Below, piece by piece: positions 1 to 64,000 of a stretch of DNA of 64,000 bases (position 1 is the first letter of the stretch; every line of letters begins with the position of its first letter). Where the stretch lies: the NCBI GenBank assembly GCA_036873755.1, contig JAVTVY010012683.1, positions 372,001 to 436,000 on the forward strand, read 5' to 3'. Under the pieces are notes generated by a model. The model was not told the DNA's origin and searched no databases. It worked only from the letters and a program-made list of their open reading frames with translations. The position numbers and the translations under genes were made by a program. This stretch comes from Hanleya hanleyi. Taxonomy: Eukaryota; Mollusca; Polyplacophora; Lepidopleurida; Hanleyidae.

Positions 1-180
1 CTTGAAGGTCACACACAGCAATGACTATTTTAATGTGCCTTTTGTATGTTTCTGGATGATTCGATTCATGTGAGCAAGATGGCTGCTGAGACAGTCATGC
101 TTGAAGTTGATAGATACGATTGAACTGAATACCAAAGCTCTGAAAATGCGATCAACGATTCTATGAAGTGTCGATTCAAC

Positions 181-375
181 AAAATCTATAACTTTAAACA
201 GCTCAACGTTCTCTGTCGTTGAAGATTACAAGCGTCTAGTCCGTCATTCATAATCCAGCCGTCGTCCATTAGAGAATATCCGCGTCCATAATCCAAAGAC
301 CTATTTCATATTCCATATAACAGTATTAGCACCAAATTCAAAAAGACAATCATAGTATACATAAACATAAGCCGA
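181..375 (-). repeat. 3' end copy of an RT-family retroelement
   Basis: Read on the minus strand this stretch matches the 3' untranslated tail that follows the reverse transcriptase ORF at 47326-48075 (tail 48190-48440) and the orphan copy at 10795-11110. Shared landmarks are the segment encoding the 'rotated' words CTTTGGATTATGGACGCGG and GACGGACTAGACGC. No coding part accompanies this copy. Bases 1-180 hold nothing I recognise. Confidence 0.75.
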
Positions 376-386
376 AATTACCAGCT

Positions 387-605
387 GTGTGTTTCTATGC
401 CGTAACCTCTGGGAAAATCTGCGGTTTATTTACGGACTGGAACTCCTGCAGAAAGCAAGTTGCAAGAGTAACTGGTAGCAAACAGAAGAAATTTAAGAGC
501 TATGAAGACGCAAAAGACGCAATGCTAGATGCTGGTTTTGAGGAATTCCAAATATATACGGGAGTATACGACTCCACTTCTGTTGGTGTCTCAAACAAAG
601 ACTGA
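387..605 (+). CDS. RNase H1-type hybrid-binding domain ORF, partial
   Basis: A 72-residue open frame whose first ~50 residues fit the RNase H1 N-terminal / caulimovirus VI-type domain that binds RNA-DNA hybrids. Visible hallmarks are YAVTSGKICGLFTDW near the start, then C-x3-V, then KKFKSYEDAKDAM, the usual aromatic-glycine-tryptophan and lysine-phenylalanine-alanine pattern. No catalytic RNase H domain follows in the same frame; the C-terminal ~20 residues are unlike the family. The methionine lies inside the first strand, so upstream coding may be missing. It sits just before a PHD-like ORF on the same strand, so both may belong to one retroelement ORF1 region or to a small host-type gene. 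Function beyond nucleic-acid binding is not inferable. Confidence 0.55.
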   Translation: MCFYAVTSGKICGLFTDWNSCRKQVARVTGSKQKKFKSYEDAKDAMLDAGFEEFQIYTGVYDSTSVGVSNKD

Positions 606-650
606 GAGATTCAACATGGCGGCAGTACGCCAGTTGTAAACAAAGAAGAC

Positions 651-1490
651 GTGAGGGTTGACCCAGTTGAACCAGTAGTGGCGGGAGAAAACCATACAGA
701 AGAAATACCCAGGTCGCCGCGTTTCTCGTGTAAGTTGTCTACATGTAGAGATAAAGATGATAACCACATGCTGCAACGCGACTCGTGTGAAACGTGGACA
801 CATTACAAATGCTCTAAACTACCGGCTTATGAACTGATGAAATATGTGGACAGTAGCAATCAAGCATTCAGATGTGAATTTTGTTCCCCGACAAACCAAG
901 CAGTGAGTACCTACTTTCAAACCTTGTCAGATCAGGAAGCCAATGACAAGTTCAATGAACAGTCCACTAAGAAAGAGCCTGAACAGTTTATGTCTTCAGT
1001 GAGGTACGCAATTTTGGATCTTGGCGAAAGCTGCAAGAATATCATGCAGGAGTTACACGAGCTGAAGATTACACAACAAGGTATACAGGCTGACGTCACA
1101 GAAATAAAGACAGACATATCCCAGTTGATTAAGAGTAATTTCCTGCTACTTGAAACCTATGTGACTGATATTCATGGTAAGATTCCTAAACCAATTTCTG
1201 AACTATCTATTGGCTGTTCGGGTGCCTTGTTGGCTGAAACACAGCAACAGAAAATACAAGAAAGCATCCATCGCCAAGCTGAACGGTGAATTTTGTGTCC
1301 TGAAAACGGAAATAACTAATTTGAAATCGGGAGTTCACCAATACGCGGCAATGCCACATCAATGTCATGTTCGGACAGATGACCCATTTCAAGACCCCCA
1401 AAAAGTTTGCACGGTCATATTCCAAGGTCTTGCAAGAGAATATCTCCACTCCTTCGAGATTTGCCCCTCTAGATCTGGAGCAGACTATCC
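651..1490 (+). pseudogene. PHD-like zinc finger plus coiled-coil protein, frameshifted
   Basis: The first open frame (651-1289) carries a PHD-like finger: paired cysteines, then CETWTHYKCSKLPAYEL and a closing CEFC. Lysine- and glutamate-rich helical sequence with heptad character follows, up to about residue 210. The coiled coil continues in another frame from about 1265 (KLNGEFCVLKTEI), so the gene is broken by a frameshift. This arrangement, a finger followed by a coiled coil, is typical of ORF1-type proteins of invertebrate retroelements; PHD fingers bind histone tails and coiled coils mediate self-association. One finger cysteine pair is altered (an arginine-aspartate-serine-cysteine at the second pair), so zinc binding may be compromised. 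It ends where an opposite-strand LINE begins. Confidence 0.5.
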
Positions 1491-2490
1491 CAAAACAGGC
1501 TGTTGATCTTGATACTAAACAGAGTAGTAGACAAAATACTGCCCTGTGGGACACCCTGGTCTTGATCAAAATGATCAGACATAGTTGTACCCAAACGAAT
1601 TTGCAATTGTCTATCATTCAAAAAGTTGGAAGATCTTTAAGAATCCCGTATTTCCATGTAGTATCGTAGGCTTTTTCTAAATCAAAAAAGATAGAAACAA
1701 CATGTTCGTTCTTGGCGAAAGCATTCTTAACATATGAATCTAATCTGACTAAATGATCAATGGTACTTCTATTTTTTCGGAAACCGGCTTGAATATCAGT
1801 AAGTTACTTTTCAGTTTCCAGGTACCAAACAAGGCGATCATTTATCATGCGCTCCATTGTTTCGCAGACACAACTAGTCAGTGAAATCGGACGATAATTA
1901 CCAGGGTCCGTATGGTCACGACCAGGCTTTGGTACTGGTATAACTATGGCATTGTGCCAGGACGGAGGAAATTCTTCTCTATACCAAAGTCTATTGAATA
2001 TGCGTAATAGAATTTCTAGAGATGATTCCGGTAGATGTTTCAAAAGCTGATAATGAATATTATCAGGGCCTGCAGCAGAATCATGAGCTTTCGTGAGAGA
2101 AGCATGAAGTTCTTCAATTGTAAACGAAGCGTTAGAGCCTTCATGGTTACCGGAAGTGAATTTAATTTCATTTTTCTCTTCTCTTTTTTGGAAACTTTGA
2201 AATTTAGGTACATAATTTTCTGATGAACAGTTTTTGGCAATTGTTTCTCCTAATTTATTTGCAATTTCTACTCTGTCAGTAATCACCTGATTTCTATCGT
2301 TGAGATGATGAACGCTGGACTTGGAGGTTCTACCTTTATTCTTTGGATCATATTCCAAACTTTTGTTATTGGAGTATGAGTATTTATCTTAGAAACATAA
2401 TTTCTACAAGAATCACGTTTATTCTGTTTCATGGTTCTACGAGCTTTAGCTCTTGTAACTCTGAGATCTTTCAGATTTTTTGAGGATTAG
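1485..2490 (-). pseudogene. LINE reverse transcriptase fragment
   Basis: Minus-strand remnant of a non-LTR retrotransposon RT. In order of translation one sees a basic linker, then AGPDNIHYQLL, then WHNAIVIPVPKPG and NYRPISLTS (RT motifs 1-2), AGFRKNRSTIDHL, FFDLEKAYD (motif A with catalytic Asp) and GVPQGSILS (motif B). The YADD catalytic box would lie below 1485 and is missing, so the copy is cut at its 3' side, which is unusual for LINEs that normally lose their 5' side. The open part 1804-2358 ends at a TAA just after motif 2; other stops and a frameshift near 2360 mark it as dead. The RT looks like that of the RNase H LINE whose 3' ends recur at 7318-12470, but the identity is inferred. 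Confidence 0.75.
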
Positions 2491-2656
2491 GATGTCGGCG
2501 AAAAGTTGAACATTTTGTTGCTGGAGCAAAATCTGTGCGTTTGTAAATAATAAAAAATTATAATTTATGACCTCAGCAATGCATTGGTCGACTTGAAAAC
2601 TTTACTCTCCTGTCTGTAGTAATTCTAAGTCGCTCATTTTAATTTATGTATTTTAG

Positions 2657-2848
2657 GATCTCATGGAAAACGAAAGTGTTATGGTCGAATGTGGAATTTG
2701 CTATATGTTATGTGAAAAGCTTTCAACACATCACGAGAAATTCCATACTGCGGAAGGCATTGCGGAATACGAGCACGAGATGGACAAAGATGGAGATGTA
2801 AATATGGATGACGTGACGGACGACGAGGATATGGATTATGTGCCACCG
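2657..2848 (+). CDS. Internal or first coding exon of an acidic protein with a small zinc-finger-like motif
   Basis: The exon is bounded by an acceptor (TATTTTAG) at 2655-2656 and a donor (GTATGT) at 2849. The only open frame starts with ATG at 2663 and gives 62 residues: a Cys/His motif C-G-I-C followed by H-H-E-K-F-H, then a run rich in Asp, Glu and Met. It ends in phase 0 and pairs with the next exon at 3223. No family was recognised. It looks like a host-type gene rather than a transposon because it is spliced and its frame is intact. A following Penelope-like insertion may separate it from further exons. Confidence 0.45.
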
Positions 2849-3222
2849 GTATGTTAATGATTTCAATCCACATAGATGCATATATCTCTTGTACACTCGC
2901 CTCAACTTAAGTTTCTCAAATTTGGCGATCATGGATCATAACATATCTAAAGAACAATGACCTCTGACCAATTTTACTATTTTTGGAGAATTTTGAACTT
3001 CACCTTGTTTATTTGAAAAATGGGCGAGGGGTGCCAAGGGGTTCTTAGAATTAAAGTTTATGTTAAGGTGTCAAGAACCTCCAAATCAAAATTTCACGAA
3101 GGGGTACTCTTAGCAAATTTTGATGTCCTGAAATCATTCAACAGATCTTTTTCAAACCCACTTTCCATTCTGAAATTAAGCACTAGCCTCAGTTGCTCAG
3201 TTTCTCACGTAAATATATTTAG

Positions 3223-3288
3223 ACTGACGAAGAAGAAGAAGAAGACGACGACGAAGAGTGGGAAGAAAAGAAGCACTACGGGATAAGG
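3223..3288 (+). CDS. Short acidic exon following 2657-2848
   Basis: Twenty-two codons between an acceptor AG at 3221-3222 and a donor GTAAGT at 3289. The exon encodes an Asp/Glu run (TDEEEEEDDDEEWEEKK) and ends HYGIR, in phase 0 on both sides, matching the phase of the preceding exon. The tail of a Penelope-like element starts within about ten bases of the donor, so the downstream intron is where that element landed. Function unknown. Confidence 0.45.
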
Positions 3289-3297
3289 GTAAGTATG

Positions 3298-3529
3298 TAT
3301 GTATGCATGTATTTTATGTGAGTATGAAGGCACTGGCACAGGAGTGTATTAAACAAAGCTTGTTCCCTAAACATAGTTCCTAGAGACAAGCTTCTGATGG
3401 TTATAAAATGCTGCTATAGTATAGCTTATGCCATGGCAGTAAATCGTAAACTTCAGTCACCAACCTGTGTTAGAGGATATAATTTACGAGCTGAATAGCC
3501 TCTAGGTTTCAATGCTTGGAATAAAATTT
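3298..3529 (-). mobile_element. Partial tandem copy of the Penelope-like element 3' end, internally deleted
   Basis: Bases 3298-3489 repeat the 3' untranslated part of the Penelope-like element seen at 3780-3953 with scattered differences. The next ~40 bases (GAGCTGAATAGCCTC onwards) match 4689-4727, inside the element's ORF. The intervening ~735 bases, which encode the GIY-YIG nuclease, are missing. Head-to-tail partial duplication is characteristic of Penelope-like elements; the internal deletion is specific to this copy. Confidence 0.75.
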
Positions 3530-3535
3530 TACGTA

Positions 3536-3785
3536 TGCATGTATTTTATGAATGTGTTTTATGTATGTATATATGTATGTATGCATGTGTTTTATGTGTG
3601 TATGTATGTATGTATGTATGTGTTTTTTGTATGAATGTGTGTATGTATGTATGTATGCATGTATATGTTTTATGTATGTATGTATGAGTTTTATGTATGA
3701 ATGTGTGTATGTATGTTTGTATGTATGTATGTTTGATGTATGTATGTATGTGTGTATGTATGTATGTATGTGTTTTATGTATTTT
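3536..3785. repeat. (TATG)n microsatellite with TGTTTTATG interruptions
   Basis: About 250 bases of near-perfect TATG/CATA tetranucleotide broken at intervals by GTGTTTTATG. It separates the two tandem copies of the Penelope-like 3' end. The long open frames through it on both strands are artefacts of low complexity. Confidence 0.95.
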
Positions 3786-3922
3786 ATGTGAGTATGTAGG
3801 CACTGGCACAGGGATGTATTAAACAAAACTCATTTCCTGAAAATCGTTCCTAGAGACAAGTTTCTGATGGTTTTAAAAGGCTGCTATAGTTTAGCTTGTG
3901 CCATGGCAGTAAATCGTAAATT

Positions 3923-6290
3923 TCAGTCACCAACCTGTGTTAGAGGACATAGTTTACTTCGGACTAGTAAGTCGCGTAAACTCTTATTCTTTCTGTAAGC
4001 TATGATTGGCTTCAGATTGAGTGGCTGCCTCAGTTTAGGTTGAAGATTCTGATATTCCTCCTTTAGCATACCACCGGCTTCAACATTTCGCCTGCTATAA
4101 GGAATCACAAAGGGTATTATCTCCCGTTTAGACTGTTTGCCTGGATCGATATTCATGCCGAAAGGATATCGTGTTTGTAAAGTTTTGATCCAAAATGTCT
4201 CGCGTATCGCTCTCAGGTCGTCAGTTTCTTCCTGTGTGGCGAGAGTGGGGATTTGTTCAATAGGCATGATCTCAAAATGTTCCTGGAGGATGTGTCCTGG
4301 GAGATTGAAATGGTCGTTAACCGGACCGTCGTTTTCGAGAAAAATATCAGATTGATGACGGGTGGCTCGTTCCCTAAATGCCCTTTTTGTTTCACCAATA
4401 TACTGTTTAAGACACTTTTTGCACGTAATAAGATATATTACGTTCACCGAGTCACAGGTGAGATGGTCTCGTAGTTGATATTTGTTTCTCGTTTGTTCAC
4501 TTTTGAAGTACGTTCGAGTCGCGATGAATGCATCAAGTTTACATCGATCTTTTAGGCATTTTTGAGTTTGACCATCGCCGACGTTGGGGCGATTATGTTT
4601 GATCCTAACGGGTTCAGACCTACGGGTGTCATCTGAGTGTTGTGAGGTGATCTCTCGGAGGGTGTTCGATTTGATTCGACGCAGGAAACGAGCTGAATAG
4701 CCTCTAGGCTTCAATGCTTGGAATAATACTGAACAAGACTGATTGAAATTTTGGAGATTGCTAGAATTCCGGTGAAATCGGATGATTTGTGATTTGATTA
4801 TACCCTTAAACATATGTGGAGGATGAAACGATTTGGCATGGAGAAGTTCATGTGTGTCGGTAGGTTTGAAAAATACCTTATAATCTAAATATCCAGTATT
4901 GGCAAACCCAGGACCTTTGTAGACTGTGACATCCAAATAATCAATAGAGGATTGGTGAACTACTGCTTCTAATTTTATATTGGGGTCATGGCTGTTCAGA
5001 ATGTCAATAAATGGCCCGAGATCTTCTCTAGGGTGATCCCAAAGAAGAAAAATATCGTCCAAAAAAACGAAGGTACAAGAGGGGTTGTTTGTCGCATTTC
5101 CTTAAAGCCTCTTCTTCCCACTGAGCTACGTAAATCGATGCGAAGTTTGGACTAAACCTTTTCCCCATAGCACATCCACTGACCTGTTGATAGATTTCTC
5201 CATTAAACTCAAAATCGTTTCCTTTAAGACTAAGTTCCAAAAGTTCAAGAATTTCGTCATCTGGTCTTTTAGGATCGGGAAACTGTTGAAAAGCGTTTTT
5301 GATCGAACGTATTCCACCATCTATATCAATATTGGTATACATTCATTCAATATCCATAGTGACTAGAAGAGCATTCGGAGGAACGTTGATTTGGGATAAT
5401 TTGGCAAGAAAATCCTCGGTGTTTTTTAAATAACTAGGGTGCCGGTTAGCAATTGGCTTGAGGTGATAGTCAATAAATTCGGAAATGTGGTAGGAGTCAG
5501 ACCCACAATCAGAAACAATGGGTCGGCCTGGCGGGGTAAACTCATCAGCCCATTTTTCAATCGGCTTGTGGATCTTCGGCAAAATGTAAAAATGTCTCAT
5601 TTTTGCTTCATGTTTCTTAGGGGCCAGATACTCTAACTGTTTGTCGGAAAGAATTTGTTTTTCTTTTAATTGGACCAAAATTTGAAGAAATCTGACATAA
5701 TTTTGAGGCCATATTTCTTTGTTTAGTTTTTTGTAATGTCTGGGATTATTGAGCAGACGCTGGGCTTCTTTAATGTAGTTTTCTCTTGACAAGATAACAG
5801 TGGCAGAGCCCTTGTCTGCAGGCTTGAGGACTATGTTTCTATTGTGACGTAATTTAGATAGGGAGCGGCGTTCCGAAATAGACAAATTTTGGTAATTTCC
5901 AAACCTACCACTTGTTAATAAAGCCTGAACTCTAGTTGAAAGATTATCTACAGCTTTTGGAATTTCAGGATCGACGTTCTCGGTGATATACCCGGAATTA
6001 GCCGTGAAGGGTTCTTTTTCTCCGGCAGAGTTTCTATAGCGATCAGCCAAGTGAAGTTTATTTTTGAAAGGTATGATAATTTCGTATCCCTTGGTCTCCA
6101 TATGTGCATCCATGCCTGTGCTGGGTTTAGGAGTAGGCACAAAAGAGAGACCGTGGCCGAGAAGGGATTGATCAGATTTGGTTAGTACAAGATTATTGGT
6201 TAGGTTAACTATGCTAGTTCCTAAGCCAAAATTAGGGCGGCACGTGCCCTCTCCCAAATTTAGTTTAAATCTATTGTATGGAACCAGTGT
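3923..6290 (-). pseudogene. Penelope-like (Neptune-type) polyprotein: RT plus GIY-YIG endonuclease
   Basis: A retroelement protein that copies its RNA into DNA at a nick made by its own nuclease. Upstream part (6257-5343): ERRSLSKL, then NIVLKPADKGSATVI, a hallmark of Penelope-like RTs, then FYILPKIHKP. The middle part (5342-5028) has YTNIDIDGGI and the motif B segment SGCAMGKRFSPNFASIY. The catalytic box DDIF and all downstream sequence lie in 5062-3923, including VIYLITC, YIGET about ten residues later, the RETFWI glutamate and FGMN of a GIY-YIG nuclease, with preceding Cys pairs as in Neptune elements. Two lesions only: an in-frame TGA at 5343-5345 and a one-base frameshift in a T7 run (minus strand) immediately before the catalytic DD. 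The first usable upstream codon near 6257 is not ATG, so translation probably joins the SGNH ORF upstream. Confidence 0.88.
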
Positions 6291-7316
6291 TTATACAGAT
6301 AATTTGCTGTATCTTCAGTCCAGTGTATGTTGTCGTCGCCGACAGAAAAGAATTCAGGGTCAATTTTCTTGATAATTTCCAAATGCCTAATGTGCTCAGC
6401 ATTTTGGTTTAGAGATTCTATACAATGGCATTCACTGGCTGGTAGAAGGTCCGAAACTTGGAGTTCGATAAAATACAATTTTGCGCGGGGGAAAGTTTTT
6501 CGGATCGAACTCATCATTAAACTCATTTCTTGTTTGGCAAATGGTGGCTCAAGTTGTTTGTTATTTACTCCAATGTTTAGCAGAATTTTTTTGGGCTGGG
6601 AAGACCCGTGGCGATAATGGCTAGCCATATTCCGAAAATGTTTGAACTGGGCACCAGGATAACATTCGACCTGAACATCAGGGTGTGGTTCTAGATTAAT
6701 CCGAGAAAGATTTGAAGCACCCCAAAGAAGGACATTTTTGGTGACTTTTGGGCGGCGCCAGTTCATTTTTCTCTGTCTGTCAGAAGCAGTGTGCCTGAAT
6801 TTATAGAATTTTGAATTTTGAACACCGCGATATGGTGTACGAAAACCGGCCGTTGGGGGTGATTTTGCGGTGTCAACATAGGAGTTGGTAGTAGAGACAC
6901 CCGGGTTAGTTGCATTAGATGTGTTGGATGACGAGTTCGAAGGGCGGTTAGGCTCAGGAGAATTAGATAACCGAGTAGGGGTGGATGCGACCGAAGGAAA
7001 GTTATAAGTAGGAGGATGTAGAACACTGGAAGATGGGGAATGCGACCTGGCAGCATGTGTCAAACTGGGCGAGTTTGCCAATGCTGGGGAGTCAACAGGC
7101 GAAGACGGAGACCGTGTGCTTGTAGAAGGCCGAGATGCCGGAGGAGTGGTAATTGGCTGACGCACTCTACCCGAACGATTCTACGACACTGTGGGGTCGA
7201 GGTCCGAAATAAATTTCCGAAAGGCCGAGAGAGTGATTTCCGTTAATTTGGCTTTATGATTTTGTTTTCCCCATTTTAAGGCGTTAGAAATAGCACGGTC
7301 GAAGTCCAGGTCTTTA
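6260..7316 (-). pseudogene. SGNH/GDSL-fold ORF1 of the Penelope-like element
   Basis: The ATG-started frame 7165-6260 has a Pro/Ser/Thr-rich disordered first ~110 residues, a basic segment, then an SGNH-hydrolase-like domain. KNVLLWGASNLSRI is the block I strand with GASN in place of GDS, ILLNIGVNN corresponds to the GxN block, and a C-terminal DDNIHWTE corresponds to the DxxH block. The same frame continues upstream of the ATG to 7316 through one TAG stop near 7178, with sensible helical sequence, so the true N-terminus lies further upstream and was cut off by the LINE insertion at 7318. The ORF ends 3 bases before the RT frame, in a different frame. SGNH domains are known in ORF1 of CR1-type LINEs; here one sits directly before a GIY-YIG Penelope-like RT. 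Confidence 0.7.
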
Positions 7317-7317
7317 G

Positions 7318-7905
7318 AGAGAGAGAATTAAGGTTTAACGTCGCATTCAGCAATATTTCAGCTATATAGCGACGATCAAACAAAATTCTAAGTAATCAAT
7401 TCAAAAACTCGGTAAACTAATGCGTTAAAACAGGTACAAACATTAAAATTTGTACAACAAACCAATCTCTCTCAAATAACCTAAAATACAATCTTCTTTC
7501 ACTCTGCTAAAAAGATCTTCCAGCGTATCTGCTCGATAAAAAGTATCTCTTACAGTTTTAAAATCTATGCAGTCCATGAGAATATGTTTCACCGTCAGAT
7601 CTTCATGGCAAGGTATACACCTTGGAATCGGCTCCTGTTTTAGTAAATATTCATGAGTTAATCGTGTGTGACCGATCCTACATCGTCTAATCATGGCCTG
7701 GTCGAAGCGTTTATTACTGTTCAGGTGAGTATAACCAACCGTTTTTTTGAACTCGTGAAGTTTGTTATTATCCATAGTATCCCATAGCGATTGAGCATTC
7801 TTCTTACATATGCGCAGATAGATGGTCTGAAATCGCTGTATGGGAGACCAACAGGGTCAACTTCTCCATCTAAAGCTGCCTTTAACGTGCCATTCAGCAT
7901 AGGCC
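7318..7905 (-). mobile_element. 5'-truncated RNase H LINE, copy A
   Basis: On the minus strand the element reads from the end of RNase H through the C-terminal domain to a fixed 3' tail ending in a (CT)n/(GA)n tract. The frame 7775-7443 shows RCRIGHTRLTHEYLL and CIPCHEDLTVKHILMDC, the zinc-knuckle-like region that follows RNase H in I/R1-like LINEs. The tail (CAGCAATATTTCAGC) is identical in copies at 7985, 9851, 11140, 27621 and, diverged, 43281. It lands at the 5' end of the SGNH ORF. Confidence 0.85.
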
Positions 7906-7912
7906 CGATCCT

Positions 7913-8520
7913 TGTGGAATTTGTCGTTCTTATTGTGTCCAAGAGGACAAGTTAATCTTCTGCAATTCCTGTAAGTCGTGGTTCAATGATGAGAGAGAGA
8001 GAGAGAGAGAGAATTAGGGTTTAACGTCGCCTTCAGCAATATTTCAGCTATATAGCGACGATCAAACAAAATTCTAAGCAATCAATTCAAAAACTCGGTA
8101 AACTAATGCGTTAAAACAGGTACAAACATTAAAACTTGTACAACAAACCAATCTCTCTCAAATAACCTAAAATACAATCTTCTTTCACTCTGCTAAAAAG
8201 ATCTTCCAGCGTATCTGCTCGATAAAAAGTATCTCTTACAGTTTTAAAATCTATGCAGTCCAGGAGAATATGTCTCACCGTCAGGTTCAATGATGAGATC
8301 TAACAGTTGTCCAATACACAGATAAAAGCATTGGGAATCCTTGAGCAAGAATACTATTGTTCTGCATGTGCCAAAACGAACGACAGATTCGACTATTTTG
8401 CATCTTGGGTTGTCTGGTCTTGGGTTTCCCGCGAAGGCAGGGATGACCGGCCTTATTGTGGCTGTCCAATTCGAGGCCATTCTGCTAAGAAATACCCATT
8501 GTATTTCACCTTCGTCCTCT
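7913..8520 (+). pseudogene. PHD-finger ORF, interrupted by LINE copy B
   Basis: Excluding the LINE insertion at 7985-8282, the plus strand reads a PHD finger. The first part (7913-7993) gives CGICRSYC then FCNSCKSWFNDE; the second part (from 8293) gives QLSNTQIKAL then YYCSACAKTNDRFDY. The spacing fits C4HC3, with asparagine where the family has histidine. One in-frame TAA directly follows the junction. The 15-bp duplication GGTTCAATGATGAGA flanks the insertion, which allows the pre-insertion order to be read. Like the PHD ORF at 651, this is probably the ORF1-type protein of a retroelement. From 8521 to 8760 the plus strand stays partly open but nothing was recognised. Confidence 0.6.
7980..8298 (-). 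mobile_element. RNase H LINE, copy B, with 15-bp target duplication
   Basis: Starts with an (AG)n tract and the same 3' tail as copy A and ends within the C-terminal domain (about 300 bases kept). GGTTCAATGATGAGA occurs on both sides, so this is a clean target-primed insertion into the PHD-finger ORF. It is very similar to copy A over its length, suggesting activity within the same period. Confidence 0.85.
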
Positions 8521-8761
8521 AAGATTCAACTTGCTACTATGACAGTAGACCCTACGGCCAAAACCATTCTGGACAAATTGGGAGAGCGGACGGGCGCATG
8601 CCTGCGGCCTGTCTGTTCAACGCCTTATCAATGGCTATAACTGGAGCCGAATCATTTGCTGATCAACTTGGATTTTTGGATATGTCTAGACTTGGTCACT
8701 TTTCGTACAGATTATATCAGGCACCTAAGGTTTTTGCAGGTTTTTATGAGCCCTGTGTGAA

Positions 8762-9110
8762 ACTATGCCTTTTTGGACAGTAATATTCCAATGGGACCTG
8801 AAAATGGCGTATACACATCTCGCCAAATGTGACCACTGTAATAAATGTCACAAAACATTATAAACTTATAAAACATGGCTATACCACCAACCACCTCCAC
8901 TCAAAGTTTCTCAAATTTGGCGATACACATCGCATGCTGATAGCAAAAGACGATATAAGCGCGCAAGATTGATGGCGTTACGTTTCGTAACTTGTGTCTA
9001 ATTCCGCCAATCCCGGGGCTAGGGGCTGTATGAACCTATGTACTTCACGATCCGTATGCTGTTTATATGAAGTCACAATCAGAGATACATCATTCTCTTG
9101 GCGTCTTGGA
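8762..9110 (+). pseudogene. 3' fragment of the RT family seen intact at 47326
   Basis: Bases from TTTTGGACAGTAATATTCC onward align with 47826-48180: the C-terminal RT codons (FLDSNIP, then a segment with about 45 bases missing, then the KFLKFGDT region) and the untranslated CCCGGGGCTAGGGGC motif. Internal deletions and stops make it non-functional. It preserves the start of the structured RNA motif but has lost the second stem. From 9110 to 9850 I see nothing recognisable. Confidence 0.75.
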
Positions 9111-9850
9111 CAAGTGTCTGCCAATAACGAACAATACATTTCGTCCAAGGAAAACAGTACTTCCCATAACTCAACTCTACATCATGTGGACCAGCTTAGG
9201 CGCTGTTGATGTTGCTGCTTCTTGGGACTCTACATGTACACTGTACGAGGTATCAGTCTCCCATCAGATTTGAATTAACAGTCGTATTTATGTTAAGAGA
9301 TCGGCGTACCGATATAGACTTACATAATATTCTACTCCTTGCCCCAATTTAAAGGGGTCAGTAAATTATTTCATCAAGCTATTCATAGAATATATTGTCT
9401 AAATAAAACTGCTTTGCAATGATAAAATTATTTACAAAATCTCTAAATCATATTTTTCATTTTAATTTATGAATTATACATATATTAAAAATACTTAATT
9501 TTATGACGTCCATGTCACCATTTAAAAAGCTAATTAGGTCAATCAAATAATCAAGCTCCATATATTTTTCCATCAAGTCATTTCAATGGAAATTAGCATC
9601 TTTTAGTCTCAATCTCGTATTTTGTTTATAAAAATGCATTTGCAATGGGTAATATCCTTTCTCGGGTAATGATTATCATCTTTCAGACAAATTCATTGAC
9701 ACTGGTATTGGTCAAGGGAGATAATCACCCGGAATGTTGAGAGAAAAGTTAGGGCTGACATATTTTGTTATAAATGATCAGAAACATAGAACATCTTTGC
9801 CCAAAAAGTTGAAAATAATAACATTTGCAGGTGATGACAGACAATCAGAG

Positions 9851-10210
9851 TGAGAGAGGGAGAGAGACGGGGGGGGGGAGAGAATTAAGGTATAACGGCG
9901 CGTTCAGCAATATTTCAGCTATTTAGCGACCATCAAACAAAACGCTAAGAAGTCAAGATAATAACTCAGTAACCTAATGCATTAAAAACATGTGAATACA
10001 TTAAAATTTATACAACAAACCTATCTCTCTCAAAAAATCTAAAATACAATCTTCTTTTACTCGACTAAAAAGATCTTCCAGAGTAGCTGCTCGATCAAAG
10101 TTACCTGTTACACTCTTAAAATCTATACAGTCGATAAGAATATGTTTTACCGTGATATCCTCGTGGCATGGAATACACCTTAGAACTGGCTCTTTTGTCA
10201 GCAAATGCTA
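9851..10210 (-). mobile_element. RNase H LINE, copy C
   Basis: Impure (GA)n and G9 tract, the shared 3' tail, then the C-terminal codons on the minus strand (frame 10204-10001: CIPCHEDITVKHILIDC, SRVKEDCIL). More diverged from copies A and B, so older. Truncated just before the RIGHTRLTH motif. The stretch 10211-10794 carries no recognised feature beyond a short (TA)n at about 10753. Confidence 0.8.
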
Positions 10211-10794
10211 ATAGAATTATACTTTAGTTTTGCTCAGCGTGCAAATCATTCCGAACTATGCAGGTCAACCCTTCCTTTTTAAATGAAATTCATCTGAGAT
10301 TTATCTGCCTTGCGCAAAGTGTGATCAACTTTTAATTAGGAATGTGAGACTAGACATTGTGTGTTCGTCAAGGCAACGCGGAAGTGATTCGGTAGGTCAC
10401 TATCACAGCACAATAGGTGAGGGGCCGCCTAGGCCTCTTTGATGAAGAGACGCGTTCTAGCATATTTCCCTGCAATAAAACAAGAAAACTCTTAAGAGTA
10501 GAAATATGATGAAGAAAGAAATTGAGCCAATTGTCTCGAGGGTAACTGGCCAGAAAGAAAAGACATGCATGCTCCGCAATCAGCTTCTACAGGTGGTACT
10601 CTTTCAGATGTACAGTCTTTCATGTCTGGTCAGCAGTCCGCACCGTGACCATCATTCTAAAGCATGTATCTCAACAGTATTTCATTCCTCGACCAAAATC
10701 ATGGCCTTGGGGTATTGTTCACAAATCTCTTAAAGGAATTCAAAGGCATGAATATATATATATATATGCATGAAGTTCGATCTTACATCGTTTT

Positions 10795-11110
10795 TAGATG
10801 ACGAATCTATAACGAATATTATGAATTAAGAATACTGATCAGCGATACGGATTTGATATTTTTGGAACATCATGATGTCTTGCCGGCATCATTGAAAACT
10901 GTTGGCCGCTTCTCTCTTGCAGGAAACAAGCTTATGTTTATGTATACTATGATTGTCTTTTTGAATTTGGTGCTAATACTGTTGTGGAAAATGGAATAGG
11001 TCTTTGGATTATGGACGCGGATATTCTCTAATAGACGACGGCTGGATTATGAATGACGGACTAGACGCTTGTAATTGCTATGATTTATTAATTTAGAGAT
11101 TTAAATAAAA
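10795..11110 (+). repeat. Orphan 3' tail of the RT-family element
   Basis: Matches 48190-48440 closely (TTAGATGACGA, ATGATGTCTTGCCGGCATCA, GGACTAGACGCTTGTAATT) with one small internal insertion, and then ends in ATTTAAATAAAATTCCC. It begins after the structured RNA motif, so it is a very short 5'-truncated copy. LINE copy D inserted about 30 bases downstream. Confidence 0.8.
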
Positions 11111-11139
11111 TTCCCAACAAACAACAACAGCATGACACA

Positions 11140-12470
11140 GAGAGAGAGGGAGAGAGAGAATTGAAGTTTATCGTAGCGTTCAGCAATATTTCAGCTATAT
11201 AGCGACGATCAAACAAAATTTTAACTATTCAAGCTAATAACTCAATAAACTAATGCATTAAAAATAAGTACATACATTAAAGTTTATACAACAAACTCAA
11301 ATAATCAAAATACAATCTTCTTTTACTCGACTAAAAAGATCTTCTGAAGTAGCTGCTCGATAAAAGTTCTCTTACAATCTTAAAATCTATACAGTCGATA
11401 AAAATATGTTTCACTGTGAGATCTTTGTGGCAAGGAATACACATTGGGGCTGGCTCTTTTTTCAGCAAATGTTCGGGAGTTAATCGTGAAGGGCCGATTC
11501 TACATCGACTAACATGGCTTGATCGAAACGTTACTGGCGGTTCAGATCAGTATAGTCTACAGTTTTTTGGAATCGTGAAGTTTGTTATTATCCATAGCAT
11601 CCCATAAAGCTTGAAACAACTTTCTTACATAAGCACAGATAGATGGTCTGAAGTCACCGTATGTGATTCCAACAGGATCAACCTCGTCATCTTGGGCTGC
11701 CTTAGCCATTTTATCAGCGTCAGTATTTCCTTTGATGTCAACGTGAATAGGTACCCACCAAAACACACTCTCTAAAAAAAGTTGATTGAAATTTCACTCA
11801 AGTAAGTGTGGAAATTCATCCCACTCAATACTTGAGTGAGATTTTCACTCAACTTGAGTTACTTTTCACTCAACTTGAGTTAAATACACTAAACTTGAAC
11901 TTGAACTTGATCCCACTCAAGTTGAGTGAACTTGAGTGGTTTTAACTCAAGTTGAGTGAAAAGTAACTCAAGTTTGAGTGAACAGGTACATTTCACTCAA
12001 ACTTGAGTGGAACAGTTCACTCAAGTTTTTTTAGTGCGCAGTATATCAATCTGTTGATCAAATTTACAGTCATATAATTGCAGAATATTCAAGATGGTGG
12101 GATGAGTTGAATTTTCATTTTCAATCGAAGGCATGACAATGAATCTGAGAATATGACATATTTCTTCCTTTTCGTGGACCCAATACCTTCTGAAGCCGAC
12201 ACTATAGAGCTTTTCCTTCTGCAGTGAATATCGAACTTTTACCTGATTGTCGATAGGTTTTAGTTTGGAACTAAAAATAGTAGCACATGTACGTATATTT
12301 CGTCAGTGTAATATGTACTTCTGGTTTGGCTAACTGCCATGGTGGAGTTGGCAAGAGCTTGTTAGGTAAAATTTGACTAAGCTTTATACCAGCGGCCACA
12401 AGCTGTGGTTTCATGCGAATCCCAAGAGGTGGAATAATAGAGGGTTTCTTTAAATAGAAGTCCACGTACT
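11140..12470 (-). pseudogene. RNase H LINE, copy D, longest copy
   Basis: From a (GA)n tail at 11140 the minus strand reads the C-terminal domain and then RNase H pieces: WWVPIHVDIKGNTDADK (11766-11700), a segment with SDSLSCL (catalytic Asp region) near 12140, and the preceding linker PPLGIRMKPQLVAAGIKL (12465-12400). The RNase H is split by the palindromic word-array at 11766-12035; reading past it joins the two halves. Several frameshifts and stops are present. RNase H removes the RNA strand after reverse transcription in I-like LINEs. Confidence 0.8.
11766..12035. mobile_element. Word-array element built from ACTCAAGTTGAGT
   Basis: About 270 bases in which ACTCAA and TTGAGT recur more than a dozen times in both orientations, often fused as a palindrome. 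The ends are roughly inverted: CACTCTCTAAAAAAAGTTGA on the left and CTCAAGTTTTTTTAGTG on the right. It interrupts the RNase H domain of LINE copy D, which shows that it is an insertion. It has no coding capacity. It shares its terminal sequence type with elements at 14633, 15702, 52232, 57712 and 61094. Confidence 0.75.
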
Positions 12471-14135
12471 GAGGGTTGAAAATGAAGGTTTTAGTTTTAA
12501 TGTGTTTGGTGTATAGGCCTAAGTAGGATATCGGTTAGATGACTAAGTCGTTGGGTAGGACATGATGGTTAGTCGGCACATAAGGGACTGTGCGCTGAAT
12601 TTGACTGCACATTCCTTCAAAGTTTTTCCGTTCTACAAATTCCAAAATGGAAACCTAGCTTTATCGGATGTCAAAGAAACCAGGTTTATTGAAAATTTTA
12701 ACCCATGCTTGAATAGTAGCCATAGGCCATGAATTAAGACAGGTTTATTTTCTTATCAATCTCCATTTTCTGTCATTCCTTTGTTTTGTCTGAATGCCTG
12801 TTAAAAGCTGTCAGTACGTCAGTTTGGGAACGTCAAAAAATACCTACCCCCCCCCCCCCACACAAGGACAAACGGCTACCCGTCTTTTTAAGTCAGACAA
12901 ACAAATTACGTGTTCAACATGTATTGCATTTTTGTATAATCTCTCTTTGTATACACAATATTATGTACCATTTGCTTGGTCATGTCGCGATGTGTAGTTT
13001 TTAATCTCATATCTTGTTAGAACTTGTTGCTAACAACAGACATACATGTAAATCCATATAAAACTGATATGTAAACTGCGTATACTATATTCCTTGATAA
13101 GAACATATAGTTCGAAACTGCAGTCGGAATAGAAGAATGTAGCTCATTCCATAAGGTGTTTTGTATTTTTTCTATAACCTTACCCAACATCAGTATTTTT
13201 TCCCCCTATATCTGTATCGTGGACAACACTGTAAATAGCAGAGGAAGTAGGAATATCCGTCGGGATTTCCCTGCTATTTGAGACGGCAAGAAAGGAAGCA
13301 CTGTCAATAGATTCTTTATCAGAGACTCCACTTGAGGCGAAGAAATCCGTTTATTTGAAAAGAGACCAGTACTGCATCGAGAGAAGTATTAAAGGTAAAT
13401 CGCAGTGGATGCCTTTAGAATCATCTCAGTTTGTTAAAATGACCTTGCTTGTAAAAAGAGACATCCTGAGTGCGACAATTATTAATTATGGATCCTCCAA
13501 ACCAAATGCTTGTAAATATGAAGAAAAGGAGATCTTTTGAAAATCCCATAAGTCCCATATGAATTCTAATTATTTGCCCTTACATATAGATGTGAGAGGG
13601 TCATGAGGTAACAGTGACCTTAATGAATTTTATTGTGAAAATATATTCATGAACACTTCCCATATTGTTGCATTAAAAAAGCAGTAAAGCATACTCTTAC
13701 ATTATTTTTTATTCTTGTTTGTCATCCAAATGGAGGGATGCTGATTTTAAAATGTAACTTTGGTACTTCTGCAAGTACTTCTGTCATATCTAACATAAAC
13801 TTTACAAAATTTATACCCTGCTTCTTGCTTAACAGGTCGTAGGATACATTGTCACAAATCTGTTTAGTTCTTTGCATTACTACAATTATGTCCTGCAGAT
13901 GTCAAGGGGTCAGACTTCAATCTCACTCCTGTTTTTATTCGTCTGTGACTGAATGCAAGTGAACTTTATTTTGTTCTGTTCTTTAAATCATTATCTTGAA
14001 TATGACCTACACTTACACAAGTGCCACATTTACATTTCCACAGCAATTTGTCTGTGGGGGAGTTGAAAACTGATCATAGAAGGATTACTGTTGCAAATTT
14101 TAACAGGCAATTTTTTTATATATTTTTTTTGTGAA
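12471..14135. other. No recognised feature
   Basis: AT-rich sequence with a C13 run at about 12847 and several short open frames with no recognisable similarity. I see no splice-consistent exon, repeat or RNA structure here. Confidence 0.5.
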
Positions 14136-14139
14136 ATGC

Positions 14140-14632
14140 CTCAAAAGTAGATGGTACGATAAGGCGGCATACGTATACATGGTGCAGTTGAAATCAAGAA
14201 ATTAAAATGTTCTAAAAATAATTGTTTTAATCTAATGACGAGAAAATATAATACAATATGTGAAAGTTCTGGCTTGATTGCATTAAGATTATAGTTCTCA
14301 CATGAAATTAAAATCCACAGCATGTGCTATTTTGTGAAAAGGGGTCTAAGGGTCATTTAACCTGGTACCTCGTGTCTAAATGTGTGTTGGAATGACTCGA
14401 TTTAGACCCTTTTTCACAAAATAGCAGATGATGCGAATTTTAATTTCATGTAATAATTACGGTCATAACTCAATCGAGCTAGAACTTTCACATACTGTGT
14501 ACATATGTTTTGCCATTAGGGCCTACATTAGAACACAATTATTTTCAGAACATTTTATTCTGGGGGGAGGGGGGTTAACTACACCATGTATATAGGCCAA
14601 AATGCCACCTTATCATGCCATCTCCTTTTTGA
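14140..14632. repeat. Foldback: ~220-bp imperfect inverted repeat
   Basis: Left arm 14140-14356 and right arm 14396-14632 are inverted copies with a ~40-base centre. Landmarks are GCTATTTTGTGAAAA with its complement TTTTTCACAAAATAGC, ATGAAATTAAAAT, and TGTGAAAGTTCT on each arm. Substitutions and small indels show age. It is directly followed by a word-array element. Confidence 0.75.
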
Positions 14633-14938
14633 ATACCAACACTTACAAAGCGTTTAATCCCAACACTTGCAAAGTGCTGAAAGTCAACATTTACCAAATG
14701 TTAAATATGGACACAAATCCAACACTTAAAAGTGTTAGAATTCAACATTTATAAAGGTTAGGCTGAGATCATAACACTTTTAAAATGTTGAAATCTAACA
14801 CTTTACAAAGTGTTGAAACCAGCAACACTTTCGAAAGTGTTAAATTAACATTTACAAATGTTTTCCCTCCTCCACACTTATCAAAGTGTTATATACAACA
14901 TTATAAATGTTGTATACAACACTTTAGTTTTAAGAGTG
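14633..14938. mobile_element. Word-array element built from AACACTTT/AAAGTGTT
   Basis: About 300 bases in which AACACTT, AAAGTGTT, AACATT and AATGTT alternate as hairpins. The right terminus reads AGTTTTAAGAGTG followed by TA, the same end as other word-arrays here. The left terminus is not clearly preserved next to the foldback arm. No coding potential. Confidence 0.7.
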
Positions 14939-15701
14939 TAGAGGTTATTCCTCATCACAACCAACTATTTTATAGTGTCAACGTGCACAAGCTGGGTTCT
15001 TTTGTTTTGGTATGCAACTCTGACCTACATTTAGAACAGATTATTTCATCTCTGGTAGCATCTTCAAGTTTCCGAACTTCTTGCAGCCAGTTCTGTTGTA
15101 ACGGAGAGTTTTTACCACAACACTCGCATTTCAACTTATTGAATGGCACATTTTGTGTACAAATTTGCCATCACTATATTACTTTGCTACTGCAATAAAT
15201 GCATATCTATCTATTATAATATATAAGGCTATCTGTCTCCGATTGTCTGTTGGACTGCAGGCGGAAGTGCAAGTGGTGAAGAAAACTGAACAGCTTTAGG
15301 GATTTCTGATTAGAAAATATTTCCAAGAAATATCTGTTCATGGATCATTCAGCTATGGAGGAAAACATAAGAAATTGACAAAATTGGGTTTCGAACTCAA
15401 AATTGACAGTAGTCTTTATTCTCAACCAAAAGCTTTAATCACACGGCCAAGCAGTTATACAACATCAAACAGTCTTACAATGCGAAAACACCATCGCCAA
15501 AGTGAACAGGGAAATTAACAATTATTTTAAACATGAAAATTTCAATATGTGATCACGGTAGATAAGAACATTGCATTAGATTTCGGTTGGAGGTGTTCAA
15601 ATGTATGCAGAAGATATTAAAACAACCAAACTTCAATTTCAAACGTTCACCGATGCGGTTTTACGTCACTTTTGAATACGAGCATTTATGGTATAAAACT
15701 A

Positions 15702-15863
15702 CACGCTTAAACCTAAAGTATTGAAACTTACTCGTAAAGAGTTGAAATAACCCTTCAAGTGTGTCCACAGGGACAACACTTAAACGAGCAGTCCCTGTGG
15801 ACACACTTAAAGAGTCATTTCAACACTTTACGAGTAAGTGTCAACACTCTAGTTTTAAGCGTG
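15702..15863. mobile_element. 162-bp hairpin MITE flanked by TA
   Basis: Almost the whole element folds back. Terminal CACGCTTAAA pairs with TTTTAAGCGTG, and inner arms of ~47 bases carrying GTGTGTCCACAGGGAC match with few mismatches around a loop containing AACACTTAAACGAGC. TA is present on both sides, consistent with a TA target duplication. The words AACACTT and AAAGTGTT link it to the element at 14633. Confidence 0.8.
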
Positions 15864-15869
15864 TAAGCT

Positions 15870-17705
15870 ATTTACTACGCATGAAACACAGCTTTCTATG
15901 TTGATATGGAGAAATATTTTTTCGCTTCAAAGACGGGACAGCAAGAGGGTTTTTTCGCATGTAAACATGACATCTTCTTTCACCAGTGTGACACCGGAAT
16001 AGGCTGGTAATTTTTTCTGCAGTGTAATGTGCTTATCTCGTGAATTTGCTGGCAACCAGTTCCGTTCCATTGCTTCGACAATTCCAAATTCACTGAGTTA
16101 GTAAACATACATGGGAGCTTTATAACGTACTTCTCGATTTTAGGCTTGAGTATGCTCATCAGCCGTGTAAACAAAATTATGTGATCTGCACGCCGCCATC
16201 AACGCTAGCCAATCAAGTCGACGTTTGCCATCCTTTGTATTTTTTAATCACAGGTCAAAAAGTTCCAAGATGTTTTCCCCTTTTCCTTGCAACGAACAGA
16301 ATGAACTATATGTTTGCATTGAATAGTATATGACAAATGGGCAATTTTCAGGGTTTTGCATACCAGGTGTTTACGTAACACATTGACAGAATATCTTTAG
16401 AAAAAAAACAACGTTAAAAGTGTGTAGGTGGGCAGGTAGCTCACCGAAGGCATGTCGGCTATATCACAAGCTCATCGACTTCCCTCAGGGAAGATGGTGG
16501 ACAGTATTTGTGAAAAGGAGAAGGCTGTACCGTAAACTTCTGCGGGGCTTAAGAACTATACGGATTTTATTCTCGGGGCATTATTTAGAATAATAGTATT
16601 GTGTACGTTAAAATGTGTCAAGGTCGTAAGCTTATACGTAAAAGTCGCCTATACTCCGCTCGTGCGGCTCTCGCACCAGAGATGTTCATGTAATTTTTCC
16701 GAACAAAATTTATTCCATCCTCCCATAACCGCTCCCCATTAAACAACCTCGTTCTACCCATCTTCACACAACAGGCTGATTATAACGTTTTGTCGCCTTG
16801 ATATAATATGGCAGAATTATCGTTCCAAAACTGTAAGTTAAGCTATCCACCTGTACTGATCAACACTCGCTCAATGACATTTCTCTCATTCTCGCCTTTG
16901 CTTTATAGATTATGTATATAAAACTATATATTTTTAGAAAGCCTGTTTTCTAAGAATTCTAGACATGTTCATACGTTTAAACTTTGAATATAATTAAGTC
17001 TATCATTCATATTTGAACTTTGCTCTTCGTAAATTCTACCGATGATTTTCAAATGTCAATTTCAAGAAAAGTATCAAATATAACTGCGTGAAAATCGACA
17101 GCTCCATCTAGAAACGCGTCTCTCAGTTTTCTCGTTTTTGCTTAGTTTTCTCACTAGAGCCCCAAAACCGAAGAAATATCGTTAAACTTACCGAACACTG
17201 CTAAAGCCGGAATATCTCGCTAAAGATTTGATAATTAAAAAAAAAATGAAAGACGCGTTTCTAGGCCTCTATGCCATCCCAATTATGTCCAAATTTCGCC
17301 ATTCTATGATGTACGGTTTTCGAGAAATTTCGGTTTTTACCAGCGAAACCGGTCCAATTTAATATGCGATAAATCGAAAAAAGAGCCCAGCAGGTGATTA
17401 TTCTACTGTGTTAGCCAAATATTCCCCGATAAAATCCTTCACTGACATGTATTACTCTTGTCACGCTCAAAGATATTGTATTGTTTGCTTCTTACTTTGA
17501 AGATTTGTAAATTAAAGTGAGATAAATTGGGTTTTAAGTCTAAAAAATATGCTCAGAAAGTGGGCCGCATTTCTTACCCGATATACGTGCGCAGTGGGGG
17601 TTTGAGTACCTGTTACTTGGGACTAGGAATAAAGGGCGCCGGCGAACGGGTTCAATCAACAATTAGCACTGAGTCTCTGATTGTTGCACAGTGAATAGAT
17701 GCTAT
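15870..17705. other. No recognised feature
   Basis: Non-coding by inspection. A small open frame on the minus strand (16174-15980) has no recognisable similarity. The sequence turns coding-like only at 17710, where a LINE remnant begins. Confidence 0.5.
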
Positions 17706-17709
17706 AATA

Positions 17710-18822
17710 ATGCCGAAAGAGAGTACAGCCAAGAAATCATCCTTTATTGATTATATGAAAATTAAATGGGTTAAACGTAGTGCAGCTCTCACAGATTTTC
17801 AATCTGATATGATGTTCAAAATCTTTCCGAATATAGGCTCAACTGTCTGGGAGCTGAATATGGATGGGTTGCAGAAAATCATTAAAAATGTTAAAAATAA
17901 GTTTTGGAAGGATGTCCTCTTGGCCTGGATCAAGAATATGCATGGAGAATTGGCTGACTCGGGTACCATGGATGATTTGATTTATAACTATGCCCCAATC
18001 GGCAATTGGAGAGAAATTAAAAATTGGCATTCAGGTGGGGTCAGAGTTCTGAGAGATCTAGTCAAGCATAACTCTGAGTTCTTATCCTTTCATATTTTTC
18101 AGGGTAAATTTCAAACCAAGCCGAAAAACTGTTTAACTTATTACGCGGTTATTCATAGCATACCAAAGGATATTATGAGAAACCCCCAAATCAGGCTTCA
18201 ATGGAGACAAAAAATACTATTTAAACTCAAAACACAAGAATGTTCCAAATTTATGTACCGATATCTCCTACAATCGGTTCAGGAAATCCCTCGCAATAGC
18301 CAAATTAAATAGAATGATTTCGTGAATCCTACGAATATTAGTGAAGCTGAATGGAAACTCATTTATCAAAATTCCTTCTCTGTGACTACTGAAACCAAAC
18401 CCCAATATTTTCAATTCCAGATAACGCATAACTACCTGGTTACTAATACACTCTTGAGTAAATGGGGAAAGGCAGAGTCGGACAGATGCAGTTTCTGCAA
18501 TAATGATAGGGAAACTATCTTAAATTTATTTTGGTCATGTACATGTATGCGTGTAAGACATATATGGGCTCAATTCCAGGCCTCGGCTGTAGAGATAAAT
18601 ATTGCATCTGAAATGGACCTCTCTCACAAGGACGTGTTGCTGGGGAAAGCAGATACAACGGCTCTGGTTAACCACGTACTTTTAATTGTAAAATCGTACC
18701 TGTATGGTGCCAGAAGTAGAGGTACAGTCCCCAGTTTCATGGCTGTGCGCGAATCCATTTATCGGACGAAAGACTTGGAAAGTCGTTATAACGACTTAAA
18801 AAAAAAAAAAAAAAAAAAATAG
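17710..18822 (+). pseudogene. C-terminal part of a Tx1/L1-like LINE ORF2
   Basis: A long frame interrupted only by one TAG at 18310-18312; the frame resumes at once (NDFVNPTNISEAEW). Residues are rich in Trp and Lys as in the post-RT region of Tx1/L1 LINEs. The second half has FQFQITHNYLVTNTLLSKWG, then CSFCNNDRETILNLFWSC, the Cys-rich knuckle at the LINE C-terminus. No RT domain remains, so the copy is 5'-truncated. It ends at an inverted-repeat element that starts within its last codons. Residue spacing resembles the remnant at 59040-64000. Confidence 0.75.
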
Positions 18823-20060
18823 AGGCTGATTTTTTTATTTTTTTTATTATGTCGTTATAACGACTTAATTGACCAATGAAATTGCAGAAGTCGTTATAAC
18901 GACTTAATTGGCCAATGAAATTGGAGTATTAAGTCGTTAGAACGACTTATTAAGTCGCTATAACGACTTAATCCACCAATGAAATTCCGTCTTACTTCTG
19001 CCGCTTTTATTTTGTTAACTGACAACTGCCCTCAAAACAGCGTTTAGATATGCAGTATGAAGCCTGATAATGCCATTGAAGTAATAAACTTTGGATATAT
19101 TGGAGATATATGTAGGCTATAGAGGTAGGAAAAGGTGGGAAAAGTGACTAAAAGGCAATCACTATGCCCAAACCTGCCAATTCACATGGCTTCTCTGTGT
19201 TGGTCCGATAATATCGCCAAAATTGTTTTGCTTGCCACCCTCCAGGACAGATAATTGAGGAGCTTGTAGCGTTGGCTCGGGCAGTATGGCGGCCCACTTC
19301 AAAGAATTAAAAATGGGACAGACATGCAGATAATTGTACTCCAAAACAGCCCAGCGAAAAAGTGTGAAATGCAGACGGATTTTACTAACACCTATTCGGG
19401 CACGGCGGAGCCGGGAGACGGGATAGGATGGGTTGACGGGCTAAACACTGGATTATAGTTTTGATGATTTTTCGCAGAGAATAACACATGCCGTAATCCT
19501 ACTATCATAATGCACCACAACACAGCATTTTGCATGCGTAAATTCGATTGAACAATTCGATTGTTCATAGATTGAACAATACTGAACTTATGAAGTTTTA
19601 CATCTAGTTATTAAAAATGGAGATACCCATGCAATCAAAAACATGGGCGTGGGAACTGAGCTCCGGATCGAGCAGCGTTTTAAAACAAACAGAAAATTTA
19701 CCGTCAAAATGCACCAGAACAAAATAAATCTAACATAATGTATGCAGATTAAATTTCACTTTTGTTTCGCATAAGCACGCATCGATATTGAAAAGTATCA
19801 GACCGTATGCCCCCATTTGACATTCTGGTAAAACACATACAAATCAGGACTAACACGTCACACGTGGAGCGCTCGTAGCCATAATGTTTGCATATTCAAC
19901 ATCGAAATATAGTACGCTCACAAACCACATAAATAGATGTCTGTTTAATATTTCAATAGATACTCTGATTACATAATCCACATTCGTTTATTTTACATAT
20001 AATTTTAAGACATTAATTCTACGCGAAATTCCAGGGTTCGCTGATCTCTCTCTCATTTTT

Positions 20061-22198
20061 TTAGCTCATCTGGGCCGAAGGCCCGATGGGCTTATGTCAT
20101 GGCCTGACTGTCCGTCGTGCCATTCTCGTCTCGCGAGACTCCCTACTGCGAGAAGAGTCTCACGGGTAAATGGGAGCCATCCCCCCAAAATTTGGGGGGT
20201 GAGTAGGCGGCGTATGATTTTCACCTTTCTGTATCCGGCTTGTCATTGACCTGCTGACTCCGCCCAGTTAGAAGAGAATTTCTAAATATAACGTGGGCTA
20301 TATAATTTGGAATTGACTCTTTCCGTTTCGGAGCATATCAATCGCTTAATATATCAAATAGTTCTGGTCGAGCGAGTGATATGGTCCGAGTGATGTCATA
20401 TGCTGCCTCGCTTTGAGATTGGAGATTCAAAACATGTCACCGGTTTACGTGAGAGTCGCTTGGTCTCCCGCGGGTAGACACAGCTCTCTTTGAGAATGTC
20501 CGTCGTGCGTCGTCCGTCGTGCGTAAACATCTTCTTCTCTGAAACCGCTTGGCCGATTAAGCTGAAACTTGGCATGCATGTTCCCCCCCAATGAGTACAC
20601 CAGAATTTGTTCATGCCGTGTCGGTACGATTTTGAATATGGCTGCCATGGCGGCCATCTTGAATTTGCCAGTGAAATCTTGTCATCATTATTTTTCGATA
20701 ACTACTGCATGGATCTTTCTCAAATTTGATACACGGGTTCCCCTTGGGGTCTGGTTGTGCAAGATACCTTTTCTGCTCTGATTCGAACATCCAATATGGC
20801 CACCAGGCGGCCATCTTGGATTTCCCCATGAAATTTTTGTTACCGTGATTTATCAGGAAGTACTGCATGGATCGTTCTCAAATTTGATACACAGGTTCCC
20901 CTTGGGGTCTAGTTGTGCAAAATACTTTTGTGGTCTGATTCAGAAATCCAATATGGCCACCAGGCGGCCATCTTGGATTTTCAGATGAAACATTGTTATC
21001 GCGATTTCTCAGGAACCACTTCATGGATCTTTCTCAAATTTGGTACAGAGGTTCCCTTTGGGGTCTAGTTGTGCAACATACAATTTGTGGTCTGATTGAA
21101 AAATCCAATATGGCCACCAGGCGGCCATCTTGGATTTCCAGATGAAACATTGTTATCGTGATTTCTCAGGAACTACTGCATGGATCTTTCTCAAATTTGG
21201 TACAGAGGTTCCCCTTGGGATCTAGCTGTACAAGATACCTTTTCTGCTCTGATTCGAACATCCAATATGGCCACCAGACGGCCAACTTGGATTTCCCTAT
21301 GAAACTTCGTTATCGTGGTTTATCAGTAAGTACTTCATGGATCTTTCTCAAATTTGATACACAGGTTCCCCTTGGGTCTAGTTGTGCAAGATACTTTTGT
21401 GGTCTGATTCAGAAACCCAATATGGCCACCAGGCGGCCATCTTGGATTTCCAGATGAAACATTATCGAGATTTCTCAGGAACTACTGCATGGGTCTTTCT
21501 CAATTTGGTACAGAGGTTCCCCTTGGGGTCTAGTTGTGAAACATACAGTTTGTGTTCTGATTGAAATTCCAATATGGCTACTAGGCAGCCATCTTGTATT
21601 TCCAGATGAAACATCGTGATTTCTCAGGAACATGGACCTTTCTCAAATTTGGTACAGAGGCTGCCCTTGGGGTCTGGCTGTGCAAGATACCATTTGTGTT
21701 CTGATTGAAAAATCCAATATGGCCACCAGGCGGTCATCTTGGATTTCCCCATGAAACATTGTTATTGCGATTTCTCAGGAACTACTGCATGGATCTTTCT
21801 CAAATTTGGTACACAGATGTCTAGTTGTGCAAGATATCTTTTCTGCTCTGATTCAAAAATCCAATATGGCCACCAGGCAGCCATCTTGGATTTCCCCATG
21901 AAACTTTGTTATCGCGATCATGGATTTCTCCGGAACTACTGCATTGATTTTTCTCAAATTTGATACACAGGTTCCCCTTGGGGTCAAGTTAAGCAAGATA
22001 CAGTTTCTTGTCCGATTCGAAAGTCCAATATGGCCGCATCTTGAATTTCCCATGAAACTTTATCATGAAATCTCGGGAAATAACTGCATGGATCATTTAG
22101 TGTTCAGGGGGTACAACACAAGTTAAAAACTCATCTATTGCAGTTCTTTAGTAAAAATTTCTCACAGCTACGTTCTCCAGTTACAGACAGATGAGCTA
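20061..22198. mobile_element. Nested non-autonomous element with TAGCTCATCTG ends
   Basis: Begins TTTAGCTCATCTGGGCC and ends with CAGATGAGCTACA, an inverted pair of termini. The first ~450 bases contain GTCCGTCGTGCGTC-type runs followed by TTGGCCGATTAAGCTGAAAC, a layout I know from a repeat class frequent in mollusc genomes. The body is a satellite array. No coding sequence belongs to it; the open frames through it are repeat artefacts. Confidence 0.7.
20620..22060. repeat. Tandem ~155-bp satellite, about ten copies
   Basis: Successive copies of a unit containing CCAATATGGCCACCAGG, GGCGGCCATCTTGG, then TCTCAAATTTGGTACAGAG, CCCCTTGGGGTCTAG and TCTGATT. Copy positions of the GGCCATCTTGG word are roughly 20650, 20810, 20968, 21124, 21280, 21437, 21588, 21735, 21883, 22030, giving a period near 155 that shortens toward the right through small deletions. 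Confidence 0.9.
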
Positions 22199-22589
22199 CA
22201 GTGCCGTGGCACTATATTTTTATAGGTTTAATGGGGGGAGGGGGCGGGACCCCCTGACCCCCACCCTCCGAAGATCTGCCCTTGATAGTGCCTATCTAAA
22301 CGCTGTTTCACCGGGGAGTTGTCAGCTAACAAAATAAAAGCGACAGAAGTAAGACGGAATTTCATTGGTGGATTAAGTCGTTATAACTACTTAATAAGTC
22401 GTTCTGACGACTTAATACTCCAATTTCATTGGTCAATGAAGTCTTTATAACGACTTAATGCTGCAATTTCATTGGTCAATTAAGTCGTTATAACGACATA
22501 ATAAAAAAATAAAAACATTCAGCCCCTATATTTTTTTTAAAGTCGTTATAACGACTTAAAAAAAATAGGGGCTGAAAAAAATAATTTCC

Positions 22590-23610
22590 ATGTCCCTTTT
22601 ACGGCTCCGTAAAGACCAGTTAACCAGAACCCAAAGCGCCGAAATTTTGTTGCAGATATAAATACTTTGGGGTATGTATTTGAATTTATATGGCATGCGT
22701 CTTTGAATACATGAAATATTTTCATGTGCATACAGTTGCAGAATGTTAGAGTGAAAATGACTGCTTGCTCGTTTCTGTTTTATATAATATAAAGGTTTAC
22801 TAGCATGAGGCCTTTGATCAAATGGTCCAGGATATAGTTTCACGCGAGTTTTGTGGAACAATTTATTTTCAAATAGTGTAATTATAACAAATCATAATAT
22901 CATTTACAACCCTGACGACTATTTCCGTGAAATGTTCGCCTCCGCTTTGTACTCTCACTGATTACTTCCTCATTAGCTGACGTCTTACAATACACATTTA
23001 CCGGGCAATCAGTGAGCCGAGTAGAATTCGTAAAGGCGTCGTGATCCCCTCTAATCCTCACACCTTTCAGACTGTACCAGGTATTCCAAGAACCAAAACA
23101 AAATCCAACTCCAAATTTTGCTTACTTATAAAATGAGATTGAAAACGCTGTTTTCATTATATGGTAGATCAATTGACGAACTTTGTAACTAGACAATAAA
23201 ACAATGACATATTTCCACCCCTCAGGTGGATAGCAAGTCCTTAACATCTCTATAAATATCTCTGGGTTCATTTTCGGAGAATATAAAGTGGCCTTTTGAA
23301 CTTCAAAGAAGAATTTCGCATCACGGTGCCGTTCAGCACTGATCTTGATTGGCTAGCAAAGACATAGCTTAGGTTTCCAGTTGGAACCATTTACTCCAAT
23401 CAGTAGGTCCAGGGAAATGACGGAAGGGTTGTGCAGTATTTAGCCTGATACGTGAAGATGCGTTCTCCCCACGTAACCACCATACCCATGTAATAATAAT
23501 GTAATGTAATAATTCTTAGAGAGCGCCCGTAGGAAAAGTTCGATTTTTGTGCATATACAGATTTGCATTGCCCTCTTTGAGTTGGCACGATTTGTTATTA
23601 TTTATTTTCA
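22590..23610. other. No recognised feature
   Basis: Mixed-composition sequence up to the SAM exon. Short open frames on both strands show no recognised similarity. It is presumably upstream sequence or an intron of the SAM gene. Confidence 0.4.
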
Positions 23611-23611
23611 G

Positions 23612-23675
23612 GATGGATGCAATTGTAGAAGAATTGGATCTCGCACATCTGAAAATGGTGTTTCTTGACCACAAG
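23612..23675 (+). CDS. First SAM-domain exon
   Basis: The acceptor TTTTCAG ends at 23611 and the donor GTATGTG starts at 23676. The exon has an ATG one base in and encodes 21 residues, ELDLAHLKMVFLDHK being the typical first two helices of a sterile alpha motif (Leu-x-x-Leu...F-x-x-H/N). It ends in phase 0. The second half of a SAM domain lies in the exon at 32198-32309, also opening in phase 0, and the two together give a domain of ordinary length. SAM domains form homo- or hetero-oligomers or bind RNA. Whether the acceptor-like site makes this an internal exon with an upstream 5' exon is unknown. Confidence 0.5.
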
Positions 23676-23974
23676 GTATGTGCAATTGATCATTTCCAAT
23701 GTGTCCTGGGATTTTTGCCAGTTTCAGCATACCTGATTGGCGGATTCAAATTTCAAAATGAAATTCAACATTTCCATTGGTCAGTGCAAAACAATTGAAA
23801 GCTCTGCAAACCAATCGATGAGTTTCAAAAATTGTCGATAAACGTCCCAATCCCGCTTCAACATATGTGAAAAAATCATGATCTTCAACCTCCGCCCCCT
23901 GAACTTTAAAAATCAACCCCCCCTCTCCCCCAACACACACTCGCGCAATCACACTCCTTCACAAAATACAATAG

Positions 23975-25080
23975 GACATGGTAATGAAGAATATGCAAAG
24001 AATAATTGGATTTTTCACGCGGTTTGGCCGCCATTTTGTGAATTCTGCAAGGGGTTAATCTTTTGAACCCTGACAGATACATACTTCTGGGCTGCTGCAA
24101 TATATCGAGCAGCGCATGACGTATTCAAATACAAAAGTCGCATGTATATCGGTTGCTTGGTTCGGCGGCCATATTGGATTAACATAATTTCGTAAAAAAA
24201 CATCTGCTCCGAAACGGATTTACGGATTGCTCTAAAACTTGGCAGGCGTGATCACTGGCCTAATATATCGCTTATATGCTTAGGAGGATGTTGCGCTATT
24301 GTTTCTTTCATAGTTTGAAGTAACAGATTTCGACGGGGAAGTGAACTCAAAAGCATATGGTGGTCAGGATCAATAAGTTTCTAGGTCACGTGATTTTGAC
24401 CGCCATTTTGAATTATGTGAAAAACAAATTTTGCAAGGGCTTATTCTTTTGAACTCTGATAGATACAGACTTCGAGAAGCCCATAATGTGTTCAACTGAA
24501 CAAGTCGCATGCTGATTGGTTGCTTCGTTCGACGGCCATATTGGATTGACCTAATTTCCAAAAAAATCTCCGTCGACGAAACGGGTTCAAGTATTGCTCT
24601 GAAACTTGACAGGTCTGATTACTGGTCAAAGCTATCGTCAATTTGCTCAGAAGTTACTCTGGCAATTCAAAATGGCCGAAATTTTGCAAGTAACGGATTT
24701 CTACAGGGGAAGTGACCAGTAACATACACTAGGACATGGTGATTAAGAATATGCCAAGAATAGTTTTCTAGGTCACGTGGTTTGGCCGGCATGTTGAATT
24801 TTGTACACAATTCTACAATATTGCAAGAGCTTATTCTCTTGAACGCTTGCAGGTGCAGACTAGCCTGCTACACTAGATCGTGAAGTACGCGGTGTGTTGC
24901 ACTGAAACAGTTCCATGTTGGGTGGTTCGGCAGTCGTCTTGGGTTGACCATGGAGGTATAAATCAGGTTTATACCTCCATGGGTTGACCTAGTTTCACAA
25001 AAGTCGTTTAAAGTGACGGATTTCGAAGAGGAACGTGGCCAGTAATATATGGCAGCTTCCACTGAAATGTGAGCCAATGA
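23975..25080. repeat. Diverged tandem repeats of ~360 bp
   Basis: Three imperfect copies starting near 23975, 24365 and 24722. Each runs: tract with AAGAATATGC, (C)ACGTGGTTTGGCCGCCAT, TTTGCAAG, a TTGAACYCTG segment, then CGGCCATATTGGATT and GAAACTTGRCAGG. A further copy lies at 31722-31990 beyond the DDE gene. They are intronic or intergenic and non-coding. Confidence 0.75.
24941..24989. mobile_element. 31-bp palindromic micro-insertion with 9-bp target duplication
   Basis: The 31-base hairpin at 24950-24980 (arms ATGGAGGTATAAA, loop TCAGG) is flanked on both sides by GGGTTGACC. It sits inside a diverged tandem repeat whose other copies lack it (for comparison, CGGCCATATTGGATTGACCTAATTTC near 24530), which supports insertion rather than ancestral presence. 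Confidence 0.75.
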
Positions 25081-26342
25081 AGGGACCAATAAATAGATCA
25101 ACTGAATACAGTTTCTAATGATGTTGCTCGGAATGTTTTGTTGTCATTGACAAAAATGTGTTGTTCAGCATCAGAAAAAACAGTATTAACCCAGTATGTG
25201 ATGAACATAATATTTTTCAAATCTTTTTTATTTCACAAAATGGACATTTTTGGACGGAACGAACTCCCTGGTGCATGGGTGGGTATTTTCAGTGGTTTAA
25301 ATACATGTTTTCCTCCTCGTATTTGGTACAATTATGGCTCAGTTCTGTCCGAGTATCAGTCAATAGATTACATCATGAGAAAAAATGTCGGCAGGAAAGT
25401 AGATAAAATAGATAATTTTGTCAAAGAAGTCTGGGTAGCGAACGTAAATATTTGTCGTCCTCCATTATTACGTTCCCAGCCACCGTCCAGCTGAGCAACG
25501 ATGGATGTACGTTCACGTGGCCTGTGGTCTGAAAAGACCAGCTTGCAGCATTAACTGCCGTGAGAGCTCTTTTACAATGATATGACTGGAGTTTTGCCAT
25601 GGAATGCCACGGGAATGTAGCGAACATCAATTCCGCCCGATTAGACATTTTACGTCCGGAACATTCAATCTCTGGGGAAATCCCTTTGAGTCGTGCCGAC
25701 GTCACTTCCGCCTCGTTCTCTCCCGCCATTGCCTTCAACCGGATGGATGTTCACGTTGGGAAGTTCCTGCAAAGAATGGTAAGAGTTATTAATTCATGAA
25801 AAGATATCCGTCCGCTAATTTGCTGTTCGATACACAACTAGGAGGAGACCAGTATTAGGCTAATTTCGAAGATGTTATCGTTTTATAATCTGTTTTTTTT
25901 TAATGAATCTGCAAATCAATGTTGGATCAGATTTCTTTGGCGCCGAAAACCCCGACTGCTCCGTTGAAATAGTCGTTTCAAAAGTTCGAACGCAACTTTG
26001 GACGGCTTTTGTGCGTTGCGTACATAAATGAAGGACGGATCTTATTGTAATTACGTAATATGGGACGGATATTGCCTGAAAATAACGTCGGCTTGGACGG
26101 AACTCCTGTTGTTGTTGTTGTTGTTGTGGACACTATGCATGGCCCTTAGTGTGATATCTTTATCAACATATCAATCAAATGTTTCTTTTAAGTTAATTGT
26201 AGACAGTATTTGCTTCATGGGAGAGGTTGACGTATATTATTTCATCTATCCCACTATTTTTCTATGTATATTTTTTGTCAATATATTGCAATGCTGCATG
26301 GCATTCTCCATAATTATCCATTTTTTCTTTGGTTTTAGAACA

Positions 26343-28655
26343 ATGTCTTCGAGAGTGCAAATGTATAGAAAGAGACTAAAGAAAGAAAACCCAGAAAAAT
26401 ATAAGGAATATTTAGAGAAACAGAGAGTTCGAGTCAAAATAAGAAGAGATCAGTTGAAAGCAGAATTGAGCAAGAGGAAACCTAGTGTGGCTGCGACAGA
26501 GAAAAGAGAGCGGGAAAATGAATTGGCTAGAATCCGACAGACGCGTTACCTGCAAAGAAAAAAAGAGAGGGCAGAAAAAGGGGAACATTTGATAGTCAAG
26601 ATAAGTGGGGGTAAACCGTTGACAAGGAAGCAAAAGGAAGAACAGAAGCTCCGTTGGAGGCAGGCAAAACAGAAATACAGATCAAAACTGACACAACAGA
26701 AAAAAACGTGGATTAAACGAAAAGATAGGGAACGTAAATTGCAGAAAAGGGAACAGGAGCTTGCCAAACATAGACCGATCGAAGAGACAATATCACGTAA
26801 AACAGAGTGGAACTGGACTGCCAAAGCCAGAAAAAATCTACCATCGAATCCAGCAAATTTTGCTGCTGTTCTCCATAACTTGGCAACAAAGAGTTCTCTT
26901 CTGAAAAGGAAAGCGGTTGAAGAAATATTATCACAAAGGCCTCTCAAATTCACTAAACTGGGACTAGGCTCAAGCAGACAAGGTAGAACGGCGCTAAAGG
27001 TGATTGCCACAAAACTGCTGAAAAAAGCTGCAGACAGTGCCAGAAGTATTTCCAGACGAACGGGTCTAACTCGTAACACCTTAAGCAAGCTTAGAAAACA
27101 AGGCTTAAACAAAAAGCCTAGACAACCCCGCATCAGTCCAAATCTCGTCCAGAACTTCTACAAACGCGAAGACATTTCACGTACTCTTCCACAAAAACGA
27201 TTCGCCATGAAATGCGGGCCCGGGTATCTCCTACAGGTTCCCCTCAAAGCAGCATACTTACAGTTCAAAGAAGAACATCCCAACCAGGTTATCAGTTTTG
27301 CAAAGTTTGCAGCACTAAGGCCAAAAAATGTTCGCCTTCTCAATAACACTCACAGAGAGTTTTGTTTGTGCGTGTACTGTCAGAATGTTAGGTACAAGCT
27401 TTTGGTTTTGAGTCGACTATCTACATCAAGAAACTCGTGTCGAATAACCAACGAATCCCAGATATCGCAGCTCCTACTCTGCCCAAAATCTGATAGCTGT
27501 AGATTTCACAAACCGGAATGCATTAATGCAACATATCCTGTATGCAAGGACCAGGCCAACACTTTAAGAAACCACTTCAGTTATGTGCTCAGCAGGCCCG
27601 AAGTCTGCTGGAATCACTGGGAGAGAGAGAGAGAGAGAATTAGGGTTTAACGTCGCATTCAGCAATTGGAATCACTGGGAGAGAATTGCAGATCCAACTA
27701 CAGGGAAAAAACGCCGTATTCTCAGAACCAAGACGGGCAGTGGAAAAGAGGTGGTTGAAGAGCTGATAGAGGATGTTGTAAATCCCTGCCAGGGAACATC
27801 TTTTATCCAACATATTTTTACCGCCAGATGGCAGTCCATGCAGTATACATTCGCAAAACAAGAACTGAAAGAAAACTCTGTCATTAGTGTCATGGATTTT
27901 GCGAAAAATCGCACGATTCAATATCAAGACGAGATAAAGTCGGCATTCTTTGGCGCCACACAAATTACCATTCACCCAATTGTGACCTATTACAAGACAT
28001 CCGATAGAGTCGTCAGAGATTCCCTTGTATTCCTGTCCGAGGACATAAACCACGACTATCACGCAGTCAACAAGTACCTGACAGTGGCACAGGATCATGT
28101 GGAAAATAAACTGGGCACAACCCCGGTACACAACATAATCTTCAGCGATGGCTGTGGAGCCCAGTACAAGTCACGAGGACCATTTGGTGATCTCAGCATC
28201 AAAACCAATAAATTGAATCGTAACTACTTCGGGTCAGAACACGGAAAGTCAGAGGGAGATGGAGAGACTGGTGTGGTCAATAGAGCTATAGACCGCGCCA
28301 TACTGGGCAGACGAGTAATAATCAACAATGTTGAAGATATGTTCAAATTTTGTTCCGAAAATTTGACCATGGAAGACCCCCTCACTCAGAGGCATTTCTT
28401 TCTGATAAAACCTGAAGAAATTGAGAGGAACAAACCGTTCACAGAGGTGAAACTTTTACCCGGCACCCGAAAAGTTCACCAAATTTTAAACGTTCCAGGC
28501 AAGCCATACAGTGTCGTCTATCGCAGCTTATCCTGTTTTTGCCCCGCATGTCTTGATGGGAAGGGCGTATGCATCAACAAACCGTATGTTACTGCCTTCA
28601 AGGAGAAGAAATTACAACGCTCACCTGTTGTGATCGAGGACACTCCACATATTGG
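26343..28655 (+). pseudogene. DDE-transposase-like protein, main exon, disrupted by a LINE tail
   Basis: Exon opens after the acceptor GGTTTTAG (26332-26339), with ATG at 26343. The first ~230 residues are extremely Lys/Arg/Glu-rich with the signature RLKKENPEKYKEYLEKQR. A helix-turn-helix-like part (RSISRRTGLTRNTLSKLRKQ) follows, then Cys/His clusters (FCLCVYCQN, LCPKSDSCRFH). After the insertion come VMDFAKNRTIQYQDEIKSA (first Asp), FSDGCGAQYKSRGPF (second Asp), HGKSEGDGETGVV (likely third acidic residue), and YRSLSCFCPAC. This matches an RNase H-fold DDE family common in invertebrates, which I tentatively place near Sola. Positions 27609-27666 shift the frame by +1; without them the frame is open from 26343 to 28655. 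The exon ends in phase 2. It may be a domesticated transposase or an intron-bearing transposon gene. Confidence 0.75.
27609..27684 (-). mobile_element. Minimal RNase H LINE tail insertion with 18-bp target duplication
   Basis: TGGAATCACTGGGAGAGA is present at 27609-27626 and again at 27667-27684. Between them is only the (GA)n tract and about 28 bases of the LINE 3' tail (AATTAGGGTTTAACGTCGC). The duplication plus insert shifts the host frame by 58 bases. It is an extreme 5' truncation, and the identity of the two target copies indicates a young event. Confidence 0.9.
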
Positions 28656-29113
28656 GTACGGTATTTCTCTTTTAATATTTGTTTACTAGCAGTCAGTGCT
28701 GGCCGTGAGAGGAGAGTGGTCACTCTCCTCAAAGTGGTCACTCTCCTCAAAGTGGTCACTCTCCTCTCCCCTCCACTCTCCTAAAAGTATTTCAAGGAGA
28801 GTTAACGATCACTCGCCTTGAAAGTAAACTAAATACCTATGCTGTTAACAAATGTCTTGATATTGCTCTCCTCTGCTCGCCTGAAGAAACTTGGAGAGTA
28901 TTTGGCAGCTCGCCTGCATTTTGCTCACGGACTGGCATAAAACAAAACTAATTCAGTCAGACCGACTTCATAATGTCCATTAGTTCAATCAACATTTATG
29001 CTGTTTAGCATTCTGAATAAGAACTGTTGTGAAGTACTTATAATGTGACCGCAGCTATGAAAACATAGATTTACTTGTACATTTAATACGTTCATTAATT
29101 TGGCCATTTCTAG

Positions 29114-29381
29114 GTTTCCAGAAAACATCGTGGACCAGGCCATTCAAGTACTGGTAGATGGTGCAGATCTCGACCTCGCCACCGACCATCCGGACCTGGC
29201 CGCTGACCATCCGGACCTGGCCGCCGACCATCCGGACCTGCCCGCCGACCATCCGGACCTGGCCTCCGACCATCCGGACCTGCCCGCCGACCATCCGGAC
29301 CTGGCCGCTGACCATCCGGACCTGCCCGCAGACCATCCGGACCTGCCCGCAGACAATCCTGACCTGGCCAGAGCTGTGCAT
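29114..29381 (+). CDS. DDE-like gene, exon 2, with DHPDLAA repeat
   Basis: Acceptor TTTCTAG at 29107-29113, donor GTAAGTG at 29382. The exon opens with one base completing a Gly codon from exon 1 and encodes FPENIVDQAIQVLVDG, then nine seven-residue units (DHPDLAA, DHPDLPA, final DNPDL) and ARAVH. The repeat is a 21-bp coding minisatellite (about 29179-29360) that is GC-rich, unlike the flanks. It is acidic and proline-rich, probably an extended linker. The complementary strand is also open because the unit lacks stop codons. Confidence 0.65.
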
Positions 29382-29677
29382 GTAAGTGTTGTCCTAATAT
29401 TGTATTGCCGTCTACCGGAGCGGCAAATTCCATTTATAATGCAGTAATGGTTCTGTTTTGTGATGTATTTAGTTATCATTTAAATAACTTTTAATGTTTC
29501 ATTCAGGGAAGTCCATGTAGTATGTATCGAATTTTGTTAAAATTGATGCAAGATTCTCTGAATAATTAATACAGACTAAAAGTTACTCACTTTCATATCG
29601 CCATCAGTTCACATGCATTTTTTCAGACAGTTTTTATTTTCATTCACCATAAATTCTTCAACGTTCTTAATTGACAG

Positions 29678-29721
29678 GAGTTGACCGATCCATCCAGTTC
29701 CGACGCATGTTCCCAAATTAG
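29678..29721 (+). CDS. DDE-like gene, exon 3
   Basis: Acceptor TTGACAG ends at 29677, donor GTAATTG starts at 29722. The 44 bases encode ELTDPSSSDACSQI plus two bases of an Arg codon finished by the next exon. Phases agree on both sides. Serine-rich linker with no recognised motif. Confidence 0.5.
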
Positions 29722-29936
29722 GTAATTGTCAAAATGTTTTATTACTCCGTCTTAGTGGATAGGACATACAATGTATAAAGGACAATATCTGAAAACTACC
29801 ATCTAAATATCCTTGGTTTGAAAATGCAAATGGATAAATTTATAATGAATTGTGAAAATGCTGGGTCAATGTAAACAGGACAATGTTTTCTTTATTGAAG
29901 GCAACAGTTCATCGATTAGTTACCGTGTATTTTCAG

Positions 29937-30012
29937 GAACATAAAACCATCAGACTTCATTTATGTGAAGTGCCCAACTGAAAAGAAAAGAACATTCCAT
30001 TATGTTGCACAA
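29937..30012 (+). CDS. DDE-like gene, exon 4
   Basis: Acceptor ATTTTCAG ends at 29936, donor GTGAGAC starts at 30013. Encodes NIKPSDFIYVKCPTEKKRTF then HYVAQ, ending in phase 0. The pattern (PSDFIYVK... HYVAQV) is the start of the small C-terminal domain that follows this transposase-like core in related invertebrate proteins. Confidence 0.6.
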
Positions 30013-30527
30013 GTGAGACTGTTCATGACGAGTTATGCGTTCATTGTCAATTTATGGTTCAGTGTTCTCAGTGAAATTATACATTACACAGCTTTTGCAT
30101 GATAATGTTACAATTCTTTTTAAGCGATTCGTTGTGTAAGATATGTCAACCGGGTACACTTTGGAATAACAGTAGTGTATCGTAGGGAATGCCTTTCTTT
30201 GGGGTGAATGGTTCCCAACGATTGATCCATCTTGCATGACGAAACTGGCGCTCTTTCTTTGATATTTAGTGCATGTATTTTCACCTCAATTCATTCTACA
30301 CATTGATTTCAATATATGACTATCGGTTTTGCACATCTTTTAAATAACCTTCCTTACTCACCTGCAGAATTCTCGTGCAGGAAAGCTATATGTACATATA
30401 TTAGACATATCAACAATTCATTCAGTGCAAATCTGCTTCCTTATAAGCATAATGATTCATTTCAGTAATGATCTGTTATATATGTTCAAATAATACTTAC
30501 ATGTAGATCTATAAAATTTCTTTCCAG

Positions 30528-30737
30528 GTGGTCGGTGTTGGCCCAGGGAGCTTAACTATTCGGTACCTCTTCCAGCCTTACAAGGGGCAGCCAGCGGTAT
30601 GGGCATGGCGAGATGGCTTCGATTATGATGTGGATATGTCTTCTGTCACCAGAGTTCTTGAAGAACCTGAACTTATCTCACACCAACGTTCAGGGGATGT
30701 TTATTTTAAATTTCATGAACTGGAACATGAACTCTAG
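30528..30737 (+). CDS. DDE-like gene, terminal exon
   Basis: Acceptor CTTTCCAG ends at 30527; the frame runs VVGVGPGSLTIRYLFQP, then WAWRDGFDYDV, then ...VYFKFHELEHEL to TAG at 30735-30737. It completes the C-terminal domain begun in exon 4 (a beta-rich module ending in a Y-F-K-F strand). The stop is followed by an AATAAA about 95 bases on. Confidence 0.65.
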   Translation: MVGVGPGSLTIRYLFQPYKGQPAVWAWRDGFDYDVDMSSVTRVLEEPELISHQRSGDVYFKFHELEHEL

Positions 30738-30832
30738 TGTGAGCGAGAGAGTGTGAAACTATGGCTTCATCATCATCCTTAACGCGTTGAACCAGACCAT
30801 CAGACTGTCGGCTGATATCTTTGCATGTTGAG

Positions 30833-30838
30833 AATAAA
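30833..30838 (+). promoter_or_regulatory. Polyadenylation signal of the DDE-like gene
   Basis: AATAAA about 95 bases after the stop codon of the terminal exon, followed by T-rich sequence (TTTGTTTACTTG). Its placement fits a 3' end and supports the five-exon model. Confidence 0.5.
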
Positions 30839-31721
30839 TAACTGGGTTTGACAAAACTGACAACTTTTGTTTACTTGTTTTATGAAGAGTATATTTGTGC
30901 TATCCAGTTGTTACATTCAATACAGACATGCAGTAATTCTGGGCGAATAAGTTTTTACTGTTAGTTTTCCGTCCTTTGTGATGTTATCAACAACTTCAAA
31001 TAAAACTCAAGAAAATGTCCCCAAAGTTTGCTGTCTTTATCCCAGGCTTGTTTCATGCATAAAATTCCTTTTTGAATAAGTTTGGTACAAGTGAGTGCAG
31101 AATGGTGGGTCAGAGAATATTGCCTTCAGGTGGTGTTGCTAACATCACATCTAATCTGTCCAAATTGATGTTAGTAACAGGCCGACAAAAATGGATCGAA
31201 AAATTTAAACCAAACTTAAATTCCTGAAAGTGACTGGTTATATGAGTTTAGTTGTTTCCTTCATTGCCCTCTAACTTGTCAAACCCAGTTTTCCTTGATC
31301 AACCTTGTCTCTACAGAACTGGATGCATGCAAGGATTTACCACTGGTCGAGAGCCAACACGAAAGAATTTGTGTGTTCATTGGAAATACAATAGTCCTTG
31401 TGTTATCTTTCCTGCTACCTCTCAGTGAGCTTGAAAATGATGAATAACCATATTATGCAGAACTTTCTGCACTGGAATTGTGTCAGTAACTCAAATTCAC
31501 GGCTGCCTATTTACATGATTTATTCAAAGAAGCTCAAATTAGTGGAAATTCAATTTCACCTGAGGCTGAAATTATACTGGTCCGTGTCTGGCTTTTGTTT
31601 CTAAAACGTTCTTTGGGTTCTGATGGATAAAGAAAAACAAAAAACTTCATGATTTGGTCAACTTCATTTTTTCTCTTCTCAGGGAGTGAATGGCTCATCT
31701 TTATATGGAATATGCCATATA

Positions 31722-31990
31722 GTAGGACTTGGTGATCAAGAACATGCAAATGATAGGTTCTAGGTCTCGTGGTTTGGCCGCCAGCTTGAATTTTGTGCAC
31801 AAATTTTGCAAGGGTGCAGACTTCTTGTATGCTACACTATATCAGGAAGGCCATGGTGTTTTGCACTGAAAATGTCCCATATTGATTGATTGAATAGTTT
31901 GGTGGCCATCTTGGATTAACCTTAAGGCCTTCTGGGATCTTCTTCTCTGGAGCCGCTGAACGAATGAACTTGAAACTTGGCACACATCGT
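31722..31990. repeat. Detached copy of the ~360-bp repeat
   Basis: Matches the unit at 23975-25080 (TGGTTTGGCCGCC, TTTTGCAAGG, GGTGGCCATCTTGGATTAACC) and shows that the repeat lies on both sides of the DDE-like gene. Bases 31990-32190 hold nothing further recognised. Confidence 0.6.
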
Positions 31991-32197
31991 CAATGAATCG
32001 TTGTCCCCCCACGATTCTCATAAAAAAGTTGGTACGTAAATCAAAATGGCCACCATCAATCGATCAAAATTAGCCAATTTTCACCCATCGGGTATAAAAT
32101 TTGTATATTTCGTGGCTATATTTGTATTTGCATTGTTTCAGGATGCTCCTGTTCAGTTAAATAGGTTTTGTAAGCCTGTCTCTATGTATGGTTGTAG

Positions 32198-32309
32198 GTG
32201 GGACCGAAAGAAGTTGTCCACATGACTGATGAGGAGTTTAATCTCTTGGGTATAACAAAAATCGGAGAACGGATCGCACTGCGACAACGGTGTATAGAAG
32301 AAATCGACC
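32198..32309 (+). CDS. Second SAM-domain exon
   Basis: Acceptor GGTTGTAG ends at 32197, donor GTAAGTA starts at 32310. The encoded VVHMTDEEFNLLGITKIGER is the classic SAM helix 3-5 segment (LTxxDLxxLGIxxxGxR), followed by a basic helix RIALRQRC. It opens in phase 0 and ends in phase 1. With the exon at 23612 it forms one complete SAM domain. Further exons downstream were not identified; the next intron contains no clear coding exon before 34815. Confidence 0.6.
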
Positions 32310-34808
32310 GTAAGTATATCCTTTTATATGACCTCGTTTCTTACTTTTGCTTGGTTGTTATTCTCATTTTTTACCTTTGGGGAAAGTATATATGTACATG
32401 GATTTCAGATACCCACAATCGAGAAACTGTATTAGACAAAACAATGATAAATTGTAGTTTGTAGGCGTGACTTTTGTATGTTTGGGTCTTTTCAACAGCG
32501 CGTATGCTCGTGTCATATTTACTATCATTCGGGAACCCTCAGTAGATGGTATTGTCTTGGTTATATGAGGTTCCCGATTGGAGCCCGACGAAAACGGCTC
32601 CAACAATGATTAAAAGCAGTTTCTAAAATCTGGTTCTTATGTTCACCTTTTCATGAGTGTCTTCTCGCGGTTCCCGTGATCCTCTGGCATGCCAAATTAT
32701 CCTTTTCATCAAATGTTCGATGTGAGCCGTTACAGGCCAGGGAACATAACTCTGCACTTTCCTCCGAGGATTGATCCACCAAGAAATATAGTGCAAGTTT
32801 AAATCTCCACAAGCATTTTACAAGTTACGTAACTCCCGGCGATGTGACAATTTTCATGCCTTTCACACATGAGAGCAGTATAAATAGCCATTTTTGGTAT
32901 CCAATCCATATGCACTGAATCCGCCATATTGCTTGACATTGACCAGCGAGCCTAAGACTAAGTTTCAACGATTATACGGTACTTTTTTTAATATGAGGTC
33001 TTATATTTAAATAACCAGTTAATTGCTACGGCGTTTACATCCAGATTAATATAAACGAATCATGAGACGTCACTGTTGGTCGAGCAATCGATAAGCTGTT
33101 TTGAGTTTCGAGTGCGCATGTCACATTCGGGTCTTTGCATATGGCAGCATACCCGACTGGCGCTGTTTTTTGCCGTTTCTGAACATTTTTCGGCAAAGTG
33201 TTTTTTGTGACACATCGAATAAATAAAGGCACTCACGTACAGAGGGAAGCCAAAAAAAACACAACGGGGCAATAAATTCACCTGCAAGAACAGGCCGAAC
33301 GATCGCAAAAATTCGAAGGGGTTAAACATGCTCTGTGTTTTGCCTGTAAGAACTCCGTTTCATTTGTGTAGCGGAAGTCAGGCGTGGAAAAAGAGCAATA
33401 ATTCTGATCACCTGCTGGGCGAAAATTAATTAGAGGGTCCGCTTGGGTACGTAAGTAAATTCAATCAAGTATGTTGACTATGCGTTTCATGGGTCACACC
33501 TGTCATGAGCCTCGACGCGGGAAAGTACACAGCGACCAGGAAACGTGCCACAAGTTTACAGACTTGCCAGTCAGAATAGCAGGTCCTTTTTCCTAATGCG
33601 CAGCAAAACTAGTGCAACAAGTTCATCTTTTCTGTTTGACGAGTGTATCAAACCTATTCCAGTCAAACAATTGCGTAGTTGGGAGACTTTCCAACGCCTA
33701 AAATATTCCACTATCAGCCCATGCATGCTTCTGCGGGCTTGTTTATGGTTCTTCAATACTAGAATGCAACGCGGCCAGGGACACTCCGATAACCCTTATT
33801 GAAGAAAGCTGGATAAAGCTGGCAACAACAACAACAACAACAACAACAACGTGTATGATCAAGTTCGGTATTCGAGGGAGCGCACTTCATCTCAGCGAAT
33901 GGATGATCCCTATTCACCGATCACTGCTGGGAGTATTTCCTCATGTAAACGGGAATACTTGTACTGGGATCGTTTCTATGTAACAACGTCTGCCGTACTA
34001 TAGTGTAGGGTATCGCTGTCACCACGTTCGCAACTTCTCGGGGTTATTCCGGACGGAAAGTCCCTCGAAGGAACTGGAATCCATGATGACTCCTGGTCGT
34101 GATGAAATCACAGAAACTATGTTACAAGCTGAGTTTGAATTTGCAGTAGTGGAGATGCTTATTCAAGCTTATAAGATTGCACTTATCCTGGCATTATTAA
34201 TTTGACCCAAATTAGAACTGGTGTGTGGATTTTTCAGGATACACAGATTGTAGGTCCGCATGAGTGCATCGACTTTTCCGCATACCAAATCTGGAGATTC
34301 ATAGGACATTCTTGCTGTCGTCCTCCGAATGTACAACCGGTCCCCTTTGTGGATTTCCGTTCGGCAGTTCCGAATGCTCGTCGACAATGCGGTCCCGCAA
34401 CCACGAATAGATCAAAAAAACGACAATATCTGAATACGGTTCCCGACAACGAACTTATCCCACAAGGCGCTTACTGCATGCTGTTTTGGAAGGAACGTTC
34501 CGGTTTCACATTTTTCATCTGTCGATCAGGGACTATGACCGGCTTATACATGTAGCTGCTGATCATCGGGTTTGTAGTCTGCCTACGCCGTATTTTTATC
34601 TTTCTACCTTCGCGAAGTTGGTCGATAGCTCGCAGTTAGCAGTTTGCTATCAAGAAGCAGCCATTATTTTATGGACATAATCCTATACCCGTATTCTAAC
34701 CCCTTTCCCTACGGAAGTTAACCTTGATTCTTGGTATATTAACATTGTGGAAAATGCACTACCAGATGACACCAATGGTATCCCCATCGGATGCTGTTCT
34801 AAATAGCG
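32310..34808. other. Mostly unrecognised; (AAC)n at 33824-33851
   Basis: Apart from a short (CAA)n microsatellite at 33824-33851 and several modest open frames on both strands (the longest 34202-34555 plus), nothing was recognised. The last ~130 bases (34684-34808) are a copy of the tandem unit found at 41498-42110 (CCTTTCCC, CTTGGTATATTAAC, ACCAGATGACACC, TGTTCT), that is, the pre-insertion locus of the element at 34815. Confidence 0.5.
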
Positions 34809-34861
34809 AACCGAAGTAGTAGACAAACAATAAATTGAGTCAACTTTCACCCTAGATAAAA

Positions 34862-36900
34862 TGGTCCGATTGGGTCGAGTGAGGTATCAAAGTGAAGCTC
34901 ATGTGAAGGGGCATCTAATGGGCTGGGTGTGGGGTTGAACTATCGGCATTCTGCGCATGCGCGGTGGCCCAAGGGTATGAAAATAGCCGTTTTGGAGCTA
35001 GGGGAGTCCCTAATGGTCCGATGAGGTCGAGTGAGGTATCAAAGTGAAGCCTATGTGAGGGGGCATCTGATGGGCTGGGTGTGGGGTTGAATTAGGGTCA
35101 TTCTGCGCATGCGCGGTGGTCCAAGGGTATGAAAATAGACGTGTTGGAGCTAGGGGGTCCCTAATGGTCCCATGGGGTCGAGTGAGGTATCAAATTGAAG
35201 CATTCGTGAAGGGGCATGTGATGGGCTGGGTGTGGGGTTGAATTAGGGTCATTCTGCGCATGCGCGGTGGCCCAAGGGTATGAAAATAGACGTTTTGGAG
35301 CTAGGGGAGTCACTAATGGTCCAATGGGGTCGAGTGAGGTATCAAAGTGAAGCATTCGTGAAGGGGCATCTAATGGGCTGAGTGTGGGGTTGAAACATCG
35401 GCATTTTGCGCATGCGCGGTGGCCCAAGGGTATGGAAATAGCCGTTTTGGGAGCTAGGGCAGTCCCTAATGGGCCGATGGAGTTGTATGAGGTATCCATG
35501 TGAAGCATTCGTGAAGGGGCATCTGATGGGTTGGGTGTGCGCTAGGAATATCATTCTGCGCATGCGCAGACGCAATGCGGAGCTCTCGTCCAATCAGAAG
35601 CGAGTATTTCAAATCCGTCACAGAGCTATCGTCCAATCAGAAGCGAGTATTTTGACCCGGTGCATTATGGGACATATCCAAGATGGCGGCACGTATGTTC
35701 AAGATGGCGGCACATCCGGTGTCGAAAACTGGCCATTTCGTCGGGATGTGGTCACCTAGTGTCGAAAACTGGACCCTGTATGGGTCCCGCTAGACGTTTT
35801 GGAGCTAGGGAAGCCACTATTGGTCCAATGAAGTTGTATGAGGGATCCATGTGAAGCCTAGGCGAAGGGGCATCCAGTCAATGGGGTGGGTGCATGTAAA
35901 AATTTTCCTGAAAAAAAAAAATACGGAACACGGACTTTATCGAAAAATCCGGGAAAATGCCTATATGGGGTATGGGGGGTATATAGGTCGCCGGGCTTAA
36001 CGGGGCTTGCCTATCAATAGAGTTATCTCCCCCTAGTTCCAGGGTGGGTGTATGTAAAAATTTTCCTGAAAAAATACGGAACACGGACTTTATTCTAAAT
36101 TACGTGAAAATGCCTATATGGGGTATGGGGGGTATAGGACCATCCTGGGAAACCTACTTCTCCACATTTGCGGTAGGGTTGTTTGGATTTGTTTTCTTAG
36201 TCTCGTCAAGACAAACATGATAGGAAGTGTCCCGGAGCGAATCGGTGAAATTTTTGAAAAAGTACGATATAGCCCCATATAGTCCCATACTGGTGTATAG
36301 GATCAATGTTTGTCCCCCTGGGAAACGTACTTCTATACATTTGCGGTAGGGTTGTTTGGATTTGTTTTTCACGTCTCGTCATTTAGAACATGATAGGAAG
36401 TGTCCCGGAGCGAAACGGTGAATTTTTTGGAAAAAGTCACCGCGGCCTGGGTAGGCCCATAGGCCTATACTGCATGGCTATGGGTGTATAGGTCCATACG
36501 GGGTGGACATGTTGGGAGTCTATGTGGGCCACTAATGGTCCAATGGGGTCGAGTGAGGTCTTATTGTGAAGCTCTCGTGGAGGAGCACTTGACTACACTA
36601 ATGGTTCGTCCGTGTTCAATCGTCAGCGCATGCGCAGACTGGCCCATATTATAGAAAGCAGGCATTTTGGGGGTATGTGTTTGGGTTAGAGATGGGCTAT
36701 TCACGGTTCGAATGGGTCGTGTGATGTATCCATGTGAAGCCTATGTGAGGAAGCCTCTGATGGCGTGGGTGTGGGGTTGAACTATCGTCATTCTGCGCAT
36801 GCGCAGCCTGGCCGTAGTATGGAAATATACGTTTTTGGGGTCTAGCCGAGCCCCTCATGGACCTATTGGGTCGAGTGAGGTATCTATGTGAAGGCTAGAT
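34862..36900. repeat. Left-arm tandem ~153-bp units with NRF1-like sites
   Basis: Units begin near 34862, 35013, 35166, 35319 and 35474, with diverged ones to 36900. Each has GGTCGAGTGAGGTATCAAAG, then a GGCATCTGATGGGCTGGGTG-like stretch, then TGCGCATGCGCGGTGG, then CGTTTTGGAGCTAGGG. From 35880 to 36500 two other short repeats (GGAACACGGACTTTAT; GTGTCCCGGAGCGAA) occur twice each. The same units appear inverted at 40853-41245. Confidence 0.85.
35560..35770. promoter_or_regulatory. Dense cluster of vertebrate-type promoter motifs
   Basis: In ~200 bases one sees TGCGCATGCGCA (NRF1-like), CCAATCAGAAGCG twice (CCAAT/NF-Y-like), GCATTATGGGA (ZNF143-like), and CAAGATGGCGGC twice (YY1-like). These are established TATA-less promoter motifs. 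Orientation of any transcript is not evident; the zinc-finger genes start 2.6 kb away on the minus strand, so this could serve a transcript entering the left arm or be a lost gene's promoter. Confidence 0.4.
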
Positions 36901-37195
36901 GTGGGGAGCTAGACTAATTATATATTCTGTATTATACAATCGGATAGCGGTTGTCGTGAATAACAACAAGTTCAGCAATGTTTATATAGTTTATTATCCC
37001 CAATGTTACATCATACCCAGGCTGGGGGAGCCGCCCTGGGTATGTTTAGTATGTTAACAGCAAAACAAATTGAAATATTAAACACCATGTTTTATTATTT
37101 AACGCACCGTCACATTAGGTACAAGTGTTTACTGAGCTCAAGTCAACGATCAGCATGTAGACATAGAGAGTATGGGCGGCATGTTATGGTATTCA

Positions 37196-38407
37196 TCAGT
37201 GCGCGGGTGACGCATTCAACCGATGGCGGTGGTCGGTCAGCTTGGTCAGGAAAAACGTCACATTGGTTACCCTCTCTACCACCCATTGTATGTTGGGGCG
37301 TTGACGATGTGCCCATCTCAAGGGTTCCACGGTGTCCAGTATCTCCAGCATCGTCTCTAGTGACCTCCGGTTAATGATGGTGAACGGCTGGCCAGACACA
37401 CAGATATTATTGCCGGGATAAGAATACCGTAACTGGCCCGTCTTTTTGTGACGTAAGATGTACCCGAAAGCGACATTCAATTTGAAGGCCGTAGTTTGAT
37501 CTTTGAAGATGGCTTCCACGTTGCTGCGTAGACGGGTGCGGTTGGTCAGTGGAAATTGTAAATATCTTGAATAGGGCCATGAGGGTGGAAACAGTGCCGT
37601 GTCATGGACCAATGGCGCCGATCGATGTCACTCACTGGATGGTTGTCCTGTAAGAGATCGCCCAGAGAATGTTCGATGTTGTCAGGCGTATGACTCGAAA
37701 CTGTAACCCTGGGGTCCGGCATGATATCCAGGCTCTTCTGAACTGTGGGTATAGGCGGGCTGTCCTTCATCGCATCACCAGTGGCGTTCGTCTCCCCGGG
37801 CTTATCTTCACTGGGTCTGACCTCCTCTTCAGTAGGAAGTTGTCGCTCATGCCCTGGTACCGGGGCATGAATCAACCGTTGGTGTCGCAGCAACTGACTG
37901 CGTCGTTTGAAGCGTTTACCACAATCCTCGCATGGAACTGGCCCATGAATTGAACGTTCGTGGCGCAGAAACTGATCCTCCCGATTAAATGACCCTGCGC
38001 AGGTTATACAAGTATACCGTGCATCGTTGTGGGTGGAGGCCTCGTGGCGTCGAAAATTATCTAGACGAGTAAACTGCTTCTGACAAGTTGTGCAAGTAAA
38101 CATCTTGGTGGAATCGTCCAGAAAATGTTCGATGTTGTCAGGCGTGTGACTCTGTACCGGGGCATGCATCAAACGTTGGTGTCGCAGCAACTGACTGCGT
38201 CGTTTGAAGAGTTGACCACAATCCTCGCATGGACGCTTGGGTGGCCCATGAATTGAACGTTCGTGGCGCAGTAAAGCATCTTTCCGATTAAATGACTGTG
38301 CGCAGGTTATACAAGTTTTTCAGTCCATCGTTGTGGGTGGAGGCCTCGTGGCGTCGTAAATTATCTAGACGAGTAAACTGCTTCTGGCAAGTTGTGCAAG
38401 TGAACAT
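37196..38407 (-). pseudogene. C2H2 zinc-finger gene, copy A, frameshifted
   Basis: ATG at 38405-38407, 44 bases below a TATA box. C2H2 fingers read FTCTTCQKQFTRLDN..., then after a one-base insertion near 38320 two further fingers, a short linker, and a repeat of the same three fingers (FTCTTC, YTCITCAGSF, VPCEDCGKRFKRR). So fingers and linker were duplicated inside the gene. A Pro/Glu linker follows, then a conserved C-terminal domain (HWSMTRHCFH ... GYILRHKKTG ... RPNIQWVVERVTNVTFF). That domain is broken by a one-base loss just after DIYNF, near 37558; the frame resumes as PLTNRTRLRSNVEAIF. C-terminal domains of this type follow C2H2 fingers in multicopy genes of cnidarians and other invertebrates; function unknown. 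The C2H2 part predicts DNA binding in the nucleus. Confidence 0.65.
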
Positions 38408-38450
38408 CTTGGTGGTTGACAGAGTGTCTGATGAAACGGCCAGGCCGCTT

Positions 38451-38460
38451 CCCTTTTATA
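38451..38460 (-). promoter_or_regulatory. TATA box of zinc-finger copy A
   Basis: Minus strand TATAAAAGGG, 44 bases upstream of the ATG, in a block (GCTAGC, then TATA, then a palindromic GCGGCCTGGCCG region) that is conserved in copy B. Confidence 0.6.
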
Positions 38461-39297
38461 GCACGCTAGCTGGTGATCTATTTTTAGCCCACTCTACCCC
38501 CAGGGAGCTGTTCACAGCATCTGTGACGTCATCAGTACGAGTAGTAGCGAAAGTGAGCGTTTTGGGGCAGTGAAGGATGGTATTTGGTGTAGAGATGGAC
38601 CATCCTTGGTCCGAATGCGTCATGGGAGGTGTCATGTTGTAGCTCTCGGGGTGTAGACCCCAATTTGAGGGACATCCACAGCGTCATTGGTGACGTCATC
38701 AGTACGAGTAGTACCGAAAGTGGGCATTTTTTAGCAGTGAAGGATGTTACTTGGTGTAGACATGGACCATCCGCGGTGCGAATGCGTCGTGTGAGGTGTC
38801 ATCTTGTAGCAACGCCCACCAACGTCATTCTTAATGCTTCAACGCCCTGGTGAAATAGCTCAGAAGCTCTGATATTCCATGGAATTGTCACTAATTCTTC
38901 GAAATGCAGTGACGCCCGTCAACGCCCGTCGCTACACCTTAACACTCTAACATAACGCCATGATATAGACCAAACAGCAACAACAACAACAACAAGGATG
39001 ACACATGAGAGAACAACAAGAAGTTTTTTCATATAGTTTATTCTCTCCAATGTTACATCATACCCACGCTTGGGGAGCCGCGTCGGGTATATTTACAATT
39101 CAAGAAGATTCTTATCCAATCAGAGGCCACCATTTGCATCTGTCATATTCGTTCCTGTCCGTTAGATGTATTCTCGGCTACTCTTGTCCAATCAGAAGTC
39201 GCCATTTCAGAAAGTTCCATCTTCGACCATGTTCGCTCTGAACCGTTTGTTCTAATCGTCATCGGGCAGGTCAGGATACCGTTGAGGAAACATATCA

Positions 39298-40275
39298 TCA
39301 GATAGTTGTTTGTGCATTCTGAGTATCTATCAGTGCATGGGTGAATACTTTCATCCGATGGGTCAGCTTAACCACGAAGAATGTAACATTGGTGACCCTC
39401 TCCACTATCCACTTGGTGTTGGGACGCTGTTCATAGGCCCATTCCAAGGGATCCACAGTGTCCAGTTGGGCCAGCATCGTCTCTAGCAACGCCCGATTGG
39501 TAATGGTGAAAGGATGGTCGTACACTGGGTTGATGGCACTGGAATAGAAATAGCACAATTCACGTGTCATCTTATGGCATAAGATGTACCCAAATGCTAC
39601 ATTTAATGTGAAGGACGTAGGTTGGTCATTGAAGATGGCTTCCACGTAGCTGCGTAGACGGGCGAGGTCGGTCAGTCGGAAATTGTACAAGTCCAATATA
39701 GGGTGATGACGGTGAAAGCAGTGACGGATCATGGACCAATGGCGTCGATACATCTCACTCACTGGATGATCTTCGGGTAAGACATCGCTGGGAACATCCA
39801 CCGCATCTTCCAGAAAATGTTCGTTGCTGTCAGGCGTATGACTGGAAACAGTAATGCTAGGGACCGGCTGGATATCTAGGCTCTTCTGAGCTGTGGGTAT
39901 AGGCGGGCTCTCCGTGATCGCATCACCAGTGGCATTCTCCTCCCCGAGTTCATCTTCAGTGGATCTGTCCATCCTGGGTGCCTCATTAGTGGGAAGTTGT
40001 CCCTCATACCGTGGTGACGGACCATGAATCACACGCTCATGCCGTTTTAACTAACTGGGTCGATTGAAGAGTTGACCACATTCTTCGCATGGACGCTTGG
40101 GTGGCCCATGAATTGAACGTTCATGGCGCTGTAAATGATCAGGGCGCTGAAACGACCGTGTAGGCCTACATATCGTACAGCTATACCGGGCGGTTCCATC
40201 GTGCTTGGTAGCCTCATGGCGGCGCAAGTCGTGCCGGCGAGTGAATGATTTCGAGCACGTAGTACAAGTGAACAT
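39298..40275 (-). pseudogene. C2H2 zinc-finger gene, copy B, one nonsense codon
   Basis: ATG at 40273-40275, 44 bases below a TATA box. Three C2H2 fingers (FTCTTCSKSFTRRHDLRRH, YSCTIC..., RPCEECGQLF), with an in-frame TAG at 40051-40053 inside finger three where the paralogue has a Gln codon. The frame then continues without interruption to 39298: linker, then HWSMIRHCFH, LYNFRLTDLARLRSYVEAIF, GYILCHKMT, RPNTKWIVERVTNVTFF. Apart from that single codon the ORF is complete (~325 codons). It shares 5' leader, promoter and 3' untranslated segment (TATAGTTTATTNTCCCCAATG-like) with copy A, so the two are a tandem duplication of about 2 kb. Confidence 0.7.
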
Positions 40276-40318
40276 CTTGGTGGCTGACAGAGTGTCTGAT
40301 GAAACGGCCAGGCCGTTT

Positions 40319-40328
40319 CCTTTTTATA
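40319..40328 (-). promoter_or_regulatory. TATA box of zinc-finger copy B
   Basis: Minus strand TATAAAAAGG at the same distance (44 bases) from the ATG as in copy A. Conservation of the TATA block and leader in both copies supports genuine transcription units. Confidence 0.6.
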
Positions 40329-40599
40329 GCAAGCTAGCTGTTGATCTATTTTTAGCACAATCAGTTCAACTTGGACGTCAGCGACAAGAACTCGGATGTA
40401 GGCGCGATCAGCGGTCGAGAAAAAGAACCAATCAGCGGTCGAACAATCAGCCAATCGATAAGCACCGGATTTTTCCATACCTCGGGGACTTGGGGTCCCT
40501 ACGGTAGTCTTTCGACGCTGTCCGCAGAATAGCCGCCATTGTGGGGAAAAACCCCAGACAAACACAAACAAGTCTGGACATGTCGAAAGGTCACGCCTC

Positions 40600-40860
40600 A
40601 TTCACCCGAAGCGGAAGTGACGTCATATGCAAATTTCTGAGGTCAAAGGTCAATAAGGCTCGATTTAACGGGACACTGGCCTTATTGACCTTTGACCAAC
40701 TGTGGGGTCACTTCCGCTTCCGTTCACGTGACCGGAACTGACCTTTGAGCCCGGCGCGCGCGTCCGTTCACGTGACCGGAAGTGACCTTTGACTCCGGCG
40801 CGCGCGGTGTAAAGGTTGGAAACCTTTCCGGTCACGTGAACGGACGCGCGCGCAGAATGA
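40600..40860. promoter_or_regulatory. Upstream region of copy B: two inverted repeats with receptor, ETS/CRE and E-box motifs
   Basis: GCGGAAGTGACGTCA (composite ETS plus CRE) lies at about 40610. AGGTCAAAGGTCA (a perfect DR1 nuclear-receptor site) lies at about 40640, in the left arm of a hairpin whose right arm, GACCTTTGACC, is near 40690. A second inverted repeat (about 40757-40784 with 40829-40856) carries CACGTGACCGGAA, that is an E-box next to an ETS site, plus CGCGCG runs. The motifs are visible; binding is inferred. Confidence 0.35.
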
Positions 40861-41245
40861 CCCTAATTCAACCCCACACCAAGCCCATCAGATGCCCCCT
40901 CACGAGTGCTTGACTTTGATACCTCACTCGACCCCATTGGTCCATTAGTGGCCCCCCTAGCTCCAACACGTCTATTTTCATACACTTGGGCCACCGCGCA
41001 TGCGCAGAATGACCCTAATTCAACCCCACACACAGCCCATCAGATGCCCCCTCACATAGGCTTCACTTTGATACCTCACTCGACCCCATCGGACCATTAG
41101 GGACTCCCCTAGCTCCAAAACGGCTATTTTCATACCCTTGGGCCACCGATGGTTCAACCCCACACCCAGACCATTAGATGCCCCTTCACATAAGCTTCAC
41201 TTTGATACCTCACTCGACCCAATCGGACCATTTTATCTAGGGACT
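40853..41245. repeat. Right-arm inverted ~153-bp units
   Basis: Between two and three units in inverse orientation to those at 34862-35570 (GATACCTCACTCGACCCCAT, GCGCATGCGCAGAATGACCC). The last unit ends CATTTTATCTAGGG, matching the left arm, but is separated from the terminal 38 bases by a ~205-base segment (41248-41453) absent from the left arm. Confidence 0.8.
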
Positions 41246-41497
41246 ACTTTTTCTCCGCGGAAGCTTTTTCCCCGAGACCGAATCACCGCCAAAACCGCGG
41301 CCAGACCGCATCACCGCGGATGAATACATCCTGAATACATCCCTCCAACGATTGGAACTCTCCTGTGCTGGAGGTAGCTTTTGGTGATCCTGCCGGAACT
41401 ATACTGCACTTGACCTCTCCTCCACGTTCCCTCCACAAATGACCTCTACATCCGGGTGAAAGTTGACTCAATTTATTGTTTGTCTACTACTAACCGA

Positions 41498-42110
41498 ATA
41501 GGTAACTGCTATTTTAACCTCTTTCCCGACCGTATTCCGCCTTGATACTTGGTATATTAACTTCGTGTGACATGCCCTACCAGATGACACCATAACTTCC
41601 CGATCTGCCGCCAGGGCGGGGCGGGGGAGCGACCTTTCCTGACAGAAATTCACCTTGATACTGGGTTCATAAACAACGCGGGACATGCTCTGCCAGAGGA
41701 GATCTACCGCCAGGAGGCGCTGTTCTGAATACCTAACTGAACAGCTAACTGACTATTTTAACCCCCTTCCCCGAGTGGCTTTCACATTGATTCTTCGTAG
41801 AAAAAAACTGTGTGGGACTCTACCGGAGGACCCGACGGAATTTCACCTTGATACTTGGAACATAAATTACACGGGGACATTCTCTACAACATGACATTAC
41901 TACTTTCCCGATCGGTCGCCCGGGGGCGTTATTCTGATGAGCTACTGAATAGCTTAATGAAACTACTCTACCAGATGACACCCTTAGTTTCCTGATCCGC
42001 CGCCGGGTGGGGGGCTGTTCTGAATAGCTAACTGGCTATTATAACCCCTTTCCCGATCGAATTTTACCTTGATACCTGGCCGGCCCCCTATATTAACACA
42101 CACTACATGA
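41498..42110. repeat. Diverged tandem repeat hosting the Polinton-like element
   Basis: Recurrent landmarks: TGAATAGCTAACTG, CCTTTCCCGA, CCTTGATACTTGG, CATAAAT or TATTAAC, ACCAGATGACACC, CGCCGCC. At least four partial units occur, plus one left of the element (34684-34808). Non-coding. Confidence 0.65.
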
Positions 42111-42254
42111 GCGTGATACTCACTTAGCAGATTAATATTGTGGATTAGAACATTCTATTTCTTTTTAGACACGTCAATATCGTGACATCACTATTCGAAT
42201 ATACGACACGGCAATGTACTACACTCTACGAACATTGAATTGTGAAACGGATTT

Positions 42255-42490
42255 GATGAACAGAATATCAGCTCATATTCTCGGCATCACTGAAAACTGT
42301 TGGCCGCTTCAATTTTTCAAGTGACTTCAAATTTACTTTTTTACCTTTTTGATCTTCGATGACGTTATTTGAGGTGCTAATATTGTGCTAATATTATTAA
42401 TGAAATAGGTCTTTGGATTATGGACCTTGGGAAACTCTTAATGGACGACGGCTGCCCGATGAATGACGGATTAGACGCATTTATTTATTA
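42255..42490 (+). repeat. Diverged 3' tail of the RT-family element
   Basis: Shares ACTGAAAACTGTTGGCCGCTTC, GGTCTTTGGATTATGGAC and GGACGACGGCTG with the tails at 10795 and 48190, but its middle is different. Older copy. The stretch 42491-43155 has no recognised feature. Confidence 0.65.
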
Positions 42491-43159
42491 ACCATTGGTT
42501 TTTCGATCGGCCGCCAGAGAAATACACTGCTAAAGGAAAGTTTTTCGATCCACCGAAAGTGTTTGCAGCTATTAGTATTCGAATAACCAAAATTTGCGGT
42601 ACTTCAAACGTCATATTATCTAGCGACAAAAAAAAACATCGGTAAATGTTTCAGTATTTCCAGCTAACACACCTTGAAAAGAAATTACATTTACCACTTT
42701 TTGTTTAAAATTTCAACTCTCTGCACCGGTGGGTCGAACTCCTGAATCTGCATGGCAGTTCCAAAATACAGTTTTGGCACTTTCAATTGTCATAGAAGCC
42801 ATGGCTACGTTGATGGATGGACTTTTAACATCCTCTTGTAATATGTGCACGCTACCGTACTGTTGGAATTCTCTCTCGTCTGTATAGTACGAAAGCCGAG
42901 AGGGGACTTCTGACTTCCGACTTCTGACTTAGAATTTTTTTTTTCTAATGCATTACATCTTAAATTATGAAGCATAGAATAACACAATACCATTATTATG
43001 GCATATTGTGCTTAAATATCTGCTGGCATGTACTTATCATAATTAGATGCCTACATATAGGCCTACCACCAGTTTACATTGTCAGTATTTTTTATTCAAA
43101 CAATTTGGCGCCTTGCATGTACCATATTAGTTTCATACTATATGTAACTATTTGTGTAT

Positions 43160-43345
43160 TGTACCTTGCCCCATGAGGGCTGTTTGTTGTTATTCTTTCG
43201 GTACAATAAAATTGAAAAATAAAATTGAAATTGAAAATTGACTGTTCCGGAATAAGTAACTGCTGCAACTCTGAAGATTAACGAGAGAGATTTAAGGTTT
43301 AACGTCGCGTTCAACAATATTCCAGCTATATAACGAGGCCTAGAG
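43160..43345. mobile_element. LINE 3' tail, then RNase H LINE tail copy E
   Basis: 43160-43238: GTACAATAAAATTGAAAAAT-type poly-(A/TTG) tail as at 52083 and 58790, the 3' end of another LINE family. 43281-43345: ACGAGAGAGATTTAAGG followed by a diverged copy of the CAGCAATATTTCAGC tail of the RNase H LINE, truncated after ~65 bases. Confidence 0.65.
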
Positions 43346-43489
43346 GAAGCGCGAAACGTATTTTGATCACATGCCAAAACAAGAATATGTGACCGTCGCA
43401 ATAATCGAATTATTACAGTGATGAACACACCGATCCTGTTCCTTCAGTACACGGAAATTCGAGACGAAATATTCCGTATTTTTTAATTG

Positions 43490-43718
43490 AAAACGAAAAA
43501 TGCCACCACTTTCTTCATATTTCATTTTCAATTAATGAAATTAATAGGGCATTTAAGAAAAACTTGCTCACGAAGTAATTATGAGGTCGCTGATCACGAA
43601 TCCGCGGTCAGAATCGACCTGGACTTCGATCTTGAACTCTAAATCTATCACCGATCAATCATTTTGTTTTAGCATTGACCTTGTCAGGTCGTAAGAAATA
43701 GGCGGATGAGCTTGACCT
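43490..43718. repeat. Dispersed repeat shared with 45828-46070
   Basis: Both copies carry GAAATTAATAGGGCATTT (or GGAATTAATAGGGCATTT), AAAACTTGCTCA(C/T)GAAGTAA, then a series of GACCTTGACCT/GATCTTGACC words. The copy at 45828-46070 has the same order. No coding sequence. Confidence 0.65.
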
Positions 43719-43789
43719 ATATGGGAGTAGCTAAGATTCATAGCGTCTCACTTCAAGGGAGACGCTATGAATCTTAGCTAATATGGGAG
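43719..43789. mobile_element. 53-bp palindromic micro-insertion with 9-bp target duplication
   Basis: The palindrome 43728-43780 has 22-base perfect arms starting TAGCTAAGATTCATAGCG and a 9-base loop. ATATGGGAG occurs directly on both sides (43719-43727 and 43781-43789). The first 18 bases of the arm also occur once, unpaired, at 45688-45705 in the CCHC-type ORF fragment. Confidence 0.85.
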
Positions 43790-43880
43790 GTTCTCGAAAG
43801 TAGTCAGTCAGTGATTTGCACGTGCAATTTCGTATAGATCGTTATTTTGAGTATTTCTGGAGTTTTAAGCTGGTAAAAGC

Positions 43881-44204
43881 TCACCAATCTCTAATGTAGG
43901 AGTTGTCACAGCGAAACAGCTCACCAATTACCAGTATACGAGTTGTCAGAGCATTTCCATCATAGCTCTCTAGATTTGTATCTAATACCGCTTATGCCGG
44001 TGCTAGGGGCCGTGTGGTCATATCATCCAAGTTGCCACATGAACAGGTACAATAAAAGCGTACCTGAGATACAACACATATCACGAATCGTTAGATTCTT
44101 GGTATGTGCTTTAGAATAGGTTAACCAGAAGACTATTCTGTGAAGTCATGTGACGCAGTCAGTATGTCGGCACCTCTTCCCACTTCCCTTATATGTGTTG
44201 TAAT
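43881..44204. repeat. Long direct repeat, copy 1 (copy 2 at 44390-44714)
   Basis: About 324 bases, nearly identical in the two copies, from CTCACCAATCTCTAATGTAG to TTATATGTGTTGTAATT, with ~185 bases between them. Both contain the structured RNA motif. Minus-strand open frames through each copy (44327-44133; 44932-44642) have different starts but share the last 23 residues (ITTHIREVGRGADILTASHD...). The arrangement suits the terminal direct repeats of a retroelement. Confidence 0.8.
43976..44075 (+). ncRNA. Conserved structured RNA motif in retroelement 3' region (copy 1)
   Basis: Begins TGTATCTAATACCGCTTATG, CCGGTGCTAGGGGCC, then stem A (GTGTGG with CCACAT) and stem B (GGTAC-loop-GTACC, loop AATAAAAGC), closing CTGAG. 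The equivalent at 48075-48187 keeps the first 40 bases and both loops but has different stem sequences that still pair. A second identical copy lies at 44484-44585; a decayed one is at 8991-9090. Class of RNA unknown. Confidence 0.5.
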
Positions 44205-44389
44205 TTTTTCCTGTATATGGCGAGATTCTGCTGGTGGACGTTTCGTCCCCGAGGCCCGCCCCCTGTACAGACCTTTTGGTCTTTGATATATGTTGGCATT
44301 TGTGGGAAGTTGATGCTGGGTCGACATCGGGCCTTACAGACTAGTCTTTTGTGTTAATTGCCGTCATTTACATCTGACGACAATACAGC

Positions 44390-44714
44390 TCACCAATCTC
44401 TAATGTAGGAGTTGTCACAGCGAAACAGCTCACCAATTACCAGTATACGAGTTGTCAGAGCATTTCCATCATAGCTCTCTAGATTTGTATCTAATACCGC
44501 TTATGCCGGTGCTAGGGGCCGTGTGGTCATATCATCCAAGTTGCCACATGAACAGGTACAATAAAAGCGTACCTGAGATACAACACATATCACGAATCGT
44601 TAGATTCTTGGTATGTGCTTTAGAATAGGTTTACCAGAAGACTATTCTGTGAAGTCATGTGACGCAGTCAGTATGTCGGCACCTCTTCCCACTTCCCTTA
44701 TATGTGTTGTAATT
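44390..44714. repeat. Long direct repeat, copy 2
   Basis: See the copy at 43881. Near-identity of the two copies argues for a recent duplication or for terminal repeats copied in one replication cycle. Confidence 0.8.
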
Positions 44715-44844
44715 ACTCCAGATTTTTCGTGTAGTATTTTTCCTGAACGTTTTTGGCATCTGTGCATGGTGAAATTTTGAGTTGATTGGTCAGATATCCG
44801 CTGTTCGCGGCGGTTTTTTTGTTTGTCTTGCTCATTTAGGCTGA

Positions 44845-45225
44845 TGTAGCTCACCATTTTCCTTGTGTAGGTAGATGGCGCTCTATTGAATGTAACACGG
44901 TCATACGGGCCTTTTGGGGTCTTTGAAGGCACTGTTTTTTCTATAGCGCGGGCTATTTGTAAACGGTTGTAAACTTATTTTCTGGATTGTTAGTTCGAAT
45001 TAATCTTTTCCGGAGCTTCCTGGGTGGGAGTCTATAATTAATAGCTGTTTTTAGTGCTATGACAATCAAACTGCGAGTTCACCATTTTCCTTGTGTAGGT
45101 AGATGACGCTGTATTGAATATACCACTGTCATACGGGGTCTTTGGCGACACTTGTTATAATTTTGTTTGTTTGTTCGAATGAATCTTTTCTGGAGCTCCC
45201 TGGGTGGGAGTCTATAATTATTTGT
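44845..45225. repeat. Two diverged tandem units
   Basis: TTTTCCTTGTGTAGGTAGAT occurs at about 44856 and 45086; GGAGCT(T/C)CCTGGGTGGGAGT at about 45013 and 45199. The unit is roughly 200 bases. Non-coding. Confidence 0.65.
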
Positions 45226-45308
45226 TAGTGCTGCTGCAAACAAACTGTTAGAGAGGCCACTGAACCTTAGACTTTTGGGGCTGAATGCCGCAAAGCCGAT
45301 TGGTATTG

Positions 45309-45374
45309 GCGTGCTTTTAGCTAAACAATATATAGCCCTCGTGAGGGCTATATATTATTTAGCTAGCGTGCTTT
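45309..45374. mobile_element. 48-bp palindromic micro-insertion with 9-bp target duplication
   Basis: Palindrome 45318-45365 begins TAGCTAAACAATATATAGCC and ends with its near-exact complement; GCGTGCTTT flanks it at 45309-45317 and 45366-45374. Confidence 0.85.
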
Positions 45375-45424
45375 GAAAGAGTTTGTCGGATCAGGGCCGA
45401 AAGTCCTTGATGGATTAGCGCAGG

Positions 45425-45475
45425 TAGCTAAATAATATATAGCCCTCTACTAGAGGGCTATATATTATTTAGCTA
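45425..45475. mobile_element. 51-bp palindrome, same family as 45318
   Basis: Arms start TAGCTAAATAATATATAGCC and pair almost to the centre (CTCTA/CTAGAG). Only AGG is shared by the two flanks, so the 9-bp duplication is not seen; the copy lies 60 bases from the one at 45318 and could have been rearranged with it. It stands just before the CCHC-type ORF. Confidence 0.75.
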
Positions 45476-45477
45476 AG

Positions 45478-45795
45478 GTGACAAAGGATCAGGTCAGAGA
45501 TTTTCTCCTCTTAAACGGTATCTTGGATTTTCAAGATCAGTGCGGTCACTTTGAGGAGACAGTACTTGTCAGAATAAAATGCCCACACACTGACATTAGA
45601 CATATTTTTGAGAAATATGGTAAAGTGCATGACATTTCTCATGAGTACTATACTTTTAACAGAGATTTAAAAACTGGGAGTAGGATAGCTAAGATTCATA
45701 GCGGACGGTGTGGGTATCTGACATCAAAACCACTCTCACCCCCACACACAGTTATGTTTGGAGAATTCAGACTTCCTTTTTGGTATAAAGGTTAG
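45478..45795 (+). pseudogene. Retroelement ORF1-like RNA-binding fragment
   Basis: About 105 codons. The order TDIRHIFEKYGKVHDISHEYY then KTGSRIAKI and a closing FRLPFWYKG resembles the RRM-like domain that precedes CCHC zinc knuckles in ORF1 proteins of invertebrate LINEs (YG-x-V, TG-x-R, Y-x-G endings). The knuckles themselves are absent after 45795. The start codon is uncertain: a palindromic insertion ends three bases upstream, so the N-terminus was cut. Likely role when intact: binding of element RNA. Confidence 0.45.
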
Positions 45796-46659
45796 GTTAT
45801 TTTCAAGCAATTTTCCTCATTTTCAATTTTTTTATTTTTAATTAATGGAATTAATAGGGCATTTTAAAAAAACTTGCTCATGAAGTAAATCATGAAGTCG
45901 GTGAATTCGAGGTCAGATTTGACCTTGACCTCGATCTTGACCTCCAAATCGATATCCAATCAATTTCGATCATCTTGGTTTGACATTTGGCGGACGATCT
46001 TGACCTTTTGGTATGTGATGACCCCTGCATTGATGTATGACCTGCATCTTGGCCTCCGACATTAGGGAGCAGAACGCTGCAGTGCAATGAAAGTGTATCG
46101 ACATTTTTTGACGGAGACCAGAACCTCTGAGGTCAATTTCAAGGTCATCATTACCATGGTTATAAACGTGAATTTTATATGTACCATTTATGAGGCCGTT
46201 GATCACAAATAATATGTCAGACTGAAGAAACTTGACGATGCGGAGCAATTAGGCGACAAATTCGACACATGGCAGTTTCTTTATATACCCTATAGGGCCT
46301 ACACTTATTCTCCAAAGTTTTCTCCAAGTAATACAATACATGCTTGAGGGTCATTATATAGCCACCATGATGTTACCCGATCGCGATGAGCGATCGTAAA
46401 AAAACCCTGACCCGAATAAACATATACACAGAATATTTACAAAAACATTAGGCCCTGAACATTTTATTCATAAAAATTTAAAAATGAAATTAAATTAATT
46501 CATTGGAAATTTGAACATTAAATATTATTTCGATACCGGTAATGGTAAATTGATACATGATAAAAGACTTTCCTTTTTTGTTTTTTTATATTTTTTTGTT
46601 GGAAGGACAATTATGAATATATATAATTGAACTAAATTAAACAAATTACAGATAAATTA

Positions 46660-46870
46660 GAATGACATATATATATATATATCTCTCTCTCTCTAGGAAT
46701 CCTACGTTCTGATTGCTTCGGTATACTTTGCTTTTGCGGCTTATTTCTTTCCTGCATGTCACAGAATCCTACGTCGTGATTGCCTGGTCTGGACCTTGTC
46801 CCTTACATCATTTCTTCCCTGCACGTCACGGAATCCTACGTGGTGATTGCCTATTCATTCTGTGCTATTC
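46660..46870. repeat. (TA)n(TC)n microsatellite and three ~75-bp units
   Basis: (TA)n and (CT)n at 46664-46695, then GGAATCCTACGT-type units at about 46697, 46764 and 46830, each followed by a TGATTGCCT-like segment. From 46071 to 46660 nothing was recognised. Confidence 0.6.
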
Positions 46871-47204
46871 TTTTTATCTTTGTGTGCTGCTCCGTCCACG
46901 AAAACTTTCTCCGACTTATCTGGCGTGAATAGGTCAGTGCCGTCCCTTGAGGGGTCCTTTCTCCCCTGGCGGCCCATAGGTCTTCCGGGTCACCAGTGGT
47001 CCAGCCCTCTTCACGTGATGTCGATGCGACTGCTTCCTGGCTACCAGTGGCCCTGCCCTCCTCCATCGCAGCATGTGATACTGAAGTGACCGGTACGTCT
47101 TCTGGGCCACCAGGGGCAGGCCTCTTGTTTTGTGGGACAACAGGCGAGTGACAATCTCGCACCTTATTTATTCTCAGGAGTGTGGTTAGCACACCTAAAA
47201 TCAC
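46851..47204 (-). CDS. Possible small ORF with internal Glu/Gly repeats
   Basis: An open frame of ~117 codons on the minus strand. Residues ~30-75 contain loosely repeated segments (GPEDVPVTSVS; GDPEDLW; AMEEGRATGS; SREEGWTTG), and the C-terminus has SRRKFSWTEQHTKI. No family was recognised and there is no splice evidence. It could be a repeat-derived open frame. Confidence 0.2.
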   Translation of the reverse strand: MILGVLTTLLRINKVRDCHSPVVPQNKRPAPGGPEDVPVTSVSHAAMEEGRATGSQEAVASTSREEGWTTGDPEDLWAARGERTPQGTALTYSRQISRRKFSWTEQHTKIKRIAQNE

Positions 47205-47325
47205 ATCCCATAAACGAGTCTAGGCGAGTGATGAGTTATAGCCTGGGGCACTGGAGGTGTGAAGTGGCCCTGTTGCCTTTTCCAGAGCAATTCTGTGTGC
47301 TGTCGACTTCAAGTGGCGTAATACT

Positions 47326-48075
47326 GTGAATTACGCCACTTCATTTACGCCAATCTTTAGCTCGACTACATACAAGAGATATCATTCATGGGATGTTTCT
47401 TTGTTTATAGAGTTGCTTGAATTTCTCATTAAAAATATCTATGTGAAATTTGGCAACACAATATATCAGCAGCATATAGGTATTCCAATGGGTACTAATT
47501 GTGCACCCCTGTTGGCTGACCTGTATCTGTTCTCTTATGGATATGACTATATGCAGGCGCTTTCAAAAACCGATCCATTCAAAGCCCGTTCCTTCTCATT
47601 CACCAAACGCTATATAGACGATCTTCTCGATGTGGATAATCGCTATATAAATGACGCAGTGAAGGATATATATCAACCTTCACTGGATTTGAAGGAAACT
47701 ACAGATAGCCCTACAGGCACATCTTATTTAGATCTCTATCTCTATAGAAATGAAGCGGGCATTCTCTCTCGTCGACTTTATGACAAAAGAGATGATTACA
47801 ATTTCGACATCGTAAACTATCCCTTTTTGGATAGTAATATTCCAGTGGGACCTGCATATGGCGTATACATATCTCGCTTAGTAGCATTTGCTAGATCCTG
47901 TATTAAACGTGATGATTTTAACCAACGTCACAAAACATTGTTGCAGAAACTTATAAAACAGGGCTATTCCACCAAGCGCCTCAACTCAAAGTTTCTCAAA
48001 TTTGGCGATACATATCGCATGCTGATAGCAAAATACGAACGTAGCGTGCAAGATCTATGGCGCTACGTTTCGTAA
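47326..48075 (+). pseudogene. Reverse transcriptase C-terminal half, intact frame
   Basis: Open for ~249 codons with RT motifs GIPMGTNCAPLLADL (motif B) and FTKRYIDDLL (catalytic YIDD), then SYLDLYLY, RLYDKRDDYNFDI, and GPAYGVYISRLVAFARS (thumb-like region). No endonuclease follows. Motifs A and the fingers are missing upstream of 47330, so it is 5'-truncated. I recognise the family as a widespread invertebrate RT related to Penelope-like elements, possibly one with an N-terminal GIY-YIG, but cannot place it exactly. The ORF ends RWRYVS-like at the stop, after which the structured RNA and a conserved ~250-base tail follow. Confidence 0.75.
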
Positions 48076-48187
48076 CTTGTGTCTAATTCCGCTTAACCCG
48101 GGGCTAGGGGCCGTATGAACCCATGTACTTCAAGATCCACATGGTACTCATATGAACAGTCACAATCAAAGCGTGACTGAGCTACAT
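48075..48187 (+). ncRNA. Structured RNA motif in the 3' untranslated region of the RT element
   Basis: Directly after the stop codon: TTGTGTCTAATTCCGCTTAA, GGGGCTAGGGGCC, stem A (GTATGA..CCATGT with ACATGG..TCATAT), then stem B GTCAC with GTGAC around AATCAAAGC, then TGAG. Equivalent to 43976-44075 with compensating stem changes. Confidence 0.5.
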
Positions 48188-48440
48188 CATTCTTTAGATG
48201 ACGACTTTACAACGAATATTATGGATTAAGAATACAGATCATGATGTCTTGCCGGCATCATTGAAAACTGTTGACCGCTTCTCTCTTGGAGGAAACAAGC
48301 TTATGTTTATGTATACTATGATCGTCTTTTTGAATTTGGTGCTAATACTGTTATATGAAATAGGTCTTTGGATTATGGACGCGGATATTCTCTAATGGAC
48401 GACGGCTGGATTATGAATGACGGACTAGACGCTTGTAATT
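48188..48440 (+). repeat. 3' tail of the RT element (reference copy)
   Basis: Contains ATGATGTCTTGCCGGCATCA and GGACTAGACGCTTGTAATT; matched by the copies at 181-375 (minus), 10795-11110 and 42255-42490. Bases 48441-48900 carry no recognised feature. Confidence 0.75.
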
Positions 48441-48900
48441 TGCTAACAAATTTGCTCCCACGACATATTTGTCCAGCTCATTTGCCGCTATCCCCCGAAT
48501 AAGGGCGTCCTTGAGCCATCCTTAAAAAAATGTTTGTTGGCTGTAACCCGACCCTACCTCAGAGAGTTGCGTCGGTAGGTAGGTAATTTCTTTTTTTGCG
48601 AGGTCAGATTTTCCCTTCAGAGAGAGTGGAAGAGTTCATGTGATTTGGTCTGGATACCAAGATCATTTGAAAATGCCATGAGAAAAATACTGTAGAGAAA
48701 ACAAGGTAGGTATCTTCAATGAAGAAGTAAAGCAAGATATCATTGAACTTGGGCTTAGGTTTTCACATCCTTGACCAAATTCTTGACATCGAATATTGAC
48801 TAGAGTTCATATATTAGACTCAGTAGATTGAGTGATAATCTGGTGTCACTGTGATGTGGTTTTGACTAGTCCTTATATTAGATTAGTGAGGAATCTGGTG

Positions 48901-49559
48901 TCACTGCCTATTTTCTTGGTTGGCGCTTCGGAGGGTTTTTCGAAGTTTAATGCAATCATGGCACACTGGTAGGACGACTTTATACTCCTTCAAAAGCCAT
49001 TTCTCGTTGCACCTTCGGAAGCACAGTAACAGCACTAAGCCAGACGAGTAGTAGGGAAATTCTAAGCTTGTAGTGCAAGACATCTGCAGGCGTACGAACA
49101 TCTTCCCATGCAATGCATCATCTGTGGGAAAAAATATACAAGAAGAGTTGCAAATGCCTGAGCTCCTGCAACTGTTAGTATCTGTCATAGAAATCCAACA
49201 TGGAGAACAAAATGAGGGGGGAGAATGGAGAATTTAACTCGAAAGTGAACATATATAGACACTGCAGTTCCTCGAAATATGTACATGTTAAAAATATAGC
49301 ATTATTTGGTAAGACTCCCAAACATGTCTATTGCAAACATACTGACAAAAACTAGATAACTATCAAGTCTTAGTACCATCTGTCTGATATTTCCTGAAGA
49401 GAAAAGCATACTTGTATTGTGTTGTAGAAGACGTTTGAGAGAGCAGAGTTCCCTGGAAGTCACCTTACTCGTGGAATAAATACATCTGGGCTTCCCACAT
49501 TCATAGCATACGACAAGGCTTCTCACGTTCTGGGCAGTTAACTGGGCATTCTTCAATCC
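48901..49559 (-). CDS. Two-exon minus-strand gene with Cys-rich segments
   Basis: Exon upstream (about 49559-49310) reads GLKNAQLTAQNVRSLVVCYECGKPRC then YSTSKVTSREL and SLKRLLQ. The terminal exon (49133-48901) opens after TTTTTTCCCACAG and reads TTSLEFPYYSSGLVLLLCF, then VVLPVCHDCIKLRKTL to the stop. The CYECGKPRC, FPYY and LP-x-C-x-x-C blocks recur together in a multicopy invertebrate protein family of unknown function; the paired cysteines suggest zinc binding. The segment after RLLQ in the first exon deviates from that pattern, so the exact donor is uncertain. Upstream exons beyond 49575 were not resolved. Confidence 0.45.
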
Positions 49560-49979
49560 CTGTGACTACATGAAATTGAGAGTTACAAATTGAAGTCCAT
49601 CAGCATATCTGTATAAGATATAATGAGAACAGTCCAAACCAAGACACACTGACAGGTTCAAGAATCTGGACACTTTTCAATATCTCCTACTTGAAGCTTT
49701 GCATCAACAACACTCAATAACATGCCTTTCTTCCCCTAAAATTGAGCAAAAAAAATTTAACCTCCTGCATTCGTTCTTGAAAGAAGATATTCTGACCTGA
49801 TATCTGTTGGCTGTTTCCATGTCCAGGTGTCCTGAACGACATCCTGGCACAGACACTGTTTATTTCAAGTGATGGTTTTCTCTGAGACTGTTTGATGGGA
49901 CTGAGTGGACTTCAATTAAGTTATAAGGATTGAAAGTCATGTGGGAAGTTTTCCCCACATTTGTTTCGTTATTGAAAGT

Positions 49980-51075
49980 AGGTTGCTGTTTCCTATCCAG
50001 GTCAGAGTTAATGTCACACGAGTCAAGTTTTGTGTCACACGAGTGACATCATTCCATGTGCACCAAAATAAAGAGATACACTTCAAATTTCTTGAGCACC
50101 TCAGTGGATGTTTTAGATATACCCCTCCAGTGTTACCTTTACTCCATGAATGACTTAGTCATAAATTGGGCCACAAATCTTAGCGTTTGTATGCACCGGT
50201 GGGGCGTGTGTCTTCGTGCCTGTCATGCGAGTCACGCAATTTGCTTCATTATTTCAGTACTTGATCAGCATTATTACCTTTGTTCCCTGTGTTGTAAGCC
50301 TCTTGCTTAATATAGAATCAACACACTAACTGTAACAATTGAAATATAATGGCATAGTTTTGTTAAGAGAAATCCTTATTGTGATTATGTATTGCCTAGT
50401 TTTGTTTTCTGTTTTGGACAAAACTTACTCGATTATGCATTGCCTAGTTTTTTGTTCTGTTTTAGGAAAAACTTACTCTGATTCATCTAATTGCTTTCCT
50501 TCACCTCATGTTGCTGAAGCAGTGACCCGACTTTGATAGTCATGAAAAGTGACCCTCAGCTGGACTGAAAGAACTATGTTCTGTACTAGTTTGCTCATGT
50601 ATTTGAACATGTATGACGATGTGACCAAGTAACAGACAAATTGAATCTGATGAAGCCATAGGAATATTAAAACATTACATGTGAACACAAATATGCCAAT
50701 TTACTTTGAATATCATAACATTTGTTTCATTATTGAAAGCAGTTTGCGCGTTTCCTTTTCAGATCAGAGTTAATGTCACGCGAGTCACAAGTTTTGTGTC
50801 ACGCGAGTCACATCGTTCCATGTGCATCAAAATAGAGAGATACACTTCAAATTTCTTGAGCACCTCAGTTGATGTTCTGGATATACCCCTCCAGTGTTAC
50901 CTGTACTCCATGAATGACTTAGTCATAAAATGGGCCACAAATCTTAGCGTTTGTATGAACGGGTGAGACGAGTGTATTCGTGCCTGTCACGCGAGTCACG
51001 CACTTTGCTTCCTTATTTCAGTACTTTCTTGATCAGCAGTATTACCTTTGTTCCCTGTGTTGTAAGTCTCTTACT
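49980..51075. repeat. Direct repeat of ~330 bp at ~765-bp spacing
   Basis: 49985-50305 and 50745-51075 share TTTCCTWTYCAGRTCAGAG, TTAATGTCAC(A/G)CGAGTCA, GATGTTYTRGATATACCCCTCCAG and CATGAATGACTTAGTCATAAA. The word GTCACGCGAGTCAC, itself partly palindromic, recurs six or more times in and around the repeat (also 51160). Bases 51230-52020 hold nothing recognised. Confidence 0.7.
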
Positions 51076-52021
51076 TAAAGTTGACATAGAATTAACACAG
51101 TAACCCAAACAAGTGAGTATTAAATAATTCTGAACCAAATAACTGAGTGAGTATGTCACGCGAGTCACCGTGGAATGGCTGAAATGAAGACAAATGTGAT
51201 TGACCATGTACATATTGGTTTGACCATCATTATGTTCAGTTTGTCATGGTCCAGGTCTGATGTTGAGGTCTGATAATTTGGTATGTTTAATTCTTTTGTG
51301 TTAAATCAAATATGTTCTTTTATGCTTGATATAAAATAATTGTCATTCCAGGGATCTATGTACATGTAGGCCTACTAGCTCACCAATAAGGTATTGCTCA
51401 TTATGAATGTTATGAATGTGTTGTTTTCTAGGTCCATTGTCAAAGTTCACCTCAAATATTTTGTGCTGTTATGTCTGTTATTGTTCTCAGAATGTAGTCT
51501 ATATGTATCACATACTAACTAGCATGTGCTTGTTGCAGGTAATATTTTGCATAATGATACCAAAGTTATGAACTGAGCGTGTTTGTACAGGCACACAAAT
51601 ACTGTCGGTTTATATGTTTAGCAAATGTAGAGTGTATATAATTACATAGTAAAGAAGAGTCATTACACCACTCTTCATATATATAAAACTACTTTAGCTT
51701 GGATTTTACTCCTGTATAAATAACCTTTCATATACATTACCTCAAATGTTACAATATATGATAAAACCATCCCATATTTTGTAACTTTCAATATAGCAAC
51801 ATTTCCAATATAACGACCCAATTCACGCCATATTCATTCATTATCACCATATTTCCATGCTCCATTATATATATATATACCGTGAATAATACTGTCATAA
51901 ACGGCAGCTCATAGAACTCCCATCATACTGTGCATGATAGTTCTCACGTAGTATAGAACAAGGCTACACCGGAGCTATCTTTTATAGTATTATTATCTAA
52001 TCAAAGACTTAGTGCTACAGC

Positions 52022-52225
52022 ACTTTTATTATTGTCATGTTTTTTTTTATTATTTTGTGCACTGCCTTATCAAAGGCGTTTGGTACAAATAAAATTGAAT
52101 TGAATTGTCTTTGTAATATGAAAAAGGTTGAGGATGAGCAACATTTCCTTTTAGAATGTTTACTATATCGGGATCTCAGACGGGACTTGTTTACTTTTTT
52201 AACCGCGCATCACGATCAAATACTA
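52022..52225 (+). mobile_element. LINE 3' tail inserted next to a LINE C-terminal fragment
   Basis: 52040-52107 ends in AAATAAAATTGAATTGAATTG, a LINE 3' tail. The bases after it encode CLCNMKKVEDEQHFLLECLLYRDLRRDLF, the Cys-His knuckle of another LINE's C-terminus. The latter is cut at 52231 by a word-array element. Confidence 0.6.
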
Positions 52226-52231
52226 CGACTA

Positions 52232-52440
52232 CACTCTAAGCTCAGAAGGTGTAGAAAAGGTGCAAAAAAGGTGTAAATCAAACGTTTACACCTTCTGGGT
52301 TCATGTTTACACCTTTAGGGGGTGTAAATAAGGTGTAGAAAAGGTGCAAATGTATGAAGATTGATTCCAACCCCGATTTTACACCCGTAAAGGTGTAAAT
52401 TTATTAAAAGGTGTTAAAAAGGTGTAAATACTTAATTTTC
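52232..52440. mobile_element. Word-array element built from AGGTGTAAA/TTTACACCT (left end)
   Basis: TA, then CACTCTAAGCTCAGAAGGTG, then some fifteen occurrences of AGGTGTA, AAGGTGC or TTACACC in both orientations. No right terminus was found by 52440, so this copy is truncated. Same word as 57712-58350. Bases 52441-53270 contain nothing recognised. Confidence 0.65.
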
Positions 52441-53273
52441 CATACACATTTGGAACTTAATTTCTATGCTGAGGAAATGTATTTCCTTGTAAACCATCAA
52501 AATTTTCAAGCAAACCAACTTTCTACACAAAATTAAATCAATGGATCTAACAATTTGACCAGTGTCCCTAACATTTAAGCAAAAAATCCAACGGAAATAT
52601 TATAAAAAAAACGAGCTGCAGACCATAAGATTCAATCCCCCAGTCGATTTTACGAGGGAGTGAAAATTGAACAGCCGATCTAGTGTTCTCACTCAAGGTT
52701 GAGCCCAAGACTACAGGGCACGGAGGGGGGGAGGGGCGTTCTGGGATTTTGAATATCAGCAGTATATAAAAACACGTTGTTTGTCGACCAATGTAAGAAG
52801 TTATCAGATCGATATCTACAGTGCTGATAACTGCTCAGCTATCAGATAAAGTGATTTTCAACTTCATTTCAATGGGGGATTTGCACAATAAGCAGTGAAT
52901 ACAACGGAAACTACAAATTATAGGCTATGATTGATCCACTGAGACAGGAAGGTGTGAAATGGACTAAACGGTTCGAAGTGATAATCATGACAGCTTGTTG
53001 TGCATGTTACCCATTAACAATTGTGCGATTATCGTCACAAATTATTACTTGATAAAGTAATGGTTACCATCCTGTCCGGAATCATAATCCGCGGCCTGCC
53101 ATTATCTCATATCTCTTTGACGCTAACGCAAAGTTTTGGTTAAACTATACATATCGGTGATGATTCTATTGCTCAATTAGTTATTGAGTTTATTCTGCCA
53201 ATGCCTAACAAAAATTGCACACAGCCGTTTTTCACGTCGCTCGTTCTATGCATCGAAGTGGACTTTTTGCGAG

Positions 53274-53419
53274 ATGGCGACTTGCCTGCTGTTGATCGGT
53301 GAGAACCGAAAGAAAATCGCTTTACCTTTTGCAACTCCCAGCCTGCGGACCTTAAAGATCACATTTCACAGAATGCTACCTTAGCTGATCTAATTGGCAT
53401 TAACGACGTAACCTTCCAG
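53274..53419 (+). CDS. First coding exon of a multi-exon gene (53274-57586)
   Basis: ATG at 53274 in MATCLLLIGENRKKIALPF, donor GTAAATA at 53420. The frame stays sensible up to TPSL, then only the next frame is sensible (DLKDHISQNATLADLIG...FTFQ-like ending, NDVTFQ). One extra G near 53347 (CGGACC to CGGGACC) would restore it, so either a base is missing from the assembly or the gene is mutated. The fold looks like a small N-terminal ubiquitin- or PB1-like domain, but no family is assigned. Confidence 0.5.
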
Positions 53420-55155
53420 GTAAATATGTCATATTTTTTAATATTTGTACAATATAATTGCCCCTGTGAACCCAGGTCGGAGAAGGGAGATACATGTAAA
53501 CAGGTATTTAGAGGGTGAAGAAAATGTTACATCTTACAGATAATTTATACCGGAGAATATATTTTTTATACTGTCGGAATCAGTTATCGAAACATAGTTT
53601 CAACTGTGCTAAACTTGTGACTCGATTGAGTATTTTCTTTTGCTCACGGTATTTCACTCACCTTCTGCCAACAGAGCAGAACAAGCTCGAAACTTTGTCG
53701 AATTAACATACATGCGAAAAATACGGTGCTATGATAACATACACTTTTGCCAAATTTGATTAATATAACCTGCTCCGACAGATTGTTTGACCCTTAATAA
53801 TATAGACGCTAAAAAATATAGAAATTCTATTTAAATGTCATCAATAGAAGGCCCCAAAATGAGATAGAACGAGTCAGACCTTGTTAGCCTGGTGCCCCGA
53901 TTATGTAAGCGCTTGTTACCTATACCATTGTGTTCGGGAACCAGGTTATAAATGATACTAGTCAATGCGCATGCGTACAAGGATCACGTGGGAGAAAATG
54001 GAGGGCGGTTTGATTTTCTTCGGGTAAGTCTTGTTTCAAACTTTGCGAAATCGTGTCGATTTAACCCACTATATTCGCACATATTTGTTAATATTATCTT
54101 CGTTAGATAGGAGTGCAACTACCTCGAAAACGTCACTGTTGAAATGTGCTCCAAAATGCTCAGCTCACATAAAAAGTAGGGGTTCATTTGCCTGAATGCA
54201 AATCCAATATGGCGGCATAAACTTGTTCAGTGATAGCTTTGCTCAGTTTAATGCAGTATACTTATAGTGAATTTTGGTACACAGTGTAATAGGAATAGTT
54301 AATAACGCCCAGTGGAACACTTGGATCACCATGGAACGATATGCTTGGGATATTTTGAGGTACTATTTACCCTTATACATATAATTTTATTAATATGAAA
54401 GCAGAATTATATGATGTTTAGAACAACATGCAGGCTTCAAAACATTACCGCTATATATACCGACCTGACCATATCGGTACTCCCTGGGACGTCCCTGGTG
54501 GGACTCCTATACATAATACGAGGGATTATAGGGCTCATGTCATACACAGTTTGATATCTGACCCGAGGGGCCGATTTGTCGGGGCCAGGTGAGATAATAG
54601 CGGAACGTAAGCTTGGATATTTTTTGAGAATGCCTCTGTGAGTTCGGTAGGTCCGCCTCTCGGATCATGAGCTTTGATATCCCCTGAAGAACCCCGGGGA
54701 GACAACTCCTTTACTGTTAAGGACAAGGCTTGTGTTTTGGTAGTGATTAAATATTGATTTTTCGGACACTTGGGGAAAATACAATACAGTAATACAGTCG
54801 GCACTGGACAGGCAGCTCATATCAGACGAATGATTTAATGAAGTTACTGACGTGAAATATAGTTCAATCTTTTAGAAATATTATCGATGTATTATGTATG
54901 TATTATTGTGTCCTCCAATATTTTGGGGAAAGGTCTAGAACCATCGCAAAAAGAATGTGAAAATTACTTCACTTGTCCGTTTTTTATTTAATTGTTCAGT
55001 CGCGAACAGTCTCCGTCTGGGTTTAACTACGGGGAGTAGTCGTATATATTTATTAACACCGCCGAAATAACCGGACCCTGGCCAGGCTAGACGATCGACC
55101 GTGCGACTTTATAATCCGATTAGCCTAATTCAGTCCACCGTTTACAGCAGGCAAA

Positions 55156-55440
55156 ACATACATTTACTCTTTGTTTCTGTGTATATTTCAAGTTAATAAA
55201 AATGGAACTTTAATGCATAAAGTGATAAGTATCATTTACATTGTGAGATTGACATTTCAAAACATAAATTTACTCTTTGTTTCTGTGTATATTTCCAGTT
55301 AATAAAAATGGAACTTTAATGTATAAGGTGATAAGTATCATTTACATTGTGAGATTGACATTTCAAAACATAAATTTACTATTGGGTTCTGTGTATATTT
55401 CCAGTTAATAAAAATGGAACTTTAATGTATAAGACGATAA
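55156..55440. repeat. ~107-bp tandem repeat, 2.7 copies
   Basis: Units begin near 55153, 55259 and 55367, each with TTACTCTTTGTTTCTGTGTA (or a close variant), CCAGTTAATAAAAATGGAAC and GATAAGTATCATTTACATTG. Non-coding, within an intron of the 53274 gene. Bases 53420-55150 contain no recognised exon. Confidence 0.9.
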
Positions 55441-55611
55441 GAAATATAATGATTATCTAATTATTAAAGCTATTCGTGGTTAAAAAACTTTTTGGTCAGA
55501 TATTGGAAGATGATACACAAATTCATGAAGAGCCTTCTTAATAACTTAAAAAACTGAATGGGTTTCTAACAACATAATACTAATTGGATTTGTTTTCTTC
55601 TGTTTCCAGTT

Positions 55612-55893
55612 CTTAAAGAGACTTTGACACACTTGTGGGGAAGGACATTGATAAAGAGTTCCTTAATTGGAAGCATGAAGAAATACACGTCAGCAGTGTT
55701 CAACATATTGGTTTCAAAACAAAAACAGCAGGAGTTAAAGACGCTGAAGGAAAATCCGTCATTGGAAGAAGATGATAAAAAGTGTGAGTATTTTGCAAAC
55801 CTGCAAAAATGCAGTAATCTATTGATCGGCATGATTTTCACTTGGATGGGCAGGACATAATGCAGATTAAGTTTGACATGAATTATTTGGAAG
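55612..55893 (+). pseudogene. Exon of the 53274 gene, frameshifted
   Basis: Acceptor TTTCCAG ends about 55611; the donor GTATATA follows GGAAG at about 55893. Sensible blocks lie in successive frames: DFDTLVGKDIDKEFLNWKH with SVQHIGFKTKT, then KENPSLEEDDKK and EYFANLQKCSN, then LIGHDFHLDGQDIMQIKFDM. A base is apparently missing at the start (GAGACTTT for GAGGACTTT). The end is in phase 1, which fits the next exon. Confidence 0.45.
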
Positions 55894-56161
55894 GTATATA
55901 TATTTTGAATCAACCAACCAGTTCGTAGATGTTGGAATACTGGACATACAATTGTTTGCCAAATAAAAATACCACTTTCTTACACATTTTATCCCTGAAT
56001 GGGTTGTTTATTGTAATTTAAATCAAAGGGAGATAATTAGCTGAAACTGCCTTTTTCAACCATTGAATGCAAAACAAAATGATGGGGGCGGGGAGGCTGG
56101 ATGGAACTGTCAAGATGTATTTTTCATCATTTAATTTAATATGGATTCTTTTTCTCATACA

Positions 56162-56239
56162 GATCAACTGGCCATTGCCGTGGTGCCAGTCATTGTGGGC
56201 CATTTCAAGGAAGACCTAACCATGCTGATCCAAAAAGAA
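56162..56239 (+). CDS. Exon of the 53274 gene
   Basis: Acceptor CATACAG at 56155-56161, donor GTAAGTG at 56240. With one base from the previous exon it reads DQLAIAVVPVIVGHF then KEDLTMLIQKE, ending in phase 0. Hydrophobic beta-like strand followed by an amphipathic helix. No family assigned. Confidence 0.5.
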
Positions 56240-56655
56240 GTAAGTGAATAATTCTTCACGAGTGTAATCGATATAGTTCCTGATGCTAATCACATAGATC
56301 TAACATACAACGTCGATGAGTATACAAGTAAGAACTTTAGGGCATTGAAGGCGGAAACTGCATTTCTTCTCTTTTCCCCTATATTACTTGTATGAATATA
56401 TATAACTTAGTAATGAGCGATGCTGGTTCGAATTGGAATTTGGCCTGGTTTGATATTTCTTAAGCCTGTCTAGCGTACAATCTGACACCTACCTGTACAC
56501 ACGATATGATTTATTACTACATCCGCAGGCAGAATAAAAGGTTTTTGGACATTCAACGTATAATTCAGAAGACTCAATGGTCATGATGGTAAAAGATTAT
56601 GATTGAACAATACTACCAATCCCATATGCTTATATATCTTTTATGTTACTTTCAG

Positions 56656-56925
56656 GTAACTCCAGGACATCAATTATTGTCCACCAGGGTTCCAATATGG
56701 AGACCGCGGATATAATCTCTGTCTATGTGGAGAAGCAGAAGCTTTTGGATACGACGGATCTCCTGCTGGGATTGAAATGCCTGCTCGCCGCATATTGTAT
56801 TTCAATATACGCTACAACGAGAAAGTTAACAACTCCTTGACATAACTGGAACTGCCTTTTCTGGAGTTGTCCTATACAAGGCCAAGACCTACCGTTACCA
56901 GGACGGTGTCAAAGTTACAGGAGCA
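56656..56925 (+). pseudogene. Exon of the 53274 gene, frameshifted
   Basis: Acceptor ACTTTCAG, then VTPGHQLLSTRVPIW in the incoming frame. Later segments are sensible in other frames: FNIRYNEKVNNSL, then TGTAFSGVVLYKAKTYRYQD and GVKVTGA up to the donor GTAAGAG near 56926. The switch before TGTAFSG again corresponds to one missing G (TTGACATAACTGG). Confidence 0.45.
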
Positions 56926-57552
56926 GTAAGAGCTACTTCTCACTTACAGAAAAACATTCTTGAACCATGACTCTTTATCATACTTTGTAAGGGTTTCATT
57001 AACTTTTAAAGTCGGTGGCAATTCACCAAAGTAGCAGGCAATTCTTATGGCATTTAACATTGAGTAATACAGACAACTAAGCAAAGTAGGTGGCTGCCCT
57101 GTTGAAAGTAGTCCCAAAAATTGTCGCCTTCTAATAAAACCCGTTATGAACATTCGGACACATATTAATGTGTATATTTTACCGCTTGTTCCCCCCCCCC
57201 CTCAACTCCCAATCAAGTGCCATTGCCATTTTTGTTACCTGTTATACCCTACTCTCTGAGAGTTTTTGATTTTCGGTCTCAGAGGCCAGGACACCCCAGC
57301 AGGTTATGTACAAAAGCATTCCATGACAGTTATCCTCACTCCACTCCACCCTCCCCCCCCCAAACAACTCCCCCACCCAGTGTCATTGCCATTTTTGTTA
57401 CCTGTAATACCCTACTCTCAAAGTTTTCGATTTTCGGTCACAGACTGTACGCGGGTGAAAGTTGGAGGCATAAATGACATGAACATAACGTGATCAATTT
57501 AGGTTGGGTTGGGATGCTTGTATTTTTAATCGTTTGAACTTTGTGCTTCCAG

Positions 57553-57586
57553 GGATTGAGAGTGAACTATGATATCAGGGAGGGCT
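57553..57586 (+). CDS. Terminal exon of the 53274 gene
   Basis: Acceptor GCTTCCAG; reads GLRVNYDIREG to TAA, continuing VTGA from the previous exon in phase 0. AATAAA occurs about 45 bases later (57631), fitting a 3' end. Between exons, 57190-57440 contains two copies of a ~125-base repeat with TTGCCATTTTTGTTACCTGT. Confidence 0.5.
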
Positions 57587-57711
57587 AACATGAAAAGACC
57601 AATGTAAATGTGCTTTTTGTGATTTCCTTAATAAAATATATCATACATATATTTTGTGTTAATGTTCTTATTGTGTATCTCGAACAAGAGCCATTACTGG
57701 GTGGTACGAAC

Positions 57712-58350
57712 ACCACTAATTCTCACTAAAAGGTGCAAATTAACACCTTTTGAAGGTGTAATTCTCACGAAATGGGTGTGTTTTAACACCCCTGGAAGAT
57801 GGAATCATCTCCAGAAGGTGTATTTTAGCACCTCTATAAGGTTTAAATGCGGCCAAAAGGTGTAAATAAACACACAAGAGGGTGTAATCTCAGTCAAAAG
57901 GTGTAATTCTTAATAATAAGGTGTGATTTAACACCCCTGGAAGATGGAATGATCACCAGAAGGTGTATTTTAGCACCCCTAGATGATTCAAATTTGCCTA
58001 AAAGGTGTGAATGAACACCCAAAGAAGGTGTAATTGTGTTGAAAAGGTGTAAATTAACACCACTGAAAGGTTTAGTTGTGGTCAAAAGGTGTAAATAAAC
58101 ACCCCTGGGGTCCCCCCAAAATATGCTTATAAATTTGTCTGGAAGGTGCAAATTTTATTCAGAAGGTGTGAATGAACACCCATGGAAGGTGTAATGTGAG
58201 CAAAAAAGGTGTAACTTAACACCTTTTCGCGAAGGTGTAAATTTACACCTTTCGGAGAGGGTGTTAATTCACACCCAAAAGGGTGTTAGCCCTGGGACAA
58301 GCCATTTACACCCCGTAGAGGTGTAATTTACACCTTCTGGGCTAAGTGTG
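57712..58350. mobile_element. Word-array element built from AAGGTGTAAA/TTTACACCTT
   Basis: About 640 bases with AGGTGTAA or TTACACC roughly every 15-30 bases, often arranged as hairpins (GTGTAAATTTACACC). The right end reads CACCTTCTGGGCTAAGTGTG then TA, the mirror of the left end at 52232. The left end is less clear (CTAATTCTCACTAAAAGGTG). Confidence 0.75.
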
Positions 58351-58572
58351 TAGACACACCTGAACTCGTGAAACTTTTATTAGTCACCTCTGGAGCTGGC
58401 AATTAGTGTTTCACATAATACAATCTCTTGTCTCGGCGAAAAATGAATCGGCCGAAGTATGGCACACTCGTACTATTCACACAGTTACATACATAAACTA
58501 ATATTCACTCATCTGTAGTGTATTGTTAAATAGTACAGTATTAACGTAATAGTTATAGAGAGTATTCGATAC

Positions 58573-58626
58573 TGTCATGCCTAGCTAAATAATATAGCCC
58601 TATATATTATTTAGCTATATCATGCC
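58573..58626. mobile_element. 36-bp palindromic micro-insertion with 9-bp target duplication
   Basis: Palindrome 58582-58617 (TAGCTAAATAATATAGCCC centre-deleted) is flanked by TGTCATGCC and TATCATGCC, 8 of 9 bases identical. It is a shortened version of the copies at 45318 and 45425. Confidence 0.75.
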
Positions 58627-58754
58627 GTAAATCTGATGGTATATAATATAATATATATTCATACCCAAAACACTATCTGGAGGTACCTTCTATGGAACTA
58701 ATCGTAACCTCCAAATTAATTAACTATTAATGAATTACTTATTTGTAATGTTCT

Positions 58755-58812
58755 TATGTTACTTGTTCTGTGCCCTGCCTCGTGTGGGACAATAAAATTG
58801 AATTGAATTGAA
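58755..58812 (+). mobile_element. LINE 3' tail
   Basis: CTGCCTCGTGTGGGACAATA followed by AAATTGAATTGAATTGAAT. Same tail class as 43160 and 52083. It abuts the start of the Tx1/L1-like remnant region. Confidence 0.65.
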
Positions 58813-61093
58813 TAACCCTATTTCATCAACTCGGGTATACGCAGATTAGGATGCTGCGTACACGCTTGCCTATCTCATATAATTTAGTTCTCCCTGAATG
58901 ATCCAAAAACAGTTCTCCCGTCCTCATATTAAAATTTGCTTCCCTAAAATTGCAAATGGCAGCTCAATATCCCGCTTCTCTTGTTACCTGTATGACAACA
59001 CTTCATTTATTGCAGCCCCATCTCTAAATCAAGGGAGACAATTCATACATTAGTACGCCTCTACATTACAGGAGTCTGATGAAGAGGGAAGATTTATTAT
59101 ACTTGAATTAGAAATCAATGATAATAAACTAACTCTGACTAATATTTGCGCCCCAAATGATCCCAAAGTGAGAGAGCAATTCCTTATGTCAGTTCCTCAT
59201 GTCGGTTGCTAGTTAATGAATTTTATTGCAAAAAAAATGATTTTAGGGGGAGACTTTAACACTGTTATTAATACTGTCCTGGACAGAGAAAACTTAGCTA
59301 GAAGTCCGACTGGTCCCTCTCCCGCCGTTCACGAATTTATAGAAAATGTGCATCTTTTTGATATTTGGAGAGAACTTACTCAAAACAAGCGCAATTTTAC
59401 ATGGAAGAAAAAACAATGATACGCAATCTAGAATTGATATTTGGCTCATCCCTCCCAATCTTACGTCTCTAACTGAATCGGTAGAATCAGACTTAGCATT
59501 AAAACGGACCATAAACATATATTTTTAGAAGTAGATCTTACTGGGAGCAGATTCAGTCCAATTTTTTTTAAATAAAAATGACCAAATATTGGGAGATCCT
59601 ATTTTTTGTGACCGTATAAAGGAATTTCTGCAAGCCATGAATGACCTCACCAACTGGGAACCAATAAAACGTTGGGAGTGGATTAAATTTAGAATAATGA
59701 ATATTTCTATTGAATTTTCGAAACAAAAAGCGAAAGAAAAAAACAAAACAAAAAAGCTGAAACAGTTGTAGGAAGTTTGTCCATTTTGGACAGAGGATTC
59801 ATTTTCAAAAGATCTCATACACGAGTTTGATGATGTTCAGAGAAAATTAGACCAGATCTATGAAGAAAAGACACGTGGCGCCGGGATCAGAGCTAAAGTC
59901 AGATGGGCCGAAGAAGGAGGAAAGAGTACTAAATATTTTTTTTCAATTCAGAACGGAAGGGTGCCTAAAAAAAAACATAACAAAACAAAACTAATGGACA
60001 ACAGAAAGAATGAAATAACACATCCACCAGATCTCATGGATTATTTGTATAACTTTTATTTGAATCTATATAATAAGACTAATTCTAATGATTACAATGC
60101 TGACAAGAGAATTTCAGATTACATTTAATGATATAGAAATAGAAAAGCTTTCAGACCAGGACAAATACTTTCTCGACACACCTATTACCGAAGATGAAAT
60201 TGAAGCAATCATAAAGTATCTTAAACCAGGCAAGTTCCCAGACTGTGATGGATTAACAAATTCATTTTTCCCAAAATTTTGGCCTGAATTATAGCTATTT
60301 TATATTGAAACTATTCAGTCGACTTTGTCTATTGGAGAGCTCAGCCATTCTCAGAAAAGATGAGTAATTACACGAATTGAAAAACCAGATAAAGACTTGA
60401 CGGATATTAGAAACTGGAGACCGATCACTCTGTTACACACGGACTACAAAATTGTAGCAAAAACCATAGCACACATAATTAAATCTGTAATTTATTACAT
60501 TATCCACGGAACTCAAACTGGATATGTTCCCGGTCGCTTTTCTGGTGAAAATGTTCGTTTTCTGTTGGATGTATTGGAGACCTACGAGGAGGAAGGTTAT
60601 CTCCTTTTCCTGGATTTCGAAAAAGCCTTGATTCCATCGCACATTCGTATATATTCAACAATCTGAAACCTTTAACTTTGGGGTAAATATAATAAAGTGG
60701 ATTGGAACACTTTACAAATACACCAACCGTTGTATTGTATATAAAGAATTTTCTACCAGCTGGTTCACCAATACAAGAGGTGTTCCGTCAAGGCTGTCCG
60801 TTGTCTCTGTATATATTCATAATTTGTTCCGAATTAATAAATTACAAAATTAGACAATCGAAGGATATTACAGGTCTAAAATTTGCTAATTGGTAAGGAA
60901 GTAAAGAGACAGACGACACCACTCATACGCTCGGGAATACTAAGTCTGTTGAGGCAAGTCTTTCGCTGAACAGAAATCTGAAAACCATTAGTGGCCTGAA
61001 AATGAATATACAGAAGTCATTTACTAAAAATCCAAATTTTCTTCTAATGGCACCAAACTCAAAATAATTAACGAAGGTGTCAAATACTGGGTA

Positions 61094-62504
61094 CACTCTA
61101 AACCAGGCGACGCTTCACACGTTTAGTTGAGCGTTTAGATGTTTATTATTTAAACATAATGTTTAGCTGAAATGTTTAGTTCCAGCACTATATGTTTAGT
61201 TCAATATATTTCCTATTAAACACGATGTTTAGAGACTGACATAAGCCTCAATGAGCTATTTTATTATTTCAAAAGTAGGCCCTAAACAAACCATAATAAT
61301 ATACATATCACTGCATGGAATCTCGAAGAAATTGTGAAAGAAGTCAGTTACAGAAACATTTATTTATTTTTAGCAATTGACTCGATTAATGGGTAAACTG
61401 CATGAATAAAGTGCCACATGGAGTATTTCCACCCGTTGTTGAAGCTATTGTGGTTCACGAATAGTGTTGTATATACACGAGGAAAGTAAAAGAAACATAA
61501 CTCATTTATAATTTCCTGTATTATCGCATATTGATCATATTTTGCACTTTGCTAAACACGTTGTTTAGTTCGCTCTTGGTTCGCAGTAAACATTATGTTT
61601 ATGTTTCGCGGGTTTTATTTCAATTTCGCGCTCAAAAGTAAACGTTGTGTTTAACTTGGTATTAACCATGTGTTTAAATTACCCGCGTTTTCTGGAAACT
61701 ACTCTACTGCGCAAGCGCAACTGTAGTTCGCATGCGCCACGGAACTGCGACTCGTGGGAAATTCAGGTTTGCAGGGGTTTTTTTCAATTTCATATTAGAT
61801 TTGGTAAACTTTTTGTATTATTTCGGAAGCTATTCCCCTTTCAACTTATGACTGAGCGGAGACAGGTTGACCTGCGGGGGTAGATAGTTGGAACACGCTG
61901 GTTCCGCCACTGTTTCGTTGTAGTCATTGTAGGCCTGTACGATTGCAACAACATCATGACATATTAGCAACAACAACATAGCACGCTATTAAACCGGAGC
62001 TGTTTATAGACAAGTCTTGCGCTAACTAAAATGTGACCATGGTGATATGCCCAGAGAGACTCTTCTCTTTTAAATACACAAAAAATGAAGTGTCATGAAT
62101 TTGCACTGCTCATAATTTGTCTTTCTGTGGCCATCATCATGTTCAGGTGTTCCATGTGCAGCTTTGGCTCCCCAAACTGGTTGAACTAAACATCTTGTTT
62201 AGTTTTAGGTGAGCTAAACACATTAATGTGTTTAAAAAGTGTCACAGCACCTTAAACACATCAATATGTTTAACTACTAAACACTTCAAAGTGTTTAATC
62301 ACCTTAAACATCATGTGTATTGTCTAAACATTATGTTTAGTTCTAAACAGCTCAATGTGTTTAGATGACCTAAACATTATGTTTATAATCTAAACACATA
62401 ACTAAACATTATGCTTACAAACTAAACATTTCGAAGTGTTTAAAAAGTGTCACAGTGATGCGTTTAGTTATGCGTTCAGATCCTAAACACATCAGTTTAG
62501 AGTG
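61094..62504. mobile_element. 1.4-kb word-array element built from TAAACA/TGTTTA
   Basis: Starts CACTCTAAACC and ends GTTTAGAGTG, with TA on both sides (61092-61093 and 62505-62506). TAAACA, AAACAT and TGTTTA occur dozens of times near both ends; the middle (61250-62150) is less repetitive. It interrupts a LINE ORF, and joining the flanks at one TA restores the LINE reading order. The open frame at 61647-61883 shows no similarity. Confidence 0.8.
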
Positions 62505-62858
62505 TATACACAGGGAAAATGAAGCAAAGATTTAACATCTGGTCTCTTGGTAAAATTTTACTCTCAAAATTTTTTAGTTTAGTATGTCAAGCTAGTGTTA
62601 TACCTATTAATGATAGTTATATAAGACCTTTAAACAAGGAATTATTTAGTTTCATCTGGGGATATGGCAGAGAAAAGGTAAAACGTCGGATAATGGTAAA
62701 TGATGAATGCTTTGGGGGAATGAACAAAGACATAAAATTAGTATGGCTAAAAATGTTCTCCTCTGACGAGGATAGCTTCTGGAAAAATATACCTAGAGCT
62801 ATTATCCACTTGGTGGATTAGAATTTTGACCTCAGTGCAATTTTAACTCCAAGAAATT

Positions 62859-63490
62859 CAAAGAATCTGTGAGTGTTTTATCAACAAGTCCTTGACTCTT
62901 GAAAACAACTGAATAGTACCGAATGTGGATTTTTTTCAGCAGATTATGTGGAATAACCAGGATATTTGATATTAAGTCCTTGTTTTACGGCAATGGTTCG
63001 ATGCGGGTATTGTTTATGTTTAAGATCTGATAGACAATAATGGTAATTTTATGAATGTTAAGGGTATTGTGCTAATTAGAAGCTAACTTTGTATTACGAT
63101 AATTATAAATTATGGAGAGTATTAGAAAAAGCTTGTTTCACTGCTATCCAGAATAAAATACCATGTGTCAAAGAATCTGTCCAGTATTTTATCAACAAGT
63201 CCTTGACTCTTGAAAACAACTGAATAGTACCGAATGTGGAATTTTTTAGCAGATTATCTGGAATAACCAGGATATTTTATATTAAGAAAAGTCATTGTTT
63301 TACGGCAATGGTTCGATGCGGGTATTGTTTATGTTCAATATCTGATAGACAATAATAGTAATCTTATGGATTTTAAGGGTGTTGTGCTAACTACAACCTA
63401 ACTTTGAATTACGATAAATATAAATTATGGAGAGTATTAGAAAAAGCTTGTTTCACGGCTATCCAGAATAAAATACCATGTGTTAAAGAA
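62859..63490. repeat. ~315-bp tandem duplication inside the LINE
   Basis: 62859-63176 and 63170-63490 are near-identical (AACAAGTCCTTGACTCTTG, GTACCGAATGTGGA, GGCAATGGTTCGATGCGGG, ATGGAGAGTATTAGAAAAAG). Differences are about one in thirty bases, mostly substitutions plus a few small indels. Confidence 0.9.
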
Positions 63491-64000
63491 AGTTTGCCAA
63501 AAATATGTTGAGATACTTTTTATAGATGATATTGTTATATCCCATCACAAGGTTTGTTGTAAACTGTTTTATGGTACATTAGTTTTGAAGCACGCACTGC
63601 GCAAAACCATTCAATCTGGAGACCTGGACATTGACCAACATCTTATTTGGAAACTACCCTATGGAACTAAAGTTGAAAAAGTTAAGATATTACAATTCAA
63701 ATTCTTTATTCAGTCTATCCCTCCGACAGCTATTTATTTAAATTAAACGTGATGTCATCTCCGAACTGTGCACATTGTGGAAGTATTGACCTTCTCGAAC
63801 ATAATCTTGTTCATTGCGATGTTAAAAATATGTTTTGGAAGTTTTTTAACAAATGGAACAAACAGATCATCGATCACACATGTCTCGGACGCTGGTTCCG
63901 AATCTTCAGTAAAACTTATCACCAAGATGAAGTCAAATTACTAAACTTCTGTATTTTATTTGCTAAGTATTATTTGTACTCCTGCCATGTTAACAGGTCA

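Follow-up and report, generated by a model that had tools for sequence, protein, structure and literature searches.

The window, i.e., the whole 64,000-nucleotide stretch of Hanleya hanleyi DNA analysed here, harbors five short palindromes (E1–E5; Table 1), all of them at the positions given by an earlier sequence-only reading, which described four as sitting between 9-bp direct repeats and E4 as lacking the repeat. The perfect 9-bp repeats on both sides of E2 and E3 were recovered, as was the absence of a direct repeat at E4. At E5, a direct repeat is present but only 8 of its 9 positions match; at E1, the repeat is genuine but need not be 9 bp long: as the palindrome reaches out to CC...GG, the site has three parsings, namely, a repeat of 9 bp around ATGG...CCAT, one of 10 bp, or the 7-bp GGTTGAC around CATGG...CCATG. 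A derivation of the E2 arm from an ORF1-like open frame at 45686 was considered and dropped, since the E2 end is that of a whole family, with more than 1,600 matches, and has its first seven bases in common with the E3 end.

Table 1. Palindromes (probable excision scars), flanking direct repeats and a related match in the window.
Feature	Position	Strand	Remark
E1 left direct repeat GGGTTGACC	24941..24949	.	7–10 bp, length ambiguous
E1, 31-bp scar, ATGGAGGTATAAATC end family	24950..24980	.	~15–16 nt of each end
E1 right direct repeat GGGTTGACC	24981..24989	.	
E2 left 9-bp repeat ATATGGGAG	43719..43727	.	
E2, 53-bp scar, TAGCTAAGATTCATAGCG end family	43728..43780	.	One end with 27 nt (one substitution), other with 26 nt
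E2 right 9-bp repeat ATATGGGAG	43781..43789	.	
E3 left 9-bp repeat GCGTGCTTT	45309..45317	.	
E3, 48-bp scar, TAGCTAAATAATATATAGCCCTC end family, CACGAG subtype	45318..45365	.	Read as ~20 nt of left end + 28 nt of right end
E3 right 9-bp repeat GCGTGCTTT	45366..45374	.	
E4, 51-bp scar, E3 end family, CTAG subtype	45425..45475	.	~25 + 26 nt; direct repeat absent
18-bp exact match to E2 end, inside ORF1-like open frame	45686..45703	+	Probably outside the system; unexplained
E5 left repeat TGTCATGCC	58573..58581	.	8/9 vs. right repeat
E5, 36-bp scar, E3 end family	58582..58617	.	~18–20 + 18 nt
E5 right repeat TATCATGCC	58618..58626	.	

The sequence-only reading proposed a comparison of repeat-flanked palindromes with shuffled controls. 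When this was run on the window, a perfect 7-bp inverted pair, 20–80 bp apart and directly inside a perfect 9-bp repeat, occurred at four sites vs. none in 200 dinucleotide-preserving shuffles; three of the sites are reported elements and one (11931–11951) lies inside a local repeat. The window is unusually rich in tiny repeat-flanked palindromes, since 20 stretches of 10 kb (200 kb in all) on four other contigs contained no tiny palindrome with a 9-bp-type repeat; the matches in these 200 kb had arms 129–195 bp apart and were all located in L025. In the host genome searched (2.48 Gb), the loose pattern TAGCTAA-N(1–30)-TTAGCTA displayed no genome-wide excess (471 vs. 927 for the reversed control), and an excess over control was seen only with longer, family-specific arms. 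Among 12 look-alike palindromes conforming to the loose pattern, five had flanking repeats at 9/9 and four, all copies of a single host repeat, at 8/9; three (L005, L010, L012) had none.

Pattern searches of the genome showed the tiny palindromes to be the first nucleotides of both transposon ends joined together. Such scars were found at 551 loci (100 of the E2, 402, i.e., 199 + 203, of the E3, and 49 of the E1 family), with zero matches to the reversed-pattern control in all five of these searches. The loci outnumber the events, since some scars were copied along with host repeats (C3618/C9272, C27371/C38709). Stubs under 12 nt, at the short end of the E2 range, are known only from single loci.

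The target duplication of the E2 family is retained on both sides of most of its scars: 34 of the 40 checked match at 8–9 of 9 positions (25 at 9/9 and nine at 8/9), a level reached in 0.15% of the mispaired-flank controls (8/9). Of the other six, one is at 7/9, two are copies of a single repeat in which 8 bp match perfectly, and three lack a convincing repeat. For the E3 family, duplications were read at a few loci (9/9 at E3 of the window and at L013, 8/9 at E5 and in one host repeat, none at E4 and L012), and for the E1 family at one locus.

Two of the three end sequences, E2 and E3, are ends of TIR transposons with non-autonomous copies of ~490–517 bp. The E2 end TAGCTAAGATTCATAGCG has 1612 forward and 1604 reverse matches in the genome (control, 0). 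Among 100 of these matches listed, 30 forward–reverse pairs were read by eye: two of 59 bp, 20 of 477–497 bp, and eight of 566–3618 bp. Perfect 9-bp repeats flank eight of the nine E2 elements longer than 400 bp that were fetched, the ninth having 8 bp, and their terminal repeats are long, being identical over 60/60 bp in three of the nine copies. Pairs of E1 ends lie 1.8–6.5 kb apart among the matches listed, so for this family the recurrence of the palindrome ends on longer elements is recognized by position only. The ~480–517-bp E2 and E3 copies look MITE-like and non-autonomous; unlike MITEs, the 23–70-bp palindromes look less like elements than like two end stubs joined together.

A longer element with the same termini and a transposase gene had also been proposed as a target for searching; the longer elements were found, but none was tied to a transposase. 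The 2355-, 3039- and 3618-bp E2-type copies contain only short open frames (≤109 aa stop to stop), and the coding-like sequence beside the E2 end at C493 was set aside because its frames, as read from sequence, look like the reverse transcriptase of a non-LTR retrotransposon. The 3.7-kb E1 element C9472 yielded no Pfam domain in 1.5 kb of its interior over seven frames (ATP-synt_8 stayed below the cut-off, E 0.11). The genome contains seven matches to the P-type transposase domain PF21788; the two loci fetched with 6 kb each displayed neither TAGCTA nor an inverted end with a repeat, and none of the three matches in the contig range of the E1 matches listed lay within an E1 span. The MULE transposase domain PF10551 has at least 62 genome matches (150 of 175 candidates scored), none of them, by eye, inside an E1 span among the matches listed. 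The E3 end pattern had no match in viral contigs.

The lengths of the scars are bounded. Perfect E2 scars reach 68 bp, i.e., 34 + 34, a length found at four loci, two of them with common flanks; three scars exceed it (73, 76 and 82 bp) and, as judged by eye, carry repeated end sequence as filler. When placed on the intact E2 end, the boundary falls just before GCTAT (CTCACC/GCTATGCC, the slash marking the boundary), and 0 of 118 stub ends extend beyond it save for one one-base ambiguity (59 of 60 listed loci). At C10578, an E2 variant with four extra bases left a 38-nt stub, still ending at the GCTAT motif. Among 100 E3 scars listed, perfect ones reach 70 bp, i.e., 35 + 35 (two loci; 71 bp is the longest overall), and the intact E3 end likewise has its boundary just before GCTAT (TATGAGG/GCTATAGG); the E3 ceiling rests on total scar lengths, with 35-nt references used in the parse. 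The motif ATAGC is located 17 nt (E2) and 16 nt (E3) before the boundary. The commonest E3 scar, 54 bp long (12 of 100 listed), reads as an untrimmed 35-nt stub linked via 4–5 shared bases (TGAGG or GAGG) to a trimmed one. Since it is found in subtypes with different end sequences (CACGAG, CAAGAG, TCGAG), it is a recurrent microhomology joint rather than a product of descent. For E1, the stub ceiling, read from the scars alone, seems to be near 18 nt: 24 of the 49 loci are 31 bp long, seven are 36 bp (18 + 18), and 11 exceed 36 bp.

The variable junctions with bounded end remnants (E2, E3), the retained target duplications, and the longer elements with the same ends suggest, with a probability of roughly 0.85, that the palindromes are excision footprints of cut-and-paste TIR DNA transposons, the excision being deduced from their structure. 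Insertion of the element would generate the 9-bp target duplication, as seen in the E2 family. Upon excision, the donor site would keep a stub of each end, up to ~34 nt long in E2 and ~35 nt in E3, the limit, seen as the size ceiling and placed on the intact ends, lying directly 5' of GCTAT in the terminal repeat. Since the ends of intact copies are complete, the departing element would retain the other strand of the stub stretch, i.e., the cut would be staggered by ~34–35 nt. The donor break with its two inverted stubs would then be closed, presumably by end joining. A perfect palindrome of 68 or 70 bp would result from whole stubs, and the 23–67-bp variants, whose junctions are seen, would come from ends that were trimmed, joined via microhomology or supplied with filler. 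The target duplications would persist because it is at the inner stub ends that the break is repaired.

A variant of the footprint reading that dispenses with the long stagger holds that the 34/35-nt limit is set by an end-bound protein blocking resection and not by the transposase cut. An inverted-repeat-binding protein has reportedly been proposed to protect P-element ends in such a way. The limit lies at one motif, before GCTAT, in two otherwise different end families, as a specific cut would predict. Binding of a protein could likewise follow a motif, and we regard this variant as unlikely, if the least improbable of the alternatives.

Slightly less probable still is the origin of the scars as internally deleted derivatives, either via gap repair copying a few end nucleotides or via random internal deletions leaving two stubs. 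The variation of the junctions, with microhomology and filler, and the longer E2 variants of 566–3618 bp are consistent with such an origin, but the exact ceilings of 34 + 34 and 35 + 35 in two families of different sequence argue against it. So do the sharp drop above the E2 ceiling (90 loci at 34–64 bp vs. 10 at 65–95 bp in direct searches covering 34–95 bp) and the lack of any 60–476-bp pair among the 30 read from the E2 matches listed. The suggestions of the sequence-only reading that the palindromes are transposase-processed DNA or remnants of larger 9-bp-duplicating transposons come close to what the genome shows, but its wording "deleted down to their termini" is not specific enough, because random internal deletion would not halt at one motif.

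That reading also favored minimal mobile elements, i.e., 23–70-bp palindromes that themselves transpose with 9-bp duplications. Many E2 scars do have perfect 9-bp repeats, and identical tiny sequences do recur with different flanks (a 59-bp E2 scar at C698, C1660 and C7386; a 55-bp one at C7130 and C9137); one 31-bp E1 sequence is found, by eye, at 16 of 49 loci, at least four of them inside a multiplied element. Against this stand the diversity of the junctions (44 distinct sequences among 50 listed E2 loci and 88 among 100 listed E3 loci), the recurrence of one joint in different end subtypes, the capping of the stubs at a fixed inner position, and the existence of longer elements with the same ends. 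In addition, ends only 0–30 bp apart would presumably have to synapse, so independent mobility of the palindromes appears quite improbable. Hairpin capture, the copying of foldback DNA into staggered breaks by repair, would be compatible with palindromes and 9-bp repeats taken alone, but the palindromes consist of end sequences of particular transposon families that also have longer copies in this genome, and the process, highly improbable here, is not needed because joining two inverted ends already gives a palindrome.

Among the known systems, the footprints resemble those of the Drosophila P element and vertebrate THAP9/Pdre2 in the proposed cut-and-paste mode, the presumed cut well inside the repeat, and the end stubs kept by the donor. 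According to excerpts of the respective reports, the P element is cut on the 5' strand 17 nt inside the terminal repeat, a stagger called unusually long (PMC7776569); P and Pdre2 make 8-bp target duplications (PMC7776569, PMC10983969), and the Pdre2 end begins with CATACC (PMC10983969). The apparent 18-nt stub of E1, whose end starts with CAT under one parsing, is akin to this superfamily, whereas E2 differs in its 9-bp duplication and its long repeats, and the stub limits of E2 (34 nt) and E3 (35 nt) differ from 17 nt. The MULE Muta1 of Aedes aegypti is described in excerpts of its report as having 8–9-bp duplications, long terminal inverted repeats and short non-autonomous copies, and as excising in yeast mostly precisely, with donor duplications, or with mainly 1–4-bp deletions without them (PMC5225508). 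The 9-bp duplication and long terminal inverted repeats of E2 are shared with MULEs, whereas 34-nt end stubs are absent from the excerpted description of Muta1 (PMC5225508). End stubs of up to 34–35 nt are seen here; precise excisions would leave no trace to count. The existence of a 9-bp-duplicating metazoan transposon lineage with a 34–35-nt staggered cut set by GCTAT, about double the P-element value of 17 nt, is a proposition for which we consider the balance even. This cleavage geometry would be without description in the literature searched, where no title or abstract opening among the matches listed described such scars.

Cut sites of transposases are usually learned at the bench. For two families, the fossil scars appear to locate the cut with single-nucleotide precision and point to a stagger roughly double that of the P element. 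At the same time, the 551 scar loci, representing fewer independent events, are breaks of known starting structure, from whose sequences the relative shares of full fill-in, of microhomology joining and of filler synthesis in the germline of an animal may be read. If the lineage with the 34–35-nt cut is real, several hundred scars in one genome would constitute a ready record of germline break repair.

On re-inspection, the five tiny palindromes of the window were found at the positions given by the sequence-only reading. Of the 9-bp direct repeats it ascribed to four of them, three were borne out (two perfect, one at 8/9); the fourth is a repeat of ambiguous length, 7 to 10 bp, and the fifth palindrome lacks a repeat. 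Dinucleotide shuffles of the window, 200 in all, yielded no perfect 7-bp inverted pair (spacing, 20-80 bp) enclosed by a perfect 9-bp repeat, versus four such repeat-flanked pairs in the unshuffled window (one of them within a local repeat). Four other contigs, sampled over 200 kb, contained no tiny repeat-flanked palindromes. Overall, the observation of the tiny palindromes is real and sound.

Features located in the window and in fetched loci
Feature	Location	Details
Palindrome E1	24950-24980	
Palindrome E2	43728-43780	E2 scar, 27+26 nt
Palindrome E3	45318-45365	
Palindrome E4	45425-45475	
Palindrome E5	58582-58617	
Match to E2 end	45686-45703	exact, 18 bp
ORF-like frame	45469-45792 (+)	contains the E2-end match
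Near-identical direct repeats	43878-44177 and 44387-44686	300 bp, 509 bp apart; between E2 and E3 scars
GIY-YIG domain frame	3923-4813 (-)	Pfam E 1.2e-4
Second long frame, same strand	5343-6113 (-)	beside the GIY-YIG frame
Tandem array	29125-29390	unit about 21 bp
Tandem array	20635-22035	unit about 157 bp
Tandem array	34838-36906	unit about 152 bp
Composite scar	L012 (C4480) 953-1040	E3-type palindrome, then second partial right-arm copy, between CCGCCGGC repeats
P-like gene	L098 (C7342) 895-3711	intact frame, 939 aa
P-like gene	L099 (C34532) 2499-5165	intact frame, 889 aa

Genome searches covered the entire 2.48-Gb assembly (52,793 contigs). A SINE-like repeat may point to a molluscan genome. 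The loose motif, TAGCTAA and TTAGCTA 1-30 bases apart, is not enriched by itself, since it gave 471 matches genome-wide versus 927 for the reversed control (the pattern reversed, same genome); the results on scars (tiny palindromes read as two joined end stubs of a TIR DNA transposon) rest on longer arms specific to each family. The loose search also retrieved 12 similar palindromes from the two families with TAGCTAA ends, which had the repeat at 9/9 in five cases, at 8/9 in four (all one host repeat), and lacked it in three.

The E2 arm TAGCTAAGATTCATAGCG has 1612 matches on one strand of the assembly and 1604 on the other (reversed control, 0). Among the 100 matches listed, 30 plus/minus pairs were read by eye: two of 59 bp, 20 of 477-497 bp, and eight of 566-3618 bp, with none of 60 to 476 bp. 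In seven of the nine fetched pairs longer than 400 bp, the terminal repeats were alike at 57 or more of the first 60 bp, and the remaining two pairs matched throughout the first 42 bp in one case and at 35 of the first 36 bp in the other; the target repeats were a perfect 9 bp in eight and 8 bp in one. Longer elements with the same termini thus exist for E2, which resembles a typical family of TIR transposons, some of its copies being MITE-like. The ends of family E3, which includes window palindromes E3, E4 and E5, read TAGCTAAATAATATATAGCCCTC-(AC/AA/CC/TC/T)-GAGTATGAGG, the T subtype being one base shorter. The full AC-type 35-mer matched 341 times on each strand of the whole assembly (control, 0), and 14 pairs were read by eye among the 100 matches listed; nine measure 487-517 bp, and the other five 444, 756, 1089, 1388, and 1666 bp. 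The E1 end ATGGAGGTATAAAYC gave 215 and 239 matches in the whole assembly (control, 8 and 9); the pairs read by eye among the 100 matches listed include sizes of about 1.84 and 3.7 kb and reach 6.5 kb.

Palindromes with both 12-bp E2 arms intact numbered 90 at 34-64 bp and ten at 65-95 bp in the whole assembly. All 50 of the shorter loci listed and nine of the ten longer ones (the 82-bp one was left out) were parsed, and every parsed scar reads as the first nucleotides of one end and the first of the other, with filler in some; 44 distinct junctions were present at the 50 listed loci. The longest perfect scar, 68 bp or exactly 34+34, occurs on four contigs (C24795, C27371, C38709, and C43689), with flanks common to C27371 and C38709, and scars of 73, 76, and 82 bp contain, as read by eye, end sequence repeated as filler. 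Save for a one-base ambiguity, none of 118 stub ends lies beyond the GCTAT boundary in this parse, which demands exact agreement with a manually compiled set of end variants and therefore reads stubs with private mutations too short. Extra TA units in some E2 variants place the boundary at 36 or 38 nt; the stub at C10578 reaches 38. Among 40 E2 scars fetched with flanks, the repeat was 9/9 in 25, 8/9 in nine, and 7/9 in one; two more are copies of one repeat with a perfect 8 bp, and three lack a convincing repeat (0.15% of mispaired flanks, the chance control, reach 8 of 9). Since no exact repeat of length 4-7 or 10-14 surrounds any of the 40 scars, the duplication length is 9; its first base is G in 17 of the 24 distinct perfect repeats.

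In the whole assembly, 199 E3 scars fell in the 26-56-bp range and 203 in the 57-87-bp range (controls, 0). The 100 scars listed comprise 88 distinct sequences, with a maximum length of 71 bp; two (C12592 and C6847) measure exactly 70 bp, i.e., 35+35. The commonest size, 54 bp (12/100), is by reading a full 35-nt stub and a trimmed stub joined via 4-5 shared bases; this joint is present in several end subtypes and, therefore, arose repeatedly. The composite scar at L012 looks as if it came from template switching during repair. All 49 E1 scar loci were listed: 24 are of 31 bp (16 of these one identical sequence), seven show the perfect 18+18 palindrome of 36 bp, and 11 exceed that length. By eye, most of these 11 can be parsed into stubs no longer than 18 nt and filler, AT-rich or otherwise. 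The scar lengths therefore suggest an E1 stub limit of about 18 nt. Among the matches listed, four contigs (C1090, C3181, C3441, and C7021) have a 31-bp E1 scar nested between paired E1 ends spanning 1.8-2.3 kb, as if left by one E1 element within a second, which later multiplied and carried the scar along.

Several other features accompany the scars in the window. The match to the E2 end lacks a direct repeat, and the chance of its occurrence is low; the surrounding frame, which gave no Pfam match, is presumably akin to LINE ORF1 (IAKIHSG...WYKG). The GIY-YIG frame and its neighbor suggest what we take to be a Penelope-like retroelement. The window's 64 kb contain five scars, and its contig two more (C11913 at 1095 and 363795). 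This is a striking cluster of three families, given 551 scar loci matched by pattern across the 2.48-Gb genome, although the window itself was picked for its oddity. P elements are described in PMC7776569 as hopping locally, over about 50-150 kb.

The transposase of the E1, E2, or E3 ends was not found among the P-type and MULE-domain matches of the assembly. P-type transposase genes are represented by seven PF21788 matches with open frames up to 939 aa (0/14 control genomes), two of which were fetched and showed no TAGCTA within 6 kb and no recognizable ends; MULE domain matches number at least 62. Neither kind lay inside the E1 spans among the E1 matches listed. The frames at L098 and L099, 62% alike and with a P-element GTP-binding domain, are possibly active or domesticated P-like genes.

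The stub limits of 34 nt (E2) and 35 nt (E3) both lie immediately 5' of GCTAT: the intact E2 end reads ...CCCTCACC up to the limit and GCTATGCC beyond it, and the intact E3 end (one end read) ...GAGTATGAGG and GCTATAGG, respectively. An inverted ATAGC is situated 17 nt (E2) and 16 nt (E3) outside the boundary. The two ends have little in common beyond the first seven bases, yet the limit falls at the same motif, which a transposase cut would predict and random deletion would not.

Seen directly are longer families with the scar ends, 9-bp duplications (E2), two-stub scars, ceilings at the motif, and retained duplications; excision footprints, already a recognized phenomenon, are the best explanation of the tiny palindromes. 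The stub limit would mark the position of the transposase cut. Complete ends are retained by intact copies, so one strand of that stretch must leave with the departing element, and the excision cut would be staggered by 34-35 nt. The donor break may be closed either through fill-in plus end joining or through microhomology joining that includes filler. Excision of the MULE-type Muta1 is mostly precise according to PMC5225508. The known precedent for a cut well inside the end is the P element, whose 5' cut, 17 bp inside the end versus the 34-35 nt proposed here, is termed unusually long in PMC7776569. Judging from the titles and abstract starts listed and portions of PMC7776569, PMC10983969, and PMC5225508, the cut position appears new for an animal transposon.
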